Source: an uncultured Eubacteriales bacterium (GTDB lineage: Bacteria > Bacillota > Clostridia > Christensenellales > Aristaeellaceae). From it: a stretch of 64,000 bases of DNA. The stretch lies in assembly GCA_900318145.1 (NCBI GenBank), contig ONJM01000001.1, forward strand, positions 186,001 to 250,000. Reading direction: 5' to 3'. Numbering within the stretch: position 1 is the stretch's first letter; every line of letters starts with the position of its first letter. A program made the translations under genes and the position numbers. Below the pieces are notes generated by a model. The model made no database searches. It was not told where the DNA came from and worked only from the letters and a program-made list of their open reading frames with translations. Positions 1-64,000 of this stretch are shown here, piece after piece.

Positions 1-1
1 G

Positions 2-586
2 GACCTGTGGTTCTCCACGAAGGACACGATCAGCAAGGTATATGACCACCGGTTCAAGGACATCTTCGCGGAGCTGTATGAGAAGGAATACAGGGAAGCG
101 TTTGAAAAAGCCGGAATTACCTATTTCTATACCCTGATTGACGACGCGGTGGCGCGGGTGGTCCGCTCGGAGGGCGGCTTCATCTGGGCGTGCAAGAACT
201 ACGACGGCGACGTGATGAGCGATATGATCGCCACGGCGTTCGGCTCCCTGGCCATGATGACCTCGGTGCTGGTGAGCCCGGACGGGCAGTTTGAATACGA
301 GGCTGCCCACGGAACCGTGACCCGGCATTATTACCGCTACCTGAAGGGTGAGGAGACCAGCACCAATCCCGTGGCGACGATCTTCGCCTGGAGCGGCGCG
401 CTGCGCAAGCGGGGCGAGCTGGACGGGCTGCCGGAGCTGCAGGCGTTCGCGGACAGGCTGGAGAAAGCGGTGCTGGATACCATCAACGGCGGGATCATGA
501 CGAAGGATCTGGCGCTGCTGTACGAAGGGGAAGCGCGGGGCGTGAGCAGCAGGGAGTTTTTGGAGGCAGTACAGGGAAGGATGTAA
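2..586 (+). CDS. icd: NADP-dependent isocitrate dehydrogenase, C-terminal part (truncated by window edge)
   Basis: This is the 3' end of a cytosolic NADP-dependent isocitrate dehydrogenase, which converts isocitrate to 2-oxoglutarate with CO2 release and supplies NADPH and glutamate precursor. The open frame enters at base 2 and gives 194 residues before TAA at 584-586. The family is usually about 400 residues, so roughly half lies upstream. Diagnostic segments are [31 protein letters not shown] and [12 protein letters not shown]. They match the homodimeric (eukaryote-like, type II) subfamily better than the E. coli Icd subfamily. No internal start is needed. The next element downstream is an RNA gene with its own promoter. 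Confidence 0.93.
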
Positions 587-651
587 TGTAAATCCTGCCC
601 GGAGCGGTACAGGGCCTGCCGGTATCAGCGAATGTATACAAAATGAAGGTA

Positions 652-679
652 TTGACGAACGGGCGGGATATGATATAAT
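652..679 (+). promoter_or_regulatory. Sigma-A type promoter of the putative 6S RNA
   Basis: The -35 box TTGACG (652-657) and the -10 box TATAAT (674-679) are separated by 16 bp. A TG extension lies just before the -10 (671-672). The predicted transcription start is near 686. No protein gene starts close downstream, which points to a stand-alone RNA gene. Confidence 0.75.
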
Positions 680-685
680 TTAGGC

Positions 686-905
686 AGATCTCCTGGGGAT
701 CGCGACAGCTTTTCGGTTTTCCCCACATTTCAAAAAATGGAGCCCGGGTCCAAGGATCGATATGCCACGCCCCCGTATTCATACGCCAGGGGACGGCAGA
801 GTCGGTCGGCAGGGCACCAGCCTGCTATACATAGCGGGTGAAAAAACGAAAGCATCGGCTCCCTGGGGTCCATATAAAGAGCACCGGTTCACGGCGCTCT
901 TTTTT
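686..905 (+). ncRNA. ssrS: Putative 6S RNA
   Basis: The segment from 686 to about 870 has no convincing reading frame and folds by eye into the 6S plan. A long imperfect closing stem pairs 687-724 with 836-870; examples are 691-699 with 860-868 and 708-720 with 841-853. A large internal bubble follows, and its 3' side carries a small hairpin (GCTAT/ATAGC, 823-834). An irregular terminal arm spans 742-815, with 754-759 pairing to 801-806 and CCCC 771-774 pairing to GGGG 789-792. Its own promoter and terminator flank it. 6S RNA mimics an open promoter and binds the housekeeping RNA polymerase holoenzyme. Another structured RNA remains possible because 6S is conserved in shape rather than sequence. 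Confidence 0.62.
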
Positions 906-909
906 TTTC
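876..909 (+). terminator. Rho-independent terminator of the 6S-like RNA
   Basis: The arms AAGAGCACCG (877-886) and CGGCGCTCTT (892-901) pair with one A-C mismatch around a short GTTCA loop. A run of T residues follows. It closes the transcript starting near 686. Confidence 0.8.
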
Positions 910-958
910 GAAAATGTTCATTTTGCGTTCATATTCCATTCATTTCAGGCAGATAATC

Positions 959-964
959 TATAAT
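959..964 (+). promoter_or_regulatory. Possible -10 box for the efflux operon
   Basis: TATAAT at 959-964 precedes the first efflux gene by 42 bp, but no good -35 lies at the usual distance. The start of the following gene is set by GGAGG at 994-998, eight bases before ATG 1007. The promoter call is weak. Confidence 0.4.
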
Positions 965-1006
965 CGGAAGTAAGTTGTTTCAATCCTGGAAACGGAGGTT
1001 TTACCG

Positions 1007-2029
1007 ATGAACGGAAACGAAAAAGCGGAAAGGAAGTCAGGAAAAAAGAAAAAACGCCGGCTCATCCGGAGGCTGACTGTACTGGCCGTCCTGCTGGTGA
1101 TTGTCGGCGGATTCGGCTTCCTGGTGATCCGGAAGCTTCAGCGGGACAATACCGTTACCTATGACGCCTACACGACGACGGTTGGCACAATTTCCAACTC
1201 CCTGAGCTACAGCGGCAGCATGCAGCTGATCAACAGCACAACCTACACGGCGGACGCCGACGCGAAAGTCCGGGAAGTATACGTTTCCACCGGAGACAGC
1301 GTGAAAAACGGAGACAGGCTGGTGCGGCTTTCCAACGGAACGACGGTTACGGCGGAATTCGACGGACGGATCAATATGCTTAACGCCGCGAAGGGCGACG
1401 AGGTTAAAAAGGACGACAGCCTGGTTCAGGTGACGGATTTCGACAATATGCAGGTATCCTTCCGGATCGGCGAAAGCGACATCTCCCAGGTTTCCGCGGG
1501 CCAGAGCGTGCGGGTGACGGTGGCGTCCGCGGGAGCGACCTTCAATTCCACGGTGAAGAGCATCGACTATTCCACCTACAGCGGAAACAACGTGGCTTAC
1601 TATACCGCGGTGGTGGATGTGGACACATCCGGCAAAAATATCTATCCGGGGATGCAGGCGACGGTCACGATTCCAAAGGAGGAAGCGAAGGACGTTGTGA
1701 TCCTGAAAATGGACGCGATCTCCACCGCTATGGATAATTCCGCGTTCGTGTACGTCCGGCAGGAAGACGGGACAATGGCGCGGCAGCCGGTTACCGTAGG
1801 CGTATCGAACGGCAATTATGTGGAGATCAAAGACGGCATCGGAGACGGTGAAACCGTATACGCGGTCGCGAAGAAGGAAGAGACGGAGACCGGCCTCTTC
1901 GCGGGGCTGTTCAGCACGCAGCAGGTGAATCCGCCGGCAGGCGGCTGGAACCGTAATTCCGGCGGCGGAAACAACGGCGGCAACGGCAGCGGCAGGCCTT
2001 CGGGTACGGGCGGCGGAAGCGGCAGGTGA
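1007..2029 (+). CDS. Efflux transporter adaptor subunit (HlyD/MacA family)
   Basis: This 340-residue membrane-fusion or adaptor protein resembles MacA or Bacillus YknX, which work with an ABC exporter. A basic cytoplasmic N-terminus is followed by one transmembrane helix at about residues 23-41. Then come a split biotinyl-lipoyl-like beta domain (about 70-145, with GDSVKNGDRL and KGDEVKKDDSLVQV) and a beta-barrel region. The last 40 residues are a flexible Gly/Asn/Ser-rich tail. There is no coiled-coil hairpin of the length seen in Gram-negative MacA, which fits a cell without an outer membrane. It starts an operon with the ATPase (6 bp gap), the permease and a second adaptor-like protein. 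The substrate cannot be read from sequence; antimicrobial peptides or toxic metabolites are typical for the family. Confidence 0.85.
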   Translation: MNGNEKAERKSGKKKKRRLIRRLTVLAVLLVIVGGFGFLVIRKLQRDNTVTYDAYTTTVGTISNSLSYSGSMQLINSTTYTADADAKVREVYVSTGDSVKNGDRLVRLSNGTTVTAEFDGRINMLNAAKGDEVKKDDSLVQVTDFDNMQVSFRIGESDISQVSAGQSVRVTVASAGATFNSTVKSIDYSTYSGNNVAYYTAVVDVDTSGKNIYPGMQATVTIPKEEAKDVVILKMDAISTAMDNSAFVYVRQEDGTMARQPVTVGVSNGNYVEIKDGIGDGETVYAVAKKEETETGLFAGLFSTQQVNPPAGGWNRNSGGGNNGGNGSGRPSGTGGGSGR

Positions 2030-2035
2030 CGCGCT

Positions 2036-2734
2036 ATGGCAGAGAACGTTTTCTTTGAGATGCGCGGCATCGACAAAGACTACATCATGGGCGGCGAGCC
2101 GGTTCACGCACTGAAGAACATCAACCTTTCCATTGAGGAAGGGGAGTATCTTTCCGTACTCGGGCCTTCCGGCAGCGGAAAATCCACCCTGATGAACATT
2201 ATCGGGTGCCTGGATACGCCGACGGCGGGGCAGTACACCCTGCGGGGACGGGAGGTTGAGGAGCTGGACGAAACAGAGCTGGCGCAGCTGCGCAGCCGGG
2301 AGATCGGTTTTATTTTCCAGAATTCCCAGCTGCTGAACCGGCTGACGGCCCTCAAGAATGTGGAGCTGCCGCTGATTTATGCCGGAGTCCTGCCGAAAGA
2401 ACGGCGGCGGCGGGCGGAAGCCATGCTGGAACGGGTCGGACTGGCGGACCGGATGGACCACCTGCCCACGCAGCTGTCCGGCGGGCAGCAGCAGCGGGTG
2501 GCGATCGCACGGGCGCTGGTCGGGAATCCGTCCCTGCTGCTGGCGGATGAGCCCACCGGCGCGCTGGACCAGAAAACCGGCGCGCAGATCATGGAGCTTT
2601 TCAGCGAGCTGAACGCGGAACACCGGACGGTCATCATGATCACCCACGACATGAACATTGCCGCGCATGCCCGGCGGATTATCCGGATCATCGACGGAGA
2701 GATCACGGAAGGAGGTTCGGTGAAGGATGCTTAA
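2036..2734 (+). CDS. ABC transporter ATP-binding protein (MacB/LolD type)
   Basis: This 232-residue nucleotide-binding subunit powers the efflux complex from the cytoplasmic face. The Walker A motif GPSGSGKST is at residues 43-51. The signature LSGGQQQR lies near residue 148, the Walker B with catalytic Glu (LLADEPTGALD) near 168, and the switch His (ITHD) near 203. Its length and the close spacing of motifs match the MacB/LolD/YknY family that partners FtsX-like permeases. The gene lies 6 bp after the adaptor and overlaps the permease gene by 8 bp, so the three are translationally coupled. The permease is separate, not fused as in Gram-negative MacB. Confidence 0.93.
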   Translation: MAENVFFEMRGIDKDYIMGGEPVHALKNINLSIEEGEYLSVLGPSGSGKSTLMNIIGCLDTPTAGQYTLRGREVEELDETELAQLRSREIGFIFQNSQLLNRLTALKNVELPLIYAGVLPKERRRRAEAMLERVGLADRMDHLPTQLSGGQQQRVAIARALVGNPSLLLADEPTGALDQKTGAQIMELFSELNAEHRTVIMITHDMNIAAHARRIIRIIDGEITEGGSVKDA

Positions 2735-3938
2735 GAAAGTCCGCGGAACCTTCGTCATGCTCGGCGAATGCATCCGGATGTCGATGGACAATATCCGGGG
2801 GAACAAGGTCCGGTCCTTCCTTACCCTGCTGGGCATCATGATCGGCGTTACCGCGGTGATCGCCCTGATTTCCACCGTGTCCGGCGTATCCGGATCGCTT
2901 GCCTCCTCCTTCAGCAGCATGGGCGCCGGACGGCTTTCGGTCGGCGTGACGGGAAGCGATCTCAAGACCGGCATGACGCCGGAAAACCTGGCACAGATTG
3001 CCGCGCTGGACAGCGTGGAGGGCATCGTCCCGAGCGTGAGCCTGAACGGCAGGGTATCCTACAACAATACGGTGGAAACCAACGTGAGCGTTTCCGGGCG
3101 GAACGCCTACTACTTTCTGAGCAATCCGGACCTGATCCTGCAGGGGCGGGCGCTGAACTTCATCGACGACGACAACGCCACGTACGCCTGCGTGATCAGT
3201 AAAAATATGGTCGAAACCTTTTTCTTCGGCGTCAATCCGCTGGGGGAGACGATCTACATCTCCGGTATCCCGTTTACGGTGGCGGGACGCTACGAGGAGG
3301 ATTCCGGCGGCGGGGTGGCCTCCCTGTTCAGCGGGAAGCCGGACATCCTGATTCCATACACGACGGCGATGAAGATCAACAACACCCGGGAGATTACCAG
3401 CTTTACCGTATACCTGAAGGAAGGCACAGATTCCAAAACGGCCGCGTCGGAAGTTGAGGAAAAGATGGATGTCCTCTTCGATTTTGAAGACGACTGCTTC
3501 ACGGTGACCGCGATGACAAGCATCGAGGAAACCATGGAAACCATGATGGGCATGATGAGCACCCTGCTGGCGGGCATCGCGTCCATCGCGCTGATTGTCG
3601 GCGGCATCGGCATCATGAACATGATGCTGACCACCGTTACAGAGCGTACGGCGGAGATCGGCCTGAAAAAGGCGCTCGGCGCGATCCCCTGGCAGATCCA
3701 GGCCCAGTTTCTGATCGAATCCTTCCTGCTTTCGATGATCGGCGGCCTGCTCGGGGTTGCTGCCGGGCTGGTGCTGAGCTATGTCCTGTGCAATGTGCTG
3801 GAGACGGAATTTGTCCTGAACACGGGCGCCATTTTCCTCGGCACAGGCTTCTCCGCCGCGGTGGGTATCATCTTCGGATGGGCACCGGCGCGGAAGGCCA
3901 GCAGGCTGAATCCGATTGAAGCCCTGCGGGCTGTATAA
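2727..3938 (+). CDS. ABC transporter permease (MacB/FtsX family)
   Basis: This 403-residue permease has four expected membrane helices. The first is at about residues 27-48 and precedes a large extracellular MacB-type core domain (about 50-260). Three more lie near 275-300, 325-350 and 365-385. Typical segments are NKVRSFLTLLGIMIGVTAV at the first helix and IGIMNMMLTTVTERTAEIG with KKALGA before the later helices. MacB-family permeases are mechanotransmitters that expel substrate from the outer face rather than classic channel importers. Its start overlaps the ATPase gene. It forms the membrane core between two adaptor-like genes. Confidence 0.92.
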   Translation: MLKKVRGTFVMLGECIRMSMDNIRGNKVRSFLTLLGIMIGVTAVIALISTVSGVSGSLASSFSSMGAGRLSVGVTGSDLKTGMTPENLAQIAALDSVEGIVPSVSLNGRVSYNNTVETNVSVSGRNAYYFLSNPDLILQGRALNFIDDDNATYACVISKNMVETFFFGVNPLGETIYISGIPFTVAGRYEEDSGGGVASLFSGKPDILIPYTTAMKINNTREITSFTVYLKEGTDSKTAASEVEEKMDVLFDFEDDCFTVTAMTSIEETMETMMGMMSTLLAGIASIALIVGGIGIMNMMLTTVTERTAEIGLKKALGAIPWQIQAQFLIESFLLSMIGGLLGVAAGLVLSYVLCNVLETEFVLNTGAIFLGTGFSAAVGIIFGWAPARKASRLNPIEALRAV

Positions 3939-3978
3939 TCAAAAAATAAAAAAAAAAATAAGAAAAGAGGGAAAGAAA

Positions 3979-5286
3979 ATGAAGAAACGGTTTATTGCCT
4001 GCCTGACTGCCGCTGTGTGCGCCGTGACGCTGGCCGGCGCGGCCTGCGCGGAATCCATTACCCTGGGCGGTACCACAATCCCCGCGAAGACGGTGACGGT
4101 TTACGCGCCTGTCAGCGGAACGGTGGACACCGTTCTGCCGGAAGTGGGGCAGAAAATTCAGGCCGGAGACACCCTGTACACGCTGAAGACCAACAAGGTC
4201 TACGCGGACCGGGACGGAACGGTGACCGGCATTTTCGCGCAGCCCGGGGACGACGCCGATACCGTCGTGAACAATTACGGCGGCGTGATGTTCATTGAGG
4301 GAACTTCCAGGTTTACGGTGAACGCTTCCACCGAGAACGCGTACGGCAGCCTGGAAACCAAATATGTGCATGTGGGCGAGCCGGTGGGAGTCATCTGCCG
4401 CAGCAGCGCCGCCCGGAAGGGAACCGGCTTTGTCACCTCCGTCAGCGGAACGAGCTTCACGGTGGAGATTACGGAAGGGACGCTGTTCCTGAACGGCGAC
4501 TCCGTGGATGTATACCGGAACGCGGAGTATGTATATGAAAAGCGGATCGGCCGCGGCTCGATCAGCCGTATCGCTCCTGAACCCATCACCGCGGCCGGCG
4601 GCATCATACGCATCGCCGTGGAGGACGGCGCGGCGGTGAAGCGCGGGGACCTGCTGCTGGAGACGGTGGACGGAACCTTTGACGCGTACGCCGCGGGCGG
4701 AACGGACGTTGCAGCGGAAATCAGCGGCGTGGTTGCCAGCGTCAGCGTGCAGGCAGGCGGATCCGTCCAGAAGGGCGCCGCGGCAGCGGAGATTTATCCG
4801 CTGGATACAATGCGGGTGGAAGCGACCATTCCGGAAGACTACGTGAACATGGTCCGGGAAGGGGATACCGTGGTGATCGAAGCGGAAGCCGGCGAAAAGA
4901 AAACCTATGAGGGAACGGTGGTCCTGGTTTCCGCCATCGCGGAGGCGGAAAGCGAAGAAACCGGCTACCGGATCGTGGCGGAATTTGTTCCGGACGACAC
5001 ACTGCGCTTCGGCATGAATATGCTGATCACGGCGGGTCAGGAAGAAGAACCGGAAGCCGCGCCGGCTGAAGAAACGGTACAGCCCTCGGAGGAAACGCAG
5101 GAAACTCCGGAGGCGGAAAACAGCGAAACGGAAAAACGGGGCGGACGAAGGGAACGCCCCGGACGGAACGGGGACGACGGACAGCAGGAAATGCCCGGGG
5201 ACGGCGAACGGCCGGAGATGCCCGGGAGCGGGGAACTGCCGGAAGCGCCGGACGGCGGCGAACCGGCCGGGGCACCGGAAAGCTGA
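3979..5286 (+). CDS. Secreted HlyD-like adaptor protein with acidic Pro/Gly-rich tail
   Basis: This 435-residue protein starts at ATG 3979 after a purine-rich GAGGG ribosome site. An upstream in-frame ATG would add a non-signal extension and is not preferred. Residues 1-23 form a cleavable signal peptide ending near ACA. Two lipoyl-like beta segments follow (APVSGTVDTVLPEVGQKIQ near 35 and EISGVVASVSVQAGGSVQ near 245), with a barrel-like region around 285-340. The final 80 residues are rich in Glu, Pro and Gly and likely disordered. It resembles an efflux adaptor without the N-terminal anchor of the first one. Being last in the operon, it may form a mixed adaptor layer or couple the pump to the cell wall; that role is inferred. 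Confidence 0.75.
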   Translation: MKKRFIACLTAAVCAVTLAGAACAESITLGGTTIPAKTVTVYAPVSGTVDTVLPEVGQKIQAGDTLYTLKTNKVYADRDGTVTGIFAQPGDDADTVVNNYGGVMFIEGTSRFTVNASTENAYGSLETKYVHVGEPVGVICRSSAARKGTGFVTSVSGTSFTVEITEGTLFLNGDSVDVYRNAEYVYEKRIGRGSISRIAPEPITAAGGIIRIAVEDGAAVKRGDLLLETVDGTFDAYAAGGTDVAAEISGVVASVSVQAGGSVQKGAAAAEIYPLDTMRVEATIPEDYVNMVREGDTVVIEAEAGEKKTYEGTVVLVSAIAEAESEETGYRIVAEFVPDDTLRFGMNMLITAGQEEEPEAAPAEETVQPSEETQETPEAENSETEKRGGRRERPGRNGDDGQQEMPGDGERPEMPGSGELPEAPDGGEPAGAPES

Positions 5287-5317
5287 TCCGGACCCGGCGA
5301 AGGGAAACAGGCACAAG

Positions 5318-5348
5318 AAAAACCGGGAGCAGCGCGCTCCCGGTTTTT
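5318..5348. terminator. Bidirectional rho-independent terminator
   Basis: A perfect 13-bp stem, AAAAACCGGGAGC (5318-5330) with its complement (5336-5348), closes a 5-base loop. The A-run and T-run let it end both the rightward efflux operon and the leftward gene that finishes at 5360. Confidence 0.9.
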
Positions 5349-5359
5349 CGTTCCATGAT

Positions 5360-5842
5360 TTATCTGCCCAGCGTGATCCGGGCGGAGAAGGGAAGGCCCC
5401 AGACATACCAGGTAACCGTCGCTTCCCGGACGGAGTGCATGCTCCGGGCGGTGAGGACGGTGGCGGAGATACTCGTTTCACTGCGGGCGGGAAGGACTGT
5501 TTCCTTCGTTGTTCCGATGGAAAGAATATCGCCGGACATGGGCGTTACCTGAATTTCAACGGTATCCGCCTGCAGAAAGGTTTTGTTCGCCACGCGTACT
5601 GTCCAGGTATAGAAAAGGCAGTTTTCCGGATCCGGAAGATCCGGAACGGAATAACGGGTGCCCACAAAGGTACCGGATTCAAGGCTGGTTTTCAGGCTGC
5701 TGAAGTAATCCGCCTGGGTGAGGGGATCCGTCGCGACGCATTCAACAAAGGAAACCTCCAGATTGGCGGAAAAATACAGGTAACCGACGCCGGCGAAGGC
5801 GGCGATGACCAGAATCACCAGGAAGATGGCTAACGGTTTCAC
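5360..5842 (-). CDS. Small membrane-anchored protein of unknown function
   Basis: This 160-residue protein starts at GTG (complement of 5840-5842) behind GAGGTG. I do not recognise a named family. Residues 3-27 form a single hydrophobic helix, either an anchor or an uncleaved signal. The remaining 130 residues are soluble, beta-rich and outward-facing, with segments such as FYTWTVRVANKTFLQADTVE that resemble an immunoglobulin-like strand pattern. It lies 26 bp after the OmpA/MotB-like gene and follows the MotA-like gene on the same strand, so it is probably a third component of that complex. The function is unknown. Confidence 0.7.
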   Translation of the reverse strand: MKPLAIFLVILVIAAFAGVGYLYFSANLEVSFVECVATDPLTQADYFSSLKTSLESGTFVGTRYSVPDLPDPENCLFYTWTVRVANKTFLQADTVEIQVTPMSGDILSIGTTKETVLPARSETSISATVLTARSMHSVREATVTWYVWGLPFSARITLGR

Positions 5843-5868
5843 GGTTTCACCTCAGTTCGGTCCGGGGG

Positions 5869-6840
5869 TCAGTTGCCGGAAGACTGCTCCTGCTCGGAGA
5901 GGATCCGGTTCATTTCCGCGATCATTTCGGCGTCCTTCAGGCTGAATTTGAATTCCACGCGTCTGGACGCGTCCGGATTCTCACGGCCGTCCTCAAAGTA
6001 TACCAGGTCCGACCAGCTCCGGCCTTTGGCGGTCAGGATGTCCTGGAGCTTCAGTTTCTGCGCCCGGGTCAGGGAAGGCAGATCCAGGCAGTACAGAGCC
6101 ACCGACAGCGCGCGGTTCTGGCTGAGCTTCAGGTTGCTTTCATAGGAACCGGAGGAATCGGTATGGCCTTCGATAATAATCTCACCCAGGTAGTCCGCAT
6201 ATTTGTCCTGCAGGAGTACGTTCAGGTATACAGGAATGAAGCGGTTCAGCAGATCCTGGCCTTCCTCCTTGATAACGGACTTTCCGGTTTCGAAGAAGAC
6301 GGAGCTGTCCAGCACGATATCGCCGGTGTTGGGATCCACAGTTGCTTTCATGTTTGCCGCGCTCAGGGAGGCGGACAGCTCGCGGATCATGGTGGTACGG
6401 ATACCGATCAGGTCATCGATCCGCTTTGCCTGGGACGCGAGGGCGAGCTGCTGTTCCTCCAGCTTGGCCGCGGCTTCCTCGAGGGCCTTCTGCTGGATGA
6501 TCAGGGTCGCCTTGGCGTTGTTCAGTTCCTCCTCCTTGGCGGACAGCGTGTCCTGCAGCTTATCCAGGTCCATCTGGATGATGATCAGCGCCTGCTCCTT
6601 CGCGTTCAGCTCGTCGGTGGCGAGATTCAGCGCGATTTTCTGCTCTTCCAGTTCCTTGTTTTTAATATCCAGCTCCAGAGTCTTGGTTTCGAGCATGGTG
6701 AAATACTGATAGAGGCTGTAGGCCAGAATCAGCACGAAAATCAGCAGCAGCGCGGCCATCATGTCGGAATAGCTGATCCAGCTGGCGCCGCCCTGGGAAC
6801 CGCGGGAGGCCCGCCGGTTGTGAATGCGTTGACGCGCCAT
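5869..6840 (-). CDS. OmpA/MotB-domain protein, partner of a MotA/ExbB-like channel
   Basis: This 323-residue protein has one transmembrane helix at about residues 22-45. The motif SYSDMMAALLLIF places Asp26 where MotB carries its ion-binding Asp. A long Glu/Leu/Ala-rich coiled coil follows (about 48-160, cytoplasm-distal). The C-terminal OmpA-like peptidoglycan-binding domain covers about 172-310, with FFETGKSVIKEEG and EGHTDSSGSYESNLKLSQNRA. The start lies 2 bp beyond the stop of the upstream MotA-like gene, with GAGGAG inside that gene's end, so the pair is coupled. The family uses ion flow to drive movement or force on the cell wall. No flagellar genes are near. The long coiled coil makes it look more like ZorB-type or other non-flagellar motors. 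Confidence 0.88.
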   Translation of the reverse strand: MARQRIHNRRASRGSQGGASWISYSDMMAALLLIFVLILAYSLYQYFTMLETKTLELDIKNKELEEQKIALNLATDELNAKEQALIIIQMDLDKLQDTLSAKEEELNNAKATLIIQQKALEEAAAKLEEQQLALASQAKRIDDLIGIRTTMIRELSASLSAANMKATVDPNTGDIVLDSSVFFETGKSVIKEEGQDLLNRFIPVYLNVLLQDKYADYLGEIIIEGHTDSSGSYESNLKLSQNRALSVALYCLDLPSLTRAQKLKLQDILTAKGRSWSDLVYFEDGRENPDASRRVEFKFSLKDAEMIAEMNRILSEQEQSSGN

Positions 6841-6842
6841 GA

Positions 6843-8123
6843 TCAGTCCTCCTCAGCGATGGCGGACAGGGTGGAATTGATACTGCTGATGTTTTCCTTC
6901 ATGGAGACAAGGACGGCGCGGATCTCCTTCAGGGAAGCTTCCCCGGCGTCCGCGGTCAGCGCGCTGATTTTGCCGCTCAGGCCGGAAATCAGGGCGGCCA
7001 GGTCCTTGTTTTCCTGCTGCATGCGGTTCAGCAGTTCCGCCGTGCGCTTTTCATAGTTTTCGTCATGCTCCCGAACCTGGTTGATGCCGCTCATATATGT
7101 GTCGAACTTATCGAGAATATGGTTCGTCATTTCCTGCAGGGTGCGGGCGTTATCGACAATTCCCCGGGCCGCGGAAACAGTGTCCCCGGTCTGCCGGGCC
7201 GCGGCGATCTGGTTCTGGGTGACCGCGTCCATGGCGGCGGACATGGCGGAGAACTGATTGCCCAGACTCCGGTCCATCTCATCCAGGAAGCGGGCGACGA
7301 TCCGGTTGACACCGTCGATCTGATTCCGGGTGGCGCCGATAATAAACCGGTCCATGGAATCGGACACCGGGGTCATGGCCCGGGTGATGCTGCGGCCGAC
7401 ATTGTCCGCCAGGCGGTCCACCAGGGTGTCGTTGATGCCCTGCAGCATGAAGTTCCGGTCCTGATTCTGGATGATCATCTGCACGTCGTTGTCCAGGGGC
7501 CGGGACATGGCCAGCTGAGTGAAGGAGACGACAAAATCGTCAATTGCCCGGTAGCTGGAACCCTGCGAAATCCGGTTCAGCATATTGAAGACAATGCTGC
7601 AGCTGATACCGGCCACCGAGGTGCCGAAGGCGAAACGCATTCCCTCCAGCAGAACCGGAATCCCTTCCACCAGCTGCGCGGAATCCGCGAAGTTCAGGGA
7701 AGAAAGACCCCGGGAAAGACCCATGAAGGTGCCCAGGATACCAAGGGAGGTGAGCAGGTTCGGAATCAGCTCCGCCAGGGTGGCGTTTCCGGGGCCGTGG
7801 GTGACGGTATCGTCGTTGATATAGTCCTCCACATTGGTAGGAAGGCCGCGGCGGTCCAGCTGCTCCGCGTTCTGCAGGAAACGCAGCCAGGTGCCCCGCA
7901 GGCGCTTGCCGACGAAACCGGACTGCTGCCAGACCGGTTTATCCGCCGTCTGCCCGGCGTCCGCCTGCAGGCGGGAAATTGCCCGGCGCATGGCGTGCGT
8001 GGTACGCCAGAGCGGAAGCAGGCACTTGAAAAAACCGATCAGCGTGACGACCGCGATGGCGGAATATACAAGATAATCAGCCAGATCCGGAAGAATATCC
8101 TTTACTTTCGATAAATCAGGCAT
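6843..8123 (-). CDS. MotA/TolQ/ExbB-like proton channel protein with long helical tail
   Basis: This 426-residue protein starts at ATG (complement of 8121-8123), preceded by GGGAGG. The open frame continues far upstream, but without a start signal and across the divergent promoter. Residues 15-37 form the first membrane helix, and two more lie at about 135-160 and 185-210 with the family pattern LLTSLGILGTFMGLSRGL. The C-terminal half (about 240-426) is a long polar helical tail predicted to reach into the cytoplasm. Its Gln/Asn-, Ala- and Leu-rich heptads resemble the tail of ZorA-type proteins. It should form the pentameric channel around the OmpA/MotB partner encoded next. The physiological role is unknown. 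Confidence 0.85.
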   Translation of the reverse strand: MPDLSKVKDILPDLADYLVYSAIAVVTLIGFFKCLLPLWRTTHAMRRAISRLQADAGQTADKPVWQQSGFVGKRLRGTWLRFLQNAEQLDRRGLPTNVEDYINDDTVTHGPGNATLAELIPNLLTSLGILGTFMGLSRGLSSLNFADSAQLVEGIPVLLEGMRFAFGTSVAGISCSIVFNMLNRISQGSSYRAIDDFVVSFTQLAMSRPLDNDVQMIIQNQDRNFMLQGINDTLVDRLADNVGRSITRAMTPVSDSMDRFIIGATRNQIDGVNRIVARFLDEMDRSLGNQFSAMSAAMDAVTQNQIAAARQTGDTVSAARGIVDNARTLQEMTNHILDKFDTYMSGINQVREHDENYEKRTAELLNRMQQENKDLAALISGLSGKISALTADAGEASLKEIRAVLVSMKENISSINSTLSAIAEED

Positions 8124-8154
8124 ACTGCGCGCCTCCCTGCTGCAAAGATAATTC

Positions 8155-8183
8155 ATTATATCATATTGGAATTGAAATGTAAA
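8155..8183 (-). promoter_or_regulatory. Promoter of the MotA/OmpA-like operon
   Basis: On the reverse strand, -35 TTTACA (complement of 8178-8183) and -10 TATAAT (complement of 8155-8160) are 17 bp apart, with a TGA extension. It reads toward the MotA-like start at 8123. Confidence 0.8.
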
Positions 8184-8202
8184 TGAAACAGATGCGTAAT
8201 AG

Positions 8203-8231
8203 TTGTTGGGCACAATGAAAAATGCTATAAT
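8203..8231 (+). promoter_or_regulatory. Promoter of the DUF308 gene
   Basis: TTGTTG (8203-8208) and TATAAT (8226-8231) are spaced by 17 bp, with a TGC extension. It diverges from the motor-operon promoter only 20 bp away, so both may share a regulator. Confidence 0.75.
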
Positions 8232-8270
8232 CAGCCGAAAAGACAAAGGATCATACGGAGGTGCGTCGCG

Positions 8271-8966
8271 ATGAAACGGAGCGAAAACAGACAGTATCAG
8301 CCGCAGGCGGAAACAGCGGAGCGGCTGAGGATCGACAAGATGAGCCTTCATTTTGTCCTTCCGTGGGTTGTGTTTTACGCTGTTGTCGGATTGCTGCTGA
8401 TTCTTCTGAAAGACCTGGTTACCAATGTCGCTTCCTGGGTGCTGGCCGCGGGACTGGTCGTTTCCGGCGGATGGCTGCTGCTGCGCTATTTCCGGTCCGA
8501 ACCTGAAAAACGGATCGAGGGGGCGGATCTGGCGATCGGGCTTGTGCTGCTGCTGGCCGGCATCCTGCTGATTTCCAGCCCGAACGATATGCGGGAGGTT
8601 TTCCCGAAGGTCTGGGGCCTGTCCCTGATTTTCGGCGGATTCCTGAAAGTCCAGTACGCTTTTGACGAACGGACGGTCGGCGTCAAAAAATGGTGGATCA
8701 TGCTGATCTGCGCTGTTGTTTCCCTGACCATCGGCGTACTGGCGCTGCTCAACCGGTCCATTTTCGGGGACAGCCAGCATCTGGTGATCGGCATCTTCAT
8801 GCTGTGCGAAGCAGCGCTGGATATCACGACTTACTTCCTGCTGACAAACAAGATCAAAAAACAGGGCGAGGCACAGGCCGTTTACGCGGCACCCGCGGCA
8901 CCCGCCGCGCCGCCGGCGGCGCCGGAAGCGCTGAACGACGGACAGCCGCAGAATCCGGAAGCTTAA
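8271..8966 (+). CDS. DUF308/HdeD-family membrane protein
   Basis: This 231-residue protein has six predicted membrane helices packed in three pairs between about residues 27 and 205. A cytoplasmic N-terminus and an Ala/Pro-rich hydrophilic tail (about 206-231) flank them. The pattern of short helices with FGGFLKVQYAFDERTVG between pairs fits DUF308, whose best-known member, HdeD, is an acid-stress membrane protein in E. coli. The biochemical role is not established. The start at ATG 8271 follows GGAGGTG (8257-8263). It is read divergently from the MotA/OmpA-like operon and is followed by the sirtuin gene on the same strand after 66 bp, with no clear terminator. Confidence 0.8.
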   Translation: MKRSENRQYQPQAETAERLRIDKMSLHFVLPWVVFYAVVGLLLILLKDLVTNVASWVLAAGLVVSGGWLLLRYFRSEPEKRIEGADLAIGLVLLLAGILLISSPNDMREVFPKVWGLSLIFGGFLKVQYAFDERTVGVKKWWIMLICAVVSLTIGVLALLNRSIFGDSQHLVIGIFMLCEAALDITTYFLLTNKIKKQGEAQAVYAAPAAPAAPPAAPEALNDGQPQNPEA

Positions 8967-9032
8967 GAAAACTTCCGGTTCCTTGCCGGCACGGGGAGAA
9001 TTCCGGCACCGGAATATGGGGGAGGGTGTGCC

Positions 9033-9752
9033 ATGAAGTATGAAGCTTTGCAGAGACTGACGGACGAAGCGGAAAAGATCGTTTTTTTCGGCGGCGCCGG
9101 CGTATCCACGGAAAGCGGCATTCCCGATTTCCGCAGCGTGGACGGGCTGTATCACCAGAAATACGATTATCCGCCGGAGCAGATCCTGTCCCATACGTTT
9201 TTCATGCGCCGGCCGGAGGAATTCTTCCGGTTTTACCGGGACAAGATGCTGCCGCTGGAGGCGAAACCCAACGCGGCGCACCTGAAGCTGGCGGAGCTGG
9301 AAAAAGCCGGAAAGATGACCGGCGTGGTGACCCAGAATATCGACGGGCTGCACCAGGCGGCCGGAAGCAGGCTGGTGTTCGAGCTGCACGGCAGCATTCA
9401 CAGGAACTACTGCATGAAATGCGGCAAATCCTACCCACCGGAATATATCCGGGACAGCAGGGATCCGGTGCCGGTATGCTCCTGCGGCGGACGGATCAAA
9501 CCGGACGTGGTGCTGTATGAAGAAGGCCTGGACAACGACGTGGTTGCCGGGGCGATTCACGCGATCCGCAGCGCGGACCTGATGATCGTGGCCGGGACCA
9601 GCCTCACGGTGTATCCGGCGGCGGGGCTGCTGCACTATTTCCGGGGGAAGCACCTTGTGCTGATCAACCGGGACGCCACGCCCGTGGACGACCAGTGCGA
9701 TCTGGTGATTCACGACAAGGTCGGGGAAGTGCTGGGAAGCCTGAAGGTTTAA
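9033..9752 (+). CDS. cobB: NAD-dependent protein deacylase, SIR2 family
   Basis: This 239-residue class U/III-like bacterial sirtuin removes acyl groups from lysines using NAD+, giving nicotinamide and O-acetyl-ADP-ribose. It has the NAD motif GAGVSTESGIPDFRS (about residues 21-35) and TQNIDGLHQ near 100. The catalytic His is 119 in ELHGSIH. A four-Cys zinc site is formed by CMKC and CSC-G near 129-150, where the second pair is CSC rather than the usual CxxC (Cys149 and Cys151). The length and complete motifs support an active housekeeping enzyme. GGAGGG lies before ATG 9033. The next gene has its own strong promoter, so it may be the last gene of its transcript. I see no defence partner beside it. 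Confidence 0.92.
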   Translation: MKYEALQRLTDEAEKIVFFGGAGVSTESGIPDFRSVDGLYHQKYDYPPEQILSHTFFMRRPEEFFRFYRDKMLPLEAKPNAAHLKLAELEKAGKMTGVVTQNIDGLHQAAGSRLVFELHGSIHRNYCMKCGKSYPPEYIRDSRDPVPVCSCGGRIKPDVVLYEEGLDNDVVAGAIHAIRSADLMIVAGTSLTVYPAAGLLHYFRGKHLVLINRDATPVDDQCDLVIHDKVGEVLGSLKV

Positions 9753-9794
9753 AATCATTTGCTGTATTTATCATGTATGTACAGGCGGGGAACG

Positions 9795-9823
9795 TTGACA
9801 GTAAAAGTACTTCATGGTATGAT
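9795..9823 (+). promoter_or_regulatory. Near-consensus promoter of asd
   Basis: TTGACA (9795-9800) and TATGAT (9818-9823) are 17 bp apart with a TGG extension. The predicted start near 9830 gives a leader of about 65 nt. Confidence 0.85.
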
Positions 9824-9849
9824 GCAGCAAGCAAAAGCGCGAACGCGCC

Positions 9850-9873
9850 GCCGCTCGGAGAAGCGGCTTTTTG
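9850..9873 (+). terminator. Terminator-like hairpin in the asd leader (possible attenuator)
   Basis: GCCGCT (9850-9855) pairs with AGCGGC (9862-9867) around a 6-base loop, and five T follow. It lies between the asd promoter and ribosome site (GGGAGG, 9881-9886), so it could attenuate transcription. The stem is short, only 6 bp, and I see no known ligand-binding domain. Confidence 0.45.
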
Positions 9874-9895
9874 CTTACATGGGAGGAAAGAGAAA

Positions 9896-10990
9896 ATGAA
9901 TCAGTATCGCGTAGGTATCATCGGAGCAACCGGCATGGTGGGGCAGCGTTTTATTTCCCTGCTGAAGGACCATCCCTGGTTTAAGGTGACCTGCCTGGCG
10001 GCTTCCGCCCGGAGCGCGGGAAAGAAATACAGCGAAGCGGTGGGCGAACGCTGGGCGTTCGACTGGCCGATTCCGGATTACGCGGCGGATATGGTGATTA
10101 TGGACGCGTCGGATATCGACGCCGTGGCGGCGAAGGTGGATTTCTGCTTCTGCGCCGTGGACATGAAGAAGGACGAGATCCGCGCGCTGGAAGAGAACTA
10201 CGCAAAACACGAGGTTCCGATCGTCAGCAACAACAGCGCCTGCCGCGGGATTGAGGACGTGCCCATGGTGGTGCCGGAAATCAACGCCGCGCATCTGGAC
10301 GTCATCGAAACCCAGCGGAAGCGGCTGGGCAGCAAGTACGGCTTTATCGCCGTGAAACCCAACTGCTCCATCCAGAGCTATGTTCCCGCCCTGACGCCCC
10401 TGCTGGACTTTGAACCCACGGAAGTGAGCGTATGCACCTACCAGGCGATCAGCGGCGCCGGGAAGACCTTCAAAACCTGGCCGGAGATGGTGGACAACGT
10501 AATCCCCTATATCGGCGGCGAGGACGAGAAGAGCGAGAACGAACCCCTGAAGCTCTGGGGCCATGTGGAAGACAAGGGAAACGGCAAGGTCATCGTGAAC
10601 GCCGAAAAGCCCGTGATCAGCGCCCAGTGCCTGCGCGTGGCGGCCAGTGACGGCCATATGGCCGCGGTATCCGTGCGGTTCGCGAAAAAGGTCACGAAGG
10701 AACAGATCCTGGAGCGGTGGGCGAACTACGAAACGGAAGCCCAGCGGCTGGAGCTGCCCAGCGCGCCCAAGCCTTTCCTGCAGTATTTTGAGGATCCGTC
10801 CCGCCCCCAGACCAGGCTGGACCGCGATTTCCAGAACGGCTTCGGCGTAAGCATCGGCCGGCTGCGGGAGGATAAGATTTTCGACTGGCGGTTTGTCTGC
10901 CTGAGCCACAACACCATCCGCGGCGCCGCCGGCGGCGGAATCCTGACAGCAGAACTGCTGTGCAGGAAAGGTTATATCATCGCGAAGTAA
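9896..10990 (+). CDS. asd: Aspartate-semialdehyde dehydrogenase
   Basis: This 364-residue enzyme reduces aspartyl-4-phosphate to aspartate semialdehyde with NADPH. It is the branch point to lysine/diaminopimelate, threonine and methionine. The N-terminal dinucleotide fold has GIIGATGMVGQRF (residues 8-20). The catalytic Cys157 lies in KPNCSIQSY, and the phosphate/substrate segment is SNNSACR near 109. The size and sequence style match the archaeal/yeast-like subgroup common in Clostridia rather than the proteobacterial form. ATG 9896 follows GGGAGGAAAG; a longer upstream frame crosses the promoter and is rejected. It appears to be a single-gene unit with its own promoter and a leader hairpin. 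Confidence 0.93.
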   Translation: MNQYRVGIIGATGMVGQRFISLLKDHPWFKVTCLAASARSAGKKYSEAVGERWAFDWPIPDYAADMVIMDASDIDAVAAKVDFCFCAVDMKKDEIRALEENYAKHEVPIVSNNSACRGIEDVPMVVPEINAAHLDVIETQRKRLGSKYGFIAVKPNCSIQSYVPALTPLLDFEPTEVSVCTYQAISGAGKTFKTWPEMVDNVIPYIGGEDEKSENEPLKLWGHVEDKGNGKVIVNAEKPVISAQCLRVAASDGHMAAVSVRFAKKVTKEQILERWANYETEAQRLELPSAPKPFLQYFEDPSRPQTRLDRDFQNGFGVSIGRLREDKIFDWRFVCLSHNTIRGAAGGGILTAELLCRKGYIIAK

Positions 10991-11003
10991 CCGGAGATGA
11001 CCC

Positions 11004-11029
11004 AGCCGGGGAAGATCCTTCGCCCGGCT
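11004..11029 (+). terminator. Weak hairpin after asd
   Basis: AGCCGGG (11004-11010) pairs with CCCGGCT (11023-11029). No T-run follows, so it is either a weak terminator or a 3'-end stabilising hairpin before the riboswitch. Confidence 0.4.
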
Positions 11030-11089
11030 CAGGATGATACACAGCGTTCAGAATGAAGCGCTGAAAGATCAGAATTCAGTCTTGCGATT

Positions 11090-11250
11090 CGGCAGAGTAG
11101 CGTTTTCCGCGTGAAGTGTCCATGGACGGGGAGTTGCCATGGGACGAAGCAGCGAAAGCTGTGCGGTGGGGAACGCGCATCCCGCTGCTTGTCCGGCAGG
11201 AAGCCTCTGCGGATCAATACGTGTACCGTTTGATTTGACAGGAGGCTTTT
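11090..11250 (+). promoter_or_regulatory. THF (tetrahydrofolate) riboswitch with RBS-sequestering platform
   Basis: The aptamer at about 11090-11188 reproduces the conserved blocks of the folT-associated THF riboswitch in order. They are GGCAGAGTAG (11091-11100), CGCGTGAAGTG (11110-11119 region), ACGAAGC (11144-11150), GCGGTGGG (11163-11170) and CGCATCCCGCT (11176-11186). Downstream, AAGCCTC (11201-11207) can pair with GAGGCTT (11242-11248). That pairing would hide the AGGAGG ribosome site and is followed by five T, so it can act on translation or as a terminator. An alternative GCAG/CTGC hairpin (11196-11209) would free it. The gene it precedes is an ECF FolT-like component, as expected. Confidence 0.88.
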
Positions 11251-11254
11251 TCTT

Positions 11255-12373
11255 ATGTATGAGACCCGCTTTCACCGGAAGTATTTCAGGACACCTTTCT
11301 GCGCGGAGTACTGGCGGCAGGCGTTTTCCGAACTGAAAAATACCCGGACGCTGATTTTCGCCGCGCTGATCCTGGCGCTGCGGATCGCCATGAAACCGCT
11401 GAAGATTCCGATTGCCGCGGACGTGAACATCACGTTCGGATTCATCGTGAACGCGCTGGGTTCCATGGTATACGGGCCGGTGGTCGCGCTGATTTCCGGC
11501 GCAATCTCCGACACGCTGGGTTATCTGGTCGCGCCGAACGGGATCTATTATTTTCCCTTTATTATTCTGGAAATGGGAGGATCCTTCATCTTCGCCCTGT
11601 TCCTTTACAGCACTGACATCACACCGGCGCGGCTGATCCTTTCCAAATTCTGCATCAACCTGTTCATCAATATCCTGCTGACCGAACCGATCATGGTCCG
11701 GTACTACCAGCTGTTCTACACCAGCGTATACCAGCCGTTTGTCTGGATCCGGATCGTGAAGAACATCGTGATGCTTCCCATTGAGTCGCTGATCCTGATG
11801 GTGGTTTTCCGGGGCGTCATGCCGGCGCTGTCCCGGGCGGGGTACGACCTTCCGGGGAAAATGCACCTTGAATACACGAAAAAGCATATCGCCCTGATCA
11901 TCGCCCTGTTCCTGCTCGGAGCGGCGATGGTCGGAGGCTACGCGGTCTACGACTACAACACCAAATCCTTCAGCACGTCCTATACCGCGGCGGAACGGCT
12001 GCAGAAGAACACGGAGATGAACCAATGGGTCGCAGAGCAGACGCACAGGCAGAACGCGGAGGAGACCGTCACCATCATCGAAAGCGCACGGTCGCAGGTC
12101 GGAAACAGGGAAATGACCTATGAACTTGCCATCTACAAAATCGACGCGGAGAAATACCGGGCGAAGCACGACGAGGCCGAAGCGGCCGCTGCCGCCGGAG
12201 AAAAGGACGCGAAGCCATATACCCTGGATACGCTGAACGGCTACTCCAAATCCAAGGCGGCGAAGGACGACACGCTGATCCGCGTCGGTACGGGCAAAGC
12301 CGTTACGGACAAGCACACGGGCGAAAAGCTTTCCATGGAGGTCAGCTGGACCTGGAACGAGGAGCAGAGATGA
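11255..12373 (+). CDS. folT: ECF transporter substrate-binding (S) component, folate type, with C-terminal extension
   Basis: This 372-residue membrane protein has an N-terminal part (about residues 30-225) that is a six-helix ECF S component of the FolT family. The typical segment GFIVNALGSMVYGPVVALIS and the aspartate/glycine turn DTLGYLVAP are present. It should bind folate and dock with a shared energising EcfAAT module, which is not in this window. The upstream THF riboswitch supports folate as substrate. Unusually, a further membrane helix near 210-232 leads to about 135 extra charged residues ending in EVSWTWNEEQR, where ordinary FolT proteins of about 170-220 residues stop. That domain is unrecognised. 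The gene overlaps nth by 4 bp (ATGA). Confidence 0.85.
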   Translation: MYETRFHRKYFRTPFCAEYWRQAFSELKNTRTLIFAALILALRIAMKPLKIPIAADVNITFGFIVNALGSMVYGPVVALISGAISDTLGYLVAPNGIYYFPFIILEMGGSFIFALFLYSTDITPARLILSKFCINLFINILLTEPIMVRYYQLFYTSVYQPFVWIRIVKNIVMLPIESLILMVVFRGVMPALSRAGYDLPGKMHLEYTKKHIALIIALFLLGAAMVGGYAVYDYNTKSFSTSYTAAERLQKNTEMNQWVAEQTHRQNAEETVTIIESARSQVGNREMTYELAIYKIDAEKYRAKHDEAEAAAAAGEKDAKPYTLDTLNGYSKSKAAKDDTLIRVGTGKAVTDKHTGEKLSMEVSWTWNEEQR

Positions 12374-13014
12374 CAAAGGCAAAGAAAAACGAAGCGCTGG
12401 CAAAGCTGGAGGAAATGTACCCGGAAGCAAAAGCGGAGCTGGTCTTTTCCAATCCCTATGAAATGATGGTCGCCACGATCCTGTCCGCCCAGTGCACGGA
12501 CAGGCAGGTGAACAAGGTGACACCGGCGGTGTTCGCCCGGTACCCGGACGCCCGCGCCATGGCGGAAGCGAAGGAAGAGGACCTGTATCCCATGGTGAAG
12601 AGCTGCGGCTTCAGAACGAAGGCGGCGAACATCATCGGAGCCTGCCGGATGATCCGGGACGAATACGGCGGACAGGTGCCGGACAGGATGGAGGATCTGA
12701 CGAGGCTGCCGGGCGTGGGGCGGAAGACGGCGAACGTGGTGCTTTACAACGCGTTCGGCATTCCGGCCTTCGCGGTGGACACCCACGTCTTCCGGGTCAG
12801 CAACCGGATCGGTCTGTGCAGGGCGGATACGGTGGAGGAGACGGAAAAACAGATGACCCGGCTGATTCCGAAGGAAAAGTGGGGGAATGCCCACCACTGG
12901 CTGATCTGGCACGGACGGCGGGTATGCAGAGCGCAGCGGCCGATGTGCGAAAGCTGCGGACTGCGGGAGCTCTGCGAGTATGCGGGCAAAAAACAGCACA
13001 GAACCGCGAAGTAA
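12370..13014 (+). CDS. nth: Endonuclease III (DNA glycosylase/AP lyase)
   Basis: This 214-residue base-excision repair enzyme removes oxidised pyrimidines and cleaves abasic sites. The helix-hairpin-helix is LPGVGRKTANVVL with catalytic Lys119. The catalytic Asp137 lies in AVDTHVFRVSNRIGL. The C-terminal cluster C-x6-C-x2-C-x5-C (CRAQRPMCESCGLRELC) binds the [4Fe-4S] centre. All key residues are present and the length is standard. Its ATG overlaps the stop of the folate transporter gene, so it is translationally coupled and placed under the THF riboswitch. That is an unexpected link between folate status and repair. Confidence 0.95.
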   Translation: MTKAKKNEALAKLEEMYPEAKAELVFSNPYEMMVATILSAQCTDRQVNKVTPAVFARYPDARAMAEAKEEDLYPMVKSCGFRTKAANIIGACRMIRDEYGGQVPDRMEDLTRLPGVGRKTANVVLYNAFGIPAFAVDTHVFRVSNRIGLCRADTVEETEKQMTRLIPKEKWGNAHHWLIWHGRRVCRAQRPMCESCGLRELCEYAGKKQHRTAK

Positions 13015-13036
13015 AGCGGACCGAAACATATCCGGA

Positions 13037-13084
13037 TGTTCCCTTCACACAGCGGCGGAACGCCGCCTGCGAAGGGAACATTTT
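13037..13084 (+). terminator. Terminator after nth
   Basis: TGTTCCCTT (13037-13045) pairs with AAGGGAACA (13072-13080), with an inner GCGGCG/CGCCGC stem (13052-13066) and TTTT after it. It ends the folT-nth transcript. Confidence 0.85.
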
Positions 13085-13099
13085 CTGTCCGCGCCGATA

Positions 13100-13128
13100 T
13101 TGACAACAACCCTTTCCGAACGTAAAAT
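13100..13128 (+). promoter_or_regulatory. Promoter of the zinc-dependent dehydrogenase gene
   Basis: TTGACA (13100-13105) and TAAAAT (13123-13128) are 17 bp apart. In the leader, a perfect 12-base palindrome CCCTGCGCAGGG lies at 13166-13177, a possible operator or small hairpin. Confidence 0.8.
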
Positions 13129-13215
13129 CAAAAGCAGAGAAAAGACTGAAGCGTTCCATACGGCACCCTGCGCAGGGAATCATCGCGCAGTCCGAAAAAA
13201 CAACAGAAAGGAAAG

Positions 13216-14259
13216 ATGCATGTGTCCAACAAGACTTTCTACCTGACCGCGCTGGAACAGATGGAGGAGCGCGAGGCCCCGATGCCCGTGATCGGCCCGG
13301 ACGACGTGATGATCAAAATCCGGTCCGTCGGCGTATGCGGTTCCGACCTGCATTATTACAGCAAGGGTTCCATCGGCGATTTCGTTGTGGAATTTCCCTT
13401 TATCCTGGGTCATGAAGCCGCAGGCGTCATCACCGAGGTAGGCGCGAACGTAACAACTCTCAAACCGGGCGACCGGGTCTGCATGGAGCCCGGCGTGCCC
13501 TGTATGAAGTGCGAGGAATGCCTGACGGGCAACTACAACCTGTGCAAGGACGTGCGCTTCTGGGCCACGCCGCCCTATGACGGCACGCTGAGCGAATATG
13601 TCGCGCATCCGGCGGCCTTCACCTTCAAAATCCCCGACAACATGAGCTTTACGGAAGGCGCGCTGGTGGAACCGCTGGCGATCGGACTGCATGCCTGCAA
13701 CACGGGCGGCGTGAAGCTGGGGCATACGGTGGCCATCGTCGGCGCGGGCTGCATCGGACTGGTGACGCTGCTGGCCGCGAAGGCATACGGCGCGACAAGG
13801 ATCATCGTGGGAGACGTGCTGGAGAAGCGGCTGAACAAGGCGAAGGAGCTGGGCGCTGAAACCGTGGTCAACACCGCTGAGGAAGATTTCGCGAAAAAGG
13901 TGCTCGAGCTTACCGGCGGCCGCGGCGCCGACGTGTGCATCGACTGCGCCGGGTTTACGCCGACGGTGGACGCCTGCCTGACCGCCGCCAAGCCGGCCGG
14001 CATGGTGGTGATCGTGGGCATGGGCGCGGACCGTGTGGACGGATTCAATACGAGCATCATGTCCACCAAGGAGCTGACCGTCAAGTCCATCTTCCGCTAC
14101 CGCAACCTGTATCCGACGGCGATCAACGCCATCGCGAGCGGGCTGATCAACGTCGGCGCGATCGTGTCCCACCGGTTCACGTTTGACGATACGATCAACG
14201 CTTTCGCCACCTGCACAAAGGACATCAAAAACGTCGTCAAGGGTGTTATCGAATACTGA
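13216..14259 (+). CDS. Zinc-dependent medium-chain alcohol/polyol dehydrogenase
   Basis: This 347-residue cytosolic oxidoreductase belongs to the sorbitol/xylitol dehydrogenase group. It probably oxidises a polyol such as sorbitol or xylitol to a ketose with NAD+. The catalytic zinc site is formed by Cys in VGVCGSDLHYYSKG (about residue 39), His in GHEAAGVITEVG (about 65) and a downstream Glu. The structural zinc Cys residues are in CMKCEECLTGNYNLC. The Rossmann motif is GAGCIGLVTL, near 175. The exact substrate is unclear. It is a monocistronic unit with its own strong promoter and terminators on both sides. ATG 13216 follows AGAAAGGAAAG; the next in-frame start is far into the fold. Confidence 0.9.
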   Translation: MHVSNKTFYLTALEQMEEREAPMPVIGPDDVMIKIRSVGVCGSDLHYYSKGSIGDFVVEFPFILGHEAAGVITEVGANVTTLKPGDRVCMEPGVPCMKCEECLTGNYNLCKDVRFWATPPYDGTLSEYVAHPAAFTFKIPDNMSFTEGALVEPLAIGLHACNTGGVKLGHTVAIVGAGCIGLVTLLAAKAYGATRIIVGDVLEKRLNKAKELGAETVVNTAEEDFAKKVLELTGGRGADVCIDCAGFTPTVDACLTAAKPAGMVVIVGMGADRVDGFNTSIMSTKELTVKSIFRYRNLYPTAINAIASGLINVGAIVSHRFTFDDTINAFATCTKDIKNVVKGVIEY

Positions 14260-14284
14260 GTTTTACAAAAGACCGGCATACACT

Positions 14285-14324
14285 GAAACGGGACTGCCCC
14301 GCACAGAGGGCAGCCCCGTTTTTT
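14285..14324 (+). terminator. Terminator after the dehydrogenase gene
   Basis: The arms AAACGGG-A-CTGCCC and GGGCAG-C-CCCGTTT form a near-perfect stem, followed by a run of T. The A-rich left side may also serve the converging reverse gene that ends at 14335. Confidence 0.85.
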
Positions 14325-14334
14325 ACATATCTGC

Positions 14335-15954
14335 TCAATCCCACAGCAGGAGGTCGAAGGAGGGGACGCTTTCCGTGCCTTCCTCGGACTGCGTCATATA
14401 CGGACCGATGCATTTGCCGTAGAAGGTGTGCTTTTCCTCCACGGCGAAGGGAGGCTCCTCGTCCGCCATGAACACCACGAACTGGGAATAATGGTTTTCC
14501 CCGGTCAGGGTCCGGGCGGCGGTGACGCGCCATTCATCCCCGACGGGTTCGATGGCGGTAACCCAGGCCTGGAAGGTAACGGCCTGGCCCACGTACTGGT
14601 CGATCCGCCTGGTCAGGTTGCTGTAGCTGACAGTTTTTGCCGTTTTGCGAAGCTCCGCGCTGCGGGCTTCGTCCGTGATGGCGCGGGTCACCGTCCAGGA
14701 GAGGCGCTTGGTTTCAAATCCCTTTTTATTGAATACCAGAACGACATTGTATTCGCCTTCGTATTTCAGGGGGATTTTGAAATCGAACATACCGCTGTTA
14801 TTGGTGCGCACATTCTTGGTCCAGTTATAATCCGCGCAGGTGGCGATGCACTGGATTTCCGTAATCTTCGAGGTTGTACCGGTGATGCGCAGCTCGTCTC
14901 CCGCGGTTACCTCCGGAACCTCCGTGCTGACGGTAACCGGAATCAGGTTCTTTTTATACAGGGTGAGCGGGAAGGTTTTTTCCGTAGCGAGCTTATCATC
15001 CACAAAAACGTTCAGGGTCATCAGCCAGTAGGTTTCCTCCGCCTCCGGCAGAGTGACCTTCACGGTGAATTTGCCGGTGCGGGCGTGGGCATCCGTTTCA
15101 TAACGGAGCGGTTCGTCCGAAGTGATGCGCATCAGGACGCCGATGACGTGGGCGCCGGGCTGGGTGATGCCTTCCACCGTGAAGGTGTTCGTGTTCGTTT
15201 CCTCCGGCGGGGCGGTTGTAATATTCAGCGGAACGGAGGACGGAACGGTGCCGCCGCCGCTTTCTCCTTCCGGCGCGGCGCCGGACTCACCGGGCTGCAC
15301 CGTTTCATCACCGCCGGGGACCACGCCGGCAGTTTCCGCGAAGGTTTTGATCACGTTATAAAGATTGGTGGCGTGCTGCTTGACCGGCTTCTGATTGTAG
15401 GTCCTGTAATCGAAGGTGAGAATAAAGCCCTTGTACGTGGTGCGGGCCATATATCCGCGATAAGCGGTGCGGTTGTATTCCATCAGGAGATAGTAGTTGG
15501 ATTTTGCCACCTTCTGTTCCCAGCTGTAGAAGGAATAGCCCTGGGCCGTCCATTCCGGATTGTCCTTATACCCGGCTTTGAAGGCTGCCCAGCTGTCCTT
15601 CGCGTCCGGACTGTGGATCAGGTCAGGATACAGGGCGGATTCATCATTCTTTGAAACAGAGATTTCGAGGCAGGTGTAGCGCGCGCTCTTCGGATTGCTC
15701 CAGTACTGCGCCGCAACGCCCCGGGCCTGGAAATCGGCCAGGAGATCGTTCTTCGAAACGCCGATCTGCCGGAGAAGATCGATATGCTGATCCACATTCT
15801 CCGCGGTCAGCAGCGTGAAGCCGTTCCTTTCATTAATTGCTACCGTTGCCGGGGCAGGGGAAAGGGAAACCTCCGTTTCGGCCAGCGCGGAGGCGCAGAC
15901 AAGCAGCAGCAGCGCCAGCAGCAGAACAGACAGGTACTTACGCAAAACGGCCAC
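14335..15954 (-). CDS. Secreted multidomain protein of unknown function
   Basis: This 539-residue protein starts at GTG (complement of 15952-15954) after AGAAAGG. Residues 1-25 are a clear signal peptide ending in ALA. An alpha/beta domain (about 30-210) is not recognised. A Pro/Gly/Ser linker (about 212-245) leads to two beta-sandwich-like repeats (about 250-345 and 345-430), with patterns such as VTAGDELRITGTTSKITEI typical of immunoglobulin-like folds. The last 100 residues, beginning TVSYSNLTRRIDQYVGQAV, resemble an OB-fold of the tRNA_anti-like type found in secreted Firmicute proteins. It stands alone with its own promoter. A surface or wall role is likely but unproved. Confidence 0.72.
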   Translation of the reverse strand: MAVLRKYLSVLLLALLLLVCASALAETEVSLSPAPATVAINERNGFTLLTAENVDQHIDLLRQIGVSKNDLLADFQARGVAAQYWSNPKSARYTCLEISVSKNDESALYPDLIHSPDAKDSWAAFKAGYKDNPEWTAQGYSFYSWEQKVAKSNYYLLMEYNRTAYRGYMARTTYKGFILTFDYRTYNQKPVKQHATNLYNVIKTFAETAGVVPGGDETVQPGESGAAPEGESGGGTVPSSVPLNITTAPPEETNTNTFTVEGITQPGAHVIGVLMRITSDEPLRYETDAHARTGKFTVKVTLPEAEETYWLMTLNVFVDDKLATEKTFPLTLYKKNLIPVTVSTEVPEVTAGDELRITGTTSKITEIQCIATCADYNWTKNVRTNNSGMFDFKIPLKYEGEYNVVLVFNKKGFETKRLSWTVTRAITDEARSAELRKTAKTVSYSNLTRRIDQYVGQAVTFQAWVTAIEPVGDEWRVTAARTLTGENHYSQFVVFMADEEPPFAVEEKHTFYGKCIGPYMTQSEEGTESVPSFDLLLWD

Positions 15955-16012
15955 CGACCTTTCTTTTTATCACATATCTGAAACTGCGGGAATATGCCTG
16001 TATAACCTGTTC

Positions 16013-16042
16013 AGTATACCATATAAAAAGGAGAAATGGCAA
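16013..16042 (-). promoter_or_regulatory. Promoter of the secreted multidomain protein gene
   Basis: On the reverse strand, TTGCCA (complement of 16037-16042) and TATACT (complement of 16013-16018) are 18 bp apart with a TGG extension. It begins immediately beyond the DUF951 stop. Confidence 0.65.
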
Positions 16043-16044
16043 GG

Positions 16045-16275
16045 TCAGCGCGGGGATTCCGGCGGTGAATCCGGGCGTGAAAGCGTCGCTTTGCGGCGCT
16101 TCAGGAAAGATTCGCGATCCAGCATGACCAGGCGGCCGCAGGTATTGCAGCGGATCCGGATATCCGCGCCGGTGCGCAGGACAGTCCACTGATCACCGCC
16201 GCAGGGGTGCGGTTTCCGGGTGCGGACAACATCCCCGACACAGACCGAGGGATCCGTTATGTTTGACACAGCCAT
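16045..16275 (-). CDS. DUF951 family protein
   Basis: This 76-residue protein fits DUF951, a conserved small Firmicute family (YyzM type). Family hallmarks are GDVVRTRKPHPCGGDQW, RTGADIRIRCNTCG and a basic ending. Cys25, Cys43 and Cys46 with a nearby His are suited to metal binding. The C-terminal 14 residues, rich in Pro and Ser, go beyond the usual end. ATG (complement of 16273-16275) is chosen because GAGGTG lies eight bases before it; the frame stays open upstream but crosses the promoter. In many Firmicutes this family sits near replication or translation genes, but here it is alone. Its function is not known. Confidence 0.85.
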   Translation of the reverse strand: MAVSNITDPSVCVGDVVRTRKPHPCGGDQWTVLRTGADIRIRCNTCGRLVMLDRESFLKRRKATLSRPDSPPESPR

Positions 16276-16335
16276 AAACACCTCACAATTCATTGCGGAA
16301 GGGAAGCATTCCGGCGCAAAACACGCGCTTGCTTC

Positions 16336-16363
16336 ATTATACCATAATACAGCGGGAGTTAAA
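16336..16363 (-). promoter_or_regulatory. Promoter of the DUF951 gene
   Basis: On the reverse strand, TATAAT (complement of 16336-16341) with a TGG extension is well formed. The -35 TTTAAC (complement of 16358-16363) is weak, at 16 bp spacing. Confidence 0.6.
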
Positions 16364-16407
16364 GGGCAAATGGCAGCAAGATTCAAGAAACCCGGAGCAA
16401 AATCCGA

Positions 16408-16417
16408 GAAACGTTTC
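16408..16417. promoter_or_regulatory. LacI-family operator-like palindrome upstream of the sugar ABC operon
   Basis: The perfect palindrome GAAACGTTTC lies 24 bp upstream of the operon's -35 box. The same ten bases recur at 16640-16649, over the first codons of the binding-protein gene. LacI/CcpA-family operators centre on AAACGTTT or near variants, so paired operator use is plausible. The second copy could simply encode the start Met-Lys-Arg-Phe. Confidence 0.4.
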
Positions 16418-16441
16418 AGCGTGATCAAAAGAGGATTTATC

Positions 16442-16470
16442 TTGACAACGGCGAACAAGTATAATATATT
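16442..16470 (+). promoter_or_regulatory. Promoter of the first CUT1 sugar transporter operon
   Basis: TTGACA (16442-16447) and TATATT (16465-16470) are 17 bp apart. A TATAAT at 16460 is too close to be used with this -35. The leader is about 160 nt, with a short AAGCC/GGCTT hairpin near 16592-16605. No known riboswitch was recognised in it. Confidence 0.7.
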
Positions 16471-16637
16471 AATGCCAGAAGAAAACAAGGCAAAAGTCCG
16501 GATTCAGATCAATGCTATCCATGAACTGTCCGTTTGTAGCTGTAGCTGCTTTTCATCATATCCCGTACGGAAACCTTTCTGTTTTGTCTGGTAAGCCGGA
16601 TGGCTTCATTATTAATTTTTTCAAAGGAGGTACCCCT

Positions 16638-18230
16638 ATGAAACGTTTCGTTTCCCTGATCCTGGCTCTGATGCTGGCGGTCGGCATCGTATGCGCCGCT
16701 TCCGCAGAGGAAAAACAGTATGACAGAGTCACTATCACCTACACCTGCCCGCAGGTCGTTGCCGGTTTCGACTACAACGCACCGAACGGCGACGGCTACA
16801 GCCGCTGGATCCTGGATAAGTTCAACATTGACTTCCAGGGCACCAACGTAAGCTGGAATGACTGGAACAGCCAGCTGATCACCTGGATCAACGCGAAGGA
16901 CATGACCGACGTGGCGATCTACAACTTCGGCACCGGCACCGCCACCGAAGCGGCCAAGATCGTATCCAAGGGCCTGCTGTACAAGCTGCCGGATGACTGG
17001 AAAGAACGCTGGCCCGGTGTTGCGGACGTTTACAGCAAGACCTCCCTCGGACCGTATCTGGAGGAGCTCTACGGCGGAACCTACTTCATCCCGCGCGCCC
17101 GGTTCTACTACAACCTGCCCGGCGATCCGCTGGCCAACCACTGGTGCCTGTGGATGCGGACAGACTGGCTCCAGGCTGTCGGAGCGGAAGTCAAGCATTC
17201 CTACACCATCCCCGAAGTCCTCGAGATTGCCGAGAAAATCAAGGAACAGGATCCCGGCCAGGTCGGATTTGATCTCGCGCCTCTGTGCATGGACACCGGC
17301 AATGCCGCTTCCTTCTTCCTCCGTGCCAACAGCACCTACTGGGACACCTTCTACAAGGATGCTGACGGCAAATATCAGTGGGGCGCTGCCGCTCCCCAGA
17401 CCCTGGAAGGCCTGAAATACTGGTTCCAGGCGTACAACAAGGGCGAAGGCGTGCTGGATCCCGAATACTACACGCTGGACCATGAAAAGGATATGGAGAA
17501 ATTCCAGACCCTGGGCACCGCGGGTATCAGCTACCTGGGCGGCCAGACAGCGGACGTGGAAAACTACCGCTTCACCTTCAAAGAGCGGACCGGCCACGAA
17601 TATGAAGACTTCCATATGGCGAACCTGCTGGGCGCCGACGGCTATTATCATCAGCAGGACCTGATCAACTTCTGGGGCGCTGTGTGCTTCAAGCCCGATG
17701 TTGATCCCGCGGTCTTCGAGCGCTGGATGGACCTGATGGAGTGGACCTGCAGCGAAGACGGCTATCCGGCCACCGAAATGGGCCTGAAGGGCGAAGACTG
17801 GGACCGCGACGAGAACGGCGAAATCATCTCCCTGCGTGATCCCGCAGATCCGATCCCGCTGACCGGCGGCATCGGCGAAGCGAAGTATCCGTCCCTGGGC
17901 CATGTGCTCGGTTCCGTCATTCTGTGGGACGACCTGGCCATGGACAACCCCAACATCCGGAAGGACCTGCGCGAAGAATCCAGGCTGCTGTACAAGCTGC
18001 GCACCGATGAGTCCACCCCCGAAACCTTCGTGAAGGTTGACTGGAACCTGTACATGAACGACAGCGACGCGCTGCGCGCGGTCAACGGCATCCAGTACGC
18101 TGATGAGTTCTCCAATATGGTCACCACCGCCCAGAGCGAGGAAGAGCTTGTTGAACTTTACAACAACTGGATTGCGGACAAACAGGCGATCGTGGAGCCC
18201 GCCATTAAGTCCCTGAACGGCGAAGAATAA
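16638..18230 (+). CDS. Extracellular sugar-binding protein of a CUT1 ABC transporter
   Basis: This 530-residue solute-binding protein resembles the large LplA/LipO-type receptors that pair with LplB and YtcP permeases and take up oligosaccharides. ATG 16638 is set by AAAGGAGG (16623-16630). Residues 1-23 form a signal peptide ending at ASA, with no lipobox Cys at the right place (the nearest, GIVC, lacks a small residue before Cys). Many Trp and Tyr residues in the body, such as YSRWILDKFN and SWNDWNSQL, fit stacking against sugars. A strong hairpin separates it from the permease genes and may raise its mRNA level. The associated (alpha/alpha)6 protein suggests the substrate is a plant cell-wall oligosaccharide; this is inference. 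Confidence 0.88.
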   Translation: MKRFVSLILALMLAVGIVCAASAEEKQYDRVTITYTCPQVVAGFDYNAPNGDGYSRWILDKFNIDFQGTNVSWNDWNSQLITWINAKDMTDVAIYNFGTGTATEAAKIVSKGLLYKLPDDWKERWPGVADVYSKTSLGPYLEELYGGTYFIPRARFYYNLPGDPLANHWCLWMRTDWLQAVGAEVKHSYTIPEVLEIAEKIKEQDPGQVGFDLAPLCMDTGNAASFFLRANSTYWDTFYKDADGKYQWGAAAPQTLEGLKYWFQAYNKGEGVLDPEYYTLDHEKDMEKFQTLGTAGISYLGGQTADVENYRFTFKERTGHEYEDFHMANLLGADGYYHQQDLINFWGAVCFKPDVDPAVFERWMDLMEWTCSEDGYPATEMGLKGEDWDRDENGEIISLRDPADPIPLTGGIGEAKYPSLGHVLGSVILWDDLAMDNPNIRKDLREESRLLYKLRTDESTPETFVKVDWNLYMNDSDALRAVNGIQYADEFSNMVTTAQSEEELVELYNNWIADKQAIVEPAIKSLNGEE

Positions 18231-18265
18231 TCCCCGATAACATCTCCTTAGAGGAAAAACAATCT

Positions 18266-18291
18266 ACCCGGGGCGGGTTTCCGCCCCGGGT
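18266..18291 (+). promoter_or_regulatory. Strong intercistronic hairpin between binding protein and permease
   Basis: An 11-bp perfect GC-rich stem (18266-18276 with 18281-18291) closes a GTTT loop, and no T-run follows. This is typical of a stabilising or processing hairpin that keeps the binding-protein message more abundant than the permease messages. Confidence 0.7.
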
Positions 18292-18315
18292 AATGTCAAA
18301 AAGGAGAGAAACACT

Positions 18316-19236
18316 ATGGCAGGCAGACCAAAGCTCGGAAAACGAATACTGCTTGAAAAAGAAAGATATATTCTGATTCTGCCGGCAATCGTATGGTACG
18401 TGATCTTCGCGTACATTCCGATTTTCGGCCTTTCCCTGGCGTTCAAGGAATACGACGCCAACCTGGGCATGTTCGCAAGCCCGTGGGTCGGGCTGAAGCA
18501 TTTCGACAGGGTATTCCTCGATCCGGCGTTTACCGCTTCCATCTGGACCACCCTGCGGATCAACGCGGGGCGGCTGATTTTCGTTTTCCCGTTCCCGATC
18601 CTGTTCGCGCTGCTGATCAATGAAGTACGGCTGGGCCGGACCAAGAAGATCCTGCAGTCCATCTATACCTTCCCGAACTTCCTGAGCTGGGTTATCGTGG
18701 CCAGTATCATGATCAATGTCCTGGGCCGCCGGGGCCTTGTGAACGGCGTGGTAACCAATGTGTTCGGCGCGAAACCGATCGCGTTCCTCGGAAAGCCGGA
18801 ATACTTCCGGCCGGTGGTTTTTATCACCGACGTCTGGAAAACGGCCGGCTGGAGCGCGATCATCTACATGGCTTCCATTTCCGGCATTGACGTGGAACAG
18901 TACGAGGCAGCGGAAATCGACGGTGCTTCCCGGCTGCAGCGGATGTGGTACATTACCCTGCCGGGAATCAAAACCACAATCATGGTGCTGTTTATTCTGG
19001 CGGTGGGCAACCTGATGTCCGGCGGATTTGACCAGATTTTCAACCTGAGTAATTCAGCCACCCTGAAGGTCGCGGAAACGCTGGATATGTATATTTACCG
19101 GATCACCTTCAAGGGTTCCGTGGACTTCGGATACTCTTCCGCGGTGGCGCTGTTCCGGTCCGTAATCAACATGCTGCTGCTGGTCGTGGCTGACCGTGTT
19201 TCCAAGGCGGTCGGCGGATCCGGCCTGCTGGGCTGA
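18316..19236 (+). CDS. Sugar ABC transporter permease (LplB type)
   Basis: This 306-residue CUT1-family inner-membrane subunit has six helices between about residues 20 and 300. The cytoplasmic EAA coupling loop is YEAAEIDGASRLQRMWYITLPGI, near 195-217, which contacts the ATPase. The N-terminal segment ERYILILPAIVWYVIFAYIP is the usual first helix of LplB-like permeases. AAGGAGAG precedes ATG 18316. It pairs with the next gene and the upstream binding protein. The ATPase is not encoded nearby and is presumably a shared MsmX-type protein. Confidence 0.93.
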   Translation: MAGRPKLGKRILLEKERYILILPAIVWYVIFAYIPIFGLSLAFKEYDANLGMFASPWVGLKHFDRVFLDPAFTASIWTTLRINAGRLIFVFPFPILFALLINEVRLGRTKKILQSIYTFPNFLSWVIVASIMINVLGRRGLVNGVVTNVFGAKPIAFLGKPEYFRPVVFITDVWKTAGWSAIIYMASISGIDVEQYEAAEIDGASRLQRMWYITLPGIKTTIMVLFILAVGNLMSGGFDQIFNLSNSATLKVAETLDMYIYRITFKGSVDFGYSSAVALFRSVINMLLLVVADRVSKAVGGSGLLG

Positions 19237-19250
19237 GGAGGTGGAAAAAG

Positions 19251-20150
19251 ATGACTGCTGCAACGAAAAAAAGAGGGCACAGGCAGCTGCGGGACCGCTT
19301 TGAACTGATGGACGGAATCATTCTTTTCTTCCTGATTTTCATGGCGATCATGATCCTGTATCCGATGATCAACGTGCTGGCTCTTTCCCTGGCCACCCAG
19401 AAGGAGGCCGCGCAGAATCCGCTGATGGTCTTCCCTACAGAACCGACCATTGACAATTTCCACCGGCTGTTCCAGGATCCCCGGATTCTGATCGGCTACA
19501 AGACGACGCTGCTGATCGTGCTGATCGGCGTACCGCTGAACATGCTGCTGACCACCAGCCTGGCATACGGCCTGACGAAGACCAATTTCCCGGGCGGCAA
19601 GCTGATCTTCTACCTGGTGCTGCTGACGATGCTGTTCAACGGCGGTATCGTTCCGCTGTACCTGCTGATGATGCAGCTGGGCCTGACGAGAAGCCTGTTC
19701 TCCGTGCTGCTGGCGTACGGCGTCAACACGTTCTATTTCATCATCACGCGATCGTACATGATGTCGCTGCCGGACGCGCTGGTTGAATCCGCGAAGATCG
19801 ACGGCGCCGCGGAATGGCGGATCTTCTTCAGCGTGATCCTGCCGCTGAGCAAGCCGATCCTGGCAACCATCCTGCTGTTCTACGCGGTGGACCGGTGGAA
19901 CGAATGGTACAACGCGATGATCTTCCTGCGGCGGAACGACCTGATCCCGCTGCAGCTGGTGCTGCGGACGATCGTTATGGACTCCAATATCGTGAACTCG
20001 CTGTCCATCGCGGGCCCGCGCGTGCCGCGGTTTACGGAGGGCATCCAGTCCGCGACCATCATCGTCACCATGCTGCCGATCATGTGCTTCTTCCCGTTCC
20101 TGCAGAAGTACTTCGTCAAGGGCATCATGGTGGGCGCCATCAAGGCCTGA
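19251..20150 (+). CDS. Sugar ABC transporter permease (YtcP type)
   Basis: This 299-residue second permease of the heterodimer starts 14 bp after the first. The body starts with DGIILFFLIFMAIMILYPMI as first helix. The EAA loop reads VESAKIDGAAEWRIFFSVILP. The ending KYFVKGIMVGAIKA is the classic YtcP/LplC-family tail, where a terminal GAIKG-like motif is the rule. Together with the LplB-type partner it forms the pore for the oligosaccharide held by the binding protein. Confidence 0.93.
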   Translation: MTAATKKRGHRQLRDRFELMDGIILFFLIFMAIMILYPMINVLALSLATQKEAAQNPLMVFPTEPTIDNFHRLFQDPRILIGYKTTLLIVLIGVPLNMLLTTSLAYGLTKTNFPGGKLIFYLVLLTMLFNGGIVPLYLLMMQLGLTRSLFSVLLAYGVNTFYFIITRSYMMSLPDALVESAKIDGAAEWRIFFSVILPLSKPILATILLFYAVDRWNEWYNAMIFLRRNDLIPLQLVLRTIVMDSNIVNSLSIAGPRVPRFTEGIQSATIIVTMLPIMCFFPFLQKYFVKGIMVGAIKA

Positions 20151-20200
20151 CAGACCTTTATCCCACGCATTTCTGAAAGAACCGAAAAGGAGAGCCCCAT

Positions 20201-22399
20201 ATGAAAATTCAATCCGGCAATTATGTGCTGAGCTTTGAAAACGGCGGCGTGGAAGTTACCCGCGGCGATCAGCTGCTGTACTTCAACAGGCGGCCGGTGT
20301 ACGCGCTCATCAAAACCGTATTGTCGATTACAGAATTCTATGACGCTCCTTATGACAAAGCAGTTCAGGACGGCCTCCGCGTAGTGGCGGAGGGCGTCCT
20401 GAAAACGCCTACCGGCGCTGAGCTTGGCATGAAGGACGTTTACGAGCCGGCGGACGGCGGCTTCAAGGTTACGCGGACCACGACAGTGCTGAAGAACACC
20501 GACGATTACGGGTTCGCGTCCAAGGTTTCCTTTGTGCTGGCAGCCTCCGACAACGTGCTGGACTACGAATATTTCTCCCCGGCCAACTGGTATAAGCAGA
20601 ACGAGTACTCCAAGCCCTACAGCATGGGTTATGACAAGGAATGCGAGTACTTCTGGCGCAACGAGGTGAACTACACGCTGCCGCTGTTCGCGGCGCAGAA
20701 CAAGGCGTCCGGTGAAATGATCATGCTTTCCCGCTGGGCCGCGGACGTCGGCATGCGGGACATGAACTTCGTGCAGTCCGAACACATCGTGGACCGGAAG
20801 TTTACCATCGGCGCCATCGGCATCAGCAAGCCGGAAAGCGAAACCATCAACTACCTGTACTACGGATTCCCGCTGCGGAAAAAGATCAGCACGGTGCGGC
20901 AGGGGCTGACCATCGACTACGTCTATCCCGGCACGGACGGGCAGCTGCCCCGGATGGACCGAGGATACAACGTGGACTACATGATGCGCACGAAGACCAT
21001 GACCCGCGTCTATCATCCGATGGAGGAAGGCTTCTCCCATACCTTCTCCGTGGGCGTGAACTTCGGCTGCTACGACGGATTCTACCCGATGATGAAGGAC
21101 GCGTGGCGGACGATCTACGCCCGGATGGCGGATCCCATCTTCCCGGTGGACCATGAGCGGCATTACAAAATCAGCATGGAATCCCTGGCAGCCCTGACAA
21201 AGCAGTACGGGGATTCCTGGGGCCTGCCGTTCTCCTGCCAGCTGCCGCAGTTTGACGTTTCCAGCGTGTCCTTCCAGTTCGGCTTTGTGGGACAGCAGCC
21301 GGGCATCGGATATCAGCTGATCCGCTACGGCGACAAGTACGGCCGGCCGGACGCCTATCAGAAGGGACTTAACATCGTCGATTTCTGGGTGCGGAAGGCG
21401 ATGACGCCCTTCGGGGCGCCGCAGAACTGCTATAACCCGACGATCAACGGATTCGAGCCGATGCCTTTCTGGACGCGGATGATCGCCGACGGCCTGGAGA
21501 ACATCCTGGACGCCTATGTCTATATGAAGAAAAAGGGCGAGGACAAACCGGACTGGCTGGCGTTCTGTATGAAGGCCGCCGACCGGTTCGTACGGATCCA
21601 GAATGAGGACGGAAGCTGGTACCGGGCGTACAATACCGACGACGATTCCATGCGGATGGATTCCAAGGCGAACACCATCAGCGTGGTGCGGTTCCTGATC
21701 CAGCTGTACCTGGTGACGGGAAACGAAGCGTATAAAAAGACCGCGCTGCGCGCCGGGGACTGGGCCTATGAAAACACCTACAAGCTGATGGAATACCGCG
21801 GCTCCACCTGCGACAACACGGACATTACGGACAACGAATCCGGCATTTACGCCATCTTCGGTTTCATGGCGCTGTACGACCTGACCGGCGAGGCGAAATG
21901 GCTGGAAGCCCTGACCGGCGCGGCGGACTATACGGAAACCTGGACCTACTGCTGGTCCTTCCCGGTGAAGTGCAACTGGCCGAACCATCCCTTCACGAAA
22001 AACCCGATCAGCGGGCAGAGCCCGGTGACGCTCGGAGGCGGCGGGGGAGACATGTACATGGCGGCGTGCGCGTATGTCTACTACCGGCTGTACGTCATGA
22101 CCGGCGACGCCCATTATCGGGACTACGCCGAGTTCATCCACAACAACGCGCGCCAGGCCAACGACCTTTACGGCGATTTCGGATACGCCTATCCAGGCCT
22201 TTCCCACGAGGGCGGGCATTTTGCCCAGCAGGTATTCAACAGCCACTACCACTGGCTGCCCTGGGTTACCTACATCGAGGTCGATCCCGTGTCCCGGCTG
22301 TACGATACCTTCGGCGCCTACGATATCGCCGGGGCGGAAAAACTCACGCCGGAAGAGCGGAAGGAACGGAACCGGATCTACGACCATTTCGCGCCCTAA
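20201..22399 (+). CDS. Putative (alpha/alpha)6-barrel carbohydrate-active protein, cytoplasmic
   Basis: This 732-residue protein lacks a signal peptide and should act inside the cell on imported oligosaccharides. The first 330 residues are beta-rich. The remainder (about 340-700) shows repeated helical hairpins of the six-hairpin glycosidase/lyase kind. Examples are ADRFVRIQNEDGSWYR, TISVVRFLIQLYLVTGNEAY and GIYAIFGFMALYDLTGEAKW, each with acidic and aromatic residues facing a central cleft. I cannot assign a numbered CAZy family. Candidate activities include unsaturated glucuronyl or galacturonyl hydrolase-like or lyase chemistry. As the last gene of the transporter operon, it probably cleaves the incoming sugar. 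Start ATG 20201 follows AAAGGAGAG. Confidence 0.72.
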   Translation: MKIQSGNYVLSFENGGVEVTRGDQLLYFNRRPVYALIKTVLSITEFYDAPYDKAVQDGLRVVAEGVLKTPTGAELGMKDVYEPADGGFKVTRTTTVLKNTDDYGFASKVSFVLAASDNVLDYEYFSPANWYKQNEYSKPYSMGYDKECEYFWRNEVNYTLPLFAAQNKASGEMIMLSRWAADVGMRDMNFVQSEHIVDRKFTIGAIGISKPESETINYLYYGFPLRKKISTVRQGLTIDYVYPGTDGQLPRMDRGYNVDYMMRTKTMTRVYHPMEEGFSHTFSVGVNFGCYDGFYPMMKDAWRTIYARMADPIFPVDHERHYKISMESLAALTKQYGDSWGLPFSCQLPQFDVSSVSFQFGFVGQQPGIGYQLIRYGDKYGRPDAYQKGLNIVDFWVRKAMTPFGAPQNCYNPTINGFEPMPFWTRMIADGLENILDAYVYMKKKGEDKPDWLAFCMKAADRFVRIQNEDGSWYRAYNTDDDSMRMDSKANTISVVRFLIQLYLVTGNEAYKKTALRAGDWAYENTYKLMEYRGSTCDNTDITDNESGIYAIFGFMALYDLTGEAKWLEALTGAADYTETWTYCWSFPVKCNWPNHPFTKNPISGQSPVTLGGGGGDMYMAACAYVYYRLYVMTGDAHYRDYAEFIHNNARQANDLYGDFGYAYPGLSHEGGHFAQQVFNSHYHWLPWVTYIEVDPVSRLYDTFGAYDIAGAEKLTPEERKERNRIYDHFAP

Positions 22400-22430
22400 T
22401 CCGCCGGGAACCAATTTCCGGAAAACACCG

Positions 22431-22462
22431 GCCTCCCGCCGCGCGCGGGAGGCTTTGCTTTT
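22431..22462 (+). terminator. Terminator of the first sugar transporter operon
   Basis: GCCTCCCGC (22431-22439) pairs perfectly with GCGGGAGGC (22445-22453) around a CGCGC loop, followed by TTTGCTTTT. Confidence 0.85.
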
Positions 22463-22493
22463 GCCGGAGAATCAGCGCGTCAGCCGCGAAAAC

Positions 22494-22522
22494 TTTACAG
22501 GCGCCGGGGAATCTGGTAAAAT
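22494..22522 (+). promoter_or_regulatory. Promoter of murI
   Basis: TTTACA (22494-22499) and TAAAAT (22517-22522) are 17 bp apart with a TGG extension. Confidence 0.75.
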
Positions 22523-22582
22523 TCCCTGGACGGAAACGGCATACGGCGAATATCGCGGAACATCGCGAACGGGAGCGGAAGC

Positions 22583-23347
22583 ATGAAGCAGGCAGACTAT
22601 CCGATCGGGGTTTTTGACAGCGGCGTGGGGGGCATCAGCGCCCTGCAGGCGATGATCCGCATTCTTCCGCAGGAGCATTTTATCTACTACGGCGATACGG
22701 CCAACGCCCCCTACGGCACAAAAAAAACCGAAGAAGTGATCGCATGCGTCCGGCGGGTGACAGACCGGCTGCTGGAAAGGAACATCAAGGCGCTGGTGAT
22801 CGCCTGCAACACCGCCACCGGCGCCGCGGCCTATACGCTGCGGCGGGAGCTGACGATTCCGGTGATCGGAATGGAACCGGCGCTGAAGCCCGCCTCCGAA
22901 GTGCGGAAGGACGGGGATATCCTGGTGATGGCTACGCCGCTGACGCTGCACCAGGAGAAATTCAACCTGCTGATGGAAAAATACGGGGAAGGCGCCGTGC
23001 GGGTGCCGTGCACCGGACTGATGGAGCTGGTTGAGCAGGAAGACTGGAAAGGTTCCCGTGCCTACCTGGAGAATCTGTTTGCCGGGTATGACCCGGAACG
23101 GGTGGACGCGGTGGTGCTTGGCTGCACCCATTATGTGTTCCTGAAGGACATGATCCGGGAAATGCTTCCGGCCCGCGTCGCCATTACGGAAGGCAGCGAA
23201 GGAACGGCCCGGCAGCTGAAACGCGTGCTGGCCAGGGGACACCTGCTGAAGGAGGGCGGGGAAGGCCGGGTGGAACTGGAAACCAGCGGTTCGCCGGAGG
23301 ACCTGGAGAAGATGCGCAGGCTGCTGAACCATACGATTCCGGAATAA
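22583..23347 (+). CDS. murI: Glutamate racemase
   Basis: This 254-residue cofactor-free racemase provides D-glutamate for peptidoglycan. The two catalytic cysteines are Cys75 in ACNTATGAAA and Cys181 in LGCTHYVFL. Asp12 in FDSGVGG and YYGDTANAPYG near 34 complete the family signature. The length is standard and all motifs are intact. It has its own promoter and terminator and is not linked to other wall genes here. Confidence 0.96.
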   Translation: MKQADYPIGVFDSGVGGISALQAMIRILPQEHFIYYGDTANAPYGTKKTEEVIACVRRVTDRLLERNIKALVIACNTATGAAAYTLRRELTIPVIGMEPALKPASEVRKDGDILVMATPLTLHQEKFNLLMEKYGEGAVRVPCTGLMELVEQEDWKGSRAYLENLFAGYDPERVDAVVLGCTHYVFLKDMIREMLPARVAITEGSEGTARQLKRVLARGHLLKEGGEGRVELETSGSPEDLEKMRRLLNHTIPE

Positions 23348-23364
23348 AAACGGCCAAAAAGTCC

Positions 23365-23388
23365 AAAAAGCGGAAACAATCCGCTTTT
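23365..23388 (+). terminator. Terminator of murI, overlapping the next promoter
   Basis: AAAAGCGGA (23366-23374) pairs perfectly with TCCGCTTTT (23380-23388) around AACAA. Its T-run coincides with the putative -35 of the next gene. Confidence 0.8.
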
Positions 23389-23413
23389 CAATCCCGCTTC
23401 CGTATGATATAAT
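23385..23413 (+). promoter_or_regulatory. Promoter of the EF-G-like gene
   Basis: TATAAT (23408-23413) with a TGA extension is strong. The best -35, TTTTCA (23385-23390), is poor but correctly spaced at 17 bp and lies within the murI terminator tail. Confidence 0.65.
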
Positions 23414-23498
23414 AAAATTTGACATGGCATTGATTCCCTCAGTCCGCGCTCAGGATCGGGGAATGAAATTTGTTAAAAACGATATGGAGGAATCTACA

Positions 23499-25586
23499 AT
23501 GGCTGAATTCGCAACCGGAAACATTCGGAATATCGCCCTCATGGGTCATGGCAGCGAGGGCAAAACCACGCTGACCGAGGCGATGCTCTTTGCTGCCGGA
23601 ATGATTGACCGCCAGGGCAAGGTGGAAGACGGAAGCACCGTTTCCGACTTTGATCCCGAAGAGAAAAGGCGCGGCTTTTCCATCAGCGCCAGCTACGCTC
23701 CCGTTGCCTGGGGCGGCAAGGTGATCAACGTGATCGACGTTCCCGGATACTTTGACTTCATCGGCGAACAGATGGGGCCCCTGCGCGTGATCGAGACGGC
23801 CGTGATCGTCGTCGGCGGCGTGAACGGCCTGAGCGTCGGCGCCGAGAAAGCCTGGGACAACGCCGGGAAGCACAATCTGGGCCGGATGTTCATCGTGAAC
23901 CAGATGGACCGCGAGCACGCCAACTTTGAAAAGGTTGTCGCCCAGCTGCGCGAAAAGTACGGCCCCAGCGTCGTGCCGATCCTGCTGCCCCTGGGACAGG
24001 GCGCCGATTTCAAGGGCGTCGTGAGCGTGCTGGAAAAGAAAGCCTACCAGGGCGCCTACAAGAAGAGCGCTGAAGTTCCCATGCCCGCCGAGCTGGAAAG
24101 CGAAGTGAACGAAGCCTACGAGAACCTGACCGAGCAGGCTGCGTCCGCGGACGAGGAACTGATGGAGAAGTACTTCGAAAACGGCGAACTCAGCCATGAA
24201 GACGTTATGACCGGATTTATCAAGGGCATGAAGGACGGCAGCATCGTTCCCGTCGTGGCCTGCTCCGCACTGACCGGCGTGGGCATCGCCCGTACGCTGG
24301 ACCTGATTGCCAAGTACCTGCCTTCCCCCGATCATGAGGGCCAGACCCAGAAGGGCAAGAACCCGAAGACCGGTGAAGACGCCGAACGCGCCTGCAAGGA
24401 CAGCGATCCCTTCTCCGCGCTGGTGTTCAAGACCATCGCCGACCCGTTCGTCGGAAAGATGAGCCTTGTACGGGTTTTCTCCGGCGTGCTGACCGGATCC
24501 ACCCCCCTGTACAACGCCAACAAGGAAAAGGCTGAAAAGGCCGGCGGCCTCTTCTCCATGAAGGGCAACAAGCAGACCAACGTTGAGAAACTCCACGCGG
24601 GCGACCTGGGCGCGCTGGCCAAGCTGCAGATTACCTCCACGGGCGACACGCTGTGCGACCCGAACAACCCGATCCTTTATCCCGCCATCGAGTTCCCGGC
24701 ACCCTGCATCTCCAAGGCTGTGTTCGCCGCGAAGCAGGGCGAGGAAGACAAGGTCTTCAGCGGCCTGAACCGCCTGGCGGAAGAAGATCCCTCCATTAAG
24801 ATTGAAAAGAATCCCGAAACCACCGAGACCGAACTGAGCGGCCAGGGCGAAATGCATCTGGACGTGATCAAGAACAAGCTGGCTTCCAAGTTCGGCGCCA
24901 ACGCCGTGCTGCAGGATCCCAAGATTCCGTACCGTGAAACCATCCGGAAGACCGTGAAGGTCCAGGGACGCCACAAGAAGCAGACCGGCGGCCACGGGCA
25001 GTTCGGCGACGTATGGATCGAGTTCAGCCCGATTACCGACAGCGACGCGGACTTCGAGTTTGAAGATGCCGTCGTGGGCGGCGTGGTTCCGCGCAACTTC
25101 ATTCCCAGCGTTGAAAAGGGACTGCGCGAGAACATCGTGAAGGGCGTTCTGGCCGGCTATCCCATGGTGCACCTGCACGCCAAGCTGTACGACGGATCCT
25201 ACCATCCGGTAGACTCCTCTGAAATGGCGTTCAAGACCGCTGCCCGCATCGCCTACAAGAAGGGCTGCTTGGACGCGAGCCCCGTGCTGCTGGAGCCGAT
25301 CATGCACGTAGACGTGCTGGTTCCCAACGAGTACATGGGCGACATCATGGGCGACATGAACAAGCGCCGCGGCCGGATCATGGGCATGAACCAGGTGAAC
25401 GGCATGCAGCAGCTGGAAGCGGAAGCTCCGCTGGCTGAAATGTTCAAGTATGCCACGGACCTGCGGTCCATGACCCAGGCCAGGGGTTCCTTCTCCATGC
25501 GGTTTGAACGGTACGAGGAAGTGCCGGCGACTGAAGCCCAGAAGATTATCGCCAACGCGAAGATCGAGGACGACGACGAAGAATAA
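23499..25586 (+). CDS. EF-G-like translational GTPase (EF-G2 family)
   Basis: This 695-residue protein has the full five-domain plan of elongation factor G but belongs to the divergent EF-G-like group. G1 is GHGSEGKTT (residues 16-24) in place of AHIDAGKTT. G3 is DVPGYFDF (80-87), where Tyr84 replaces the His of DTPGH that activates the hydrolytic water. G4 is NQMD. This is typical of FusA2-type paralogs, some of which translocate poorly or act under special conditions. Domain IV (RGRIMGMNQVNGMQQLEAEAP is the usual domain V region) is intact near the C-terminus. ATG 23499 follows GGAGG (23486-23490); the longer upstream frame lacks a site. It is a single-gene unit. Confidence 0.9.
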   Translation: MAEFATGNIRNIALMGHGSEGKTTLTEAMLFAAGMIDRQGKVEDGSTVSDFDPEEKRRGFSISASYAPVAWGGKVINVIDVPGYFDFIGEQMGPLRVIETAVIVVGGVNGLSVGAEKAWDNAGKHNLGRMFIVNQMDREHANFEKVVAQLREKYGPSVVPILLPLGQGADFKGVVSVLEKKAYQGAYKKSAEVPMPAELESEVNEAYENLTEQAASADEELMEKYFENGELSHEDVMTGFIKGMKDGSIVPVVACSALTGVGIARTLDLIAKYLPSPDHEGQTQKGKNPKTGEDAERACKDSDPFSALVFKTIADPFVGKMSLVRVFSGVLTGSTPLYNANKEKAEKAGGLFSMKGNKQTNVEKLHAGDLGALAKLQITSTGDTLCDPNNPILYPAIEFPAPCISKAVFAAKQGEEDKVFSGLNRLAEEDPSIKIEKNPETTETELSGQGEMHLDVIKNKLASKFGANAVLQDPKIPYRETIRKTVKVQGRHKKQTGGHGQFGDVWIEFSPITDSDADFEFEDAVVGGVVPRNFIPSVEKGLRENIVKGVLAGYPMVHLHAKLYDGSYHPVDSSEMAFKTAARIAYKKGCLDASPVLLEPIMHVDVLVPNEYMGDIMGDMNKRRGRIMGMNQVNGMQQLEAEAPLAEMFKYATDLRSMTQARGSFSMRFERYEEVPATEAQKIIANAKIEDDDEE

Positions 25587-25604
25587 TTCCCGAAAGACTC
25601 TTTT

Positions 25605-25635
25605 ACAGACCCGAGATTTTTCGGGTCTGTTTTCT
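25605..25635 (+). terminator. Terminator of the EF-G-like gene
   Basis: ACAGACCCGA (25605-25614) pairs perfectly with TCGGGTCTGT (25621-25630) around GATTTT, followed by TTTCTT. Confidence 0.9.
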
Positions 25636-25664
25636 TGAGAAACCGCAGAAGGAGGAAGCGGAGG

Positions 25665-26855
25665 ATGACGGTACTGGAAAGATTCCTGAAATACGCGCGG
25701 GTGGAGACTACCTCCTGCGAAGCGAATGAATGCTGCCCGTCCACGCCGGGGCAGAAGGTTCTCGGCGGAATGCTGGCGGAAGAGCTGCGGAGCATGGGGA
25801 TCGCGGACGCGGCAATGGACGAACACGGATATGTGTACGCCTCGATTCCCGCGAAAGGCGGGGCAGGGAAGCCGGCCATCGGTCTGATCGCGCATATGGA
25901 TACTTCAGACGGCGTGAAGGGACCGACGGATCCGCAGATCATCCGGAACTATGACGGCGGGGCAATTACCCTGAAGAACGGGACGGTGATCGACGGGTTT
26001 GATTTCCTTCCCGCACTGAAGGGACTTGACCTTGTGGTTACCGCGGGAGATTCGGTGCTGGGAGCGGACGACAAGGCCGGCGTAGCGGAAATCATGACGC
26101 TGTGCGAGCGGATGACGGCCCCGGACGCGCCGGACCACGGGAAAATCTGCGTCGCGTTCACCCCGGACGAGGAGATCGGCCGGGGCGCGGATCTGTTCGA
26201 CGTACAGCGGTTCGGGGCGGATTTCGCCTATACAGTGGACGGCGGAGCCCTGGGAGAACTGGAATACGAATGCTTCAACGCAGCAAGCTGCAGAATCACC
26301 GTGAAAGGCGTAAACATCCATCCGGGCAGCGCGAAGAACCAGATGAAGAACGCCAGCCTGATCGCGATGGAATTCGCGGGCATGCTGCCCGCCTGGGAAC
26401 GCCCGGAGCATACGGAAGGATACGAAGGGTTCTATCACCTGGCGGGGATGCGGGGAGACGAGGAACTGGCGGAGCTGTATTATATCGTGCGGGATCACGA
26501 CGCGGCGAAGTTTGAGGCGAGAAAGGAAACCGTCCGCCGGATCGCCGCGTACCTGAACGAACGCTACGGCGCGGGGACGGTGGAAGCCACGCTGAAGGAT
26601 TCCTACCGGAACATGAAGGAAATTGTTGAACAGCATCCGGAAATCCTGGAGCGCGCGAAGAAAGCCTTCCTGGACTGCGGTATTGAGCCGGTGATTTCCC
26701 CGATCCGCGGCGGCACCGACGGCGCAAGGCTTTCCTATATGGGGCTGCCGTGCCCGAACCTGTCCACGGGCGGATACAATTACCACGGGCGGAAGGAACT
26801 GATTCCGGTCCGGTCGATGGAAAAGATGGTTGAAGTGCTGGAAAAGCTTTTCTGA
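25665..26855 (+). CDS. pepT: Peptidase T (tripeptide aminopeptidase)
   Basis: This 396-residue cytosolic M20B metallopeptidase releases the N-terminal residue from tripeptides. Zinc ligands and catalytic residues are visible in AHMDTSDGVKG (His-x-Asp near residue 79), GADDKAGVAEIM (bridging Asp near 141), FTPDEEIGRGAD (Glu pair near 174) and TVDGGALGELEYECFNA. The start is ATG 25665 behind AGCGGAGG; a TTG ten codons upstream encodes only Arg and has no better site. The terminator just upstream leaves the promoter unclear; transcription may depend on readthrough. The Gx transporter gene follows after 23 bp. Confidence 0.95.
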   Translation: MTVLERFLKYARVETTSCEANECCPSTPGQKVLGGMLAEELRSMGIADAAMDEHGYVYASIPAKGGAGKPAIGLIAHMDTSDGVKGPTDPQIIRNYDGGAITLKNGTVIDGFDFLPALKGLDLVVTAGDSVLGADDKAGVAEIMTLCERMTAPDAPDHGKICVAFTPDEEIGRGADLFDVQRFGADFAYTVDGGALGELEYECFNAASCRITVKGVNIHPGSAKNQMKNASLIAMEFAGMLPAWERPEHTEGYEGFYHLAGMRGDEELAELYYIVRDHDAAKFEARKETVRRIAAYLNERYGAGTVEATLKDSYRNMKEIVEQHPEILERAKKAFLDCGIEPVISPIRGGTDGARLSYMGLPCPNLSTGGYNYHGRKELIPVRSMEKMVEVLEKLF

Positions 26856-26878
26856 CGAAGAAAGGGGGAAAGAACCGC

Positions 26879-27574
26879 ATGAACAGGAGAACGCAGATGG
26901 TTGCGCGGTTCGGCCTCCTTACGGCGCTGGCGCTGGTACTGGGGCTGCTGGACCGGGCAATTCCGCTGACAGCCCTGCTGGGCGGGGCGGCACCGGGCAT
27001 CAAGCTGGGGCTGGCCAATACGGTGCTGCTGTACGCTGTTTACCTGATGGACTGGCAAAGCGCCGCGTTCCTGATGCTGGTGAAGGTTCTGCTCTCCGGA
27101 TTCCTGTTCGGATCCCTGACCGCCATCCTGTACAGCCTGTCCGGCGGAATCCTGAGCCTGCTGGTGATGCTGGCCGTCCGGAAACGGCCGGCGGCCGGTG
27201 CGCTGACTGCCGGTCTGCTGGCCGCGGCAGCGGACGCCGCGCTGCTGATCCGGAACCCTCAGCTCCGGGGACAGCGGCTCTGGTGCGTGATTCTGATTGC
27301 CGCGGCCTGTATCGCGTGCTTTATTGCCGGGGCCGCCATCCGGAAAGGAAAGATCCGGGGCGTGCCCGGCACTTCCATCGCCGGAGCGATTGCCCACAAT
27401 GTCGGGCAGGTGCTGACAGCCAGCGCCGTGCTGGGGACGCCGCAGCTGCTTACCACCTATCTGCCGGTGCTGGTCGGCGTCGGCGCGGCGGTGGGGGCCC
27501 TGACGGGGATCGTGGCGGAACGGGTGATGCACGCGCTGCGTATCAATCCGGAAAAACTGAAGGAACAGAAATGA
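26879..27574 (+). CDS. Gx transporter family membrane protein (HepT-like)
   Basis: This 231-residue integral membrane protein has about six to seven helices. Family landmarks are APGIKLGLANTVLLYAVY near residue 40, KVLLSGFLFGSLTAILYSLSGG near 72, and GTSIAGAIAHNVGQVL near 165. It belongs to the Gx/heptaprenyl diphosphate synthase component I-like group, which resembles ECF S components and is of unsettled substrate. Members are often beside NusG_II, ApbE and Rnf-type genes. Compared with the usual 170 residues, about 55 extra residues (two hydrophobic helices with RNPQLRGQRLW between) sit before the AGAIAHN motif. The gene overlaps the ApbE fusion gene by 4 bp. Confidence 0.8.
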   Translation: MNRRTQMVARFGLLTALALVLGLLDRAIPLTALLGGAAPGIKLGLANTVLLYAVYLMDWQSAAFLMLVKVLLSGFLFGSLTAILYSLSGGILSLLVMLAVRKRPAAGALTAGLLAAAADAALLIRNPQLRGQRLWCVILIAAACIACFIAGAAIRKGKIRGVPGTSIAGAIAHNVGQVLTASAVLGTPQLLTTYLPVLVGVGAAVGALTGIVAERVMHALRINPEKLKEQK

Positions 27575-29145
27575 TGAAAAAGACGATTCGGAATATCCTG
27601 ATGACGATGCTGGCGGCAGGGCTGCTGGCCGGACTGTGCGGATGCGGCAGACAGCCGGAAACGAAGGAAACCCCGGAGACTGCCGCCGCGACGGAAACAG
27701 CCACCGGAACAGCGGCGCCCTCCGGCGAACCGGCGAGGCAGACGCGGACCGGATTCTACCTGGACACCGTCATAACCCTGAGCGCCTATACGGACCGGCC
27801 GGAGCTGCTGGACGGGGGACTGGAGCTGTGCGCCGCGTATGAAAAAATGCTGAGCCGCACGATCGAAGGCAGCGACGTCTGGAAGATCAACCACGCGGAA
27901 GGGGAAACCGTAACGGTTTCCCCGGAGACGGCCGAACTGCTGCGGGCGGCGGCTGAAGCGGGCGAACTGTCCGGCGGCGCCTTCGACCTTACGATCGCCC
28001 CGGCTTCCACACTGTGGGATTTCCGGTCCGGGGAAAAGAAGATTCCTTCCGCGCAGGCGCTTGCGGAGGCCGCGAAACTGGTGGACTACCGGAAGATCCG
28101 GATCGAGGGAAACAACGTTACACTGCCGGCGGGCATGATGATCGACCTGGGCGGCATCGCGAAGGGGTATATCGCGGACGCGGTGAAGAACAGCCTTGCG
28201 GAAAAAGGAATCGGGAGCGCTATCCTCTCCTTCGGCGGAAACATCGTCGCCATCGGAATGAAGCCGGACGGATCCCCCTGGAAGGTCGGAATCCAGGATA
28301 TCGACGAACCGACCGGAAAAATCATGATGACTTCCCTGAATTTCGGCGGGTCCACGGTGACCAGCGGTATCTATGAACGCGGGTTCGAGGCGGACGGCGT
28401 AACGTACCACCATATCCTGGACAGCAAAACCGGCTGGCCCGTGCAGAATGAGCTGGCCTCGGTGACCATTTTCTCCGAAAGTTCCATGTGGGGCGACGCG
28501 CTTTCCACAGCGGCGTTCGCCCTGGGTACGGAAGCCGGCGGACGGCTGATCGAAAGCATCGACGGCGCTGAGGCCCTGTTCATCGCCCGGGACCGGTCCG
28601 CGTACGGAACCTCCGGCATCGGGAAATACATCGCGGAAGGATCCTATACGCCGCTGCCGCAGGCGGAACCGGCAAAAGCCACGGAAGCGGAACAGGCGGA
28701 GGCGGAAGCGGAAAGAACCGACGCGGTGGAAGCGGAAGGAACCGACGCAGCGGAAGCAGCGCCCGAGGAAACGCTTGTTCTGACGGCCCGGGTGCGGGAG
28801 TCGGACCCGGCACCGGGCTATATCCTGGTGCAGTGCGCGGGGATTGCCGGATTTCTGGCGCTGCCCGAGGCGGGCGAGAAGACGCAGGTGATCCTGCAGC
28901 GGCTGGACGACGGGACGGAATGGCGAAACGTGATCCGGATGACACCGGAAGGGTTTTGCATGACGGAAGCCAACTGCGAGGGGCACGACTGCATTGAAGA
29001 GGGAGAAGTTACCCTTGCGAACAGGCAGGAGCGAATCCTGGAGAACATGGTGCTGTGCCTGCCGCACCAGCTGATGCTGAACCTGTATTCGCCGGAGGAA
29101 GCGGCGGAACTTTCAGAACGGCTTGCGGGAAACGGCGGGGAATGA
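27571..29145 (+). CDS. apbE: FAD:protein FMN transferase (ApbE) fused to a NusG_II domain, lipoprotein
   Basis: This 524-residue extracytoplasmic enzyme starts with a signal peptide and a lipobox-like LCGC, with Cys25 as the likely lipid anchor. The ApbE domain (about 58-370) attaches FMN to Thr/Ser of partner flavoproteins such as RnfG. It shows GGAFDLTIAPASTLWDF, DLGGIAKGYIADAV and a metal-site ending SSMWGDALSTAAFALG. A Glu/Ala linker (about 372-415) joins a second domain (about 415-515) with ANCEGHDCIEEG and LCLPHQLMLNLY, the CxxxxC and CLPH hallmarks of NusG domain II. ApbE and NusG_II normally are separate neighbours of Gx transporters. Here they are one chain. ATG 27571 overlaps the Gx gene's stop. 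Confidence 0.88.
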   Translation: MMKKTIRNILMTMLAAGLLAGLCGCGRQPETKETPETAAATETATGTAAPSGEPARQTRTGFYLDTVITLSAYTDRPELLDGGLELCAAYEKMLSRTIEGSDVWKINHAEGETVTVSPETAELLRAAAEAGELSGGAFDLTIAPASTLWDFRSGEKKIPSAQALAEAAKLVDYRKIRIEGNNVTLPAGMMIDLGGIAKGYIADAVKNSLAEKGIGSAILSFGGNIVAIGMKPDGSPWKVGIQDIDEPTGKIMMTSLNFGGSTVTSGIYERGFEADGVTYHHILDSKTGWPVQNELASVTIFSESSMWGDALSTAAFALGTEAGGRLIESIDGAEALFIARDRSAYGTSGIGKYIAEGSYTPLPQAEPAKATEAEQAEAEAERTDAVEAEGTDAAEAAPEETLVLTARVRESDPAPGYILVQCAGIAGFLALPEAGEKTQVILQRLDDGTEWRNVIRMTPEGFCMTEANCEGHDCIEEGEVTLANRQERILENMVLCLPHQLMLNLYSPEEAAELSERLAGNGGE

Positions 29146-29187
29146 AGCGCCGCGCGGCCGGAAAAACTGTTTGGAGTTGAATGAAGG

Positions 29188-30411
29188 ATGAATTTCAAGA
29201 CTGCTGTGCTTATCGCGGTTACGGCGGTATACCTGTACGGGCTGCTGCTGGATGTAATCCGGATGCGGTCCGCTTCGAATCCCATCCCGGCGAACGTGGC
29301 GGACGTATACGACGGGGAAACATACAGGAAATGGCGGGCGTATCACGCGGAGAAATCCAGGTTCGCGGTTCTGACCTCCACGGTCAGCTTCCTGATTGAT
29401 CTGGCGCTGCTGGCGTTCGACGTATACGCCGCGTTCGCGGGGCTTTTTCCGAAGACGGACTTCATGCAGATGTTCGCCGTTGTGCTGCTGTCCACGCTGA
29501 CCTCCCTGGCGATGATTCCGTTCTCCTGGCATGAAACCATGGACATCGAGGAAAAATACGGATTCAACAAATCAACCTCGCGGACCTTCGCGGCAGACCA
29601 GGTGAAGAGCATGCTGATCGGGCTGATTCTGATGACGGTGATCGGCGCGCTGCTGATGTGGGTGCACCGGGCGCTGGGCGACTGGCTGATCGTTGTGTTC
29701 GCGGCGCTGATGACGGTGCTGATCCTGGCGATCTCCTTCCTGTATCCGGTGCTGAGCCGGGTGTTCAACAAATTCAGGCCCCTGGAGGACGGGGAGCTGA
29801 AGGACAGGCTTACCGCACTGCTGGAGAAGAACGGATACAGGGTGCGGGACATCAAGGTGATGGACGCTTCCCGCCGGACCACAAAGTCCAACGCGTACTT
29901 TACCGGCTTCGGGAAAATGAAGACCATCGTGCTGTACGATACGCTGGTGGAAGCTATGACACCGGACGAAATCTGCGCGGTGTTCGCCCATGAGATGGGG
30001 CACGGCCTGCACAGGGACACCCTGAAGAACCAGATCCTGTCCGGCGTACAGATGCTGATCCTCGCCGTACTGGCCTGGCTGACGCTGCGGACGCCGGAAG
30101 TGTTCCGCGCTTTCGGGTTCCCGGACGTGAACTACGGGTTCGCGCTGATTATTGTCATGAGCGCGGAGTTCGCGCTGATCGCCCCGCTGTTCGGGCTGGC
30201 GATCAACGCACGTTCCCGGAAGGCGGAATTCAGAGCGGACGAATGCGCCGCGGCTGAGGGATACGGCGCGGAGCTGATCAGCGCGCTGAAGAAGCTGGCG
30301 AAGCAGAACTACGCCGAACTGGCGCCGTCCCCGCTGCTGGTGAAGCTGGAGTACAGCCACCCGCCGCTGAGCCGGCGGATTGAAGCGATCGAAAAGGCAA
30401 TGAAAGACTGA
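29188..30411 (+). CDS. M48 family zinc metalloprotease (Ste24/CAAX-protease-like)
   Basis: This 407-residue integral membrane protease resembles Ste24. Several helices cover residues 1-30, 70-100, 105-130 and 150-200. The catalytic HEMGH is at residues 268-272 (AHEMGHGLHRD), and the third zinc ligand Glu lies in EFRADECAAAEGYG near 350. Two more helices separate these. In bacteria this group degrades membrane or misfolded proteins, since true prenylated CAAX substrates are absent. GGATG-like purines precede ATG 29188. It follows the apbE fusion gene by 42 bp without a terminator. Confidence 0.92.
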   Translation: MNFKTAVLIAVTAVYLYGLLLDVIRMRSASNPIPANVADVYDGETYRKWRAYHAEKSRFAVLTSTVSFLIDLALLAFDVYAAFAGLFPKTDFMQMFAVVLLSTLTSLAMIPFSWHETMDIEEKYGFNKSTSRTFAADQVKSMLIGLILMTVIGALLMWVHRALGDWLIVVFAALMTVLILAISFLYPVLSRVFNKFRPLEDGELKDRLTALLEKNGYRVRDIKVMDASRRTTKSNAYFTGFGKMKTIVLYDTLVEAMTPDEICAVFAHEMGHGLHRDTLKNQILSGVQMLILAVLAWLTLRTPEVFRAFGFPDVNYGFALIIVMSAEFALIAPLFGLAINARSRKAEFRADECAAAEGYGAELISALKKLAKQNYAELAPSPLLVKLEYSHPPLSRRIEAIEKAMKD

Positions 30412-30468
30412 ATACCCGGATGAAATACCATTCCCGCAAGCATCATTAAAACGCGGAGGAAACCAGCC

Positions 30469-30855
30469 ATGAGCCTGATGGAAAAAATCAAGAACCTGTT
30501 CCGGAAAAACAGACCGGAGCCTGAAAAGGAAACCGCCCCGGCCGCACCGGCAGCAGCCGCGCGCGTCAAGAAGACCTGCAAAGCCTGCGGGAAGACGTTC
30601 ACGGTGGATCCCTCCTGGGAGTTCGTTCCGAACTACTGCAAGGAATGCAAGAAAAAGTTTACCCAGGAAAAGGAAGCCCGGCAGCGGGCCGGCGCGCCGC
30701 GGAAAATCAAGCGGAAGTGCAAGGCCTGCGGAAATTACTTCACCTTCCCGAACACGCTGGAACACTATCCGAATTACTGCTCCAACTGCCGGAAAAAGCA
30801 TCAGGCGCAGATGAAGGAGAAGTACAGCCGGAAAGGATCCGGCGCGAATAAATAA
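30469..30855 (+). CDS. Small double zinc-ribbon protein
   Basis: This 128-residue basic protein carries two tandem zinc ribbons. The first is CKACGKTFTVDPSWEF with CKECKKKF (about residues 37-63). The second is CKACGNYFTFPNTLEH with CSNCRKKH (about 84-110). Each has two CxxC pairs. The family resembles the zinc-ribbon (zf-trcl type) proteins common in Clostridia, with suspected nucleic-acid binding. An Ala/Pro stretch separates a short amphipathic N-terminus from the ribbons. GCGGAGG precedes ATG 30469. Its role is unknown. Confidence 0.8.
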   Translation: MSLMEKIKNLFRKNRPEPEKETAPAAPAAAARVKKTCKACGKTFTVDPSWEFVPNYCKECKKKFTQEKEARQRAGAPRKIKRKCKACGNYFTFPNTLEHYPNYCSNCRKKHQAQMKEKYSRKGSGANK

Positions 30856-30864
30856 AGCTTTACT

Positions 30865-30878
30865 CACCGGGACCGGTG
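30865..30878. repeat. Short palindrome before the TIM-barrel/FMN enzyme pair
   Basis: CACCGG-GA-CCGGTG forms a near-perfect inverted repeat 38 bp before the next start. The two-base centre is too short for an RNA loop, so an operator is as likely as a hairpin. Confidence 0.3.
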
Positions 30879-30916
30879 CAAATCAGAAAAAAACAGGAAT
30901 ACGGAGGTGCAGAAGA

Positions 30917-31759
30917 ATGCTGCTTGGCGGTACAGTCACAGGCAAATGGTCGAACGTCTCCGAGTGGGAGCAGATCCTGGTCCGGTCCGGCTTCAGAGCG
31001 GTTACGGCGCCCTTCAGCTGCCGTACGGATCCGGAGGAAACAGCGGCTTATCTGGAAGCGGCAGCAAGGCACGGCGTGAAGATCGCGGAGGTCGGCGTCT
31101 GGCGGAACACCATGGATCCGGATCCGGAAAAGGCGAAGGATGCCATGGATTACGCCAAAGGGCAGCTTGCCCTCGCGGAAAGGACGGGAATCAGCTGCTG
31201 CGTGAATATCGCCGGAACGGCCGGGTCCGCCGGATGGGACGCGGCGGACGTGAGCAACTATACGCCGGAAACCTATGAGCGGATCGTCGGAATTATCCGG
31301 GAAATCATTGACGACGTGAATCCGCGGCACGCGTTCTACTGCATCGAGCCCATGCCGTGGATGACGCCGGACGGGCCGGATGAATACCTGCAGCTGATCC
31401 GGGACGTGGACCGGAAACAATTCGGCGCGCACATGGATTTTGTGAACATGATCCATTCCCCCCGGAGGTTTCTGCAGGCGGAAAGCTTCATTGACGAATG
31501 CTTCCGGAAGCTGGCGCCTTACATCAAAAGCACGCACATCAAGGATTCCCGGATGAACCCGGTGCGGCTGACCACCGTGCTGGAGGAATGCTCACCGGGA
31601 GAGGGCGGGCTGGATTTCGTAAAAGTACTCCGGATCATTGACCGGTACCTGCCGGCGGACGCTCCGGTGCTGCTGGAGCATATGCAGACAGAAGAAGAAT
31701 ACGCGCGGGCGTACGCGTTCACCGCCACGAAAGCGGCGGCCGCGGGCGTAAGCATTTAA
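30917..31759 (+). CDS. Sugar phosphate isomerase/epimerase family TIM-barrel protein
   Basis: This 280-residue cytosolic protein is of the xylose isomerase-like/AP endonuclease 2 fold. The barrel strands end in acidic or His residues suited to a divalent metal. Examples are FYCIEPMPWMTP (Glu, about residue 143), GAHMDFVNMIHSP (His-x-Asp, about 172), IKSTHIKDSR (His, about 202) and VLLEHMQTEEEY (Glu near 255). These enzymes isomerise or epimerise sugars or sugar derivatives; the substrate is not evident. GGAGGTG lies before ATG 30917. It is followed after 13 bp by the FMN-dependent dehydrogenase gene, so the two probably act in one pathway. Confidence 0.82.
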   Translation: MLLGGTVTGKWSNVSEWEQILVRSGFRAVTAPFSCRTDPEETAAYLEAAARHGVKIAEVGVWRNTMDPDPEKAKDAMDYAKGQLALAERTGISCCVNIAGTAGSAGWDAADVSNYTPETYERIVGIIREIIDDVNPRHAFYCIEPMPWMTPDGPDEYLQLIRDVDRKQFGAHMDFVNMIHSPRRFLQAESFIDECFRKLAPYIKSTHIKDSRMNPVRLTTVLEECSPGEGGLDFVKVLRIIDRYLPADAPVLLEHMQTEEEYARAYAFTATKAAAAGVSI

Positions 31760-31772
31760 GGAGGATACGAAG

Positions 31773-32660
31773 ATGGCAGAAAGAGCGTTATCGGGAGATT
31801 CCATCGCCATCAACCGGCGGTATCTGGACCATCTGCTGGTGGAAAGCAGAATCGTCGGGGCGGTGCATCCGGAAACAGACTGCGTTCTGTTCGGCCACAG
31901 GTTCAGCACGCCGGTCACCACCGGCGCGCTGAGCCACCTGCAGGCAGGCATGGACGTGTTTGCCGCAGGGGCAAAGGAGGCGGACGCCGCCTGCTTCATT
32001 GGCATGGGCCCCTGCGGGGAGCTTGAAAAAGTACTGAAAACCGGGGCAAAGGTGATCAAGATCATTAAGCCCTACGCGGATCCGGAGGAAATCTTCAGCC
32101 GGCTGGAATGCGCGGAGAAGAACGGAGCCATCGCCGTCGGCATGGACGCGGAGCACTCCGTGAACGTGCAGGACGACCGGGATTCCTTCGTTGCCGGTTT
32201 TCAGATGAAGCTGCCGACCCTGGAGGAGCTGAAAAGCTACATCCGCGCCACAAAGCTTCCGTTTGTCATCAAGGGAGCGCTGAGCGTACGGGACGCGGAG
32301 ACCTGCGCGGAGATCGGCTGCGCCGGAATTATCCTGAGCCACCACAACGGACTGATGCGCTGGGCCACACCGCCGGCGATGCTGCTGCCGGACATCCGGA
32401 AAGCGGTGGGGGATCAGCTTACGCTGATCGCGGACGGCGGCATCGCGGACGGGTTTGACGCCTTCAAGGCACTGGCACTGGGCGCGGACGCCGTATCCGT
32501 CGGAAAGCCGCTGATGGAGCCGCTGAAGGAAAAAGGCGCCGCCGGTGTGGCGGAAACGATCCGGGCGTTCACGGACGAGCTGAAGGCGATGATGGTGCGG
32601 ACCGGATCTGCGGATCTGAAGCATATCGATCCGTCGGTGCTCCATCCCGTGAGCTGGTAA
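31773..32660 (+). CDS. FMN-dependent alpha-hydroxy-acid dehydrogenase family protein
   Basis: This 295-residue TIM-barrel flavoenzyme is of the lactate oxidase/glycolate oxidase/IDI-2 group. Catalytic Lys is in LPFVIKGALSVRDAE, and the phosphate-binding end of the barrel is ADGGIADGFDAFKALALGADAVSVGKP. The active-site His motif reads LSHHNGLMRW where classic members have SNHGGRQ, so the Gly-Gly-Arg carboxylate clamp is altered. It is also shorter than the 350-380 residues usual for oxidases. A 2-hydroxy acid remains plausible but may not be the substrate. It is coupled to the upstream isomerase-like gene and precedes the pheS promoter. Confidence 0.82.
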   Translation: MAERALSGDSIAINRRYLDHLLVESRIVGAVHPETDCVLFGHRFSTPVTTGALSHLQAGMDVFAAGAKEADAACFIGMGPCGELEKVLKTGAKVIKIIKPYADPEEIFSRLECAEKNGAIAVGMDAEHSVNVQDDRDSFVAGFQMKLPTLEELKSYIRATKLPFVIKGALSVRDAETCAEIGCAGIILSHHNGLMRWATPPAMLLPDIRKAVGDQLTLIADGGIADGFDAFKALALGADAVSVGKPLMEPLKEKGAAGVAETIRAFTDELKAMMVRTGSADLKHIDPSVLHPVSW

Positions 32661-32677
32661 AACGGAAAAGGAAAACT

Positions 32678-32706
32678 TTGCAAACAAAGCCGGCACGTGA
32701 TATAAT
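32678..32706 (+). promoter_or_regulatory. Promoter of pheST
   Basis: TTGCAA (32678-32683) and TATAAT (32701-32706) are 17 bp apart with a TGA extension. The leader is only about 30 nt, too short for a T-box. Confidence 0.85.
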
Positions 32707-32740
32707 TAAATTTGATATTTTCATGCGGGAGTGAACGGAC

Positions 32741-33757
32741 ATGGAGCAGAGAATCAAGGCGCTTCGTGAGATGATGGAGCATCAGATCGGTGAAGTTCAG
32801 TCGAAGGAGAACCTGTCTGCCTTCTGGCAGAACTTTCTCGGAAAGAAGGGAAGCATCGCCGAACTGATGAAGGGCCTGGGCGCGGTGGCGAAGGAAGACC
32901 GGCCGGCCGTCGGAAAGATTATCAACGAGTTCAAGCTGGAAGCCGAGGAAAGGTACAAGGCGCTGAACGAGAAGCTGGAACAGGCGGAGCTGCTGGCGAG
33001 AAACCGGCGGGAAGCGGTGGATATCACGCTGCCGGCAAAGAAGCATCCCCTGGGCCATCAGCATCCCCTGACGCTGGTGAAGGACGAAGTGATCAGCGTC
33101 TTTTCCGGCATGGGTTTCGACGTGTTCGAAGGGCCGGAAATCGAGGACGACGACCATAACTTCACCCGGCTGAACGTGCCGAAGGACCATCCTTCCCGGG
33201 ATATGCAGGATACCTTCTACCTGGAGGACGACCTGCTGCTGCGGACGCAGACCAGCGGCGGCCAGATCCGGGTGATGGACATGCAGAAGCCGCCCATCAA
33301 GGTGCTGGTTCCCGGGCGCGTGTTCCGTTCCGACAGCGACGCGACCCATTCCCCCATGTTCCACCAGATGGAAGGCCTCGTGGTGGACAAGGGCATCACC
33401 CTCTGTGACCTGCAGGGGATGCTGGACAAATTCGTGCAGCAGATCTTTGACGCGAACGTCCGCACGCGGCTGCGGCCCAGCTATTTCCCCTTCACCGAAC
33501 CCAGCGTGGAGGTGGACGTGAGCTGCTTCGAATGCGCCGGCAAGGGCTGCTCCCTGTGCAAGCATACCGGATGGATCGAGGTGCTGGGCGGCGGCGTCGT
33601 GCATCCCAGAGTGCTGGAAAACTGCGGCATCGATTCCTCCGTCTATTCCGGCATCGCGTTCGGCATCGGCATCGAACGGATCACCATGCTGAAATACGGC
33701 ATCAACAATATCGGCCTGCTGTTTGAAAACGATCTTCGTTTCCTGAAGCAGTTCTGA
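32741..33757 (+). CDS. pheS: Phenylalanyl-tRNA synthetase alpha subunit
   Basis: This 338-residue catalytic subunit of the (alpha-beta)2 enzyme charges tRNA-Phe. An N-terminal coiled coil (about residues 1-90) holds the tRNA. Class II motifs follow: [18 protein letters not shown] for motif 2 (about 205) and [17 protein letters not shown] for motif 3 (about 307). A C-x3-GC-x2-C cysteine set ([14 protein letters not shown]) resembles the zinc-like knuckle seen in many PheS. The length is normal. Start ATG 32741 has a modest GGGAGTG site. The beta subunit follows 19 bp later. Confidence 0.97.
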
Positions 33758-33776
33758 CCGAAAGGAGACAGATACG

Positions 33777-36185
33777 ATGAAAGTACCATACAGCTGGCTG
33801 AAAGAATATGTGGATCTTGATATTTCCGCTGAAGAGCTGCAGGAAAAGCTTTTCAGCTGCGGCTTTGAGGTGGAGGAGCTGACCAGCCCGGGCGCGGAGA
33901 TCAGCAAGGTCGTCGTCTGCGAAGTGAAGAGCTGCGAAAAGGTGGAAGGCACCCATCTGATTATCTGTAAGGTCGACTGCGGCGAATACGGCAGCGACAT
34001 CCAGATCGTGACCGGCGCGCCGAACGTCTACGAAGGCATGCATACCCCCGCAGCGCTGGACGGAGCGACGCTGCCCGGCGGCGTGAAAATCCTGGCCAAG
34101 CCCCTGAAGGGCATTCCCTCCAACGGCATGATGTGCTCCGGCGAGGAGCTGGGCCTGAACGAGGACCTGTATCCCGGCGCGGAAGTTTACGGGCTGCTGG
34201 ATCTGCCGAAGGATACCGTTCCCGGCACGGACATCCGGGAAATCACCGGGCTGAACGACTACATCTTTGATATTTCCGTTACTGCCAACCGGCCGGACTG
34301 CCAGAGCGTGCTGGGAATCGCACGGGAAGTTGCCGCCGTGCTCGGCAAGGAACTGAAAATGCCCGCCACGGACTATACCGTGACGGAAACGACCATCCCC
34401 GGGCTGGAGATCCGGGTGGACGCGCCGGACCTCTGCCCCCGGTACCTGGGACACGCGGTGCGGAACATCACGGTCGGCGAGAGCCCCCGGTGGATGCGCC
34501 GGCACCTGGCCCTGTGCGGCCTGCGGTCCATCAGCAACGTGGTGGACATCACCAACTACGTGCTGCTGGAGATCGGCCAGCCGATGCACGCTTTCGACAT
34601 GGACCAGCTGCAGGAGATGAAGATCATCGTCCGCCGGGCGAAGGACGGGGAAAAGATCCAGACCCTGGACGAGAAGGAATTCACCCTCACTTCCGAAAAC
34701 CTGGTGATCTGCGACGGGAACCGCCCGGTTGCCCTGGCCGGCATCATGGGCGGCCTGAACAGCGAAATCACCGAAAAGACCACGCAGCTGCTTTTCGAAG
34801 CGGCAAAGTTCGCGCGGGACAACGTGCGCCGTACCTCCCGGGCCCTGGGACAGAGCAGCGACTCCTCCGCACGGTTTGAGAAGGGCATCAGCGAATACAT
34901 CACGGAGCTGGGCATGGCCCGCGCACTGCACCTGATCCAGGAACTGAACTGCGGCGAGATCACCTCCAGCGCCTTTGACTGCAGCGCCGGCGCGCCCCGG
35001 GAGGGGAAGCGCTTCACCGCCAGCCTGCGGCGGATCAACGGCATCCTGGGAATCGAGGTGCCCGCGGAGACCGTGCTGGATATCCTGCGGCGCCTGAACT
35101 TTGACGTGAAGCGGGACGGAGACACCCTGGACGTGACCGCACCCCGGTACCGGGAAGACATTGAAGTCGGCGAACCGGACCTGGCGGAGGAAGTGATCCG
35201 CGAATACGGATACGACCACGTCGTGCCCACCTTCCTTCAGAGCGCCACGGTGACCAGCGGCGGCAAGACCCCGGCGCAGCAGCGCAGGGACCGGGCGGCA
35301 CAGGTGATGTGCGCGCAGGGCTACAATGAATGCTATACGCTTTCCTTCTACGCGGACAGCGACCTGGACGCGCTGAAGATTCCCGCGGACGCCCCGGAAC
35401 GGAACGTGATCCGGATCCAGAACCCCATTTCCGAAAAGCTTTCCGTGATGCGGCCGCTGCTGGCGCCGAGCCTGCTGAACGTGACCGTTGAGAACCTGAA
35501 GAAGGGGAACAGCGAAGGCCGCCTGTTTGAGCTGAGCAACGTGTACGTACCCGCCGGAAAGGGCGAACATCCCGAAGAACGGCTGCACCTGGGCTTCATT
35601 GCCTTCGGCGACGAAGAAGACTTCTTCACGGTGAAGGGCAGCGTGGAAGCGCTGGGCGAAGCCTTCCGGCTGAAATTCGACGTGGAACGGGCGGAGGACG
35701 TGCCTTACCTGCATCCCGGCATCGCCGCCTACATCCTTTGCGAGGGCGAGCGGATCGGCGTGTTCGGCAAACTGGCCAACGAGGTCACGGGAGAGCTGAA
35801 GCTGCACAAGGACAGCAAAGCCAACCACAAGATCTTCCTGGGTGAGATCGACTACGCGAAGATGATGGCCCACGCTGCGGCGGGCATCCGGTACAAGCCG
35901 GTTTCCGCCTTCCCGGAAGCTGTCCGCGACCTGGCCCTGACCGTCAGCGAAGAGACCACCTGCGGCGAACTGATGAACGAAATCCGCAGGGCGTGCCCCG
36001 CCGTGACGGATGTGGAGCTGTTCGATATCTACCGCGGCGAGCAGATCGGCGCGGGCAAAAAGAGCATGGCTTTCAAGATCACCTTCACACCGGCGGACAA
36101 GCCGCTGGCGCCGGAGGACGTGGACCGGTTCATCAAGAAAATCCTGGGCAACCTGAAATTCAAGCTCGGCGCGGAAATCCGCTGA
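33777..36185 (+). CDS. pheT: Phenylalanyl-tRNA synthetase beta subunit
   Basis: This 802-residue beta subunit carries the editing site and tRNA-recognition modules. An N-terminal EMAP/OB-like tRNA-binding domain (about residues 38-150) includes VVCEVKSCEKVEGTHLIICKVDCG. B3/B4 editing, B5 and the inactive synthetase-like core follow. The C-terminal ferredoxin-like anticodon domain (about 710-802) begins VSAFPEAVRDLALTVSEET and ends in the usual KFKLGAEIR. AAGGAGA precedes ATG 33777. It is co-transcribed with pheS and closed by a hairpin at 36193. Confidence 0.97.
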   Translation: MKVPYSWLKEYVDLDISAEELQEKLFSCGFEVEELTSPGAEISKVVVCEVKSCEKVEGTHLIICKVDCGEYGSDIQIVTGAPNVYEGMHTPAALDGATLPGGVKILAKPLKGIPSNGMMCSGEELGLNEDLYPGAEVYGLLDLPKDTVPGTDIREITGLNDYIFDISVTANRPDCQSVLGIAREVAAVLGKELKMPATDYTVTETTIPGLEIRVDAPDLCPRYLGHAVRNITVGESPRWMRRHLALCGLRSISNVVDITNYVLLEIGQPMHAFDMDQLQEMKIIVRRAKDGEKIQTLDEKEFTLTSENLVICDGNRPVALAGIMGGLNSEITEKTTQLLFEAAKFARDNVRRTSRALGQSSDSSARFEKGISEYITELGMARALHLIQELNCGEITSSAFDCSAGAPREGKRFTASLRRINGILGIEVPAETVLDILRRLNFDVKRDGDTLDVTAPRYREDIEVGEPDLAEEVIREYGYDHVVPTFLQSATVTSGGKTPAQQRRDRAAQVMCAQGYNECYTLSFYADSDLDALKIPADAPERNVIRIQNPISEKLSVMRPLLAPSLLNVTVENLKKGNSEGRLFELSNVYVPAGKGEHPEERLHLGFIAFGDEEDFFTVKGSVEALGEAFRLKFDVERAEDVPYLHPGIAAYILCEGERIGVFGKLANEVTGELKLHKDSKANHKIFLGEIDYAKMMAHAAAGIRYKPVSAFPEAVRDLALTVSEETTCGELMNEIRRACPAVTDVELFDIYRGEQIGAGKKSMAFKITFTPADKPLAPEDVDRFIKKILGNLKFKLGAEIR

Positions 36186-36192
36186 GATCCCG

Positions 36193-36226
36193 GCCGGACA
36201 GCATTCATCCGCTGTCCGGCATTTTC
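36193..36226 (+). terminator. Terminator-like hairpin after pheT
   Basis: GCCGGACAGC (36193-36202) pairs perfectly with GCTGTCCGGC (36211-36220), followed by a modest ATTTTCC. Partial readthrough into the esterase gene, which has no visible promoter, is likely. Confidence 0.7.
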
Positions 36227-36250
36227 CAATTCAGAAAGGAAGAAAAAACC

Positions 36251-37459
36251 ATGAAGAAACAACCGCGGAGGAGATTCCTGAAAGTATTCCTGGCGCTTGC
36301 AGGCGCCGTCTGCGCCGCCGCGCAGGCAGAGACCGTTCCGGCGGACTTCCTGAGCCCCGAAACCACGGCGGCAGCCAGGCTGCCTTACACGGAAAATACG
36401 GACGCGGCCGCGGCAGTGATGCGCAAGGCGGAACGGAAGGAACCGGTTACGATCGCTGTGATCGGCGGCTCCATCACCGAAGGGACGGTTACCCGGGGCG
36501 GACGGGACAGCGAAGCCGGGAGCCGGAAGCCCTACGCGGAGCACTTCTTCGGCTGGTGGCGGGAAACCTTCCCGGATACGGAATTCCGCTTCATCAACGC
36601 AGGCATCGGAGCGACCGATTCGTACCTGGGTGTTCACCGGGTGCAGCGGGATGTGCTGGCGTACAAGCCGGACCTGGTGCTGGTTGAGTACTCCGTAAAC
36701 GACGAGAACGGCATGCCGGCAAAGGTGACCTACGACAACCTGGCGCGGCGGATCCTGCAGGACGAGGCGCATCCGGCGCTGATGCTGCTGTTCATGGCGC
36801 AGACAAACGGAGCCAGCGCGCAGCCTGCCCACGCGGCAGTGGGAAAACATTACGGCCTGCCGGCGGTTTCATACAGGAACGCCATGGAACAGCTGATGTC
36901 CGCCGGAACCTATACGGCGGCGGACCTGTCCGGGGACGAAGTGCATCCGTCCGCGCTGGGGCACCGGATCGTTGGAGAGCTTCTCCGGAACCGGCTGGAC
37001 GAAATATACGCGGGCAGGGAAAACGCGGCGGAACCTGAAGCCTTTGATCAGCCTCCGGCCACGAAGGAAGCGTACCGCAACGCGCGGATCGCGGACAGCG
37101 CAGGATTCACACCGGATGAAACCGGCACCTTCGAAGCGAAGAACGTATTTTCCAGATTTCCGAACGGATGGCAGAGCGCGGGCGGGAAAGGCGGATTCGC
37201 ATTCACGGACACCTTCGCGTCCCTGGGCATCCTCTGGCTGCGGCAGACAAACGGAAAGTGCGGCCGCGCGGAAGTCTATGTGGACGGAATACGGAAAGCG
37301 GCGCTGGACGGGGACTTCACCGGCGGCTGGGGCGACTATGCCGCAGCGAAGGAGGTTTATTCCTCCCGGGAACCGGCGGAGCACCGGGTGGAGATCGTGA
37401 TGCAGGAAGGCGATGAGGACAAGCTCTTCACCCTACTCAGCCTGCTGATGTCAGATTAA
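36251..37459 (+). CDS. Secreted SGNH/GDSL-type esterase
   Basis: This 402-residue exported hydrolase has a twin-Arg-containing basic N-terminus (QPRRRFLK, but without a strict Tat consensus). A signal peptide of about 28 residues ends in AQA. SGNH blocks are clear: nucleophile Ser74 in IGGSITEG, Gly in NAGIGATDSY, Asn in VEYSVND near 154, and Asp229/His232 in GDEVHPSALGH. A beta-rich C-terminal domain (about 275-402) may bind carbohydrate. Enzymes of this kind remove acetyl groups from plant polysaccharides such as mannan or xylan. That would fit the GH26 gene next door. AAGGAAG precedes ATG 36251. Confidence 0.87.
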   Translation: MKKQPRRRFLKVFLALAGAVCAAAQAETVPADFLSPETTAAARLPYTENTDAAAAVMRKAERKEPVTIAVIGGSITEGTVTRGGRDSEAGSRKPYAEHFFGWWRETFPDTEFRFINAGIGATDSYLGVHRVQRDVLAYKPDLVLVEYSVNDENGMPAKVTYDNLARRILQDEAHPALMLLFMAQTNGASAQPAHAAVGKHYGLPAVSYRNAMEQLMSAGTYTAADLSGDEVHPSALGHRIVGELLRNRLDEIYAGRENAAEPEAFDQPPATKEAYRNARIADSAGFTPDETGTFEAKNVFSRFPNGWQSAGGKGGFAFTDTFASLGILWLRQTNGKCGRAEVYVDGIRKAALDGDFTGGWGDYAAAKEVYSSREPAEHRVEIVMQEGDEDKLFTLLSLLMSD

Positions 37460-37460
37460 A

Positions 37461-37503
37461 AAATACAAACGCAAACGTTTGCATTCCGGTTGTATTTTTT
37501 TCC
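37461..37503 (+). terminator. Terminator of the esterase gene with embedded operator-like palindrome
   Basis: AAATACAA (37461-37468) pairs with TTGTATTT (37490-37497) and T residues follow. The inner loop contains the palindrome described separately. Confidence 0.7.
37471..37482. promoter_or_regulatory. cre/LacI-family operator-like palindrome upstream of the GH26 operon
   Basis: The perfect palindrome GCAAACGTTTGC, read on the reverse strand as ATGCAAACGTTTGCG, matches 14 of 15 positions of the CcpA catabolite element WTGNAANCGNWNNCA. It lies 50 bp upstream of the -35 of the GH26 operon. Its AAACGTTT core also occurs before the first sugar operon. Confidence 0.55.
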
Positions 37504-37531
37504 GGAACAGCTCTTTTTGCTTTTTTTCCGA

Positions 37532-37560
37532 TTGTAATTTTTTCTGTGAGACGATATAAT
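37532..37560 (+). promoter_or_regulatory. Promoter of the GH26-led polysaccharide operon
   Basis: TTGTAA (37532-37537) and TATAAT (37555-37560) are 17 bp apart. The leader is about 68 nt and ends in GGAGG (37622-37626), eight bases before a TTG start. No further terminator is visible until 53.9 kb. Confidence 0.78.
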
Positions 37561-37634
37561 CAATTTGCATTGTTTCATACAGACCTTTTCTTTCGGGACG
37601 GGCAACAGAAGAACAGATTTCGGAGGATACGGCA

Positions 37635-39116
37635 TTGGAATATATTCGATATATCTTCAGGAGGAGGCGGCTTGCCGCCCTTTCTGTTCTTTTGATGCTC
37701 AACACGCTTCTTTGTCCGGTGATTACCGGATGCCGCGGGGAGGGGACCGAAATTACCGCGGAAGCTGAAGACGGCGTCCTTCACGGGAATACCGCCGTAC
37801 GGGAAGACGGTGAAACGCGCTGGGTGGAAGGGTTTCAGAACGCGGAAACGGATAAGGTATCCGTGCCTGTGACTCTTCCGGAAGAAGGTTTTTACGACCT
37901 TTCCATTCTGCAGGCCAGCATGGGCGGCCATAAGGAAAACCCGGTTTTCCTGGACGGGCAGAACATCGGTACGGTTTCCGCGGATGAGAAAGCGTTCCTG
38001 CCGGCTGTGCTTGAGCACCTGTGGCTGGATGCCGGGGAACACACCCTGGAGATCGGCACCAGCTGGGGATATATCCGCGTGGACGCGTTCCGGCTGACGC
38101 CTTCCGCACCGCTGCCGGATGACCTGTATGAAATTCCGGAGAAAATGGCCGCGGGAGAGGCGACACCGGAGGCACGCCGCCTGTATGACTGGCTGCGGGA
38201 ATGCTACGGAAAAAAGATCATTTCCGGACAGTACTGCGACGGAGGCATGTACGGACTTGAAAACCAGGCGGTCTGGCGGGCAACAGGAGGAAGCTACCCG
38301 GCGATTCTGGGGCTGGACATGATGGAATACAGCACATCCCGGGTGGAGAAAGGCGGCGCTTCGGATCTCGCCGTTCCGCATGCCATCGAATACTGGGAAA
38401 AGGGCGGCATCGTGACCTTCTGCTGGCACTGGAACGCGCCTTCCCCCTACCTGAAGGAACCGTGGTATTCAGGATTCTATACCCAATACACCACCTTCCG
38501 GCTGGACAAGGTGATGAACGGCGAAGATCCGGAAGGATACGAGCTGCTGATGCGGGATATCGACGCAATCGCCGCCCAGCTGACACGGCTGAAGGAGGCT
38601 GGCGTGCCCGTACTCTGGCGGCCGCTGCACGAAGCCAGCGGCGGATGGTTCTGGTGGGGGAGCGCCGGGGCGGAAGCCTATCTGAAACTGTACCACCTGC
38701 TGTTTGACCGGCTGACGAACGAATACGGCCTGAACAACCTGATCTGGGTGTGGAACGGGCAGGATGCCGGATGGTATCCCGGGGACGACGAAACAGACCT
38801 GATCGGAATCGACATATATCCCGGCGAGCATGTATATGATCCTCAGAGCTCCGCGTTCCTTCAGCAGATGAAGGTGACGGACGCGCGGAAAATGATCATC
38901 CTGTCCGAGAACGGGTGCGTGCCGGATCCGGCGCTGGCGTTCCGCAACGGTACCGTATGGGGCAGCTGGTGCACCTGGGGCGGGGATTTCGTGCTGAAAT
39001 CCAACAAGTTCAACAAACCGTCCGACCAGTACACCGAAGCAGACAAACTGAAAGCATTCTACGCGGATGACCGGGTCGTCAAACGGGCGGACATTCCCGA
39101 TCTGCGCGGACAATGA
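37635..39116 (+). CDS. GH26 family beta-mannanase-like lipoprotein with N-terminal carbohydrate-binding module
   Basis: This 493-residue surface enzyme starts at TTG 37635, fixed by the GGAGG spacing. The signal ends in a lipobox-like VITGC, with the lipid Cys near residue 33. A CBM35/CBM6-like beta-sandwich covers about 40-155 (EAEDGVLHGNTAV to WGYIRVDAFRL). The GH26 barrel (about 175-480) has acid/base Glu333 in WRPLHEASGGWFWWG and nucleophile Glu425 in IILSENG. HWNAPSP near 260 lines the cleft. GH26 enzymes usually cut beta-1,4-mannan, sometimes other beta-glycans. Tethered outside the membrane, it would generate oligosaccharides for the transporters that follow in the same operon. Confidence 0.9.
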   Translation: MEYIRYIFRRRRLAALSVLLMLNTLLCPVITGCRGEGTEITAEAEDGVLHGNTAVREDGETRWVEGFQNAETDKVSVPVTLPEEGFYDLSILQASMGGHKENPVFLDGQNIGTVSADEKAFLPAVLEHLWLDAGEHTLEIGTSWGYIRVDAFRLTPSAPLPDDLYEIPEKMAAGEATPEARRLYDWLRECYGKKIISGQYCDGGMYGLENQAVWRATGGSYPAILGLDMMEYSTSRVEKGGASDLAVPHAIEYWEKGGIVTFCWHWNAPSPYLKEPWYSGFYTQYTTFRLDKVMNGEDPEGYELLMRDIDAIAAQLTRLKEAGVPVLWRPLHEASGGWFWWGSAGAEAYLKLYHLLFDRLTNEYGLNNLIWVWNGQDAGWYPGDDETDLIGIDIYPGEHVYDPQSSAFLQQMKVTDARKMIILSENGCVPDPALAFRNGTVWGSWCTWGGDFVLKSNKFNKPSDQYTEADKLKAFYADDRVVKRADIPDLRGQ

Positions 39117-39153
39117 TAAACCCTGAAAAAGAGAGAGCAGGAGTGAAACCGGA

Positions 39154-42138
39154 ATGAGGAAAACCATCTGTTTTTTCCTTTTGCTGCTGGCGGCGATATG
39201 CATCGCCGCGGTCTCGACAGCCGCGACGGAACTGTCCATCCGGGAATGTGAGGAGATCGTCAGTACCTATTCCATTGACAAGAGCATTCCTTCCTACGCG
39301 GATTACCAGGCCGCCCACAGCGGCGCGGAATACCCGGAGACGGAAATTGTGCTGGAAGGCGCGGACGCGGTCCGTTACCTGGACGAGGACGGAACGGACA
39401 AACCGGTTAAGCTGACTGACTACGCGGGCAGTACAGGAGAATCCCTGCTGACCGGCGAGGAAGCGATCGCGGAATGGGAATTTACCGCGGAGAAAACCGG
39501 ATGGTACGAACTTGAAGTCCAGTATTATTCCTATCCGGGAAAGAATTCCGAGATCCAGCGGGCGTTTTTCCTGGACGGGAAGCTGCCGTATTCCGAACTG
39601 GCCGGAATTTCGTTTTCCCGGACATGGCGGAACGACCTGAACAAGGGCGTGGAACGCTATACGGACGAAAACGGCATTCCCGGGATCAAATGGCGGAAGG
39701 ACAATCAGGGAAATGATCTGAAGCCTTCACCGGAGGAAGCGCCGGAATGGGCAGCTACACTCCTGTACGATTCCAACGGATATATCAGCGAGAGCCTGCA
39801 GATATACGTGGAGGCGGGTGAACATACGCTGACAGTGCTTTCCCTGCGGGAACCGATGCTGATCCGCAGGCTGGTTTTCAGAAACGCTGAAAAGCTGCCG
39901 GCCTACGCCGAGACCGAGAAAAAGGGCGGCGCCGCGGGGCAGCTGATCCGGATTGAGGCGGAGACCGCTGAAAAGACATCCTCCCAGATGCTGTATCCGA
40001 CGCAGGACCAGTCCTCCGCAGCCGTCTATCCGGCCAGCGCCAGGTACCTGCTGAACAACACCATCGGCGGGAATGCATGGAAGAGCGCGGGCCAGTGGAT
40101 TGAATGGAAATTCACCGCCGCGGAGGAGGGCGATTACGCGATCTCCCTCTACGACAAACAGAACTTTGTCCGCGGTATCGATATCTACCGCAAAATCTAT
40201 ATCGACGGGAAAGTGCCGTTCCGTGAATTCAGCGACATGGCTTTCAGCTACGGCCAGAACTGGCGCATGGAGACGCTGAAGGACGAGGACGGAGCGCCGT
40301 ACCTGGTGCACCTGACTGCCGGGGAACATACGATCCGGATGGAAGTGGTGCTGGGCGATATGGCCGGCATCATCAGTCAGGTGCAGGACTGTGTGCTGCA
40401 GCTGAACGGGATTTACCGCCAGGTGCTGTACATCACCGGCGTCACGCCTGATCCTTACCGTGATTACCAGATTGAACGGAGCCTGCCCAACCTGAAGGGT
40501 GACCTGGAAAAGGTACGGGCGGACCTGCAGATTGCCATCGGCGCGCTTGAGAAAACCGCCGGCCACGCCAGCGACAAGCTGACCGTGCTGCGTACCATGG
40601 ACGACCAGCTTGAGGAACTGATCCGGGACCAGGAACGGTTTACGGAAGTCCTTTCTTCCTATAAGACAAACGTCCGGGCGTGCGGTAACTGGATCACCCA
40701 GGTACTGGGGCAGCCGCTGCAGGTGGACCGGATTTACCTGCATACGGCGGACGTAACACCGCGGGCGGACGGGGACGATTTCGGCACGGGTTTCCTCCAT
40801 GAAATGTCCCGGCTGGGCAATTCCTTCGTCATCGATTATAACCAGATCGGCAACGTGGCGGAGAACGCGGAGGACGCGAAAGTGATCACGCTGTGGATCG
40901 GCACCGGCCGGGACCAGGCCAACGTGATCAAATCCCTGATAGACGAGCGGTTTACGCCGGAGACCGGGATCAGCGTGAACGTACAGCTGGTGGATATGAA
41001 CACCCTGCTGCGGGCGACACTTTCCGGCCAGGGGCCGGACGTGGCGATCCAGGTGGCCAATACCACCGGGATCGCCGGCGCCGTAATGAACACCGGCAAT
41101 GATACGCCGGTGAACTACGGCCTGCGCCACGCGGTACTGGACCTGACGCAGTTTGCCGACTTTACGGATGTGGCCGCACGGTTCGCATCCAGCGCACTGG
41201 TGCCCTTCTCCTTCAACGGCGCGACCTACGCGCTGCCGGATACCCAGACTTTCCCGATGATGTTCTACCGGAAGGATATCCTGGCGGAAATCGGACTGGA
41301 GGTGCCGGAAACCTGGGACGACGTGAAGGTGGCCATGAGCGTGCTTTCAAAGAACCAGATGGAATTCGGCATGCTGCCGGGAGAACAGACTTTCGCCATG
41401 CTGCTGTACCAGGCAGGCGGGGAGTATTACACACCCAGCGGCGACGCATCCGCGCTGGACGATGACGTGGCCATTAACGTATTCAAACGCTACTGCGAAT
41501 TCTACACGGACTACAAACTGGACCGGGCAACCTCGGTGGAGGAGCGCTTCCGCACCGGCGAATGCCCGATCATCATCACGGACTACACCACCTACAACAA
41601 CCTGCAGGTATCCGCCCCGGATATCAAGGGACTGTGGGAATTCACCCATGTGCCCGGAACGCTGCGGGAGGACGGAACACTGGACACGACCACCGGCTGC
41701 TCCGGCCTGGCGAACATCATCATGAGCGCGACGAAGGAACCGGACGCATGCTGGGAATTCCTGAAATGGTGGACGAGCGCGGAGATCCAGACACTGTACG
41801 GACGGGAAATGGAATCCCTGATGGGCTCCTCCGCCCGGGTTGCCACCGCGAACCAGGAAGCCCTTGCCAACCTCTCCTGGCCGATCCGGGACTACAAGTC
41901 CCTGTCGACGCAGTTCGGAAACGTCAAGGGTATCCCGCAGGTCCCCGGCGGGTACTACTCCTGGCGAAACGTAAACAATGCCTTCTACGCGGTGACGACC
42001 GGCGCCGGAAAAGAAGCCGGAAATACACCCCGTGAAGAGCTGATGGATAAGATTTATTACATCAACGCGGAGATTACCTACAAGCGGACCGAATTCGGGC
42101 TTCCGCTGGCAGGAGGAAAGGAGGGAGACGGACAATGA
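39154..42138 (+). CDS. Giant sugar-binding protein with two beta-sandwich modules (cassette copy 1)
   Basis: This 994-residue secreted protein has a signal peptide (residues 1-24, ending near TAA) without a lipobox. Two beta-sandwich, CBM-like modules follow (about 60-245 and 265-430). They share the pattern of an inserted 'FSRTWRND' or 'FSYGQNWRM' strand and an ending like AGEHTLTVL or AGEHTIRME. A helical spacer covers about 450-540. A full ABC solute-binding domain (about 575-985) has ITLWIGTGRDQANVIKSLID, GQGPDVAIQ and PETWDDVKVAM. The typical family length is 420-450, so the N-terminal half is extra. It probably captures a large surface glycan and passes it to the permeases. The gene overlaps the next by 4 bp. 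The copy at 55636 is clearly paralogous along its length. Confidence 0.85.
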   Translation: MRKTICFFLLLLAAICIAAVSTAATELSIRECEEIVSTYSIDKSIPSYADYQAAHSGAEYPETEIVLEGADAVRYLDEDGTDKPVKLTDYAGSTGESLLTGEEAIAEWEFTAEKTGWYELEVQYYSYPGKNSEIQRAFFLDGKLPYSELAGISFSRTWRNDLNKGVERYTDENGIPGIKWRKDNQGNDLKPSPEEAPEWAATLLYDSNGYISESLQIYVEAGEHTLTVLSLREPMLIRRLVFRNAEKLPAYAETEKKGGAAGQLIRIEAETAEKTSSQMLYPTQDQSSAAVYPASARYLLNNTIGGNAWKSAGQWIEWKFTAAEEGDYAISLYDKQNFVRGIDIYRKIYIDGKVPFREFSDMAFSYGQNWRMETLKDEDGAPYLVHLTAGEHTIRMEVVLGDMAGIISQVQDCVLQLNGIYRQVLYITGVTPDPYRDYQIERSLPNLKGDLEKVRADLQIAIGALEKTAGHASDKLTVLRTMDDQLEELIRDQERFTEVLSSYKTNVRACGNWITQVLGQPLQVDRIYLHTADVTPRADGDDFGTGFLHEMSRLGNSFVIDYNQIGNVAENAEDAKVITLWIGTGRDQANVIKSLIDERFTPETGISVNVQLVDMNTLLRATLSGQGPDVAIQVANTTGIAGAVMNTGNDTPVNYGLRHAVLDLTQFADFTDVAARFASSALVPFSFNGATYALPDTQTFPMMFYRKDILAEIGLEVPETWDDVKVAMSVLSKNQMEFGMLPGEQTFAMLLYQAGGEYYTPSGDASALDDDVAINVFKRYCEFYTDYKLDRATSVEERFRTGECPIIITDYTTYNNLQVSAPDIKGLWEFTHVPGTLREDGTLDTTTGCSGLANIIMSATKEPDACWEFLKWWTSAEIQTLYGREMESLMGSSARVATANQEALANLSWPIRDYKSLSTQFGNVKGIPQVPGGYYSWRNVNNAFYAVTTGAGKEAGNTPREELMDKIYYINAEITYKRTEFGLPLAGGKEGDGQ

Positions 42139-43064
42139 GCATTGCAGCCAAGGCAAAGGCACGGCCCAGGAACGAAGCGCTCCTGTATCAGATCCGGAAG
42201 AACAAAGCGTCCTATTTTCTGATGGCGCCGTATTTTATCCTGTTCTTCCTGTTCACGGTACTGCCGGTGGCCATGTCCATTTACCTGTCCTTCAACTACT
42301 TCAACATGCTGGAAGCGCCCCGCTGGGTCGGCTGGTCCAACTACATCAAGCTGCTGCTGGAAGACGATATTTTCATCATCTCCCTGCGCAACACGCTGCT
42401 GTTCGCCGTCATCACCGGCCCGGTCAGTTACCTGCTGTGCCTGCTGTTTGCCTGGATCATCAATGAATTCACCCCGAAGGTCCGGTCCCTGCTGACACTG
42501 GTGTTCTACGCCCCGTCCATCTGCGGCAACGCGTACATGATCTGGAACCTGATCCTGACCGGTGACCGGTACGGCTACCTGAACGGCCTGCTGCTGCGGC
42601 TGCGCCTGATCAACGAACCGATCCTGTGGATGCAGACGGAACAGTACATCATGCCCGTACTGATTGTAGTGCAGCTGTGGCTGTCCCTGGGCACCGGCTT
42701 CCTGGCGTTCATCGCCGGTCTGCAGACCGTTGACAAGGGTATGTATGAAGCAGCCGCCATTGACGGCGTCAAGAACCGCTGGCAGGAGCTGTGGTTCGTT
42801 ACACTGCCGGCCATGAGGGCCCAGCTGATGTTCGGCGCCGTGATGCAGATCACCCAGTCCTTCGCGGTGGCGGATATCTCCATCGCGCTGGCCGGGAATC
42901 CCTCCGTAAACTACGCCGGCGCGACTGTTGTCACGCACCTGCTGGACTACGGTTCCACACGCCTGGACATGGGCTATGCCTCCGCGATTGCCACGATCCT
43001 GTTCCTGCTGATGGTCGGCACCAACAAGCTGGTACAGCGCGTGCTCAGAAGGGTGGGTGAGTAA
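42135..43064 (+). CDS. Sugar ABC transporter permease 1 (cassette copy 1)
   Basis: This 309-residue CUT1 permease has six helices and the EAA loop YEAAAIDGVKNRWQELWFVTLPAM, near 197-220. The signature asparagine/glycine turn GWSNYIKLLLEDDIF follows the first helix. It begins inside the stop of the binding-protein gene (ATGA), so receptor and permease are made together. The nearest relative in this window is the protein at 58549, with shared GNAYM/GNAYT and LGTGFLAF/MSTGFLAF stretches. The partner is the next gene. No ATPase gene is present. Confidence 0.93.
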   Translation: MSIAAKAKARPRNEALLYQIRKNKASYFLMAPYFILFFLFTVLPVAMSIYLSFNYFNMLEAPRWVGWSNYIKLLLEDDIFIISLRNTLLFAVITGPVSYLLCLLFAWIINEFTPKVRSLLTLVFYAPSICGNAYMIWNLILTGDRYGYLNGLLLRLRLINEPILWMQTEQYIMPVLIVVQLWLSLGTGFLAFIAGLQTVDKGMYEAAAIDGVKNRWQELWFVTLPAMRAQLMFGAVMQITQSFAVADISIALAGNPSVNYAGATVVTHLLDYGSTRLDMGYASAIATILFLLMVGTNKLVQRVLRRVGE

Positions 43065-43068
43065 GGCT

Positions 43069-44058
43069 ATGACGGAAAAAGCTGAAAGAAAACCCGCAAA
43101 GCTGCCTTTCCCGCGGCTCCGCAGGGAACCTGCCGAAATGACGCCGGAAGAGGAAGAGGCCGCCCGGCAGAAACGGCTGGACAAAATTCACCGGAAGATG
43201 AAGCATAAATCCGGCAAGAAAAAACTGAACCGTTCCACGGCCGGCAACGCGGTGCTGTTCATCCTGATGGGCATCTGCGGCGTATTCATGGTGCTGCCGC
43301 TGGTCATGATCGCAAACAACGCGCTGAAACCGCTGGACGAAATCTACCAGTTCCCGCCGAGAATATTCGTGCGGAACCCGACACTGACAAACTTCTCGGA
43401 CCTGTTCGTCCTGATGAATGAAAGCTGGGTGCCTTTCACACGCTACATCCTGAACACTCTTATCATCACGCTGGGCGGCATGATCGGCCACGTAGTGATC
43501 GCTTCCATGGCGGCGTATCCGCTGGCAAAGCACAAATTTCCCGGTAAGGCGCTGCTGTTCTCCATGGTTGTGCTGTCCCTGATGTTCTCGTGGACGGTAA
43601 CCCAGATTCCCCAGTACCTGATTATTTCCTGGCTGGGCATCAACAATACCTACGGCGCGCTGGTGCTGCCGGCCTGGTCCTTCGGTATGGGCCTTTACCT
43701 GATGAAGCAGTTTATGGAACAGCTTCCGGACTCGCTGATGGAAAGCGCGCGCCTGCAGGGCGCCAATGAATGGCAGATCTTCTGGAAAATCATCATGCCC
43801 AACGTAAAACCCGCCTGGCTGACACTGGCGATCTTCCAGTTCCAGCAGATGTGGGGCAACACGGGCGGCATGTTCCTGCGGAACGAGGAGCTGAAGCCTC
43901 TCCAGTACGCACTGCAGCAGATTACTTCCGGCGGTGTCAGCCGTGCCGGCGCCGGCGCGGCCGTGACGTTCATCATTGCCGCGATTCCGATTATCTTCTT
44001 CCTGGTTTGCCAGAGCTCCATCATGGAGACGATGACAACATCCGGTATGAAGGATTAA
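43069..44058 (+). CDS. Sugar ABC transporter permease 2 (cassette copy 1)
   Basis: This 329-residue second permease has EAA loop MESARLQGANEWQIFWKIIMP. An unusual highly charged N-terminal extension of about 40 residues (EEEEAARQKRLDKIHRK and similar) precedes the first helix; the copy-2 homologue lacks most of it. The start is uncertain: ATG 43069 is used, but GTG 43057 would add four residues and overlap the previous gene by 8 bp. The ribosome site AAGGGTGG serves either imperfectly. The C-terminus SSIMETMTTSGMKD closely matches the copy-2 ending QILETMASSGLKD. Confidence 0.9.
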   Translation: MTEKAERKPAKLPFPRLRREPAEMTPEEEEAARQKRLDKIHRKMKHKSGKKKLNRSTAGNAVLFILMGICGVFMVLPLVMIANNALKPLDEIYQFPPRIFVRNPTLTNFSDLFVLMNESWVPFTRYILNTLIITLGGMIGHVVIASMAAYPLAKHKFPGKALLFSMVVLSLMFSWTVTQIPQYLIISWLGINNTYGALVLPAWSFGMGLYLMKQFMEQLPDSLMESARLQGANEWQIFWKIIMPNVKPAWLTLAIFQFQQMWGNTGGMFLRNEELKPLQYALQQITSGGVSRAGAGAAVTFIIAAIPIIFFLVCQSSIMETMTTSGMKD

Positions 44059-44071
44059 GGAGGGGAAGCGC

Positions 44072-45553
44072 ATGAAAATGAAACGGTTCCTGTGCCTGCT
44101 CCTCCTGACGGCGGTACTCGCCGGGACGGCAGGGGCGGACGACTTCCTTCCATATGACTGCTACAACTACGACCACTGGAACAATATCCTCTATACGCCC
44201 GCACCGTATGTGCCGGGCAGGATGATTCTCGGAACGGACCTGACCTGGCAGGGAGAGCCGCTCGGTTCCTTCCGCACGCCCCAGGACCTGTGCGAGGCGC
44301 CGGACGGCAGCCTGTACATCGCGGACACGGGCAACAACCGGATCGTTGTTCTGGACAGCGGAATGAAGTCTGTTCTGAAGGTAATCGACAGCTTTGAAGA
44401 AAACGGGAAGGTACAGACCTTCAACGCGCCGTACGGCGTGGCCGTTTCCGAAAAGGGTGTGCTGTACATCGCCGATTCCCAGAACCGGCGGATCGTCGTG
44501 CTGAATCCGGACGGTTCCTTTGTCAAGTATGTTCAGAACCCGAAGAGCGAGGTGCTGGACGAAGGATATGTCTTCACACCGCTGCGGGTTTCCGTTGACT
44601 ACGCGGACCGCGTGTACGTGATCGCCCAGAACATGTTTCAGGGGATCATGGTGTTCTCCGCAGAAGGAAACTTTACGGGCTTTTTCGGAACCATCAGCGT
44701 GAAGATCTCCCTGTGGGAGAAATTCTGGCGGAAGATCGCCACCAAGGAAGAACGCTCCAAACAGATGCTGTTCATTCCGACGGAGTTTACCGGCATCGAT
44801 GTGGACGATGAAGGCTTCGTATATGCCTCCAACAAGGACACAGACGGGCTGCAGGCAGTGCGCCGGCTGAATCCGAAAGGGGAGGACGTCATCAAGAAGG
44901 GCCCCACGGGGAACCTGGGCGGGGACAGGGTGTTCGGATCCGTCGGCAACTATTCAGGACCGAGCCAGATTGTGGATGTGGTCTACCGGGACCACGGCAT
45001 TTACTCCCTGCTGGACTTCCGCCGCGGACGCGTTTTTACGTACGACCATGAGGGCAACCTGCTGTACATTTTCGGCGGCATCGGCAGCCAGATGGGCACC
45101 TTCCGCATGCCGGCGGCGATTGAGCAGGTCGGCAAACATCTGCTGGTGCTGGATTCCCAGCAGGCATCCATCACCGTCTTTGACGAAACAGACTACGGCC
45201 GGCTGATCAATGAAGCTGTGAGCCTCCGGTTCAGCGGGGACGAAAGCCTGGCGGTTCCGCTGTGGCAGGAGGTGCTCCGGCTGGATGAGATCAACGAGCT
45301 GGCGAACACCGGTATCGGCAAGGCATACCTTTCCGCGGGCGACAATGAAAAAGCCATGACCTATCTCCGCAGGGGCATGAACCGGGAGTATTATTCCGTT
45401 GCCTTCAAACGCTGGCGGAATGACCTGCTGCGGGACAACATCAGCTGGGTGCTGTCCGGTCTGATCGTGCTGATCGCCCTGATCGTCATCTGGAAAAAAG
45501 TGATTAAGCCCAGGCGGGCCAACGCGGGACGGAAGGAGAGGAAGACTGCATGA
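44072..45553 (+). CDS. NHL-repeat beta-propeller membrane protein with TPR-like region (cassette copy 1)
   Basis: This 493-residue protein has a signal peptide (about residues 1-23). An extracellular NHL/six-bladed propeller covers about 40-375, with blades such as DGSLYIADTGNNRIVVLD, KGVLYIADSQNRRIVVLN and VDDEGFVYASN. Two short TPR-like helical repeats (about 385-445, including GIGKAYLSAGDNEKAMTYL) follow. A C-terminal transmembrane helix (about 458-478) leads to a basic cytoplasmic tail. A propeller tethered outside next to a sugar transporter could bind glycan or scaffold a complex. I know no characterised homologue in such a role. It overlaps the Yip1-family gene by 4 bp. Confidence 0.82.
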   Translation: MKMKRFLCLLLLTAVLAGTAGADDFLPYDCYNYDHWNNILYTPAPYVPGRMILGTDLTWQGEPLGSFRTPQDLCEAPDGSLYIADTGNNRIVVLDSGMKSVLKVIDSFEENGKVQTFNAPYGVAVSEKGVLYIADSQNRRIVVLNPDGSFVKYVQNPKSEVLDEGYVFTPLRVSVDYADRVYVIAQNMFQGIMVFSAEGNFTGFFGTISVKISLWEKFWRKIATKEERSKQMLFIPTEFTGIDVDDEGFVYASNKDTDGLQAVRRLNPKGEDVIKKGPTGNLGGDRVFGSVGNYSGPSQIVDVVYRDHGIYSLLDFRRGRVFTYDHEGNLLYIFGGIGSQMGTFRMPAAIEQVGKHLLVLDSQQASITVFDETDYGRLINEAVSLRFSGDESLAVPLWQEVLRLDEINELANTGIGKAYLSAGDNEKAMTYLRRGMNREYYSVAFKRWRNDLLRDNISWVLSGLIVLIALIVIWKKVIKPRRANAGRKERKTA

Positions 45554-46182
45554 GAAGCCTGTTCAGCAAAGAAAAATGGTCTCATCTCTTCTATACGGTC
45601 AGCCATCCGGCAGACGGATACTACTGGATCCGTCACCAGGAGAAAGGAAGCATTCCGATCGCGCTTCTGCTGGTTTTCCTGTACGGTATCGCGTTTTCCA
45701 TGAACCGGATCTGCGCCAGCTTTATCGTGAACGATATCGAGCCCAGAACCGTGAACCTGGTCGCGGAGCTGGCCGGCGTGATCCTGCTGTACTTCATCAT
45801 GTGCGTGGGGAACTGGTCTGTTACCTGTCTGATGGAGGGCGAGGGCCGCTTCAGGGATATCCTGATCGCGGTCGGATATGCCCTGCTCCCCATGCTGGTG
45901 ACCACGGTGCTGGCGACGATCGTTTCGCAGTTCGTCGCGGAGAACGAGGAAGCGTTCTATACGATTCTGATGGGCGTCGGCACAGCCTATACCGTGATCC
46001 TTCTGATCATGGGCATCATGCAGATCCACAACTATACAATGGGGAAGACGCTGGTGACGCTGTTCCTGACGGTTGTGGCAATGCTGATCCTGATTTTCCT
46101 GGCGCTGCTGGTGCTGAATTTCATCACGCAGGTCTATTCATTCCTGCGCGGAATCTATACTGAACTGATATTCCGCTTTTAA
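45550..46182 (+). CDS. Yip1-family membrane protein (cassette copy 1)
   Basis: This 210-residue protein has five predicted membrane helices between about residues 35 and 195. A polar N-terminus with HLFYTVSHPADGYYWIRHQEKGS matches the 'HPxxxFxxI' entry motif of Yip1-domain proteins. EGEGRFRDILIAVGYALLPML is the central hallmark, and QIHNYTMGKTL precedes the last helices. Bacterial Yip1 proteins have no settled function; in eukaryotes the family shapes membranes and traffic. Its fixed position between the NHL and DUF5696-like genes in both copies suggests a membrane platform for the complex. Confidence 0.85.
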   Translation: MRSLFSKEKWSHLFYTVSHPADGYYWIRHQEKGSIPIALLLVFLYGIAFSMNRICASFIVNDIEPRTVNLVAELAGVILLYFIMCVGNWSVTCLMEGEGRFRDILIAVGYALLPMLVTTVLATIVSQFVAENEEAFYTILMGVGTAYTVILLIMGIMQIHNYTMGKTLVTLFLTVVAMLILIFLALLVLNFITQVYSFLRGIYTELIFRF

Positions 46183-46196
46183 GGAGGAGAGGCAAA

Positions 46197-48794
46197 ATGG
46201 AAGAAAACAAAACCCTGCGCCTCCCGACGAGCGTGAGGCGGGCTCTGTGGATTGCCGCGGCAGCGGTGCTTATCGCGGTTGCGGCATATGCCGCCTGGTT
46301 TATTACCAATTACCGCAACTACAATGAATACCGTTCCATGATTCCGGAACCGGAGACGCGGACGGAAGGCACGGAATTCAAGAAGGCGCGGGATCCGGAA
46401 AACCGCGTTCCCGGGTTTGAACCCATCGCGGAAAACGAAAACGCAGCACTGTTCCTGAAACGGGACAACGCCGAGATTGCCCTGTATGACAAGGCAACGG
46501 GCAATATCCTGTACTCCAACCCGCAGGACGCTTCAAGCGATCCGGTCGCGAGGTCCGGCGTGAACCAGGAAAACCTGAAGAGCCAGTTCATCCTGAGCTA
46601 CCTGGATCAGTACGCCAAGGAAGGAACGGCATGGAATTCCTACGGGAAAGCCACAGCGAACGGGCAGGTGGAATTCCTGCAGATTCCGGACGGGCTGCAG
46701 GCGGTCTATACCCTGAGCGACCAGAAGATTGTGCTGGCTCCGGATCAGCTGACACCGGAATGGTACGAGATCCTGGCCAATTCCGGGAAAAAGCAGGCCG
46801 CCAAGACGTACGAGCTGGACGAGGAATCCGGACTGTACAAAATGAAGACCCGGGGCGTCAGCAACCGGCACAAGCTGCAGATTGACGCGGACGCCAGGGC
46901 AGCCGGATTCACGATTGAAGACCTGGAGGAAATGAACGCGCTGGCAGAATCGGAGGGGGAGGAAGAGGAATCCGAGACGATTTCCTTCGTGATTACCCTT
47001 GAATACCGGCTGACAGCAGAGGGACTGGAGGTTACGCTGCCTCATTACGGCCTGGAGGAGCATGGCGGCGCGCAGATCCGCGCGATCCAGCTGCTGCCGT
47101 TTATGGGCGCTGCCGGCGCAGAAGAGGAAGGCTGCCTTGTGGTGCCGGACGGAAGCGGGGCAGTGATCCGGTTCAACAACGGCAAGAGCGGCAGCCCCCA
47201 GTATAATCAAAGTATCTATGACCTGGACCTGGTGGACAGCGACCTGGCATCCACCCAGAATATCCAGACGGCCCGGATGGCGCTGTTCGGAATCTGCCGA
47301 CCGGAATCCTCCGTGCTGGTTACCTGCGAACGGGGCGCTACCCTGGCCTCCGTAACCGCGGACGTGGCCGGAAGAAACAACAATTACAACTTTGCCTATC
47401 TCACCTTTGCCCTTCGGCGGACGGATACGCTGGTGGTAGCCGGCGAGGACGCGGTCGTTGCGGAGAAGAACCTGTACCCGGTGGACTGCACTGTGCGCTA
47501 TACCATGCTGGACAGTGCGCATACCGGATACAGCGGTATCGCGAAGGCATACAGGGAACGGCTGCAGCGGGAAGGAAAATGGACCGCCAAGGCAGAGGCA
47601 TCCGGCGACATTCCGTTCTACTATGACGTGATCGGCGGTGTGAAGGAAACAGCTCATTTCCTGGGCATTCAGTATCTGCGGGTGCTGCCCATGACCACTT
47701 TCGCGCAGGCGGGGGATATCGCCGCCGAGCTGAAACACGGGAATATCGTGAACCAGCGGATGAATTTCCAGGGCTGGATGAACGGCGGATACTACCATGA
47801 CCCGGTCAGCTCCGTTTCCGTGCTGGGCCAGCTGGGCGGCGAGCAGGGACTGAAGAACCTGCGGCAGGCAATGAAGACAGCGGGCGGCGCCCTTTATCCG
47901 GACGCATCCATCCAGTTTGTCACCGCCATCGCGAAAGGTTTTTATCCGAACGAGGAAGCCAGCCGCTATTACGCGGAGGGCTACGTGGTGCAGCTGGGCG
48001 TCGTCAGCCCGGTGACTCTGCGCCGCACTTCCAACCTCGGCTTCAGCGAGAAGGGCTATATCCTGCTTTCCCCGAAATTCCTGCCCCGCTATTCCGCCCG
48101 TCTGGCGGAAGCCGCGGACCGGCTCGGACTGGACGCGCTCTCCCTGCGGGACCTGGGCAGCGAAGTGCACGCGGACAAGCGGCGGAACAACCTGATCAGC
48201 CGCGAAGCCGCGCTGGATCTGGTGAAGGAAGCCTTCCGGACGATCCGGAACGAAAACCGGGAACTGATGGTTTCCGGCGGCAACGACTACAGCTTCCCGT
48301 ATGTGCGGCATGTGATCAACGCACCGCTGGAGGCAACGGTTTTCCCGATTGTGGATGAACAGGTGCCGCTGTGGGAAATGATCATGCACGGAGCGGCGGA
48401 TTACTGCGGCAGCTGCATGAACCTGATGCAGAGCGACAATCCGAGGAAGGACCTGCTGCACCTGGTTGAATACGGCGCGTCCACCCACTATGTTTTCACC
48501 TGGCGTGACGCGTCGGACATGAAGTATACCGGCGTGAACAACAATTACGCGACGCAGTTCAACTCCTGGAAGGATGAGGCCGTGGAAGCCTACCGGTTCG
48601 TGAACGACGCGCTGAAGGCTGTAAGCGGCGCGGAAATGATATCCCATGAAACGCTGGCCGACGGGCTGGTACGGACCGTCTATTCCAACGGAACTGCCAT
48701 CTACGTCAACTACGGAGACAAACCCGTACGAACCGACGGAAAAACAGTTCCGGCAATGAATTATCTGGTTGCGGAAGGGGGTGACCGGCCATGA
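46197..48794 (+). CDS. DUF5696-like membrane-anchored surface protein (cassette copy 1)
   Basis: This 865-residue protein has one N-terminal transmembrane helix (about residues 16-38), and the rest should lie outside. A beta-rich region (about 60-440) includes CLVVPDGSGAVIRFNNGKSG, which is shared with the copy-2 protein. It leads to a putative TIM-barrel-like domain (about 460-860). That part has acidic and aromatic strand ends (GLDALSLRDLGSEVHADKRR, ELMVSGGNDYSFPYV, YCGSCMNLMQSD) resembling glycosidase barrels. Pfam DUF5696 proteins of Bacillota have this arrangement and similar neighbours. A glycoside hydrolase activity is plausible but unproved. The final four bases overlap the next permease gene. 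Confidence 0.75.
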   Translation: MEENKTLRLPTSVRRALWIAAAAVLIAVAAYAAWFITNYRNYNEYRSMIPEPETRTEGTEFKKARDPENRVPGFEPIAENENAALFLKRDNAEIALYDKATGNILYSNPQDASSDPVARSGVNQENLKSQFILSYLDQYAKEGTAWNSYGKATANGQVEFLQIPDGLQAVYTLSDQKIVLAPDQLTPEWYEILANSGKKQAAKTYELDEESGLYKMKTRGVSNRHKLQIDADARAAGFTIEDLEEMNALAESEGEEEESETISFVITLEYRLTAEGLEVTLPHYGLEEHGGAQIRAIQLLPFMGAAGAEEEGCLVVPDGSGAVIRFNNGKSGSPQYNQSIYDLDLVDSDLASTQNIQTARMALFGICRPESSVLVTCERGATLASVTADVAGRNNNYNFAYLTFALRRTDTLVVAGEDAVVAEKNLYPVDCTVRYTMLDSAHTGYSGIAKAYRERLQREGKWTAKAEASGDIPFYYDVIGGVKETAHFLGIQYLRVLPMTTFAQAGDIAAELKHGNIVNQRMNFQGWMNGGYYHDPVSSVSVLGQLGGEQGLKNLRQAMKTAGGALYPDASIQFVTAIAKGFYPNEEASRYYAEGYVVQLGVVSPVTLRRTSNLGFSEKGYILLSPKFLPRYSARLAEAADRLGLDALSLRDLGSEVHADKRRNNLISREAALDLVKEAFRTIRNENRELMVSGGNDYSFPYVRHVINAPLEATVFPIVDEQVPLWEMIMHGAADYCGSCMNLMQSDNPRKDLLHLVEYGASTHYVFTWRDASDMKYTGVNNNYATQFNSWKDEAVEAYRFVNDALKAVSGAEMISHETLADGLVRTVYSNGTAIYVNYGDKPVRTDGKTVPAMNYLVAEGGDRP

Positions 48795-49720
48795 CAGCAG
48801 CACGGCGGCGGAAAAAGAGCATCTTCCATCTTTCCTACGAACAGCGGAACGCGGTACGGGGCTACCGGTTCATTCTGCCGTGGCTGATCGGCTTCCTGCT
48901 GTTCTATGTGGGTTCCCTGTTCCAGCTGGGAGAGTTCAGCCTTTCCAGGGTCGGCATGGACGCGGCAACCGGCATGACGAAGGAGTATATCGGATTTGCC
49001 AATTTTGTGGAGGCGTTTACCTCACACGCCACCTTCAAGCAGACGCTGACATCCTCGGTGATGGACATGCTGATCGATCTTCCGATGATCATTTTCTTCA
49101 GCCTGTTTGTGGCAATCCTGCTGAACCGGAAGTTCAAGGGCCGGGGACTGGTGCGCGCCATTTTCTTCCTGCCGATCATTCTGAGCGCGGATGCTGTCGG
49201 CACAGCGATCCAGAAAGCAACGGAGCTGGTGAATTCCGGTGTTTCAGCCACTTCCTCCGAAATGGCGCAGGCCGGGTCCGTTTCTGTCGGTTACTATATC
49301 CAGCTGTTCGGCGATCTGGCGATTCCGGACTCCATCCTGGGATATATCGTGGACGCAGTCAACCGGATCGCTTCCATTATCCGCGGATCCGGCGTACAGA
49401 TCATCCTGTTCATTGCCGCATTGCAGTCCATTCCCGGCGCGCTGTATGAAGTTGCGAAGATCGAAGGCGCTACGGGGTATGAAACCTTCTGGAAGGTTAC
49501 ATTCCCGATGGTTATGCCGCATATTATCACAAACACGATCTATACGCTGGTGGACCGGTTCTCATCCAGCGAAGTGGTGCGGCTGGCCACCCGGACCTAT
49601 AAGGAACTGTACAATTACGGCCTGTCCTCCGCGTTCTCCATCGTGTCCACACTGATTACCATCGCACTGCTCGGCCTGATCGTTTATCTGCTGAACAAAC
49701 GGGCCTTCTACTACAACTGA
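48791..49720 (+). CDS. Sugar ABC transporter permease (third CUT1 system, subunit 1)
   Basis: This 309-residue permease has basic residues before the first helix (FILPWLIGFLLFYVG, about residues 28-45) and EAA loop YEVAKIEGATGYETFWKVTFP, near 217-237. It differs from the LplB-like and cassette permeases. A 60-residue stretch between helices (TAIQKATELVNSGVSATSSE and following) is predicted to be extracellular and is longer than usual. It overlaps the DUF5696-like gene by 4 bp, so a separate transporter is directly welded to the cassette. The matching binding protein is probably the one at 52544. Confidence 0.9.
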   Translation: MTAARRRKKSIFHLSYEQRNAVRGYRFILPWLIGFLLFYVGSLFQLGEFSLSRVGMDAATGMTKEYIGFANFVEAFTSHATFKQTLTSSVMDMLIDLPMIIFFSLFVAILLNRKFKGRGLVRAIFFLPIILSADAVGTAIQKATELVNSGVSATSSEMAQAGSVSVGYYIQLFGDLAIPDSILGYIVDAVNRIASIIRGSGVQIILFIAALQSIPGALYEVAKIEGATGYETFWKVTFPMVMPHIITNTIYTLVDRFSSSEVVRLATRTYKELYNYGLSSAFSIVSTLITIALLGLIVYLLNKRAFYYN

Positions 49721-49736
49721 GGAAGGGGGGAATACC

Positions 49737-50741
49737 ATGCAGAGCAACGAGCGTCAGGCAAAATCAAAGCTGACATGGAAGGAATTCAGAGCATCCCCGT
49801 CGTACATAAATAAAAGGGATAAGGCGCTGAATTCCGGGAAGGGGTTCCTGCTGGGCATCTTCCGGTTTGTGGTCATCGTGGGCATCAGTTATGTGATTCT
49901 CGCTCCGGTGATCAAGATCATCGCAGATTCCTTCTTTTCAATTACGGACGCAATCAACCCCATGGTCTTCACGATTCCCATCAATCCGACGCTGGACCGG
50001 TATACCATGGCAATCAAATACATGGACTACCTGCCGATTCTGGGCACCACACTCCTGTATGTACTGGGGATTACCGTGATACAGGTCATGATCTGTTCCA
50101 TGGTGGGATACGGCTTCGCCCGGTACAAATTCCCGCTGAAGGGGCTGCTGTTCGGATTCATCGTGGTGATGATCGTGGTTCCGCTGAACACGATCCAGTT
50201 CCCGCTGTACACAACCTTCCGGTATTTCAATCCGCTGGGGATCGTGGGGCTGTTCAACGGCGGAAAATCCATCAACCTGCTGCAGACCCCATGGCCGACA
50301 ATCATCATGTCCGTTTTCGGATGCGGACTCCGGTCCGGACTGTTCATCTATATCTTCAACCAGTTCTTCCGGGGACTCCCGAAGGAGATTGAAGAGGCGG
50401 CCCTGGTGGACGGGGCGGGGACATGGCGCACCTATTTCCGGATCATGATGCCGAACGCCAGTCCGGCCGTGATCACTGTTGCCGTGTTCTCCATTGTCTG
50501 GCAGTACAATGATTCCTTTTTCGCCAGCAACTTCAACATTCCGGAAAGCATCCTGATCACCCGGAAGCTGGAATCCCTGGTGGCGACCATAGCCAACGTT
50601 GAGAAGGTTATGAACATCCGGGAGCAGCAGCTTTACTTCGACGCCGGCGTGGTGCTGGTACTGGTGCCGGTCGTGCTGGTTTACCTGATTCTGCAGCGCC
50701 GTTTCATCGAAGGTGTGGAACGTTCCGGCATTGTGGGATAA
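49737..50741 (+). CDS. Sugar ABC transporter permease (third CUT1 system, subunit 2)
   Basis: This 334-residue permease has six helices. The EAA loop reads IEEAALVDGAGTWRTYFRIMMPNASP. The extracellular loop between helices four and five (TFRYFNPLGIVGLFNGGKSINLL) is longer than in the other permeases here. A 35-residue polar N-terminus precedes the first helix. GAAGGGGGG lies before ATG 49737. It forms a heterodimer with the preceding gene. A secreted repeat protein follows after 54 bp that include a small ACCCG/CGGGT hairpin (50756-50769). Confidence 0.9.
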   Translation: MQSNERQAKSKLTWKEFRASPSYINKRDKALNSGKGFLLGIFRFVVIVGISYVILAPVIKIIADSFFSITDAINPMVFTIPINPTLDRYTMAIKYMDYLPILGTTLLYVLGITVIQVMICSMVGYGFARYKFPLKGLLFGFIVVMIVVPLNTIQFPLYTTFRYFNPLGIVGLFNGGKSINLLQTPWPTIIMSVFGCGLRSGLFIYIFNQFFRGLPKEIEEAALVDGAGTWRTYFRIMMPNASPAVITVAVFSIVWQYNDSFFASNFNIPESILITRKLESLVATIANVEKVMNIREQQLYFDAGVVLVLVPVVLVYLILQRRFIEGVERSGIVG

Positions 50742-50795
50742 AAAACTGTTTCCAAACCCGGGAGCGGGTATATATAAAAAAGGAGGGTTTCCCAA

Positions 50796-52505
50796 GTGAA
50801 AAAGTTTCTTTCCTGGCTGCTGATTGCCGCACTGGCACTCGGCATGATCGGCACGGCCACGGCGGATACCGTGGATGTGCTGGACTTCGAAGACGGCAAC
50901 TTCGCGTTTATCGGCGCTTCCAAGGGCCGGCCGAACGCGGATGCCGCCACAGCACTGGAAATCGTTGATTTCAACGGTTCCAAAGCGCTGAAGATCTCCG
51001 CGAAGGGCGTCGCCTGCGCCGGCCTGAACATCATCGGCCTGGCGGGTGACAAGCTCGCGGACGTTGCTGCCATCAGCTTCGATATCGGCGTGGAAAACGG
51101 AGCGGACGGCAAGTTCTACGCGGCTTCCGGTTACGTGTACAGCTACACCGGAGAAGCGAAGGACGAGAATAAAGCGGACTGGTCTGTCTACATGGCCAAG
51201 AAGAATCCGCGGAACGTCAAGATCGACCTCGGCGCAATTGCTGAAGACACGTGCCTGCTGATCACGGAAGAAGCACACGCCGGCAACGACGCAGTGGATT
51301 TTGTGCTGGACAACATCAAGCTGCTGGATAAAGACGGCAATGCCATCGCCCTGGATCCCACAGCGGAATTCAAGGAAGCGGCGTCCGGCCCCGATCTGAG
51401 CAACCTGTTTGCGCTGACCGGCGCCGTGGAGCTGCCCGGATTCCAGAAGGCAGCCGGCGCATGGGCGCAGGACGGCATTGAAATGACGCAGGAATTCCTG
51501 GACGCGCTGGTTCCCGGCTCCGTTATCGAAGTGGATTACAAGAGCGAAGACGGCGCAATGTGGCTCGTGTTCCCGTGGGCTTCCGCGGGCTGGATGCGCG
51601 TGGGCGGCTGCGGCAACGGTGTGGACGCCGTGAACAACAGCCATACCAAGGCACAGATCCCCTATGAGCTGATTGAGCAGTTCTGCGGCGAAGACAAGAG
51701 CACCTGGGGTGCCATGCTGCAGTGCGAAAGCTCCACCAACTGGGAAGTTTACGCTGTGCGCGTCGGACAGCGCGCGAAGCAGATCGTGCTGAAGAACGCT
51801 GTGGAGCTGCCCGGATTCCAGAAGGCAGCCGGCGCCTGGGCACAGGACGGCGTTGAAATGACCGAAGAGTTCGCCAACGCGCTGGTTCCGGGTTCCGTGA
51901 TCGAAATCACCTACGCTTCCGAGGACGGCGACATCTGGCTGGTCATGCCGTGGGCGGCCGCGGGCTGGATGCGCGTATCCCAGGGCACAGCCCTGAAGAT
52001 GGGCGGAAAAGCCTACATTACCTATGAAGAAATCGAAGCGCTGTGCGGCGAAGACAAGAGCACCTGGGGCGCCATGGTACAGTGCGAAGGCTCCTCCGCG
52101 TGGGAAGTCTACAGCGTCCGCGTGGGCCAGAAGGCAGAGTTTGACGCCGTGGCCGGCGCCGTGAATTTCGAAGGCTTCAGCGTGAGCGGCGCTGCCTGGG
52201 CACAGGACGGCAAGGAAATGCCGCAGGAGATCGTTGACGCGCTGGTACCCGGCAGCGTCGTGACCATCAGCTATGAATCTGAAGACGGCAATATCTGGCT
52301 GGTTATGCCGTGGGCAGCCGCCGGCTGGATGCGCGTAGGCAACGACGGCGCTGACGTCGCCGACGGCAGCATCGCGCAGGTGACCTATGAGCAGATTGAA
52401 GCACTGTGCGGCGAAGACAAGAGCACCTGGGGCGCCATGATGCAGTGTGAAGGCTCCAGCGCCTGGACGGTTTACTCCGTGACAGTAGGCCAGGCGATCC
52501 GGTAA
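50796..52505 (+). CDS. Secreted protein with three tandem 120-residue modules, unknown function
   Basis: This 569-residue protein starts at GTG 50796, eight bases after AAGGAGGG. A signal peptide (1-22, ending ATA) is followed by a beta-sandwich domain (about 25-190) resembling CBM or CIA30-like folds, with VDVLDFEDGNFAF at its start. Three near-identical modules follow, from residues 210, 335 and 455. Each begins near a GF-x-AWAQDG segment, centres on a WLV-PWA-AGWMRV segment and ends with CGEDKSTWGAM. The conserved Trp residues would suit glycan stacking. No catalytic motif was found. It sits between the permeases and binding protein of the third CUT1 system, so it may deliver glycan to them. 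No family name is recognised. Confidence 0.8.
   Translation: MKKFLSWLLIAALALGMIGTATADTVDVLDFEDGNFAFIGASKGRPNADAATALEIVDFNGSKALKISAKGVACAGLNIIGLAGDKLADVAAISFDIGVENGADGKFYAASGYVYSYTGEAKDENKADWSVYMAKKNPRNVKIDLGAIAEDTCLLITEEAHAGNDAVDFVLDNIKLLDKDGNAIALDPTAEFKEAASGPDLSNLFALTGAVELPGFQKAAGAWAQDGIEMTQEFLDALVPGSVIEVDYKSEDGAMWLVFPWASAGWMRVGGCGNGVDAVNNSHTKAQIPYELIEQFCGEDKSTWGAMLQCESSTNWEVYAVRVGQRAKQIVLKNAVELPGFQKAAGAWAQDGVEMTEEFANALVPGSVIEITYASEDGDIWLVMPWAAAGWMRVSQGTALKMGGKAYITYEEIEALCGEDKSTWGAMVQCEGSSAWEVYSVRVGQKAEFDAVAGAVNFEGFSVSGAAWAQDGKEMPQEIVDALVPGSVVTISYESEDGNIWLVMPWAAAGWMRVGNDGADVADGSIAQVTYEQIEALCGEDKSTWGAMMQCEGSSAWTVYSVTVGQAIR
51423..52502 (+). repeat. Triplicated 350-375 bp coding repeat
   Basis: Three direct repeats begin at about 51423, 51798 and 52158. 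Each includes the near-identical block around GGCGAAGACAAGAGCACCTG (51688, 52046 and 52408 areas). High nucleotide identity points to recent tandem duplication or ongoing homogenisation within the gene. Confidence 0.85.
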
Positions 52506-52543
52506 TTTGTGAAGCACAACAATTTTAAGGAGGAAACGGAAAC

Positions 52544-53893
52544 ATGAAACGTATTCTCGCAACGCTGCTGACACTGGCGATGCTTTTGTCTATTGCCGGC
52601 GCCGCCCTGGCGGAAGATCCCAGGGACCTGGTTTACGGCCTGTGGTGGGAAATCCACTATGACTCCGACGATGAATCCTGGGAAGCCGCTGAAGGCGCAA
52701 CCGGAAAAGACATCGAAATCCAGCAGTTTGAGCATGTGAAGGAAGTCGAAGAGAAGTACAACGTCAAGTACCACTTCGAAAACATCACCTATTCCGGCGT
52801 GCAGGATTCCATCAACAACTCCATCCTGGCCGGTGAACCGGACTGCGACGTTTACATGGTTGAACTGGGCTGGGGCGTTCCTGCCGCGATGAACGGACTG
52901 GCCACCGACCTGCGGGACGTGCTGGATCCCGACGATCCGCTGCTGAAGCATGAGGACAATGTGCTGGATTTCGTCAACCTGCCCGGCGGGGAAGTTTACC
53001 TGCTGAAGGTTGTTGACGCCCAGTCCCAGGTGGAAGCCACCATGCCTCTGGCGTTCAACCTGCAGATGCTCGAGGAAGCCAACCTGGAAGACCCCCGCGA
53101 ACTTGCTGAGCGCGGCGAGTGGACCTGGGACAAGTTCATTGAGTACTGCCAGGCGCTGACCAAGGATACGAACGGCGACGGCGTGACGGACGTTTACGGC
53201 TACGGCGCCTGGCCGGGAGACTGCCTGCCTTACTGGTACATGTCCAACGGCACCAACCTGGCGGCCACCGACAAGGAAAACCTGTCCTCTCCCGAAATGG
53301 GCGAGACGCTGAAGTTCCTGCAGGATCTGTGGCTGAACGGCCTGGCATACCCGGTGCCGGATGAGAACGGCTGGGATATCTGCCGCTGGCTGTACCGCGA
53401 CAAGAAGGTCGCCTTCACCACTTCCGCCGCGTGGATTCTGGACACCAACAAGGACTACCTGGAAGAGCCCAACCTGGACTTCGATATGGTGTTTGTTGAT
53501 TACCCCGTCGGCCCCTCCGGCAACGCGGAAACCAACTCCATGAAGATTGCCGCCGGTTCCTTCTGGATGATTCCCGCCGGCGTGAAGGATCCCAAGCTTG
53601 TCTACGACGCATTCCGCGCCCACTGGAACTGGTACAACGACGACCTGGAGCTCCGGGATGATCCGGAAACCCTGGCCTGGTGGTACGAATCCACATCCAA
53701 CAAGCTGGATCTGCAGGAAGCGAACTTCGAAGAGATGCAGAAGATGGGCGAACGGACAATGGTTGACTTCATCAACGTTGTGATCGATCAGCTGCCGATC
53801 CTGGATTTCCTGAAGGGCAATTACACTCCCGCCCAGCTGCAGGAAGAATACAAACAGGTTGTGCAGGACGCCCTGGACAACATCTTCAAGTAA
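52544..53893 (+). CDS. Extracellular sugar-binding protein (third CUT1 system)
   Basis: This 449-residue solute-binding protein has a signal peptide of 23 residues ending in ALA and no lipobox Cys. The mature part has the standard two-lobe receptor pattern. Examples are SILAGEPDCDVYMVELGW near 88, MPLAFNLQMLEEANLEDP near 168, GEWTWDKFIEYCQALTKDTNGDG with an EF-like acidic turn near 195, and GSFWMIPAGVKDPKL near 335. AAGGAGG (52528 area) and the 38-bp gap after the repeat protein indicate co-transcription. It lies downstream of its putative permeases, the reverse of the usual order. A strong terminator follows and ends the 16-kb operon. Confidence 0.9.
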   Translation: MKRILATLLTLAMLLSIAGAALAEDPRDLVYGLWWEIHYDSDDESWEAAEGATGKDIEIQQFEHVKEVEEKYNVKYHFENITYSGVQDSINNSILAGEPDCDVYMVELGWGVPAAMNGLATDLRDVLDPDDPLLKHEDNVLDFVNLPGGEVYLLKVVDAQSQVEATMPLAFNLQMLEEANLEDPRELAERGEWTWDKFIEYCQALTKDTNGDGVTDVYGYGAWPGDCLPYWYMSNGTNLAATDKENLSSPEMGETLKFLQDLWLNGLAYPVPDENGWDICRWLYRDKKVAFTTSAAWILDTNKDYLEEPNLDFDMVFVDYPVGPSGNAETNSMKIAAGSFWMIPAGVKDPKLVYDAFRAHWNWYNDDLELRDDPETLAWWYESTSNKLDLQEANFEEMQKMGERTMVDFINVVIDQLPILDFLKGNYTPAQLQEEYKQVVQDALDNIFK

Positions 53894-53907
53894 TTTATTT
53901 CCTGACA

Positions 53908-53943
53908 AAAATACCGCACGGACTACGGCCCGTGCGGTATTTC
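53908..53943. terminator. Bidirectional terminator ending the GH26-led operon
   Basis: AAATACCGCACGG and CCGTGCGGTATTT form a 13-bp perfect stem around a short loop, with A and T runs on either side. It serves the rightward operon and the leftward GH5 gene that ends at 53959. Confidence 0.88.
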
Positions 53944-53958
53944 TTTACGGTTTTCATA

Positions 53959-55212
53959 TTATTCAGAACCGCGGCCAAACAGGGCATTGCGGATCATGGC
54001 CAGAGCGATTTCCGGGTATTTCCATTCCACCTTTCTCCGGTCGATGAGGCCGAAGTTTTCCCCGCTGCCTGTAAACGCATTGTTGTCCCACCAGCAGCAG
54101 GTCATTCCCCGCGCGGAGGCAGAGGCTACATAGAAGGCTGTGTAGTTTACGCGGGCCTGCAGGTTGTCATTCTTCTTTTTCAGCGCGCCGAACTCATCCA
54201 GCAGCACCGGGATGCCGTTGACAATATATTTTTTGTACAGCTTGGTCATGAAGCCCGTGACGGTGGACTGCATCCTTTTGCTCTTCACTTCAAACTGATT
54301 GTCCGGACTGTTGGGATTCTGGGCAAAATTATACGGCGTATAGGCATGGACAGCCACGATCAGCCGGTTGTCCGCCGTATCCTCCGGGAGGATGTAGCCG
54401 GCGTTCAGGGCGCCGTCCGGGCTGGCATCGTAGCCCGGAACCAGGAGATAGCGGGAAGCGTTATTTCCTCCGGAAGCCCGGACGGTATCCACAAACTTCT
54501 GGTTCAGCCGGTTGATGCAGTCCATGGCGTCTTTACATTCCTTCGACGATCCGACGAGCCGCCATTCATAGGAGGTTCCCACAAGGCGGGGTTCGTTCAT
54601 GGACTCCAGGAGGCAGTGCTCGTCCAGATCCGCGAAAGCATCCGCCATCTGGGACCAGACGGCTGTCAGGTATTTTTCAGACTGCTCGTAATGTTCACTG
54701 TCCGGGTAGAAACAGTAGATCCAGTTATCATGGTGCACGTTGACAATACAGTACATGCCCTCATCGACCACCCACTGCGCAACTTCCCGGACGCGGTTCA
54801 TCCAGGCGGGATCAACCGTATACTGATCATCAATGATATGATTATGCCAGCTGACAGGGATCCGGACCAGATTGAAACCCGCCTCTTTCAGGGCATGGAT
54901 CAGTTCCGGGGTGGTTTTTGCCCCGCACCAGGAGGTTTCCAGCTCAAGCCCCCGGCGGAAATTGTTGTTCGGATGCGCGTCAAAGGTATTCCCAAGGTTC
55001 CAGCCTGCTTTCAGCTGCCGGATGAAACGAAGGGCTTCATTATCCGGAATGCTGTACAGGGGAAGATCCTCCTCCGTGAATACAGGAATACTGATTCCAT
55101 CCGCCGGTACAAGACCGGAGGGAACACCCGCACCGGGAGCATCCTCCGCACGGCAGGCGCCGGCGGAGAGGACCAGGGTGCACAGGAGCAAAAGGCATAC
55201 TGCTTTTTTCAT
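53959..55212 (-). CDS. Secreted GH5 family endoglucanase-like enzyme
   Basis: This 417-residue exported enzyme starts at ATG (complement of 55210-55212); AAGGAG lies eleven bases upstream. A GTG four codons earlier touches that site and is rejected. The signal peptide (about 1-22) ends near AGACRAE; lipidation of that Cys is possible but the lipobox is weak. The GH5 barrel (about 65-410) has GWNLGNTFDA, RIPVSWHNH, VNVHHDNW, acid/base Glu207 in SMNEPR, VAVHAYTPYNF, nucleophile Glu340 in VLLDEFG and CCWWDNN. The pattern is close to subfamily GH5_4, known for beta-glucan, xyloglucan or mannan cleavage. It lies between the two transporter cassettes on the opposite strand. Confidence 0.93.
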   Translation of the reverse strand: MKKAVCLLLLCTLVLSAGACRAEDAPGAGVPSGLVPADGISIPVFTEEDLPLYSIPDNEALRFIRQLKAGWNLGNTFDAHPNNNFRRGLELETSWCGAKTTPELIHALKEAGFNLVRIPVSWHNHIIDDQYTVDPAWMNRVREVAQWVVDEGMYCIVNVHHDNWIYCFYPDSEHYEQSEKYLTAVWSQMADAFADLDEHCLLESMNEPRLVGTSYEWRLVGSSKECKDAMDCINRLNQKFVDTVRASGGNNASRYLLVPGYDASPDGALNAGYILPEDTADNRLIVAVHAYTPYNFAQNPNSPDNQFEVKSKRMQSTVTGFMTKLYKKYIVNGIPVLLDEFGALKKKNDNLQARVNYTAFYVASASARGMTCCWWDNNAFTGSGENFGLIDRRKVEWKYPEIALAMIRNALFGRGSE

Positions 55213-55246
55213 CTGAGGGATCACTCCTTTTTATATATCTGAATTC

Positions 55247-55274
55247 ATTATATACTCAATCCCTTTTTCCGCAA
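55247..55274 (-). promoter_or_regulatory. Promoter of the GH5 gene
   Basis: On the reverse strand, TTGCGG (complement of 55269-55274) and TATAAT (complement of 55247-55252) are 16 bp apart. Confidence 0.65.
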
Positions 55275-55303
55275 GCATAAACTATGGATACGGGGTTTCC
55301 CGC

Positions 55304-55360
55304 GGAGTCCGGCATCCGGCCGAAACGGACGGAAAAACCACCTGCCGGATTCCGGACTCC
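55304..55360. repeat. Long inverted repeat between the divergent GH5 and cassette-2 promoters
   Basis: The arms 55304-55320 and 55344-55360 are complementary over 17 bp with one mismatch, extended by one more pair at 55303/55361, around a 23-base loop. No T-run follows on either strand, so it is not a normal terminator. The rest of the 423-bp gene-free stretch (55213-55635) holds two promoters and the cassette-2 leader, and nothing else I recognise. Confidence 0.7.
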
Positions 55361-55487
55361 GGTCCGCTCCGCATTGGATCGCAAGAAATGAGAAGACCGG
55401 AGCAAGAATCCCTCATCATACGAAAAAAGCAAGAAATATCAACAGTTTCAGACTGAATCCGACCGGATTTTACAGGACAAACAATGA

Positions 55488-55516
55488 TTGACAACAGCAG
55501 AATATGCCATTATAAT
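55488..55516 (+). promoter_or_regulatory. Perfect sigma-A promoter of cassette copy 2
   Basis: TTGACA (55488-55493) and TATAAT (55511-55516) are both perfect and 17 bp apart. The leader of about 113 nt holds a hairpin (GGTTG/CAACC near 55579-55594) and ends in GGAGG (55623-55627), eight bases before a TTG start. Confidence 0.9.
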
Positions 55517-55635
55517 CTCTTCGGATATAAGATAAAAAAGGAAAACCGGGGACGCAAAAACAGATTCATAGCCGAAGGGGTTGTACGGACAACCTTGTGC
55601 AGATTTCATATACTGTTTCGTTGGAGGTGTTGGCG

Positions 55636-58530
55636 TTGGAGAACACAAAAAGCATAGCCTGGAGGAAATGGATCATTTTTGCTGTTGTGGTGCTTCTCCT
55701 TGTGCTGTGGTTTGTGCTTTCTTCCGGAGATGAAAGCTTTGAGAAGAAGTACGCGGACGTTCCGGATCTGGATACACAGCTGGCAGCGTTCAGCGACCAC
55801 AACCGCTATGCGGATTATCTTGCGAAGTATGAGAATGAAGCGGTCCCTTCCGGCGAGATTTCCGTGGACGTACTTTCCGCGGAGGAGGGGAACGGCATTT
55901 CCGCCGCTGCGGAAGGCCTGCGGACGGAGAATGACAGTACTGCGGTCTGGCACGTGGACGTTCCCGAAGCCGGCCTGTACCAGCTGCAGATGCGGTACCT
56001 GACCGTGGAATCCCGCGGCGTGGATCTGGAACGGATTCTGAAGATCAACGGGGAAGTACCGTTCAAGGGCGCAGATCAGCTTATTTTTTCCCGTCTCTGG
56101 ACGGATGAAAGCGCGCCGCGCCAGGACAACCAGGGAAACGATATCCGTCCGTCCCAGAAGGAAGTATTCGACTGGCAGACCATATATTTCCGCGATTCCC
56201 TGGGCTATATCACCGATCCCTACCTTTTCTGGTTCAAACAGGGAGACAATATCATCAGCCTGGAGGCGGTCAGTGAACCGATGACCATCGGGGAACTGAA
56301 GCTGGTGCCGCCGAAGCAGCCGGTATCCTACGCGGAATACAGCAAACAGTATGAAGGAAAGGAAAACCGTACACCTGCCGGATTTGAGACTTCGGTTCAG
56401 GGTGAGAACGCGATACTCCGCTCCTCTCCCTCGCTTTACCCCCGGTATGACCGGTCTTCCCCCGGCACGGAGCCCTACAGCGTTTCAGCCATCAAACTGA
56501 ACTATATCGGCGGCGACCCCTGGCGGACTGCCGGCCAGTGGATCCAGTGGGAGTTTGAGGTGCCGGAGGACGGCTTCTACAATATTACGATCAAGGGCCG
56601 ACAGAATTACGCCCGCGGCTGCCTTTCATGCCGGGTTTTCACGCTGGACGGGGAAACGCCCTTCGAGGAATCCCAGGTGCTTGAATTCAGCTACGACAAC
56701 AACTGGAATTATATGACACTTTCCGATGCCGACGGGAAACCGTTCCGCTTCTGGCTGGCCGCCGGGAAGCATAACGTCCGTCTGGAAGCTACGCTCGGTT
56801 CCATGGGCGCGGTGCTTTCCGACATGCAGGAGCGTGTAACGCACCTGAACAGCATCTACCGGAAATTCCTGGTGCTGACCAGCGCAAGCCCGGACATTTA
56901 CCGGGACTACAAGCTGGCGAACGTCTATCCGGAAGAAGTGGCCGCACTGAACGTGGAGAGCAAAGCGCTGTACAAACTGGTGGACGAGATGGTGGCAATT
57001 ACCGGCCAGAAGAACGACAAGGCCGCCTCCATACAGACGCTTGCCATGCAGCTTGAGGATTTCTACGACGATCCGGATAAAATCACCCAGATGTTCATGA
57101 ACTTCAAAGACAACATCTCCGCACTGGGCACATCCATGCAGTCCCTGAGCGAGATCAAGCTGGACGTGGACAAGGTGATCATTACCGCGGACGGGACGAA
57201 ACCCACCCGTGCAGACGAGGGATTCTTCGCCCGGCTCGGGCATGAAATCCGTTCCCTGTACGCAAGCTATGTCGTCAACTACGACGCGCTGGGCGATGTA
57301 CACGAAGGCGCGGACGTTCTGAACGTCTGGATTGTAACCGGCCGTGACCAGAGTACCATACTGAAGACGATGGTTGACGACACCTTCACGCCGAACTACA
57401 AAATCCCCGTGAACGTCAAGCTGGTGGATCCGGGCGCCCTGCTGAACGCGGTGGTGGCCGGAAAGGGACCGGACGTGGTGCTGTCCACGGACACCTGGAA
57501 TCCCGTCAACTACGCGCTGCGCCACGCGATTGAGGACCTGACACAGTTCGATGACCTGGATGAAGTCCTTTCACAGTTCTATGAAAGCTCCTACGCTGCC
57601 GTGAAGTTCGAAGGCGGCGTATACGCCCTGCCGGAAACGCAGATGTGCAACGTTCTCTTCTACAGAAAAGATATTCTTGCGGAACTCGGACTGGATGTTC
57701 CTGAAACATGGGATGATTTCATCGCGATGCTGCCAACGATACAGGGCGCCAACCTGAGCGTCGGCATTCCGTATCCGGACATCACCGCACCGAATCTGGC
57801 GACTTTCTACGCCATGCTGTACCAGCAGGGCGGCGCCATCTACACTGAAGACGGAAAGAAAACCGCAATTACCAGCGAGGCGGGCGTGAAGGCGTTTGAA
57901 ATGTACACCTCCCTGTACAACGACTACGGACTGCCGGTCGTGTTCGACTTCCTGAGCCGTTTCCGTACCGGTGAAATGGTCATGGGCATTTTCGACTACA
58001 CCATTTTCAATACCCTGATGGTTTCCGCACCGGAAATCCGCGGGCTGTGGGATATCGCGGTGCTGCCAGGGACATACAGGACAGACGGGAACGGGAAGGA
58101 ATACCTGGACAGGCACGGCCATTCCCAGGGCGCCTGCTGCATGATGATCGCCACGGATGACGAGAAGATCAAACAGGAAGCCTGGACGTTCATGAAATGG
58201 TGGGTTTCCACGGACGCACAGGTCCGGTTCGGCCGTGAGATGGAAAGCCTGCTCGGTTCCTCCGCACGGTACGCGACCGCGAACATCGAAGGTGTCGAAC
58301 AGCTGCCCTGGAGTGAAAAACAGCTGAAGGTTATCCGGGAACAGATGAAGTGGGCTGTGGGTTACCGCGAGGTAGCCGGCGGATATTACACCAACCGGCA
58401 CCTGACCAACGCGATTCGCAAGATCATTAACGAACACACAGACAGGCGCGAAACCCTGAACGATTACGCGCGGACCATCAACGAAGAAATCACCAAGAAG
58501 CGCATCGAATTCGGGCTGCCGGTGGATTAA
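55636..58530 (+). CDS. Giant sugar-binding protein, membrane-anchored (cassette copy 2)
   Basis: This 964-residue protein starts at TTG 55636, fixed by GGAGG spacing. Unlike copy 1, it begins with a transmembrane anchor (about residues 11-31, WIIFAVVVLLLVLWFVLSSG) and no cleavage site. Two CBM-like beta-sandwich modules (about 55-235 and 255-420), a helical spacer (about 440-530) and a full solute-binding domain (about 565-955) follow. The last has VWIVTGRDQSTILKTMVD, GKGPDVVLS and ETWDDFIAML. Order and many residues match copy 1, for example GQWIQWEFEVPEDGFYNI against GQWIEWKFTAAEEGDYAI. It should hold glycan at the membrane beside its permeases. Confidence 0.85.
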   Translation: MENTKSIAWRKWIIFAVVVLLLVLWFVLSSGDESFEKKYADVPDLDTQLAAFSDHNRYADYLAKYENEAVPSGEISVDVLSAEEGNGISAAAEGLRTENDSTAVWHVDVPEAGLYQLQMRYLTVESRGVDLERILKINGEVPFKGADQLIFSRLWTDESAPRQDNQGNDIRPSQKEVFDWQTIYFRDSLGYITDPYLFWFKQGDNIISLEAVSEPMTIGELKLVPPKQPVSYAEYSKQYEGKENRTPAGFETSVQGENAILRSSPSLYPRYDRSSPGTEPYSVSAIKLNYIGGDPWRTAGQWIQWEFEVPEDGFYNITIKGRQNYARGCLSCRVFTLDGETPFEESQVLEFSYDNNWNYMTLSDADGKPFRFWLAAGKHNVRLEATLGSMGAVLSDMQERVTHLNSIYRKFLVLTSASPDIYRDYKLANVYPEEVAALNVESKALYKLVDEMVAITGQKNDKAASIQTLAMQLEDFYDDPDKITQMFMNFKDNISALGTSMQSLSEIKLDVDKVIITADGTKPTRADEGFFARLGHEIRSLYASYVVNYDALGDVHEGADVLNVWIVTGRDQSTILKTMVDDTFTPNYKIPVNVKLVDPGALLNAVVAGKGPDVVLSTDTWNPVNYALRHAIEDLTQFDDLDEVLSQFYESSYAAVKFEGGVYALPETQMCNVLFYRKDILAELGLDVPETWDDFIAMLPTIQGANLSVGIPYPDITAPNLATFYAMLYQQGGAIYTEDGKKTAITSEAGVKAFEMYTSLYNDYGLPVVFDFLSRFRTGEMVMGIFDYTIFNTLMVSAPEIRGLWDIAVLPGTYRTDGNGKEYLDRHGHSQGACCMMIATDDEKIKQEAWTFMKWWVSTDAQVRFGREMESLLGSSARYATANIEGVEQLPWSEKQLKVIREQMKWAVGYREVAGGYYTNRHLTNAIRKIINEHTDRRETLNDYARTINEEITKKRIEFGLPVD

Positions 58531-58548
58531 GAAAGGAGGGATCAAGCC

Positions 58549-59487
58549 GTGAGCAGTTTCGCCGCAAAGTATGTCAAACTCAAAAAGCGCAATACAGCCA
58601 TTGCGTGGGAGAAAGCCAAGCGGAACCGGGTCTGCTACCTGTTCCTGCTTCCGTACGCCGTTCTGTTCTTCACTTTCTTCATCCTGCCGATGATCACCTC
58701 GATCATTTACTCCTTCACCTACTACAATATCCTGGAGCCTCCGAAATATATCGGACTGCAGAACTACATCAACCTGATCCTGCAGGATGAAGTGTTCCTG
58801 ACTGCCGTGAAGAACACCTTCCTGATCGCGGTGATTACAGGCCCGCTGGGATATATCCTGTCCTTCGGATTCGCATGGTTCATCCATGAGCTGCCCCGCT
58901 GGATCCGGACGTTCGCAGTTCTGATTTTCTACGCGCCGAGTATATCCGGCAACGCCTATACCGTTTTCAACATCATCTTCCGGGGCGACTCCTACGGCTG
59001 GTTCAACGCCCTCCTGATGAACCTGGGCATCATCAAGACACCGGAGCTCTGGCTGACCAACCCGGCAACGATCATGCCGGTGCTGATCTTCGTCATTCTG
59101 TGGATGAGCATGTCCACCGGATTCCTTGCTTTCGTCGCCGGCCTGCAGGGCATCGACCGCAGCCAGTACGAAGCCGGGTATGTGGACGGTATCCGGAACC
59201 GCTGGCAGGAGCTTTACTTCATAACGCTGCCGAACATGAAGCCTATGCTGCTATTCGGCGCGGTCATGGCCATCACCCAATCCTTCAACGTAGCGGACGT
59301 TCCGATGGCGCTGGCCGGTTTCCCCTCCACGGATTACGCCGCGCACACGGTTGTCGTCCATCTGTTCGACTACGGCTATACCCGGTTTGAAATGGGTTAC
59401 GCATCCGCCATCGCGACGCTGCTGTTCCTGGTGATGATCCTGTGCAACAAGCTGATCCAGAACGCGTTAAGGAGGGTTGGCACATGA
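58549..59487 (+). CDS. Sugar ABC transporter permease 1 (cassette copy 2)
   Basis: This 312-residue permease starts at GTG 58549 after AAAGGAGGG. It has six helices and the EAA loop YEAGYVDGIRNRWQELYFITLPNM, where Gly replaces the second Ala of the usual EAA. SGNAYTVFNIIF and MSTGFLAFVAGLQG correspond to copy 1. The stop overlaps the next start (ATGA). It pairs with the permease at 59484. Confidence 0.92.
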   Translation: MSSFAAKYVKLKKRNTAIAWEKAKRNRVCYLFLLPYAVLFFTFFILPMITSIIYSFTYYNILEPPKYIGLQNYINLILQDEVFLTAVKNTFLIAVITGPLGYILSFGFAWFIHELPRWIRTFAVLIFYAPSISGNAYTVFNIIFRGDSYGWFNALLMNLGIIKTPELWLTNPATIMPVLIFVILWMSMSTGFLAFVAGLQGIDRSQYEAGYVDGIRNRWQELYFITLPNMKPMLLFGAVMAITQSFNVADVPMALAGFPSTDYAAHTVVVHLFDYGYTRFEMGYASAIATLLFLVMILCNKLIQNALRRVGT

Positions 59488-60383
59488 GCATAGCCGTAAA
59501 GAATACCAGCGGACACCGCATGAAAGCCGTCAACGGCCGGAAGAGAAGGCCGAACCGTTCCATCTGGGGCGATATCGGCGTCTGGCTGCTGCTGATCATC
59601 GTTGCCGTTATTATGGCACTGCCGCTCATCCTGGCGATTTCCAATTCCCTGAAGCCCCTGAACGAACTGTTCCGATTCCCGCCGACCATTTTCCCGATCC
59701 ATCCGACGCTGTCCAACTACAGTGACCTGATGGTGACACTGGGACAGAGCTGGGTACCCTTTACCCGCTATCTGACGAACACGGTCTGGATTACACTGCT
59801 CGGCACAGCCGGCCACCTGCTGATTGCTTCCATGGCAGCGTTCGTACTGGCCAAGTACGATTTCCCGGGAGGAAGAACGTTCTTCAGCATCGTCGTGGTC
59901 GCCCTGATGTTCAACGGCTACGTCACAGCGATTCCGAACTTCATTACGATGAGCAAGCTGGGCCTGATCGATACGATCTGGTCCGTGGTGCTGCCGGCGT
60001 TCGCCTCACCCATGGGGCTGTTCCTGATGAAGCAGTTCATGGAAGGTCTGCCGTTCTCCCTGATCGAATCCGCCAAGCTGGACGGCGCCAGGGAATTCCG
60101 GATCTTCTGGACGATCGTGATGCCGAACGTGAAACCGGCCTGGCTGACGCTGATCATCTTCTCCGTGCAGGGCCTGTGGAACAACCGGGCTTCCGCGGTC
60201 ATCTATTCCGAAAGCAAAAAAACGCTGCCTTACGCGCTGCAGCAGATCCAGGCAGGCGGTATCGCCCGTACCGGACAGGCGGCCGCGGTTATCGTGGTGA
60301 TTATGATCGTTCCGATCATTACATTCATCCTTTCCCAGAGCCAGATACTTGAAACCATGGCCAGTTCCGGCCTCAAGGATTAA
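59484..60383 (+). CDS. Sugar ABC transporter permease 2 (cassette copy 2)
   Basis: This 299-residue permease starts at ATG 59484; AAGGAGGG lies just before it inside the previous gene. Its EAA loop reads IESAKLDGAREFRIFWTIVMPNVKP. The N-terminal basic stretch is short, unlike the 40-residue charged extension of copy 1. The ending QILETMASSGLKD is shared. Together with the preceding subunit it makes the cassette-2 translocation pore. Confidence 0.92.
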   Translation: MSIAVKNTSGHRMKAVNGRKRRPNRSIWGDIGVWLLLIIVAVIMALPLILAISNSLKPLNELFRFPPTIFPIHPTLSNYSDLMVTLGQSWVPFTRYLTNTVWITLLGTAGHLLIASMAAFVLAKYDFPGGRTFFSIVVVALMFNGYVTAIPNFITMSKLGLIDTIWSVVLPAFASPMGLFLMKQFMEGLPFSLIESAKLDGAREFRIFWTIVMPNVKPAWLTLIIFSVQGLWNNRASAVIYSESKKTLPYALQQIQAGGIARTGQAAAVIVVIMIVPIITFILSQSQILETMASSGLKD

Positions 60384-60395
60384 GGGGGTGCGGAC

Positions 60396-61904
60396 ATGAT
60401 GAAACGAATTGCCGCCGCTGCGGCAGCCATGCTGCTCGCACTGTGCTGCACTGTACCCGCGCTTGCGGCGGACGGGTACAAATACTCCTATACCTACACC
60501 TATGACTACTGGGAGGATGTTCGTGAGTCTCCGGACGCCTACCGCGTCAAAATGATGATCTCGACCGCGGAGTTCGAGGACATCGGCGGACTGAAAAATC
60601 CGCAGGGACTGTTCGTCCGGAACAGGGACGCGTATATCTGCGATACCGGCAACAACCGCGTGATTCAGATCCGGCTGAAGGATGACGGATTCGAACGCGT
60701 CCGTGTGATTGATTCCTTCACCGGCGAGACTTCGCCGACAACCTTCAACAGCCCCCGGGATATTTACGTCATGGAAGACGGGACAATGTTCATCGCCGAC
60801 TACAGCAACAACCGCGTCGTCCGGCTGGACAGAGACCTGAACTGGGAGCTGTCTTTCACAAAACCGACGGACAACAACTTCGACCAGAACGCTGAATTCC
60901 TGCCGAGGAAGCTTGTGGCGGATGTTGTGGGACGCGTATATGTGCTGAGCCAGAACGTGAACAAGGGTATCGTCAAGTTTGAAGCGGACGGACAGTTCAA
61001 CGGCTTTATCGGCGCGAACAAGGTCCGGGTGAACCTGTACGACCAGATGTGGAAGATGATCGCCACAAAGGAGCAGCGGGCCAGGATGGAAAGCTTCGTC
61101 CCGACGGAATATGAGAACATTGCGCTGGATCCGGACGGATTCTTCTATGTGGTGACAAAAACCTTCAACGAGAATGAACTTCGCAGCGGCAGCGCGGATC
61201 CCGTCCGCCGGCTGAACGCGGTGGGGAACAACATCCTGGTGCAGAACGGCGCGTTCTGGGTCATCGGCGACCTGGAATGGGCAGCCGGAAACACAAACCT
61301 AACACACCGCGGCCCCAGCAAGTTCGCGGACGTGACCGTACTGCAGGATGATATCTACATGGTGCTGGACAGTACCCACAACCGGATTTTCGGTTATGAC
61401 CAGCAGGGCAATATGCTGTGGGGATTCGGGGGCGTCGGCAACGCGGACGGATTCTTCAACAACCCGATGGCCATTGAGCATATGGGAACAGACCTGCTGA
61501 TCCTGGACGCGGGCGGCGCCTACGGCGGATCCCTGACCGTCATGACACCCACGGAATACGGCCAGATGGTCTACACAGCCATCCATCAGTACCGGACCGG
61601 CGACTACGACGGATCCGCGAAGACCTGGACTGACGTGCTTTCAAGGAACGGCAATTCCGATTCCGCGTACATCGGCATCGGCCGGGCGCTCCTGCAGCAG
61701 GAAAAGTACGACGAAGCGATGAGCTATTTCAAGGCGGCGGAAGACGACAAGAACTATTCGGAAGCCTGGCGGCTTCGCCGGATGGAACTGGTGGAGCAGA
61801 ATATTGTTCCCATCTTCATTGTGGTTGCGGCAATCCTGGTTCTGCCTCCGCTGATCCGCCGGATCAAGAAGATCAAGTGGGAGGTGAAGATGTTCCATGA
61901 GTGA
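60396..61904 (+). CDS. NHL-repeat beta-propeller membrane protein with TPR-like region (cassette copy 2)
   Basis: This 502-residue protein has a signal peptide (about 1-25, ending ALA). The extracellular propeller covers about 50-385, with blades such as RDAYICDTGNNRVIQI, DGTMFIADYSNNRVVRLD and GRVYVLSQNVNKGIVKF. TPR-like helices (about 395-455, including GIGRALLQQEKYDEAMSYF) and a C-terminal membrane helix (about 468-485) follow. The arrangement is identical to the protein at 44072, with extended matches around the WKMIATKEQR/WRKIATKEER insertion, which is a useful family marker. It overlaps the Yip1 gene by 8 bp. Confidence 0.82.
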   Translation: MMKRIAAAAAAMLLALCCTVPALAADGYKYSYTYTYDYWEDVRESPDAYRVKMMISTAEFEDIGGLKNPQGLFVRNRDAYICDTGNNRVIQIRLKDDGFERVRVIDSFTGETSPTTFNSPRDIYVMEDGTMFIADYSNNRVVRLDRDLNWELSFTKPTDNNFDQNAEFLPRKLVADVVGRVYVLSQNVNKGIVKFEADGQFNGFIGANKVRVNLYDQMWKMIATKEQRARMESFVPTEYENIALDPDGFFYVVTKTFNENELRSGSADPVRRLNAVGNNILVQNGAFWVIGDLEWAAGNTNLTHRGPSKFADVTVLQDDIYMVLDSTHNRIFGYDQQGNMLWGFGGVGNADGFFNNPMAIEHMGTDLLILDAGGAYGGSLTVMTPTEYGQMVYTAIHQYRTGDYDGSAKTWTDVLSRNGNSDSAYIGIGRALLQQEKYDEAMSYFKAAEDDKNYSEAWRLRRMELVEQNIVPIFIVVAAILVLPPLIRRIKKIKWEVKMFHE

Positions 61905-62571
61905 ACTGACCGCAGGACGGGCGCTCGCCAGCAAATCGTGGTGGAAAAAATTCGGCGCTTCCGTCAAATACGCCTTCTATGTCATGTTTCATCCATTTGA
62001 CGGTTTCTGGGACCTGACTCATGAACACCGGGGAAGCCTGGCGGCAGCGAACCTTTTCGTAATTCTACTGCTGCTGGGGCGGCTGATGACCCTGCAGTTC
62101 ACCAACATGATGTTCATGAAGGTGTACTGGCCCCGGGTCAACATTTTCCAGCAATGCGCATCCCTGCTGCTGCCGCTGAGCATTTACTGCATCTGCAACT
62201 GGGGCCTGACCACACTGTTCGACGGCAAAGGCACCCTGAAGGACGTGTACATCGCTACCGCCTACGCACTGGTACCGTACCTCATCGGGATGTATCTTAT
62301 CATTCCCCTCAGCAACATCCTGACCATGGAGGAGGGGAGCCTTTATACGGTCATCGAGACTTTCATGCTGGTATGGTCAGCGCTGCTGCTGGTGATCGGC
62401 ATGGTGCAGATCCATGACTTCGGCCTGGGGAAAACCATCCTGTTCCTTTTCATGACGGTTGTGGCCATGGCGATTGTCGTATTCCTGCTGCTGCTGTTCC
62501 TGACGCTGGTCAGCGACGGCCTGGGATACATTATCTCCGTGTATAAAGAAATCAACTTCCGGTTGAACTAA
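61897..62571 (+). CDS. Yip1-family membrane protein (cassette copy 2)
   Basis: This 224-residue protein has five predicted membrane helices. The entry motif KYAFYVMFHPFDGFWDLTHE and the central DGKGTLKDVYIATAYALVPYL match the Yip1 domain. QIHDFGLGKTILFLFMTVVAM aligns with the copy-1 QIHNYTMGKTLVTLFLTVVAM. It starts within the 3' end of the NHL gene and lies 15 bp before the DUF5696-like gene, in the same order as copy 1. Confidence 0.85.
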   Translation: MSELTAGRALASKSWWKKFGASVKYAFYVMFHPFDGFWDLTHEHRGSLAAANLFVILLLLGRLMTLQFTNMMFMKVYWPRVNIFQQCASLLLPLSIYCICNWGLTTLFDGKGTLKDVYIATAYALVPYLIGMYLIIPLSNILTMEEGSLYTVIETFMLVWSALLLVIGMVQIHDFGLGKTILFLFMTVVAMAIVVFLLLLFLTLVSDGLGYIISVYKEINFRLN

Positions 62572-62586
62572 GGAGGCGGACGAATC

Positions 62587-64000
62587 ATGGCAAAGAAGAG
62601 AAAATGGATTCGGCGTACCGTCTTCTGGACTGTATTCGCGGCGCTGATCGCCCTGTTTGTCTGGAAGGTCGGCATTCCGCTGTTCACGGAAGAAGAGGAT
62701 ACCCGGGTTCACCAGGTGGTTCCCTACGGCTATGACGGATCCACCGATCCGGTGATCCTGGAGAACGCCAACCTGAAGTTTGAACTGGATCCGGCAACTA
62801 CACGGTTTACGGTGACCGACAAGCGAAACGGCGCTGTGTGGGAATCTTCTCCGGCAGGGGCCGCCAGCGACCCGATCGCGCAGCCGGTGGAAAAGAACCG
62901 GCTGCAGTCTGAACTCACACTGATCTACAGCATTTCCACCGGTATGGATACGCTGCTGACCAGCCATGAATACAGCGTAACGAACCAGGTTTACGAGGTG
63001 GTTCCGGAAGAAAACGCGGTCAGTGTGAATTTCTCGGTCGGGCGCATCAGCCGGACTTTCCGGATTCCGACTGCGATTACGGAAGAACGCATGGATTCCT
63101 TCCTCGCGAAAATGGCCAAAAAGGATTCGCGGGATGTCAAGGAATACTATGAAAAGAAGAGCCTTGCCAAGCTGAAGAAAAAGGATGATCCGGAAGTCCT
63201 GAAACAGATGTATCCGGATATCGAGGAGCATACGATCTACGTGATCCGCGATACGGTAAAGGACCACCTGAAGCAAAAGATGGAAGGCCTGTTTGAGGCG
63301 GCCGGATACACCCCGGAAGAATACGAGTACGACATGTCCCGGATCAACGTGGAAAAGGCCTCCGCGAGCGCCGCGTTCAACATCACGCTGGTCTATACCC
63401 TTGAGGACAACGACCTGGTTGTTACCATCCCGCTGGACCGGGTGATGTACAATGACGGATATCCGATCCGCTCCATCTCCCTGCTGCCGGGCTTCGGCGC
63501 AGGACATACGTCCGATACCGGATTCATCCTGGTGCCGGACGGCAACGGCGGCATCATCAACTTCAACAACGGCAAGAAAGACCAGAACACATACTACGGC
63601 AATCTGTACGGATGGGACTGGGCTTCCCTGCGGAAACAGGTAAATAACGAAACCGTCTGCTCCTTCCCGGTGTTCGGCATTTCCCGGAACGGCGCTTCCA
63701 TGCTGTGCATGATCGAGGACGGCGCACAGTGGTCCTCGCTTACGGCGGACATTTCCGGGCGGCTGACCTCCTACAACACGGTGTACAACACATTCAGCAT
63801 CATTCACGGAGATCCGTACGACGCATCAGACCGGGATATCAACGCGAAATACCTGTACGAGGAGGAAATCCCAGAAGGAAAACTGGTGCAGCGGTACCGC
63901 TTCCTGGAAACGGACGACGCAACCGGCATGGCGGCTTCGTACCGTGAATACCTGCAGAAAGGCATTCTTGCGGAACACCCTGAAATCCGGGAGAATATGC
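62587..64000 (+). CDS. DUF5696-like membrane-anchored surface protein, partial at window end (cassette copy 2)
   Basis: This open frame from ATG 62587 (after AAGGAGGCGG) runs off the window with 471 residues visible and no stop. One transmembrane helix (about residues 11-29) precedes an outside domain. FILVPDGNGGIINFNNGKKD and GISRNGASMLCMIEDGA correspond to the copy-1 sequences CLVVPDGSGAVIRFNNGKSG and GICRPESSVLVTCERGA. A charged helical insertion (about 165-255, Lys/Glu-rich) is larger here. The putative catalytic barrel half is not yet reached. It is a truncated view, not a broken gene. Confidence 0.78.
   Translation, partial: MAKKRKWIRRTVFWTVFAALIALFVWKVGIPLFTEEEDTRVHQVVPYGYDGSTDPVILENANLKFELDPATTRFTVTDKRNGAVWESSPAGAASDPIAQPVEKNRLQSELTLIYSISTGMDTLLTSHEYSVTNQVYEVVPEENAVSVNFSVGRISRTFRIPTAITEERMDSFLAKMAKKDSRDVKEYYEKKSLAKLKKKDDPEVLKQMYPDIEEHTIYVIRDTVKDHLKQKMEGLFEAAGYTPEEYEYDMSRINVEKASASAAFNITLVYTLEDNDLVVTIPLDRVMYNDGYPIRSISLLPGFGAGHTSDTGFILVPDGNGGIINFNNGKKDQNTYYGNLYGWDWASLRKQVNNETVCSFPVFGISRNGASMLCMIEDGAQWSSLTADISGRLTSYNTVYNTFSIIHGDPYDASDRDINAKYLYEEEIPEGKLVQRYRFLETDDATGMAASYREYLQKGILAEHPEIRENM

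Follow-up and report, generated by a model that had tools for sequence, protein, structure and literature searches.

The closest described system is the xylan degradation locus of Caldicellulosiruptor (Csac_2404-2420), in which, according to the available part of the published description, the genes are arranged as xloEFG-X-GH129-axoFGE-xyn. The same partial source reports that this operon is upregulated on xylan in C. bescii, and that it is controlled by XynR, whose binding was shown in vitro, and by AraR, as predicted. Like the cassette studied here, the locus contains a solute-binding protein (SBP), two permeases, 'X', 'GH129', two permeases, and an SBP, followed by GH43/GH10 genes. Here, the genes between the permease pairs encode three proteins: an NHL propeller with a TPR-like region (NHL/TPR), a Yip1 protein, and a DUF5696 protein. 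An earlier note on this DNA had stated that the triad has no settled function. This is nearly right, but the places of these proteins are already in print as 'X' and 'GH129' of a xylan-induced operon, and the available part of that description gives only these names and does not discuss their roles. The layout is partly known already as the Caldicellulosiruptor locus. In addition, one genome (G427), whose gene architecture suggests that it is Caldicellulosiruptor, carries a big SBP and two permeases, then a fused NHL-TPR-Yip1 protein and DUF5696, and finally two permeases and two SBPs; the architectures of its enzymes agree with those published for XynF and XynE. In the Caldicellulosiruptor-type locus, a single protein comprises NHL/TPR and Yip1, whereas they are two proteins here. 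Furthermore, there is a second, mannan-type copy here, unlike in that locus.

To our knowledge, the definition of the Gram-positive polysaccharide utilization locus (gpPUL) includes no NHL/TPR-Yip1-DUF5696 triad. In the part of its description that is available (PMC5320581), the gpPUL resembles the cassette in placing a transporter and glycanases in one locus, and LacI-type regulator genes flank some relatives of the cassette; the two permease pairs and the triad set the cassette apart. The Sus-like systems of Bacteroidota would be similar in outline (surface binding, trimming, and import), but their parts are unrelated to those of the cassette, and none of the cassette genes that were run through Pfam is of the SusC/SusD type. 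Our literature searches returned no paper naming DUF5696, nothing for Yip1 with ABC transporter, polysaccharide, and Paenibacillus, nothing on the triad for the Yip1 domain with SBP, nothing relevant for NHL proteins with permeases, and nothing for the Csac/Athe gene numbers.

The window analysed in this study is a stretch of 64 kb of one contig from a relative of rumen Clostridia. We found that it carries two copies (A and B) of a recurring unit of nine genes with two importers, in the order big SBP, permease 1, permease 2, NHL/TPR, Yip1, DUF5696, permease 3, permease 4, and small SBP. Each copy thus comprises two sugar importers and three membrane-tethered proteins. Copy A spans 39154-53893; copy B starts at 55597 or 55636 and ends beyond the window, and its part past the window (most of DUF5696 and the later genes) was taken from the same contig. 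The earlier note had described a unit of six genes. The ORFs and domains confirm these six gene types at their places in both copies, but the repeat continues for three more genes in both, and the second permease pair and the second SBP had been missed. The six-gene unit was rejected because permease 3, permease 4, and the small SBP also pair by position between the copies (37%, 32%, and 27% identity), and the best match of each is its positional partner. The paralogy claimed for every gene pair was borne out at 28-54% identity for the first six (big SBP, 35% over 956 aa; permease 1, 54%; permease 2, 53%; NHL/TPR, 34%; Yip1, 33%; DUF5696, 28% over 820 aa). Neighboring genes also overlap as claimed: four junctions in copy A and three in copy B show overlaps of 4 or 8 bases.

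By Pfam, the CUT1 combination of a PF01547-type SBP and two PF00528 permeases occurs twice in copy A. In copy B, the first set was recognized by Pfam and the second by similarity to the second set of copy A. The genome has five OB_MalK matches, the mark of the MalK/MsmX-type ATPase of CUT1 importers, whose gene is often located elsewhere, and none of the five lies on the contig with the cassettes. A terminator scan of the sequence gave 21 candidates against 17.9 in shuffles, which is no excess, and there was no regulator gene among the scanned genes beside the two copies of the window.

All genes of copy A and its upstream neighbors are on the + strand. The 5′ neighbor is a GDSL-type esterase gene (PF13472, 35993..37459), whose product might be a carbohydrate deacetylase. 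A sigma-70 match (10/12, 37532-37560) lies upstream of a gene encoding CBM35 and GH26 (37635..39116), which is probably the first gene of the copy A operon; GH26 is a family including mannanases. The big SBP (39154..42138, 994 aa) has an N-terminal hydrophobic stretch, two beta-rich modules at about residues 60-400, which look jelly-roll-like in our own reading of the strand pattern, a helical stretch at about 403-518, and a CUT1-type SBP domain at about 575-980. It is followed by permease 1 (PF00528, 42135..43064), permease 2 (PF00528, 43057..44058), and NHL/TPR (44072..45553), in which a signal sequence was seen by eye and a C-terminal membrane helix carries a basic tail. Yip1 (45550..46182; PF04893, 5.5e-14) has about six hydrophobic helices, and its assignment rests on PF04893 over most of the protein together with these membrane helices. 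DUF5696 (46197..48794; PF18952, 9.5e-190) has an N-terminal membrane anchor and a predicted GH129/GH101-like fold. The earlier note had placed the soluble domains outside the cell, and the predicted topology agrees. Permease 3 (48791..49720) and permease 4 (49737..50741) come next, then a protein with three CBM65 stretches (50796..52505; PF18259, 9.5e-67) and the small SBP (PF01547, 52544..53893). CBM65 was present in 37 of the 44 scanned proteins at this in-cassette position, including that of copy A.

Between the copies lies a convergent gene for a secreted GH5 (PF00150, 6.9e-64; 53959..55224, − strand). A + strand gene at 53932-55242 was rejected as the antisense shadow of this gene. Copy B, also on the + strand in the window, is preceded by a perfect sigma-70 consensus (TTGACA-17-TATAAT, 12/12, 55488..55516, + strand). 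The ORF call for its big SBP (55597..58530) starts with GTG at 55597, and an in-frame TTG at 55636, shortly 3′ of GGAGG, is at least as plausible. The following genes are permease 1 (58549..59487), permease 2 (59442..60383), NHL/TPR (60396..61904), Yip1 (61897..62571; PF04893, 1.9e-14), and DUF5696, which runs from 62587 to 64000 and continues past the window (whole gene L005:8588-11161, same contig). On this contig, permease 3 (L005:11158-12084), permease 4 (L005:12077-13093), and the small SBP (L005:13155-14540) complete copy B, and they are followed by a GH10+GH43+CBM6 gene (L005:14628-17258) and a GH10 gene (L005:17289-18518). Copy B therefore has the gene order of the Caldicellulosiruptor locus, from SBP through permeases, X, GH129, permeases, and SBP to xylanases.

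To see how far the genes of the unit stay together, we compared other genomes. DUF5696 and cassette-type Yip1 were found in an identical set of 37 of 398 genomes of the phylum (our own included), that is, about one in eleven of those sampled, and Yip1 lay within 3 kb of 55 of 57 DUF5696 matches. At the order level (151 genomes; DUF5696 matches weaker than 3.9e-25 left out), 23/23 Yip1 matches and 22/25 NHL/TPR matches lay at most 3 kb from a DUF5696 match, the remaining three being weak partial matches. When loci were fetched starting from Yip1, NHL/TPR and DUF5696 were present in 20/20 and permeases 3 and 4 in 16/20, the other four being truncated where the contig ends or interrupted by a run of N. 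Five genes form the invariant core: NHL/TPR, Yip1, DUF5696, permease 3, and permease 4. In 9 of the 20 loci, one of which is truncated at the end of its contig, no big SBP was observed near this core, and therefore the two importers may work apart.

We also called gene content by profile searches in the best 80 of 543 relatives, chosen by closeness to copy A, and dropped from each count the loci with less than 8.5 kb upstream or 4.5 kb downstream. The big SBP, permease 1, NHL/TPR, and Yip1 were upstream of DUF5696 in 64/64 loci, permeases 3 and 4 downstream in 70/70, and the small SBP on one side in 58/58. Permease 2 was called in 55/64, and tblastn recovered it in 10/10 loci without a call. 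In addition, NHL/TPR and Yip1 were fused into one protein in 7/21, 4/80, and 9/20 loci of three locus sets. The gene order is fixed across Clostridia and Bacilli, and the carriers include rumen and gut Clostridia and Paenibacillus; five genomes have at least seven cassette-type Yip1 matches each. The claim that the three extra genes stay together with the transporters is supported by these results, and across Bacillota the triad genes were not mostly found apart from transporter genes. For the co-expression that the earlier note also asked for, the data are the published C. bescii transcripts.

GH129 and GH101 are families of retaining alpha-glycosidases. The structure model of DUF5696 (pLDDT 88.9) matched solved enzymes of these families over most of its chain, with the best match to GH129 (E 1.3e-32), GH101 following from E 8e-20, and TM-scores on target of 0.66-0.70 for the GH129-type matches. 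A profile match to NagBb was also found (E 2e-6), and a PDB search with the single sequence P0004 gave chance matches only. DUF5696 is thus predicted to share the overall fold of NagBb, DagB/ZGAL_3152, and EngBF, and most members share the nucleophile Asp. However, it differs from these enzymes in its N-terminal membrane anchor, its extra regions (865 versus about 640 aa), the lack of the conserved acid/base, and its fixed place between transporter genes.

In the column of the NagBb nucleophile Asp435, copy A has Asp652 and copy B also has Asp, as do 49 of 66 cassette proteins and, among these, 43 of the 48 aligned around copy A; the other 17 of the 66 have T, S, A, G, K, N, or E. In the column of the NagBb acid/base, which we take to be Glu478, copy A has Ser and copy B Lys. 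Among the 66 cassette proteins, this column holds Glu in 5 and Asn or Ser in 38, whereas Glu is present in 6/6 readable relatives outside cassettes; it is there that the relatives keeping both catalytic residues are found. The earlier note had included trimming among the activities of the surface complex; this is unproven for DUF5696 because the GH129 acid/base is absent in 61/66. Acidic residues occupy the columns of Asp344 and Glu758 in 97% of the 66 proteins and the column of Asp720 in 89%. The NagBb quadruple mutant was changed at four residues, which are presumably metal ligands; two of them are matched by different residues here, another falls within an insertion, and the fourth is beyond the aligned region. 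A certainly dead DUF5696 was rejected because DagB, its best fold match, is active without the NagBb acid/base. These findings caution against labelling DUF5696 simply 'GH129'. The nucleophile Asp kept in most members would be odd for a pure binding protein, and the activity of DagB also speaks against this reading.

We consider it rather probable that each copy serves its Gram-positive host as a dedicated module for hemicellulose uptake with two importers, in which an NHL/TPR-Yip1 scaffold and a glycan-gripping DUF5696 stand beside permeases 3 and 4. Secreted enzymes (GH26 and GH5 on the copy A side, GH10 and GH43 for copy B) would cut the polysaccharide, and long fragments would be caught at the cell surface by the big SBP and, in copy A, also by the triple CBM65 protein. 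NHL/TPR, anchored in the membrane through a single C-terminal helix, and the membrane protein Yip1 are taken as a single unit because many relatives encode them as one polypeptide. This unit may act as a scaffold that keeps DUF5696 next to permeases 3 and 4 in a physical complex. DUF5696 would most likely be an enzyme-derived binding domain that holds the glycan, by its chain or by its side groups, and hands it on. Permeases 1/2 with the big SBP and permeases 3/4 with the small SBP may import different fragments, and a shared MalK-type ATPase encoded elsewhere could power both importers. Only tentatively, we propose that the scaffold couples an ex-glycosidase DUF5696 to a dedicated permease pair in an unnamed, widespread surface machine of Bacillota that threads or presents long or branched hemicellulose chains to ABC importers. 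If true, monoderms would have their own counterpart to SusCD, and a bacterial Yip1 protein would have a role in transport. In any case, DUF5696, cassette Yip1, and cassette NHL/TPR, all families whose role is unclear, gain one common context, which points to xylan and mannan.

Alternatively, DUF5696 could represent a new GH101/GH129 branch and work at the cell surface as an active exo-alpha-glycosidase. It would strip alpha-linked side groups, namely galactose from mannan and either glucuronate or arabinose from xylan, and the SBPs and permeases could then accommodate the chain. The modelled fold, the nucleophile Asp kept in both window copies and most other members, the acidic columns, and the example of DagB all agree with such activity. 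Nevertheless, we regard it as doubtful, since the acid/base Glu is rare inside cassettes and universal in the readable relatives outside them, the nucleophile column varies in 17 of 66, and none of the four quadruple-mutant residues aligns with the same residue.

The triad might also be a sensor, with the NHL propeller or DUF5696 detecting glycan outside and Yip1 relaying the signal to regulators or to permease activity. The predicted membrane layout with outside domains would suit this, and LacI-type regulators were found in 9/91 downstream-set and 4/62 upstream-set flank proteins scanned. However, Pfam found no signalling domain in NHL/TPR, Yip1, or DUF5696, and the C. bescii locus already has its XynR and predicted AraR control, according to the partial source; we think a sensor unlikely. 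Even less probable are two ordinary CUT1 importers with passenger genes that have no uptake role. The transport and binding parts alone would account for import, and one GH129-like relative outside a cassette (L041) is also near an ordinary permease pair, but DUF5696 and Yip1 share identical genome sets, the gene order is fixed across two classes, and two of the three genes can be fused. The uptake module with an NHL/TPR-Yip1 scaffold remains our preferred reading.

The flanking enzymes bear on what the two copies take up. For the clade tree, big SBPs shorter than 881 aa were dropped and the label of copy A was set by hand from the domain scan; the label 'none' (33/105) means only that the clipped flank holds no relative of the GH26, GH10, GH43, or CBM65 of the window. 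Flank domain scans covered ORFs of at least 250 aa (43/50 in-cassette and 61/71 upstream ones, each plus the window's own; the 91 downstream rows are 88/165 downstream ORFs and 3 in-cassette ones). Judging from the sequences, copies A and B are old paralogues, and a recent duplication was rejected because they sit in different clades with support of 99 and 100. Copy A falls within a GH26/CBM65 (mannan-type) clade and copy B within a GH10 (xylan-type) clade. GH26 was in the flank of 53/57 members of the copy A clade versus 0/48 outside it, and GH10 in 1/57 versus 16/48. This supports the earlier suggestion that the copies handle different glycans, most likely beta-mannan or glucomannan for copy A and xylan for copy B.

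We located all six gene types that the earlier note had placed twice in this DNA, in copy A (39154-53893, + strand) and in copy B (from 55597/55636, + strand, extending past the end of the window). However, the repeat does not end at DUF5696, as had been claimed there, and both copies continue with two permeases and a smaller second solute-binding protein (SBP). Permease 3, permease 4, and the small SBP are each closest to their positional partner in the other copy. Thus, the repeated unit comprises nine genes, not six, in the order big SBP, permease 1, permease 2, NHL/TPR, Yip1, DUF5696, permease 3, permease 4, and small SBP. The identity between the copies ranges from 54% (permease 1) down to 27% (small SBP). 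The contig containing the window (C61) is 395 kb long, in an assembly of 3.24 Mb.

Upstream of copy A are genes for a GDSL esterase and a CBM35-GH26 protein, and a triple CBM65 protein precedes the small SBP within it; downstream of copy B, a GH10+GH43+CBM6 gene is followed by a GH10 gene. The copies are separated by a convergent gene for a secreted GH5 glycanase (53959-55224, − strand); read in antisense, this gene mimics an extended + strand ORF, a possible source of misannotation. Ahead of copy B there is a perfect sigma-70 consensus (55488-55516), the sole 12-of-12 match within 35900-55700. The scan gave 11 sites in total against a shuffle mean of 9.0, and therefore only this site stands out. 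The operon of copy A may start at the GH26 gene, which is downstream of a 10-of-12 sigma-70 match. The window also holds a further permease pair (18316-20150), preceded by a 572-aa protein without Pfam match (16512-18230), possibly its SBP, and followed by a GH127/GH76-like protein (20201-22399).

Scanning a one-genome-per-species collection with a DUF5696 alignment recovered 543 relatives. The 80 best of these, retained with their names, come from rumen Clostridia, Lachnospiraceae, Paenibacillus, Cohnella, Alkalihalobacillus, Neobacillus, and others. This sample is biased toward copy A. It was searched with profiles initially made from both copies in the window, and the counts cover only those loci whose flank was long enough: the big SBP, permease 1, NHL/TPR, and Yip1 were upstream of DUF5696 in 64/64, permeases 3 and 4 downstream in 70/70, and the small SBP to one side in 58/58. 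Permease 2 was called in 55/64, and tblastn recovered it in all ten loci without a call. The small SBP is usually ahead of the cassette in Paenibacillaceae and Alkalihalobacillus.

The co-occurrence across Bacillota expected in the earlier note was borne out in 398 phylum genomes (own included): DUF5696 was found in 37, and these 37 genomes are also the ones with cassette-type Yip1. Yip1 lies within 3 kb of 55 of the 57 DUF5696 matches. Of the remaining two, one is close to the beginning of its contig; the second (locus L135) is on a 13-kb contig where the profiles do detect a fused NHL/TPR-Yip1 gene. A scored DUF5696 lies within 3 kb of 55 of the 78 Yip1 matches; for the remaining 23, DUF5696 scoring in their genomes was confined to three candidates. 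When 20 of these 23 were fetched (hereafter Yip1-first loci), NHL/TPR and DUF5696 were both present in 20/20, permeases 3 and 4 in 16/20 (the remaining four being interrupted by a contig end or N run), and the big SBP in 11/20 (one of the other nine is truncated by a contig end). Across the order (151 genomes), all 23 Yip1 matches and 22 of the 25 NHL/TPR matches (best ten candidates per genome) lie within 3 kb of DUF5696, and the three remaining NHL/TPR matches are weak and partial. Cassette neighbours are absent beside four of the 27 strongest DUF5696 matches in the order and beside some weaker ones. Based on these phylum and order counts, NHL/TPR-Yip1-DUF5696-permease 3-permease 4 is the invariant core; the first transporter often accompanies it but is separable. 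This transporter is located behind the core in L140, L145, and L146, and no big SBP was seen in the L132, L133, and L135 loci.

In addition, five genomes of 2.2-3.0 Mb (G190, G212, G232, G285, and G315) each have at least seven cassette-type Yip1 matches, a striking expansion; most of them are in frames of ~680-840 aa, matching NHL/TPR-Yip1 fusions in length.

NHL/TPR and Yip1 form a single protein in 7/21 order loci, 4/80 named loci (best 80 of 543), and 9/20 phylum loci, and in 18/20 of the Yip1-first loci; all three domains were confirmed by Pfam in two fusion proteins. The fusion order is NHL/TPR, membrane helix, Yip1, which fits a propeller outside the cell. By simple hydropathy count, five or six helices are predicted in Yip1, a single N-terminal one in both copies of DUF5696, and a single C-terminal one in NHL/TPR. 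Of 122 DUF5696 ORFs, 28 have a lipobox-like site when a generous pattern is used and many starts are tried, and such sites are also visible by eye in several DUF5696 sequences. The hydropathy count and these sites support, as a prediction, the outside location proposed earlier for the soluble domains. The family to which the window's genome belongs also has a third type of cassette (L027, L029, L031, and L032), in which NHL/TPR and Yip1 are fused and DUF5696, mostly shorter, lacks the nucleophile aspartate.

According to excerpts of the published account, the Caldicellulosiruptor bescii xylan degradation locus runs xloEFG-X-GH129-axoFGE, and xylanase genes come next; the locus is included among those with differential expression on xylan and Avicel, and proximal genes belong to a group whose expression is ~10- to 100-fold higher on xylan than on cellobiose (PMC8579813). 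Excerpts of other papers state that XynR binds its operator (PMC12285236) and give the architectures of XynF and XynE (PMC5658599). In genome G427 of the phylum set, a probable Caldicellulosiruptor by its gene architecture, an NHL-TPR-Yip1 fusion stands at the place of X and DUF5696 at that of GH129, and the cassette is followed by enzymes with those XynF and XynE architectures. This suggests that X is the NHL-TPR-Yip1 fusion and GH129 is DUF5696 in Caldicellulosiruptor. Athe_0181, which from its place we take to be the small SBP, reportedly aids lignocellulose breakdown without catalysis (a separate study, as cited in an excerpt of PMC10492685). Our literature search, whose coverage largely excluded subscription journals, found no paper naming DUF5696 or describing the triad of NHL/TPR, Yip1, and DUF5696. 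As an uptake module, the cassette is genuine and conserved but has been described only in part, and it belongs among Gram-positive glycan loci with CUT1 importers; novelty would lie in the role of the obligate triad. In G302, of the same genus as G427, an ORF of 442 aa on the opposite strand, transposase-like by eye, interrupts permease 2 of the cassette (L139).

A confident structure model of copy A DUF5696 (pLDDT 88.9, pTM 0.85) has its best fold matches in GH129-type enzymes, namely DagB (E 1.3e-32) and NagBb (E 2.7e-27; TM on target 0.68-0.70), followed by GH101 (from E 8e-20) and, more weakly, GH36 and GH13 barrels. Furthermore, the DUF5696 profile matches the NagBb sequence (E 2e-6), and sequences of relatives that lie outside cassettes link the two. 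Asp435 is one of the two catalytic residues of NagBb, and Glu478 is its acid/base. When both were mapped onto DUF5696 through a joint alignment, the aspartate was present in 49/66 cassette proteins versus 7/7 outside cassettes, whereas the glutamate was present in 5/66 versus 6/6 readable ones. The cassette proteins have a near-constant Asn-x-Tyr a few residues past the glutamate position (N 60/66, Y 64/66). However, DagB is active although it has no Glu478 equivalent, and thus a loss of DUF5696 activity, as read from these residues, is plausible and no firmer. The proteins outside cassettes come from six loci (L036-L041, L036 being cut by a contig end) with seven DUF5696-like proteins of 563-641 aa; both GH129 catalytic residues are present wherever readable, the L040 protein is close to NagBb (E 1e-193), and an ordinary permease pair lies nearby in L041.

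In the big SBP model (pLDDT 86.2), the last ~430 residues match oligosaccharide-binding proteins (TM on target 0.69-0.80), including beta-1,2-gluco-oligosaccharide and cello-oligosaccharide binders. In the front part, which has no fold match of its own, a helical stretch follows two beta-rich modules, and we read these as a probable stalk and binding modules, respectively.

Copies A and B are old and probably specialised. In a quick tree of big SBPs with long branches (n=105), copy A falls in a 57-member clade, and copy B in a clade of eight. To label glycanases, phmmer was run on clipped DNA with genes of the window itself, an approach that misses distant relatives; a GH26 relative was in the flank of 53/57 members of the copy A clade versus 0/48 outside, and GH10 in 1/57 versus 16/48. 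In the copy B clade, GH10 was found in five, copy B included. Thus, the claim that the copies serve different glycans stands insofar as the clades are tied to different glycanases; the glycans themselves are assigned by association, beta-mannan-type for copy A and xylan-type for copy B. Among the flank proteins scanned, CBM65 was in 37/44 of those within cassettes, and GH26 and CBM35 were each in 38 of the upstream set (n=62). In the downstream set (n=91), the commonest glycan enzymes were GH10 (12), GH43 (8), and GH130 (8), the last described in that scan as a mannooligosaccharide phosphorylase family.
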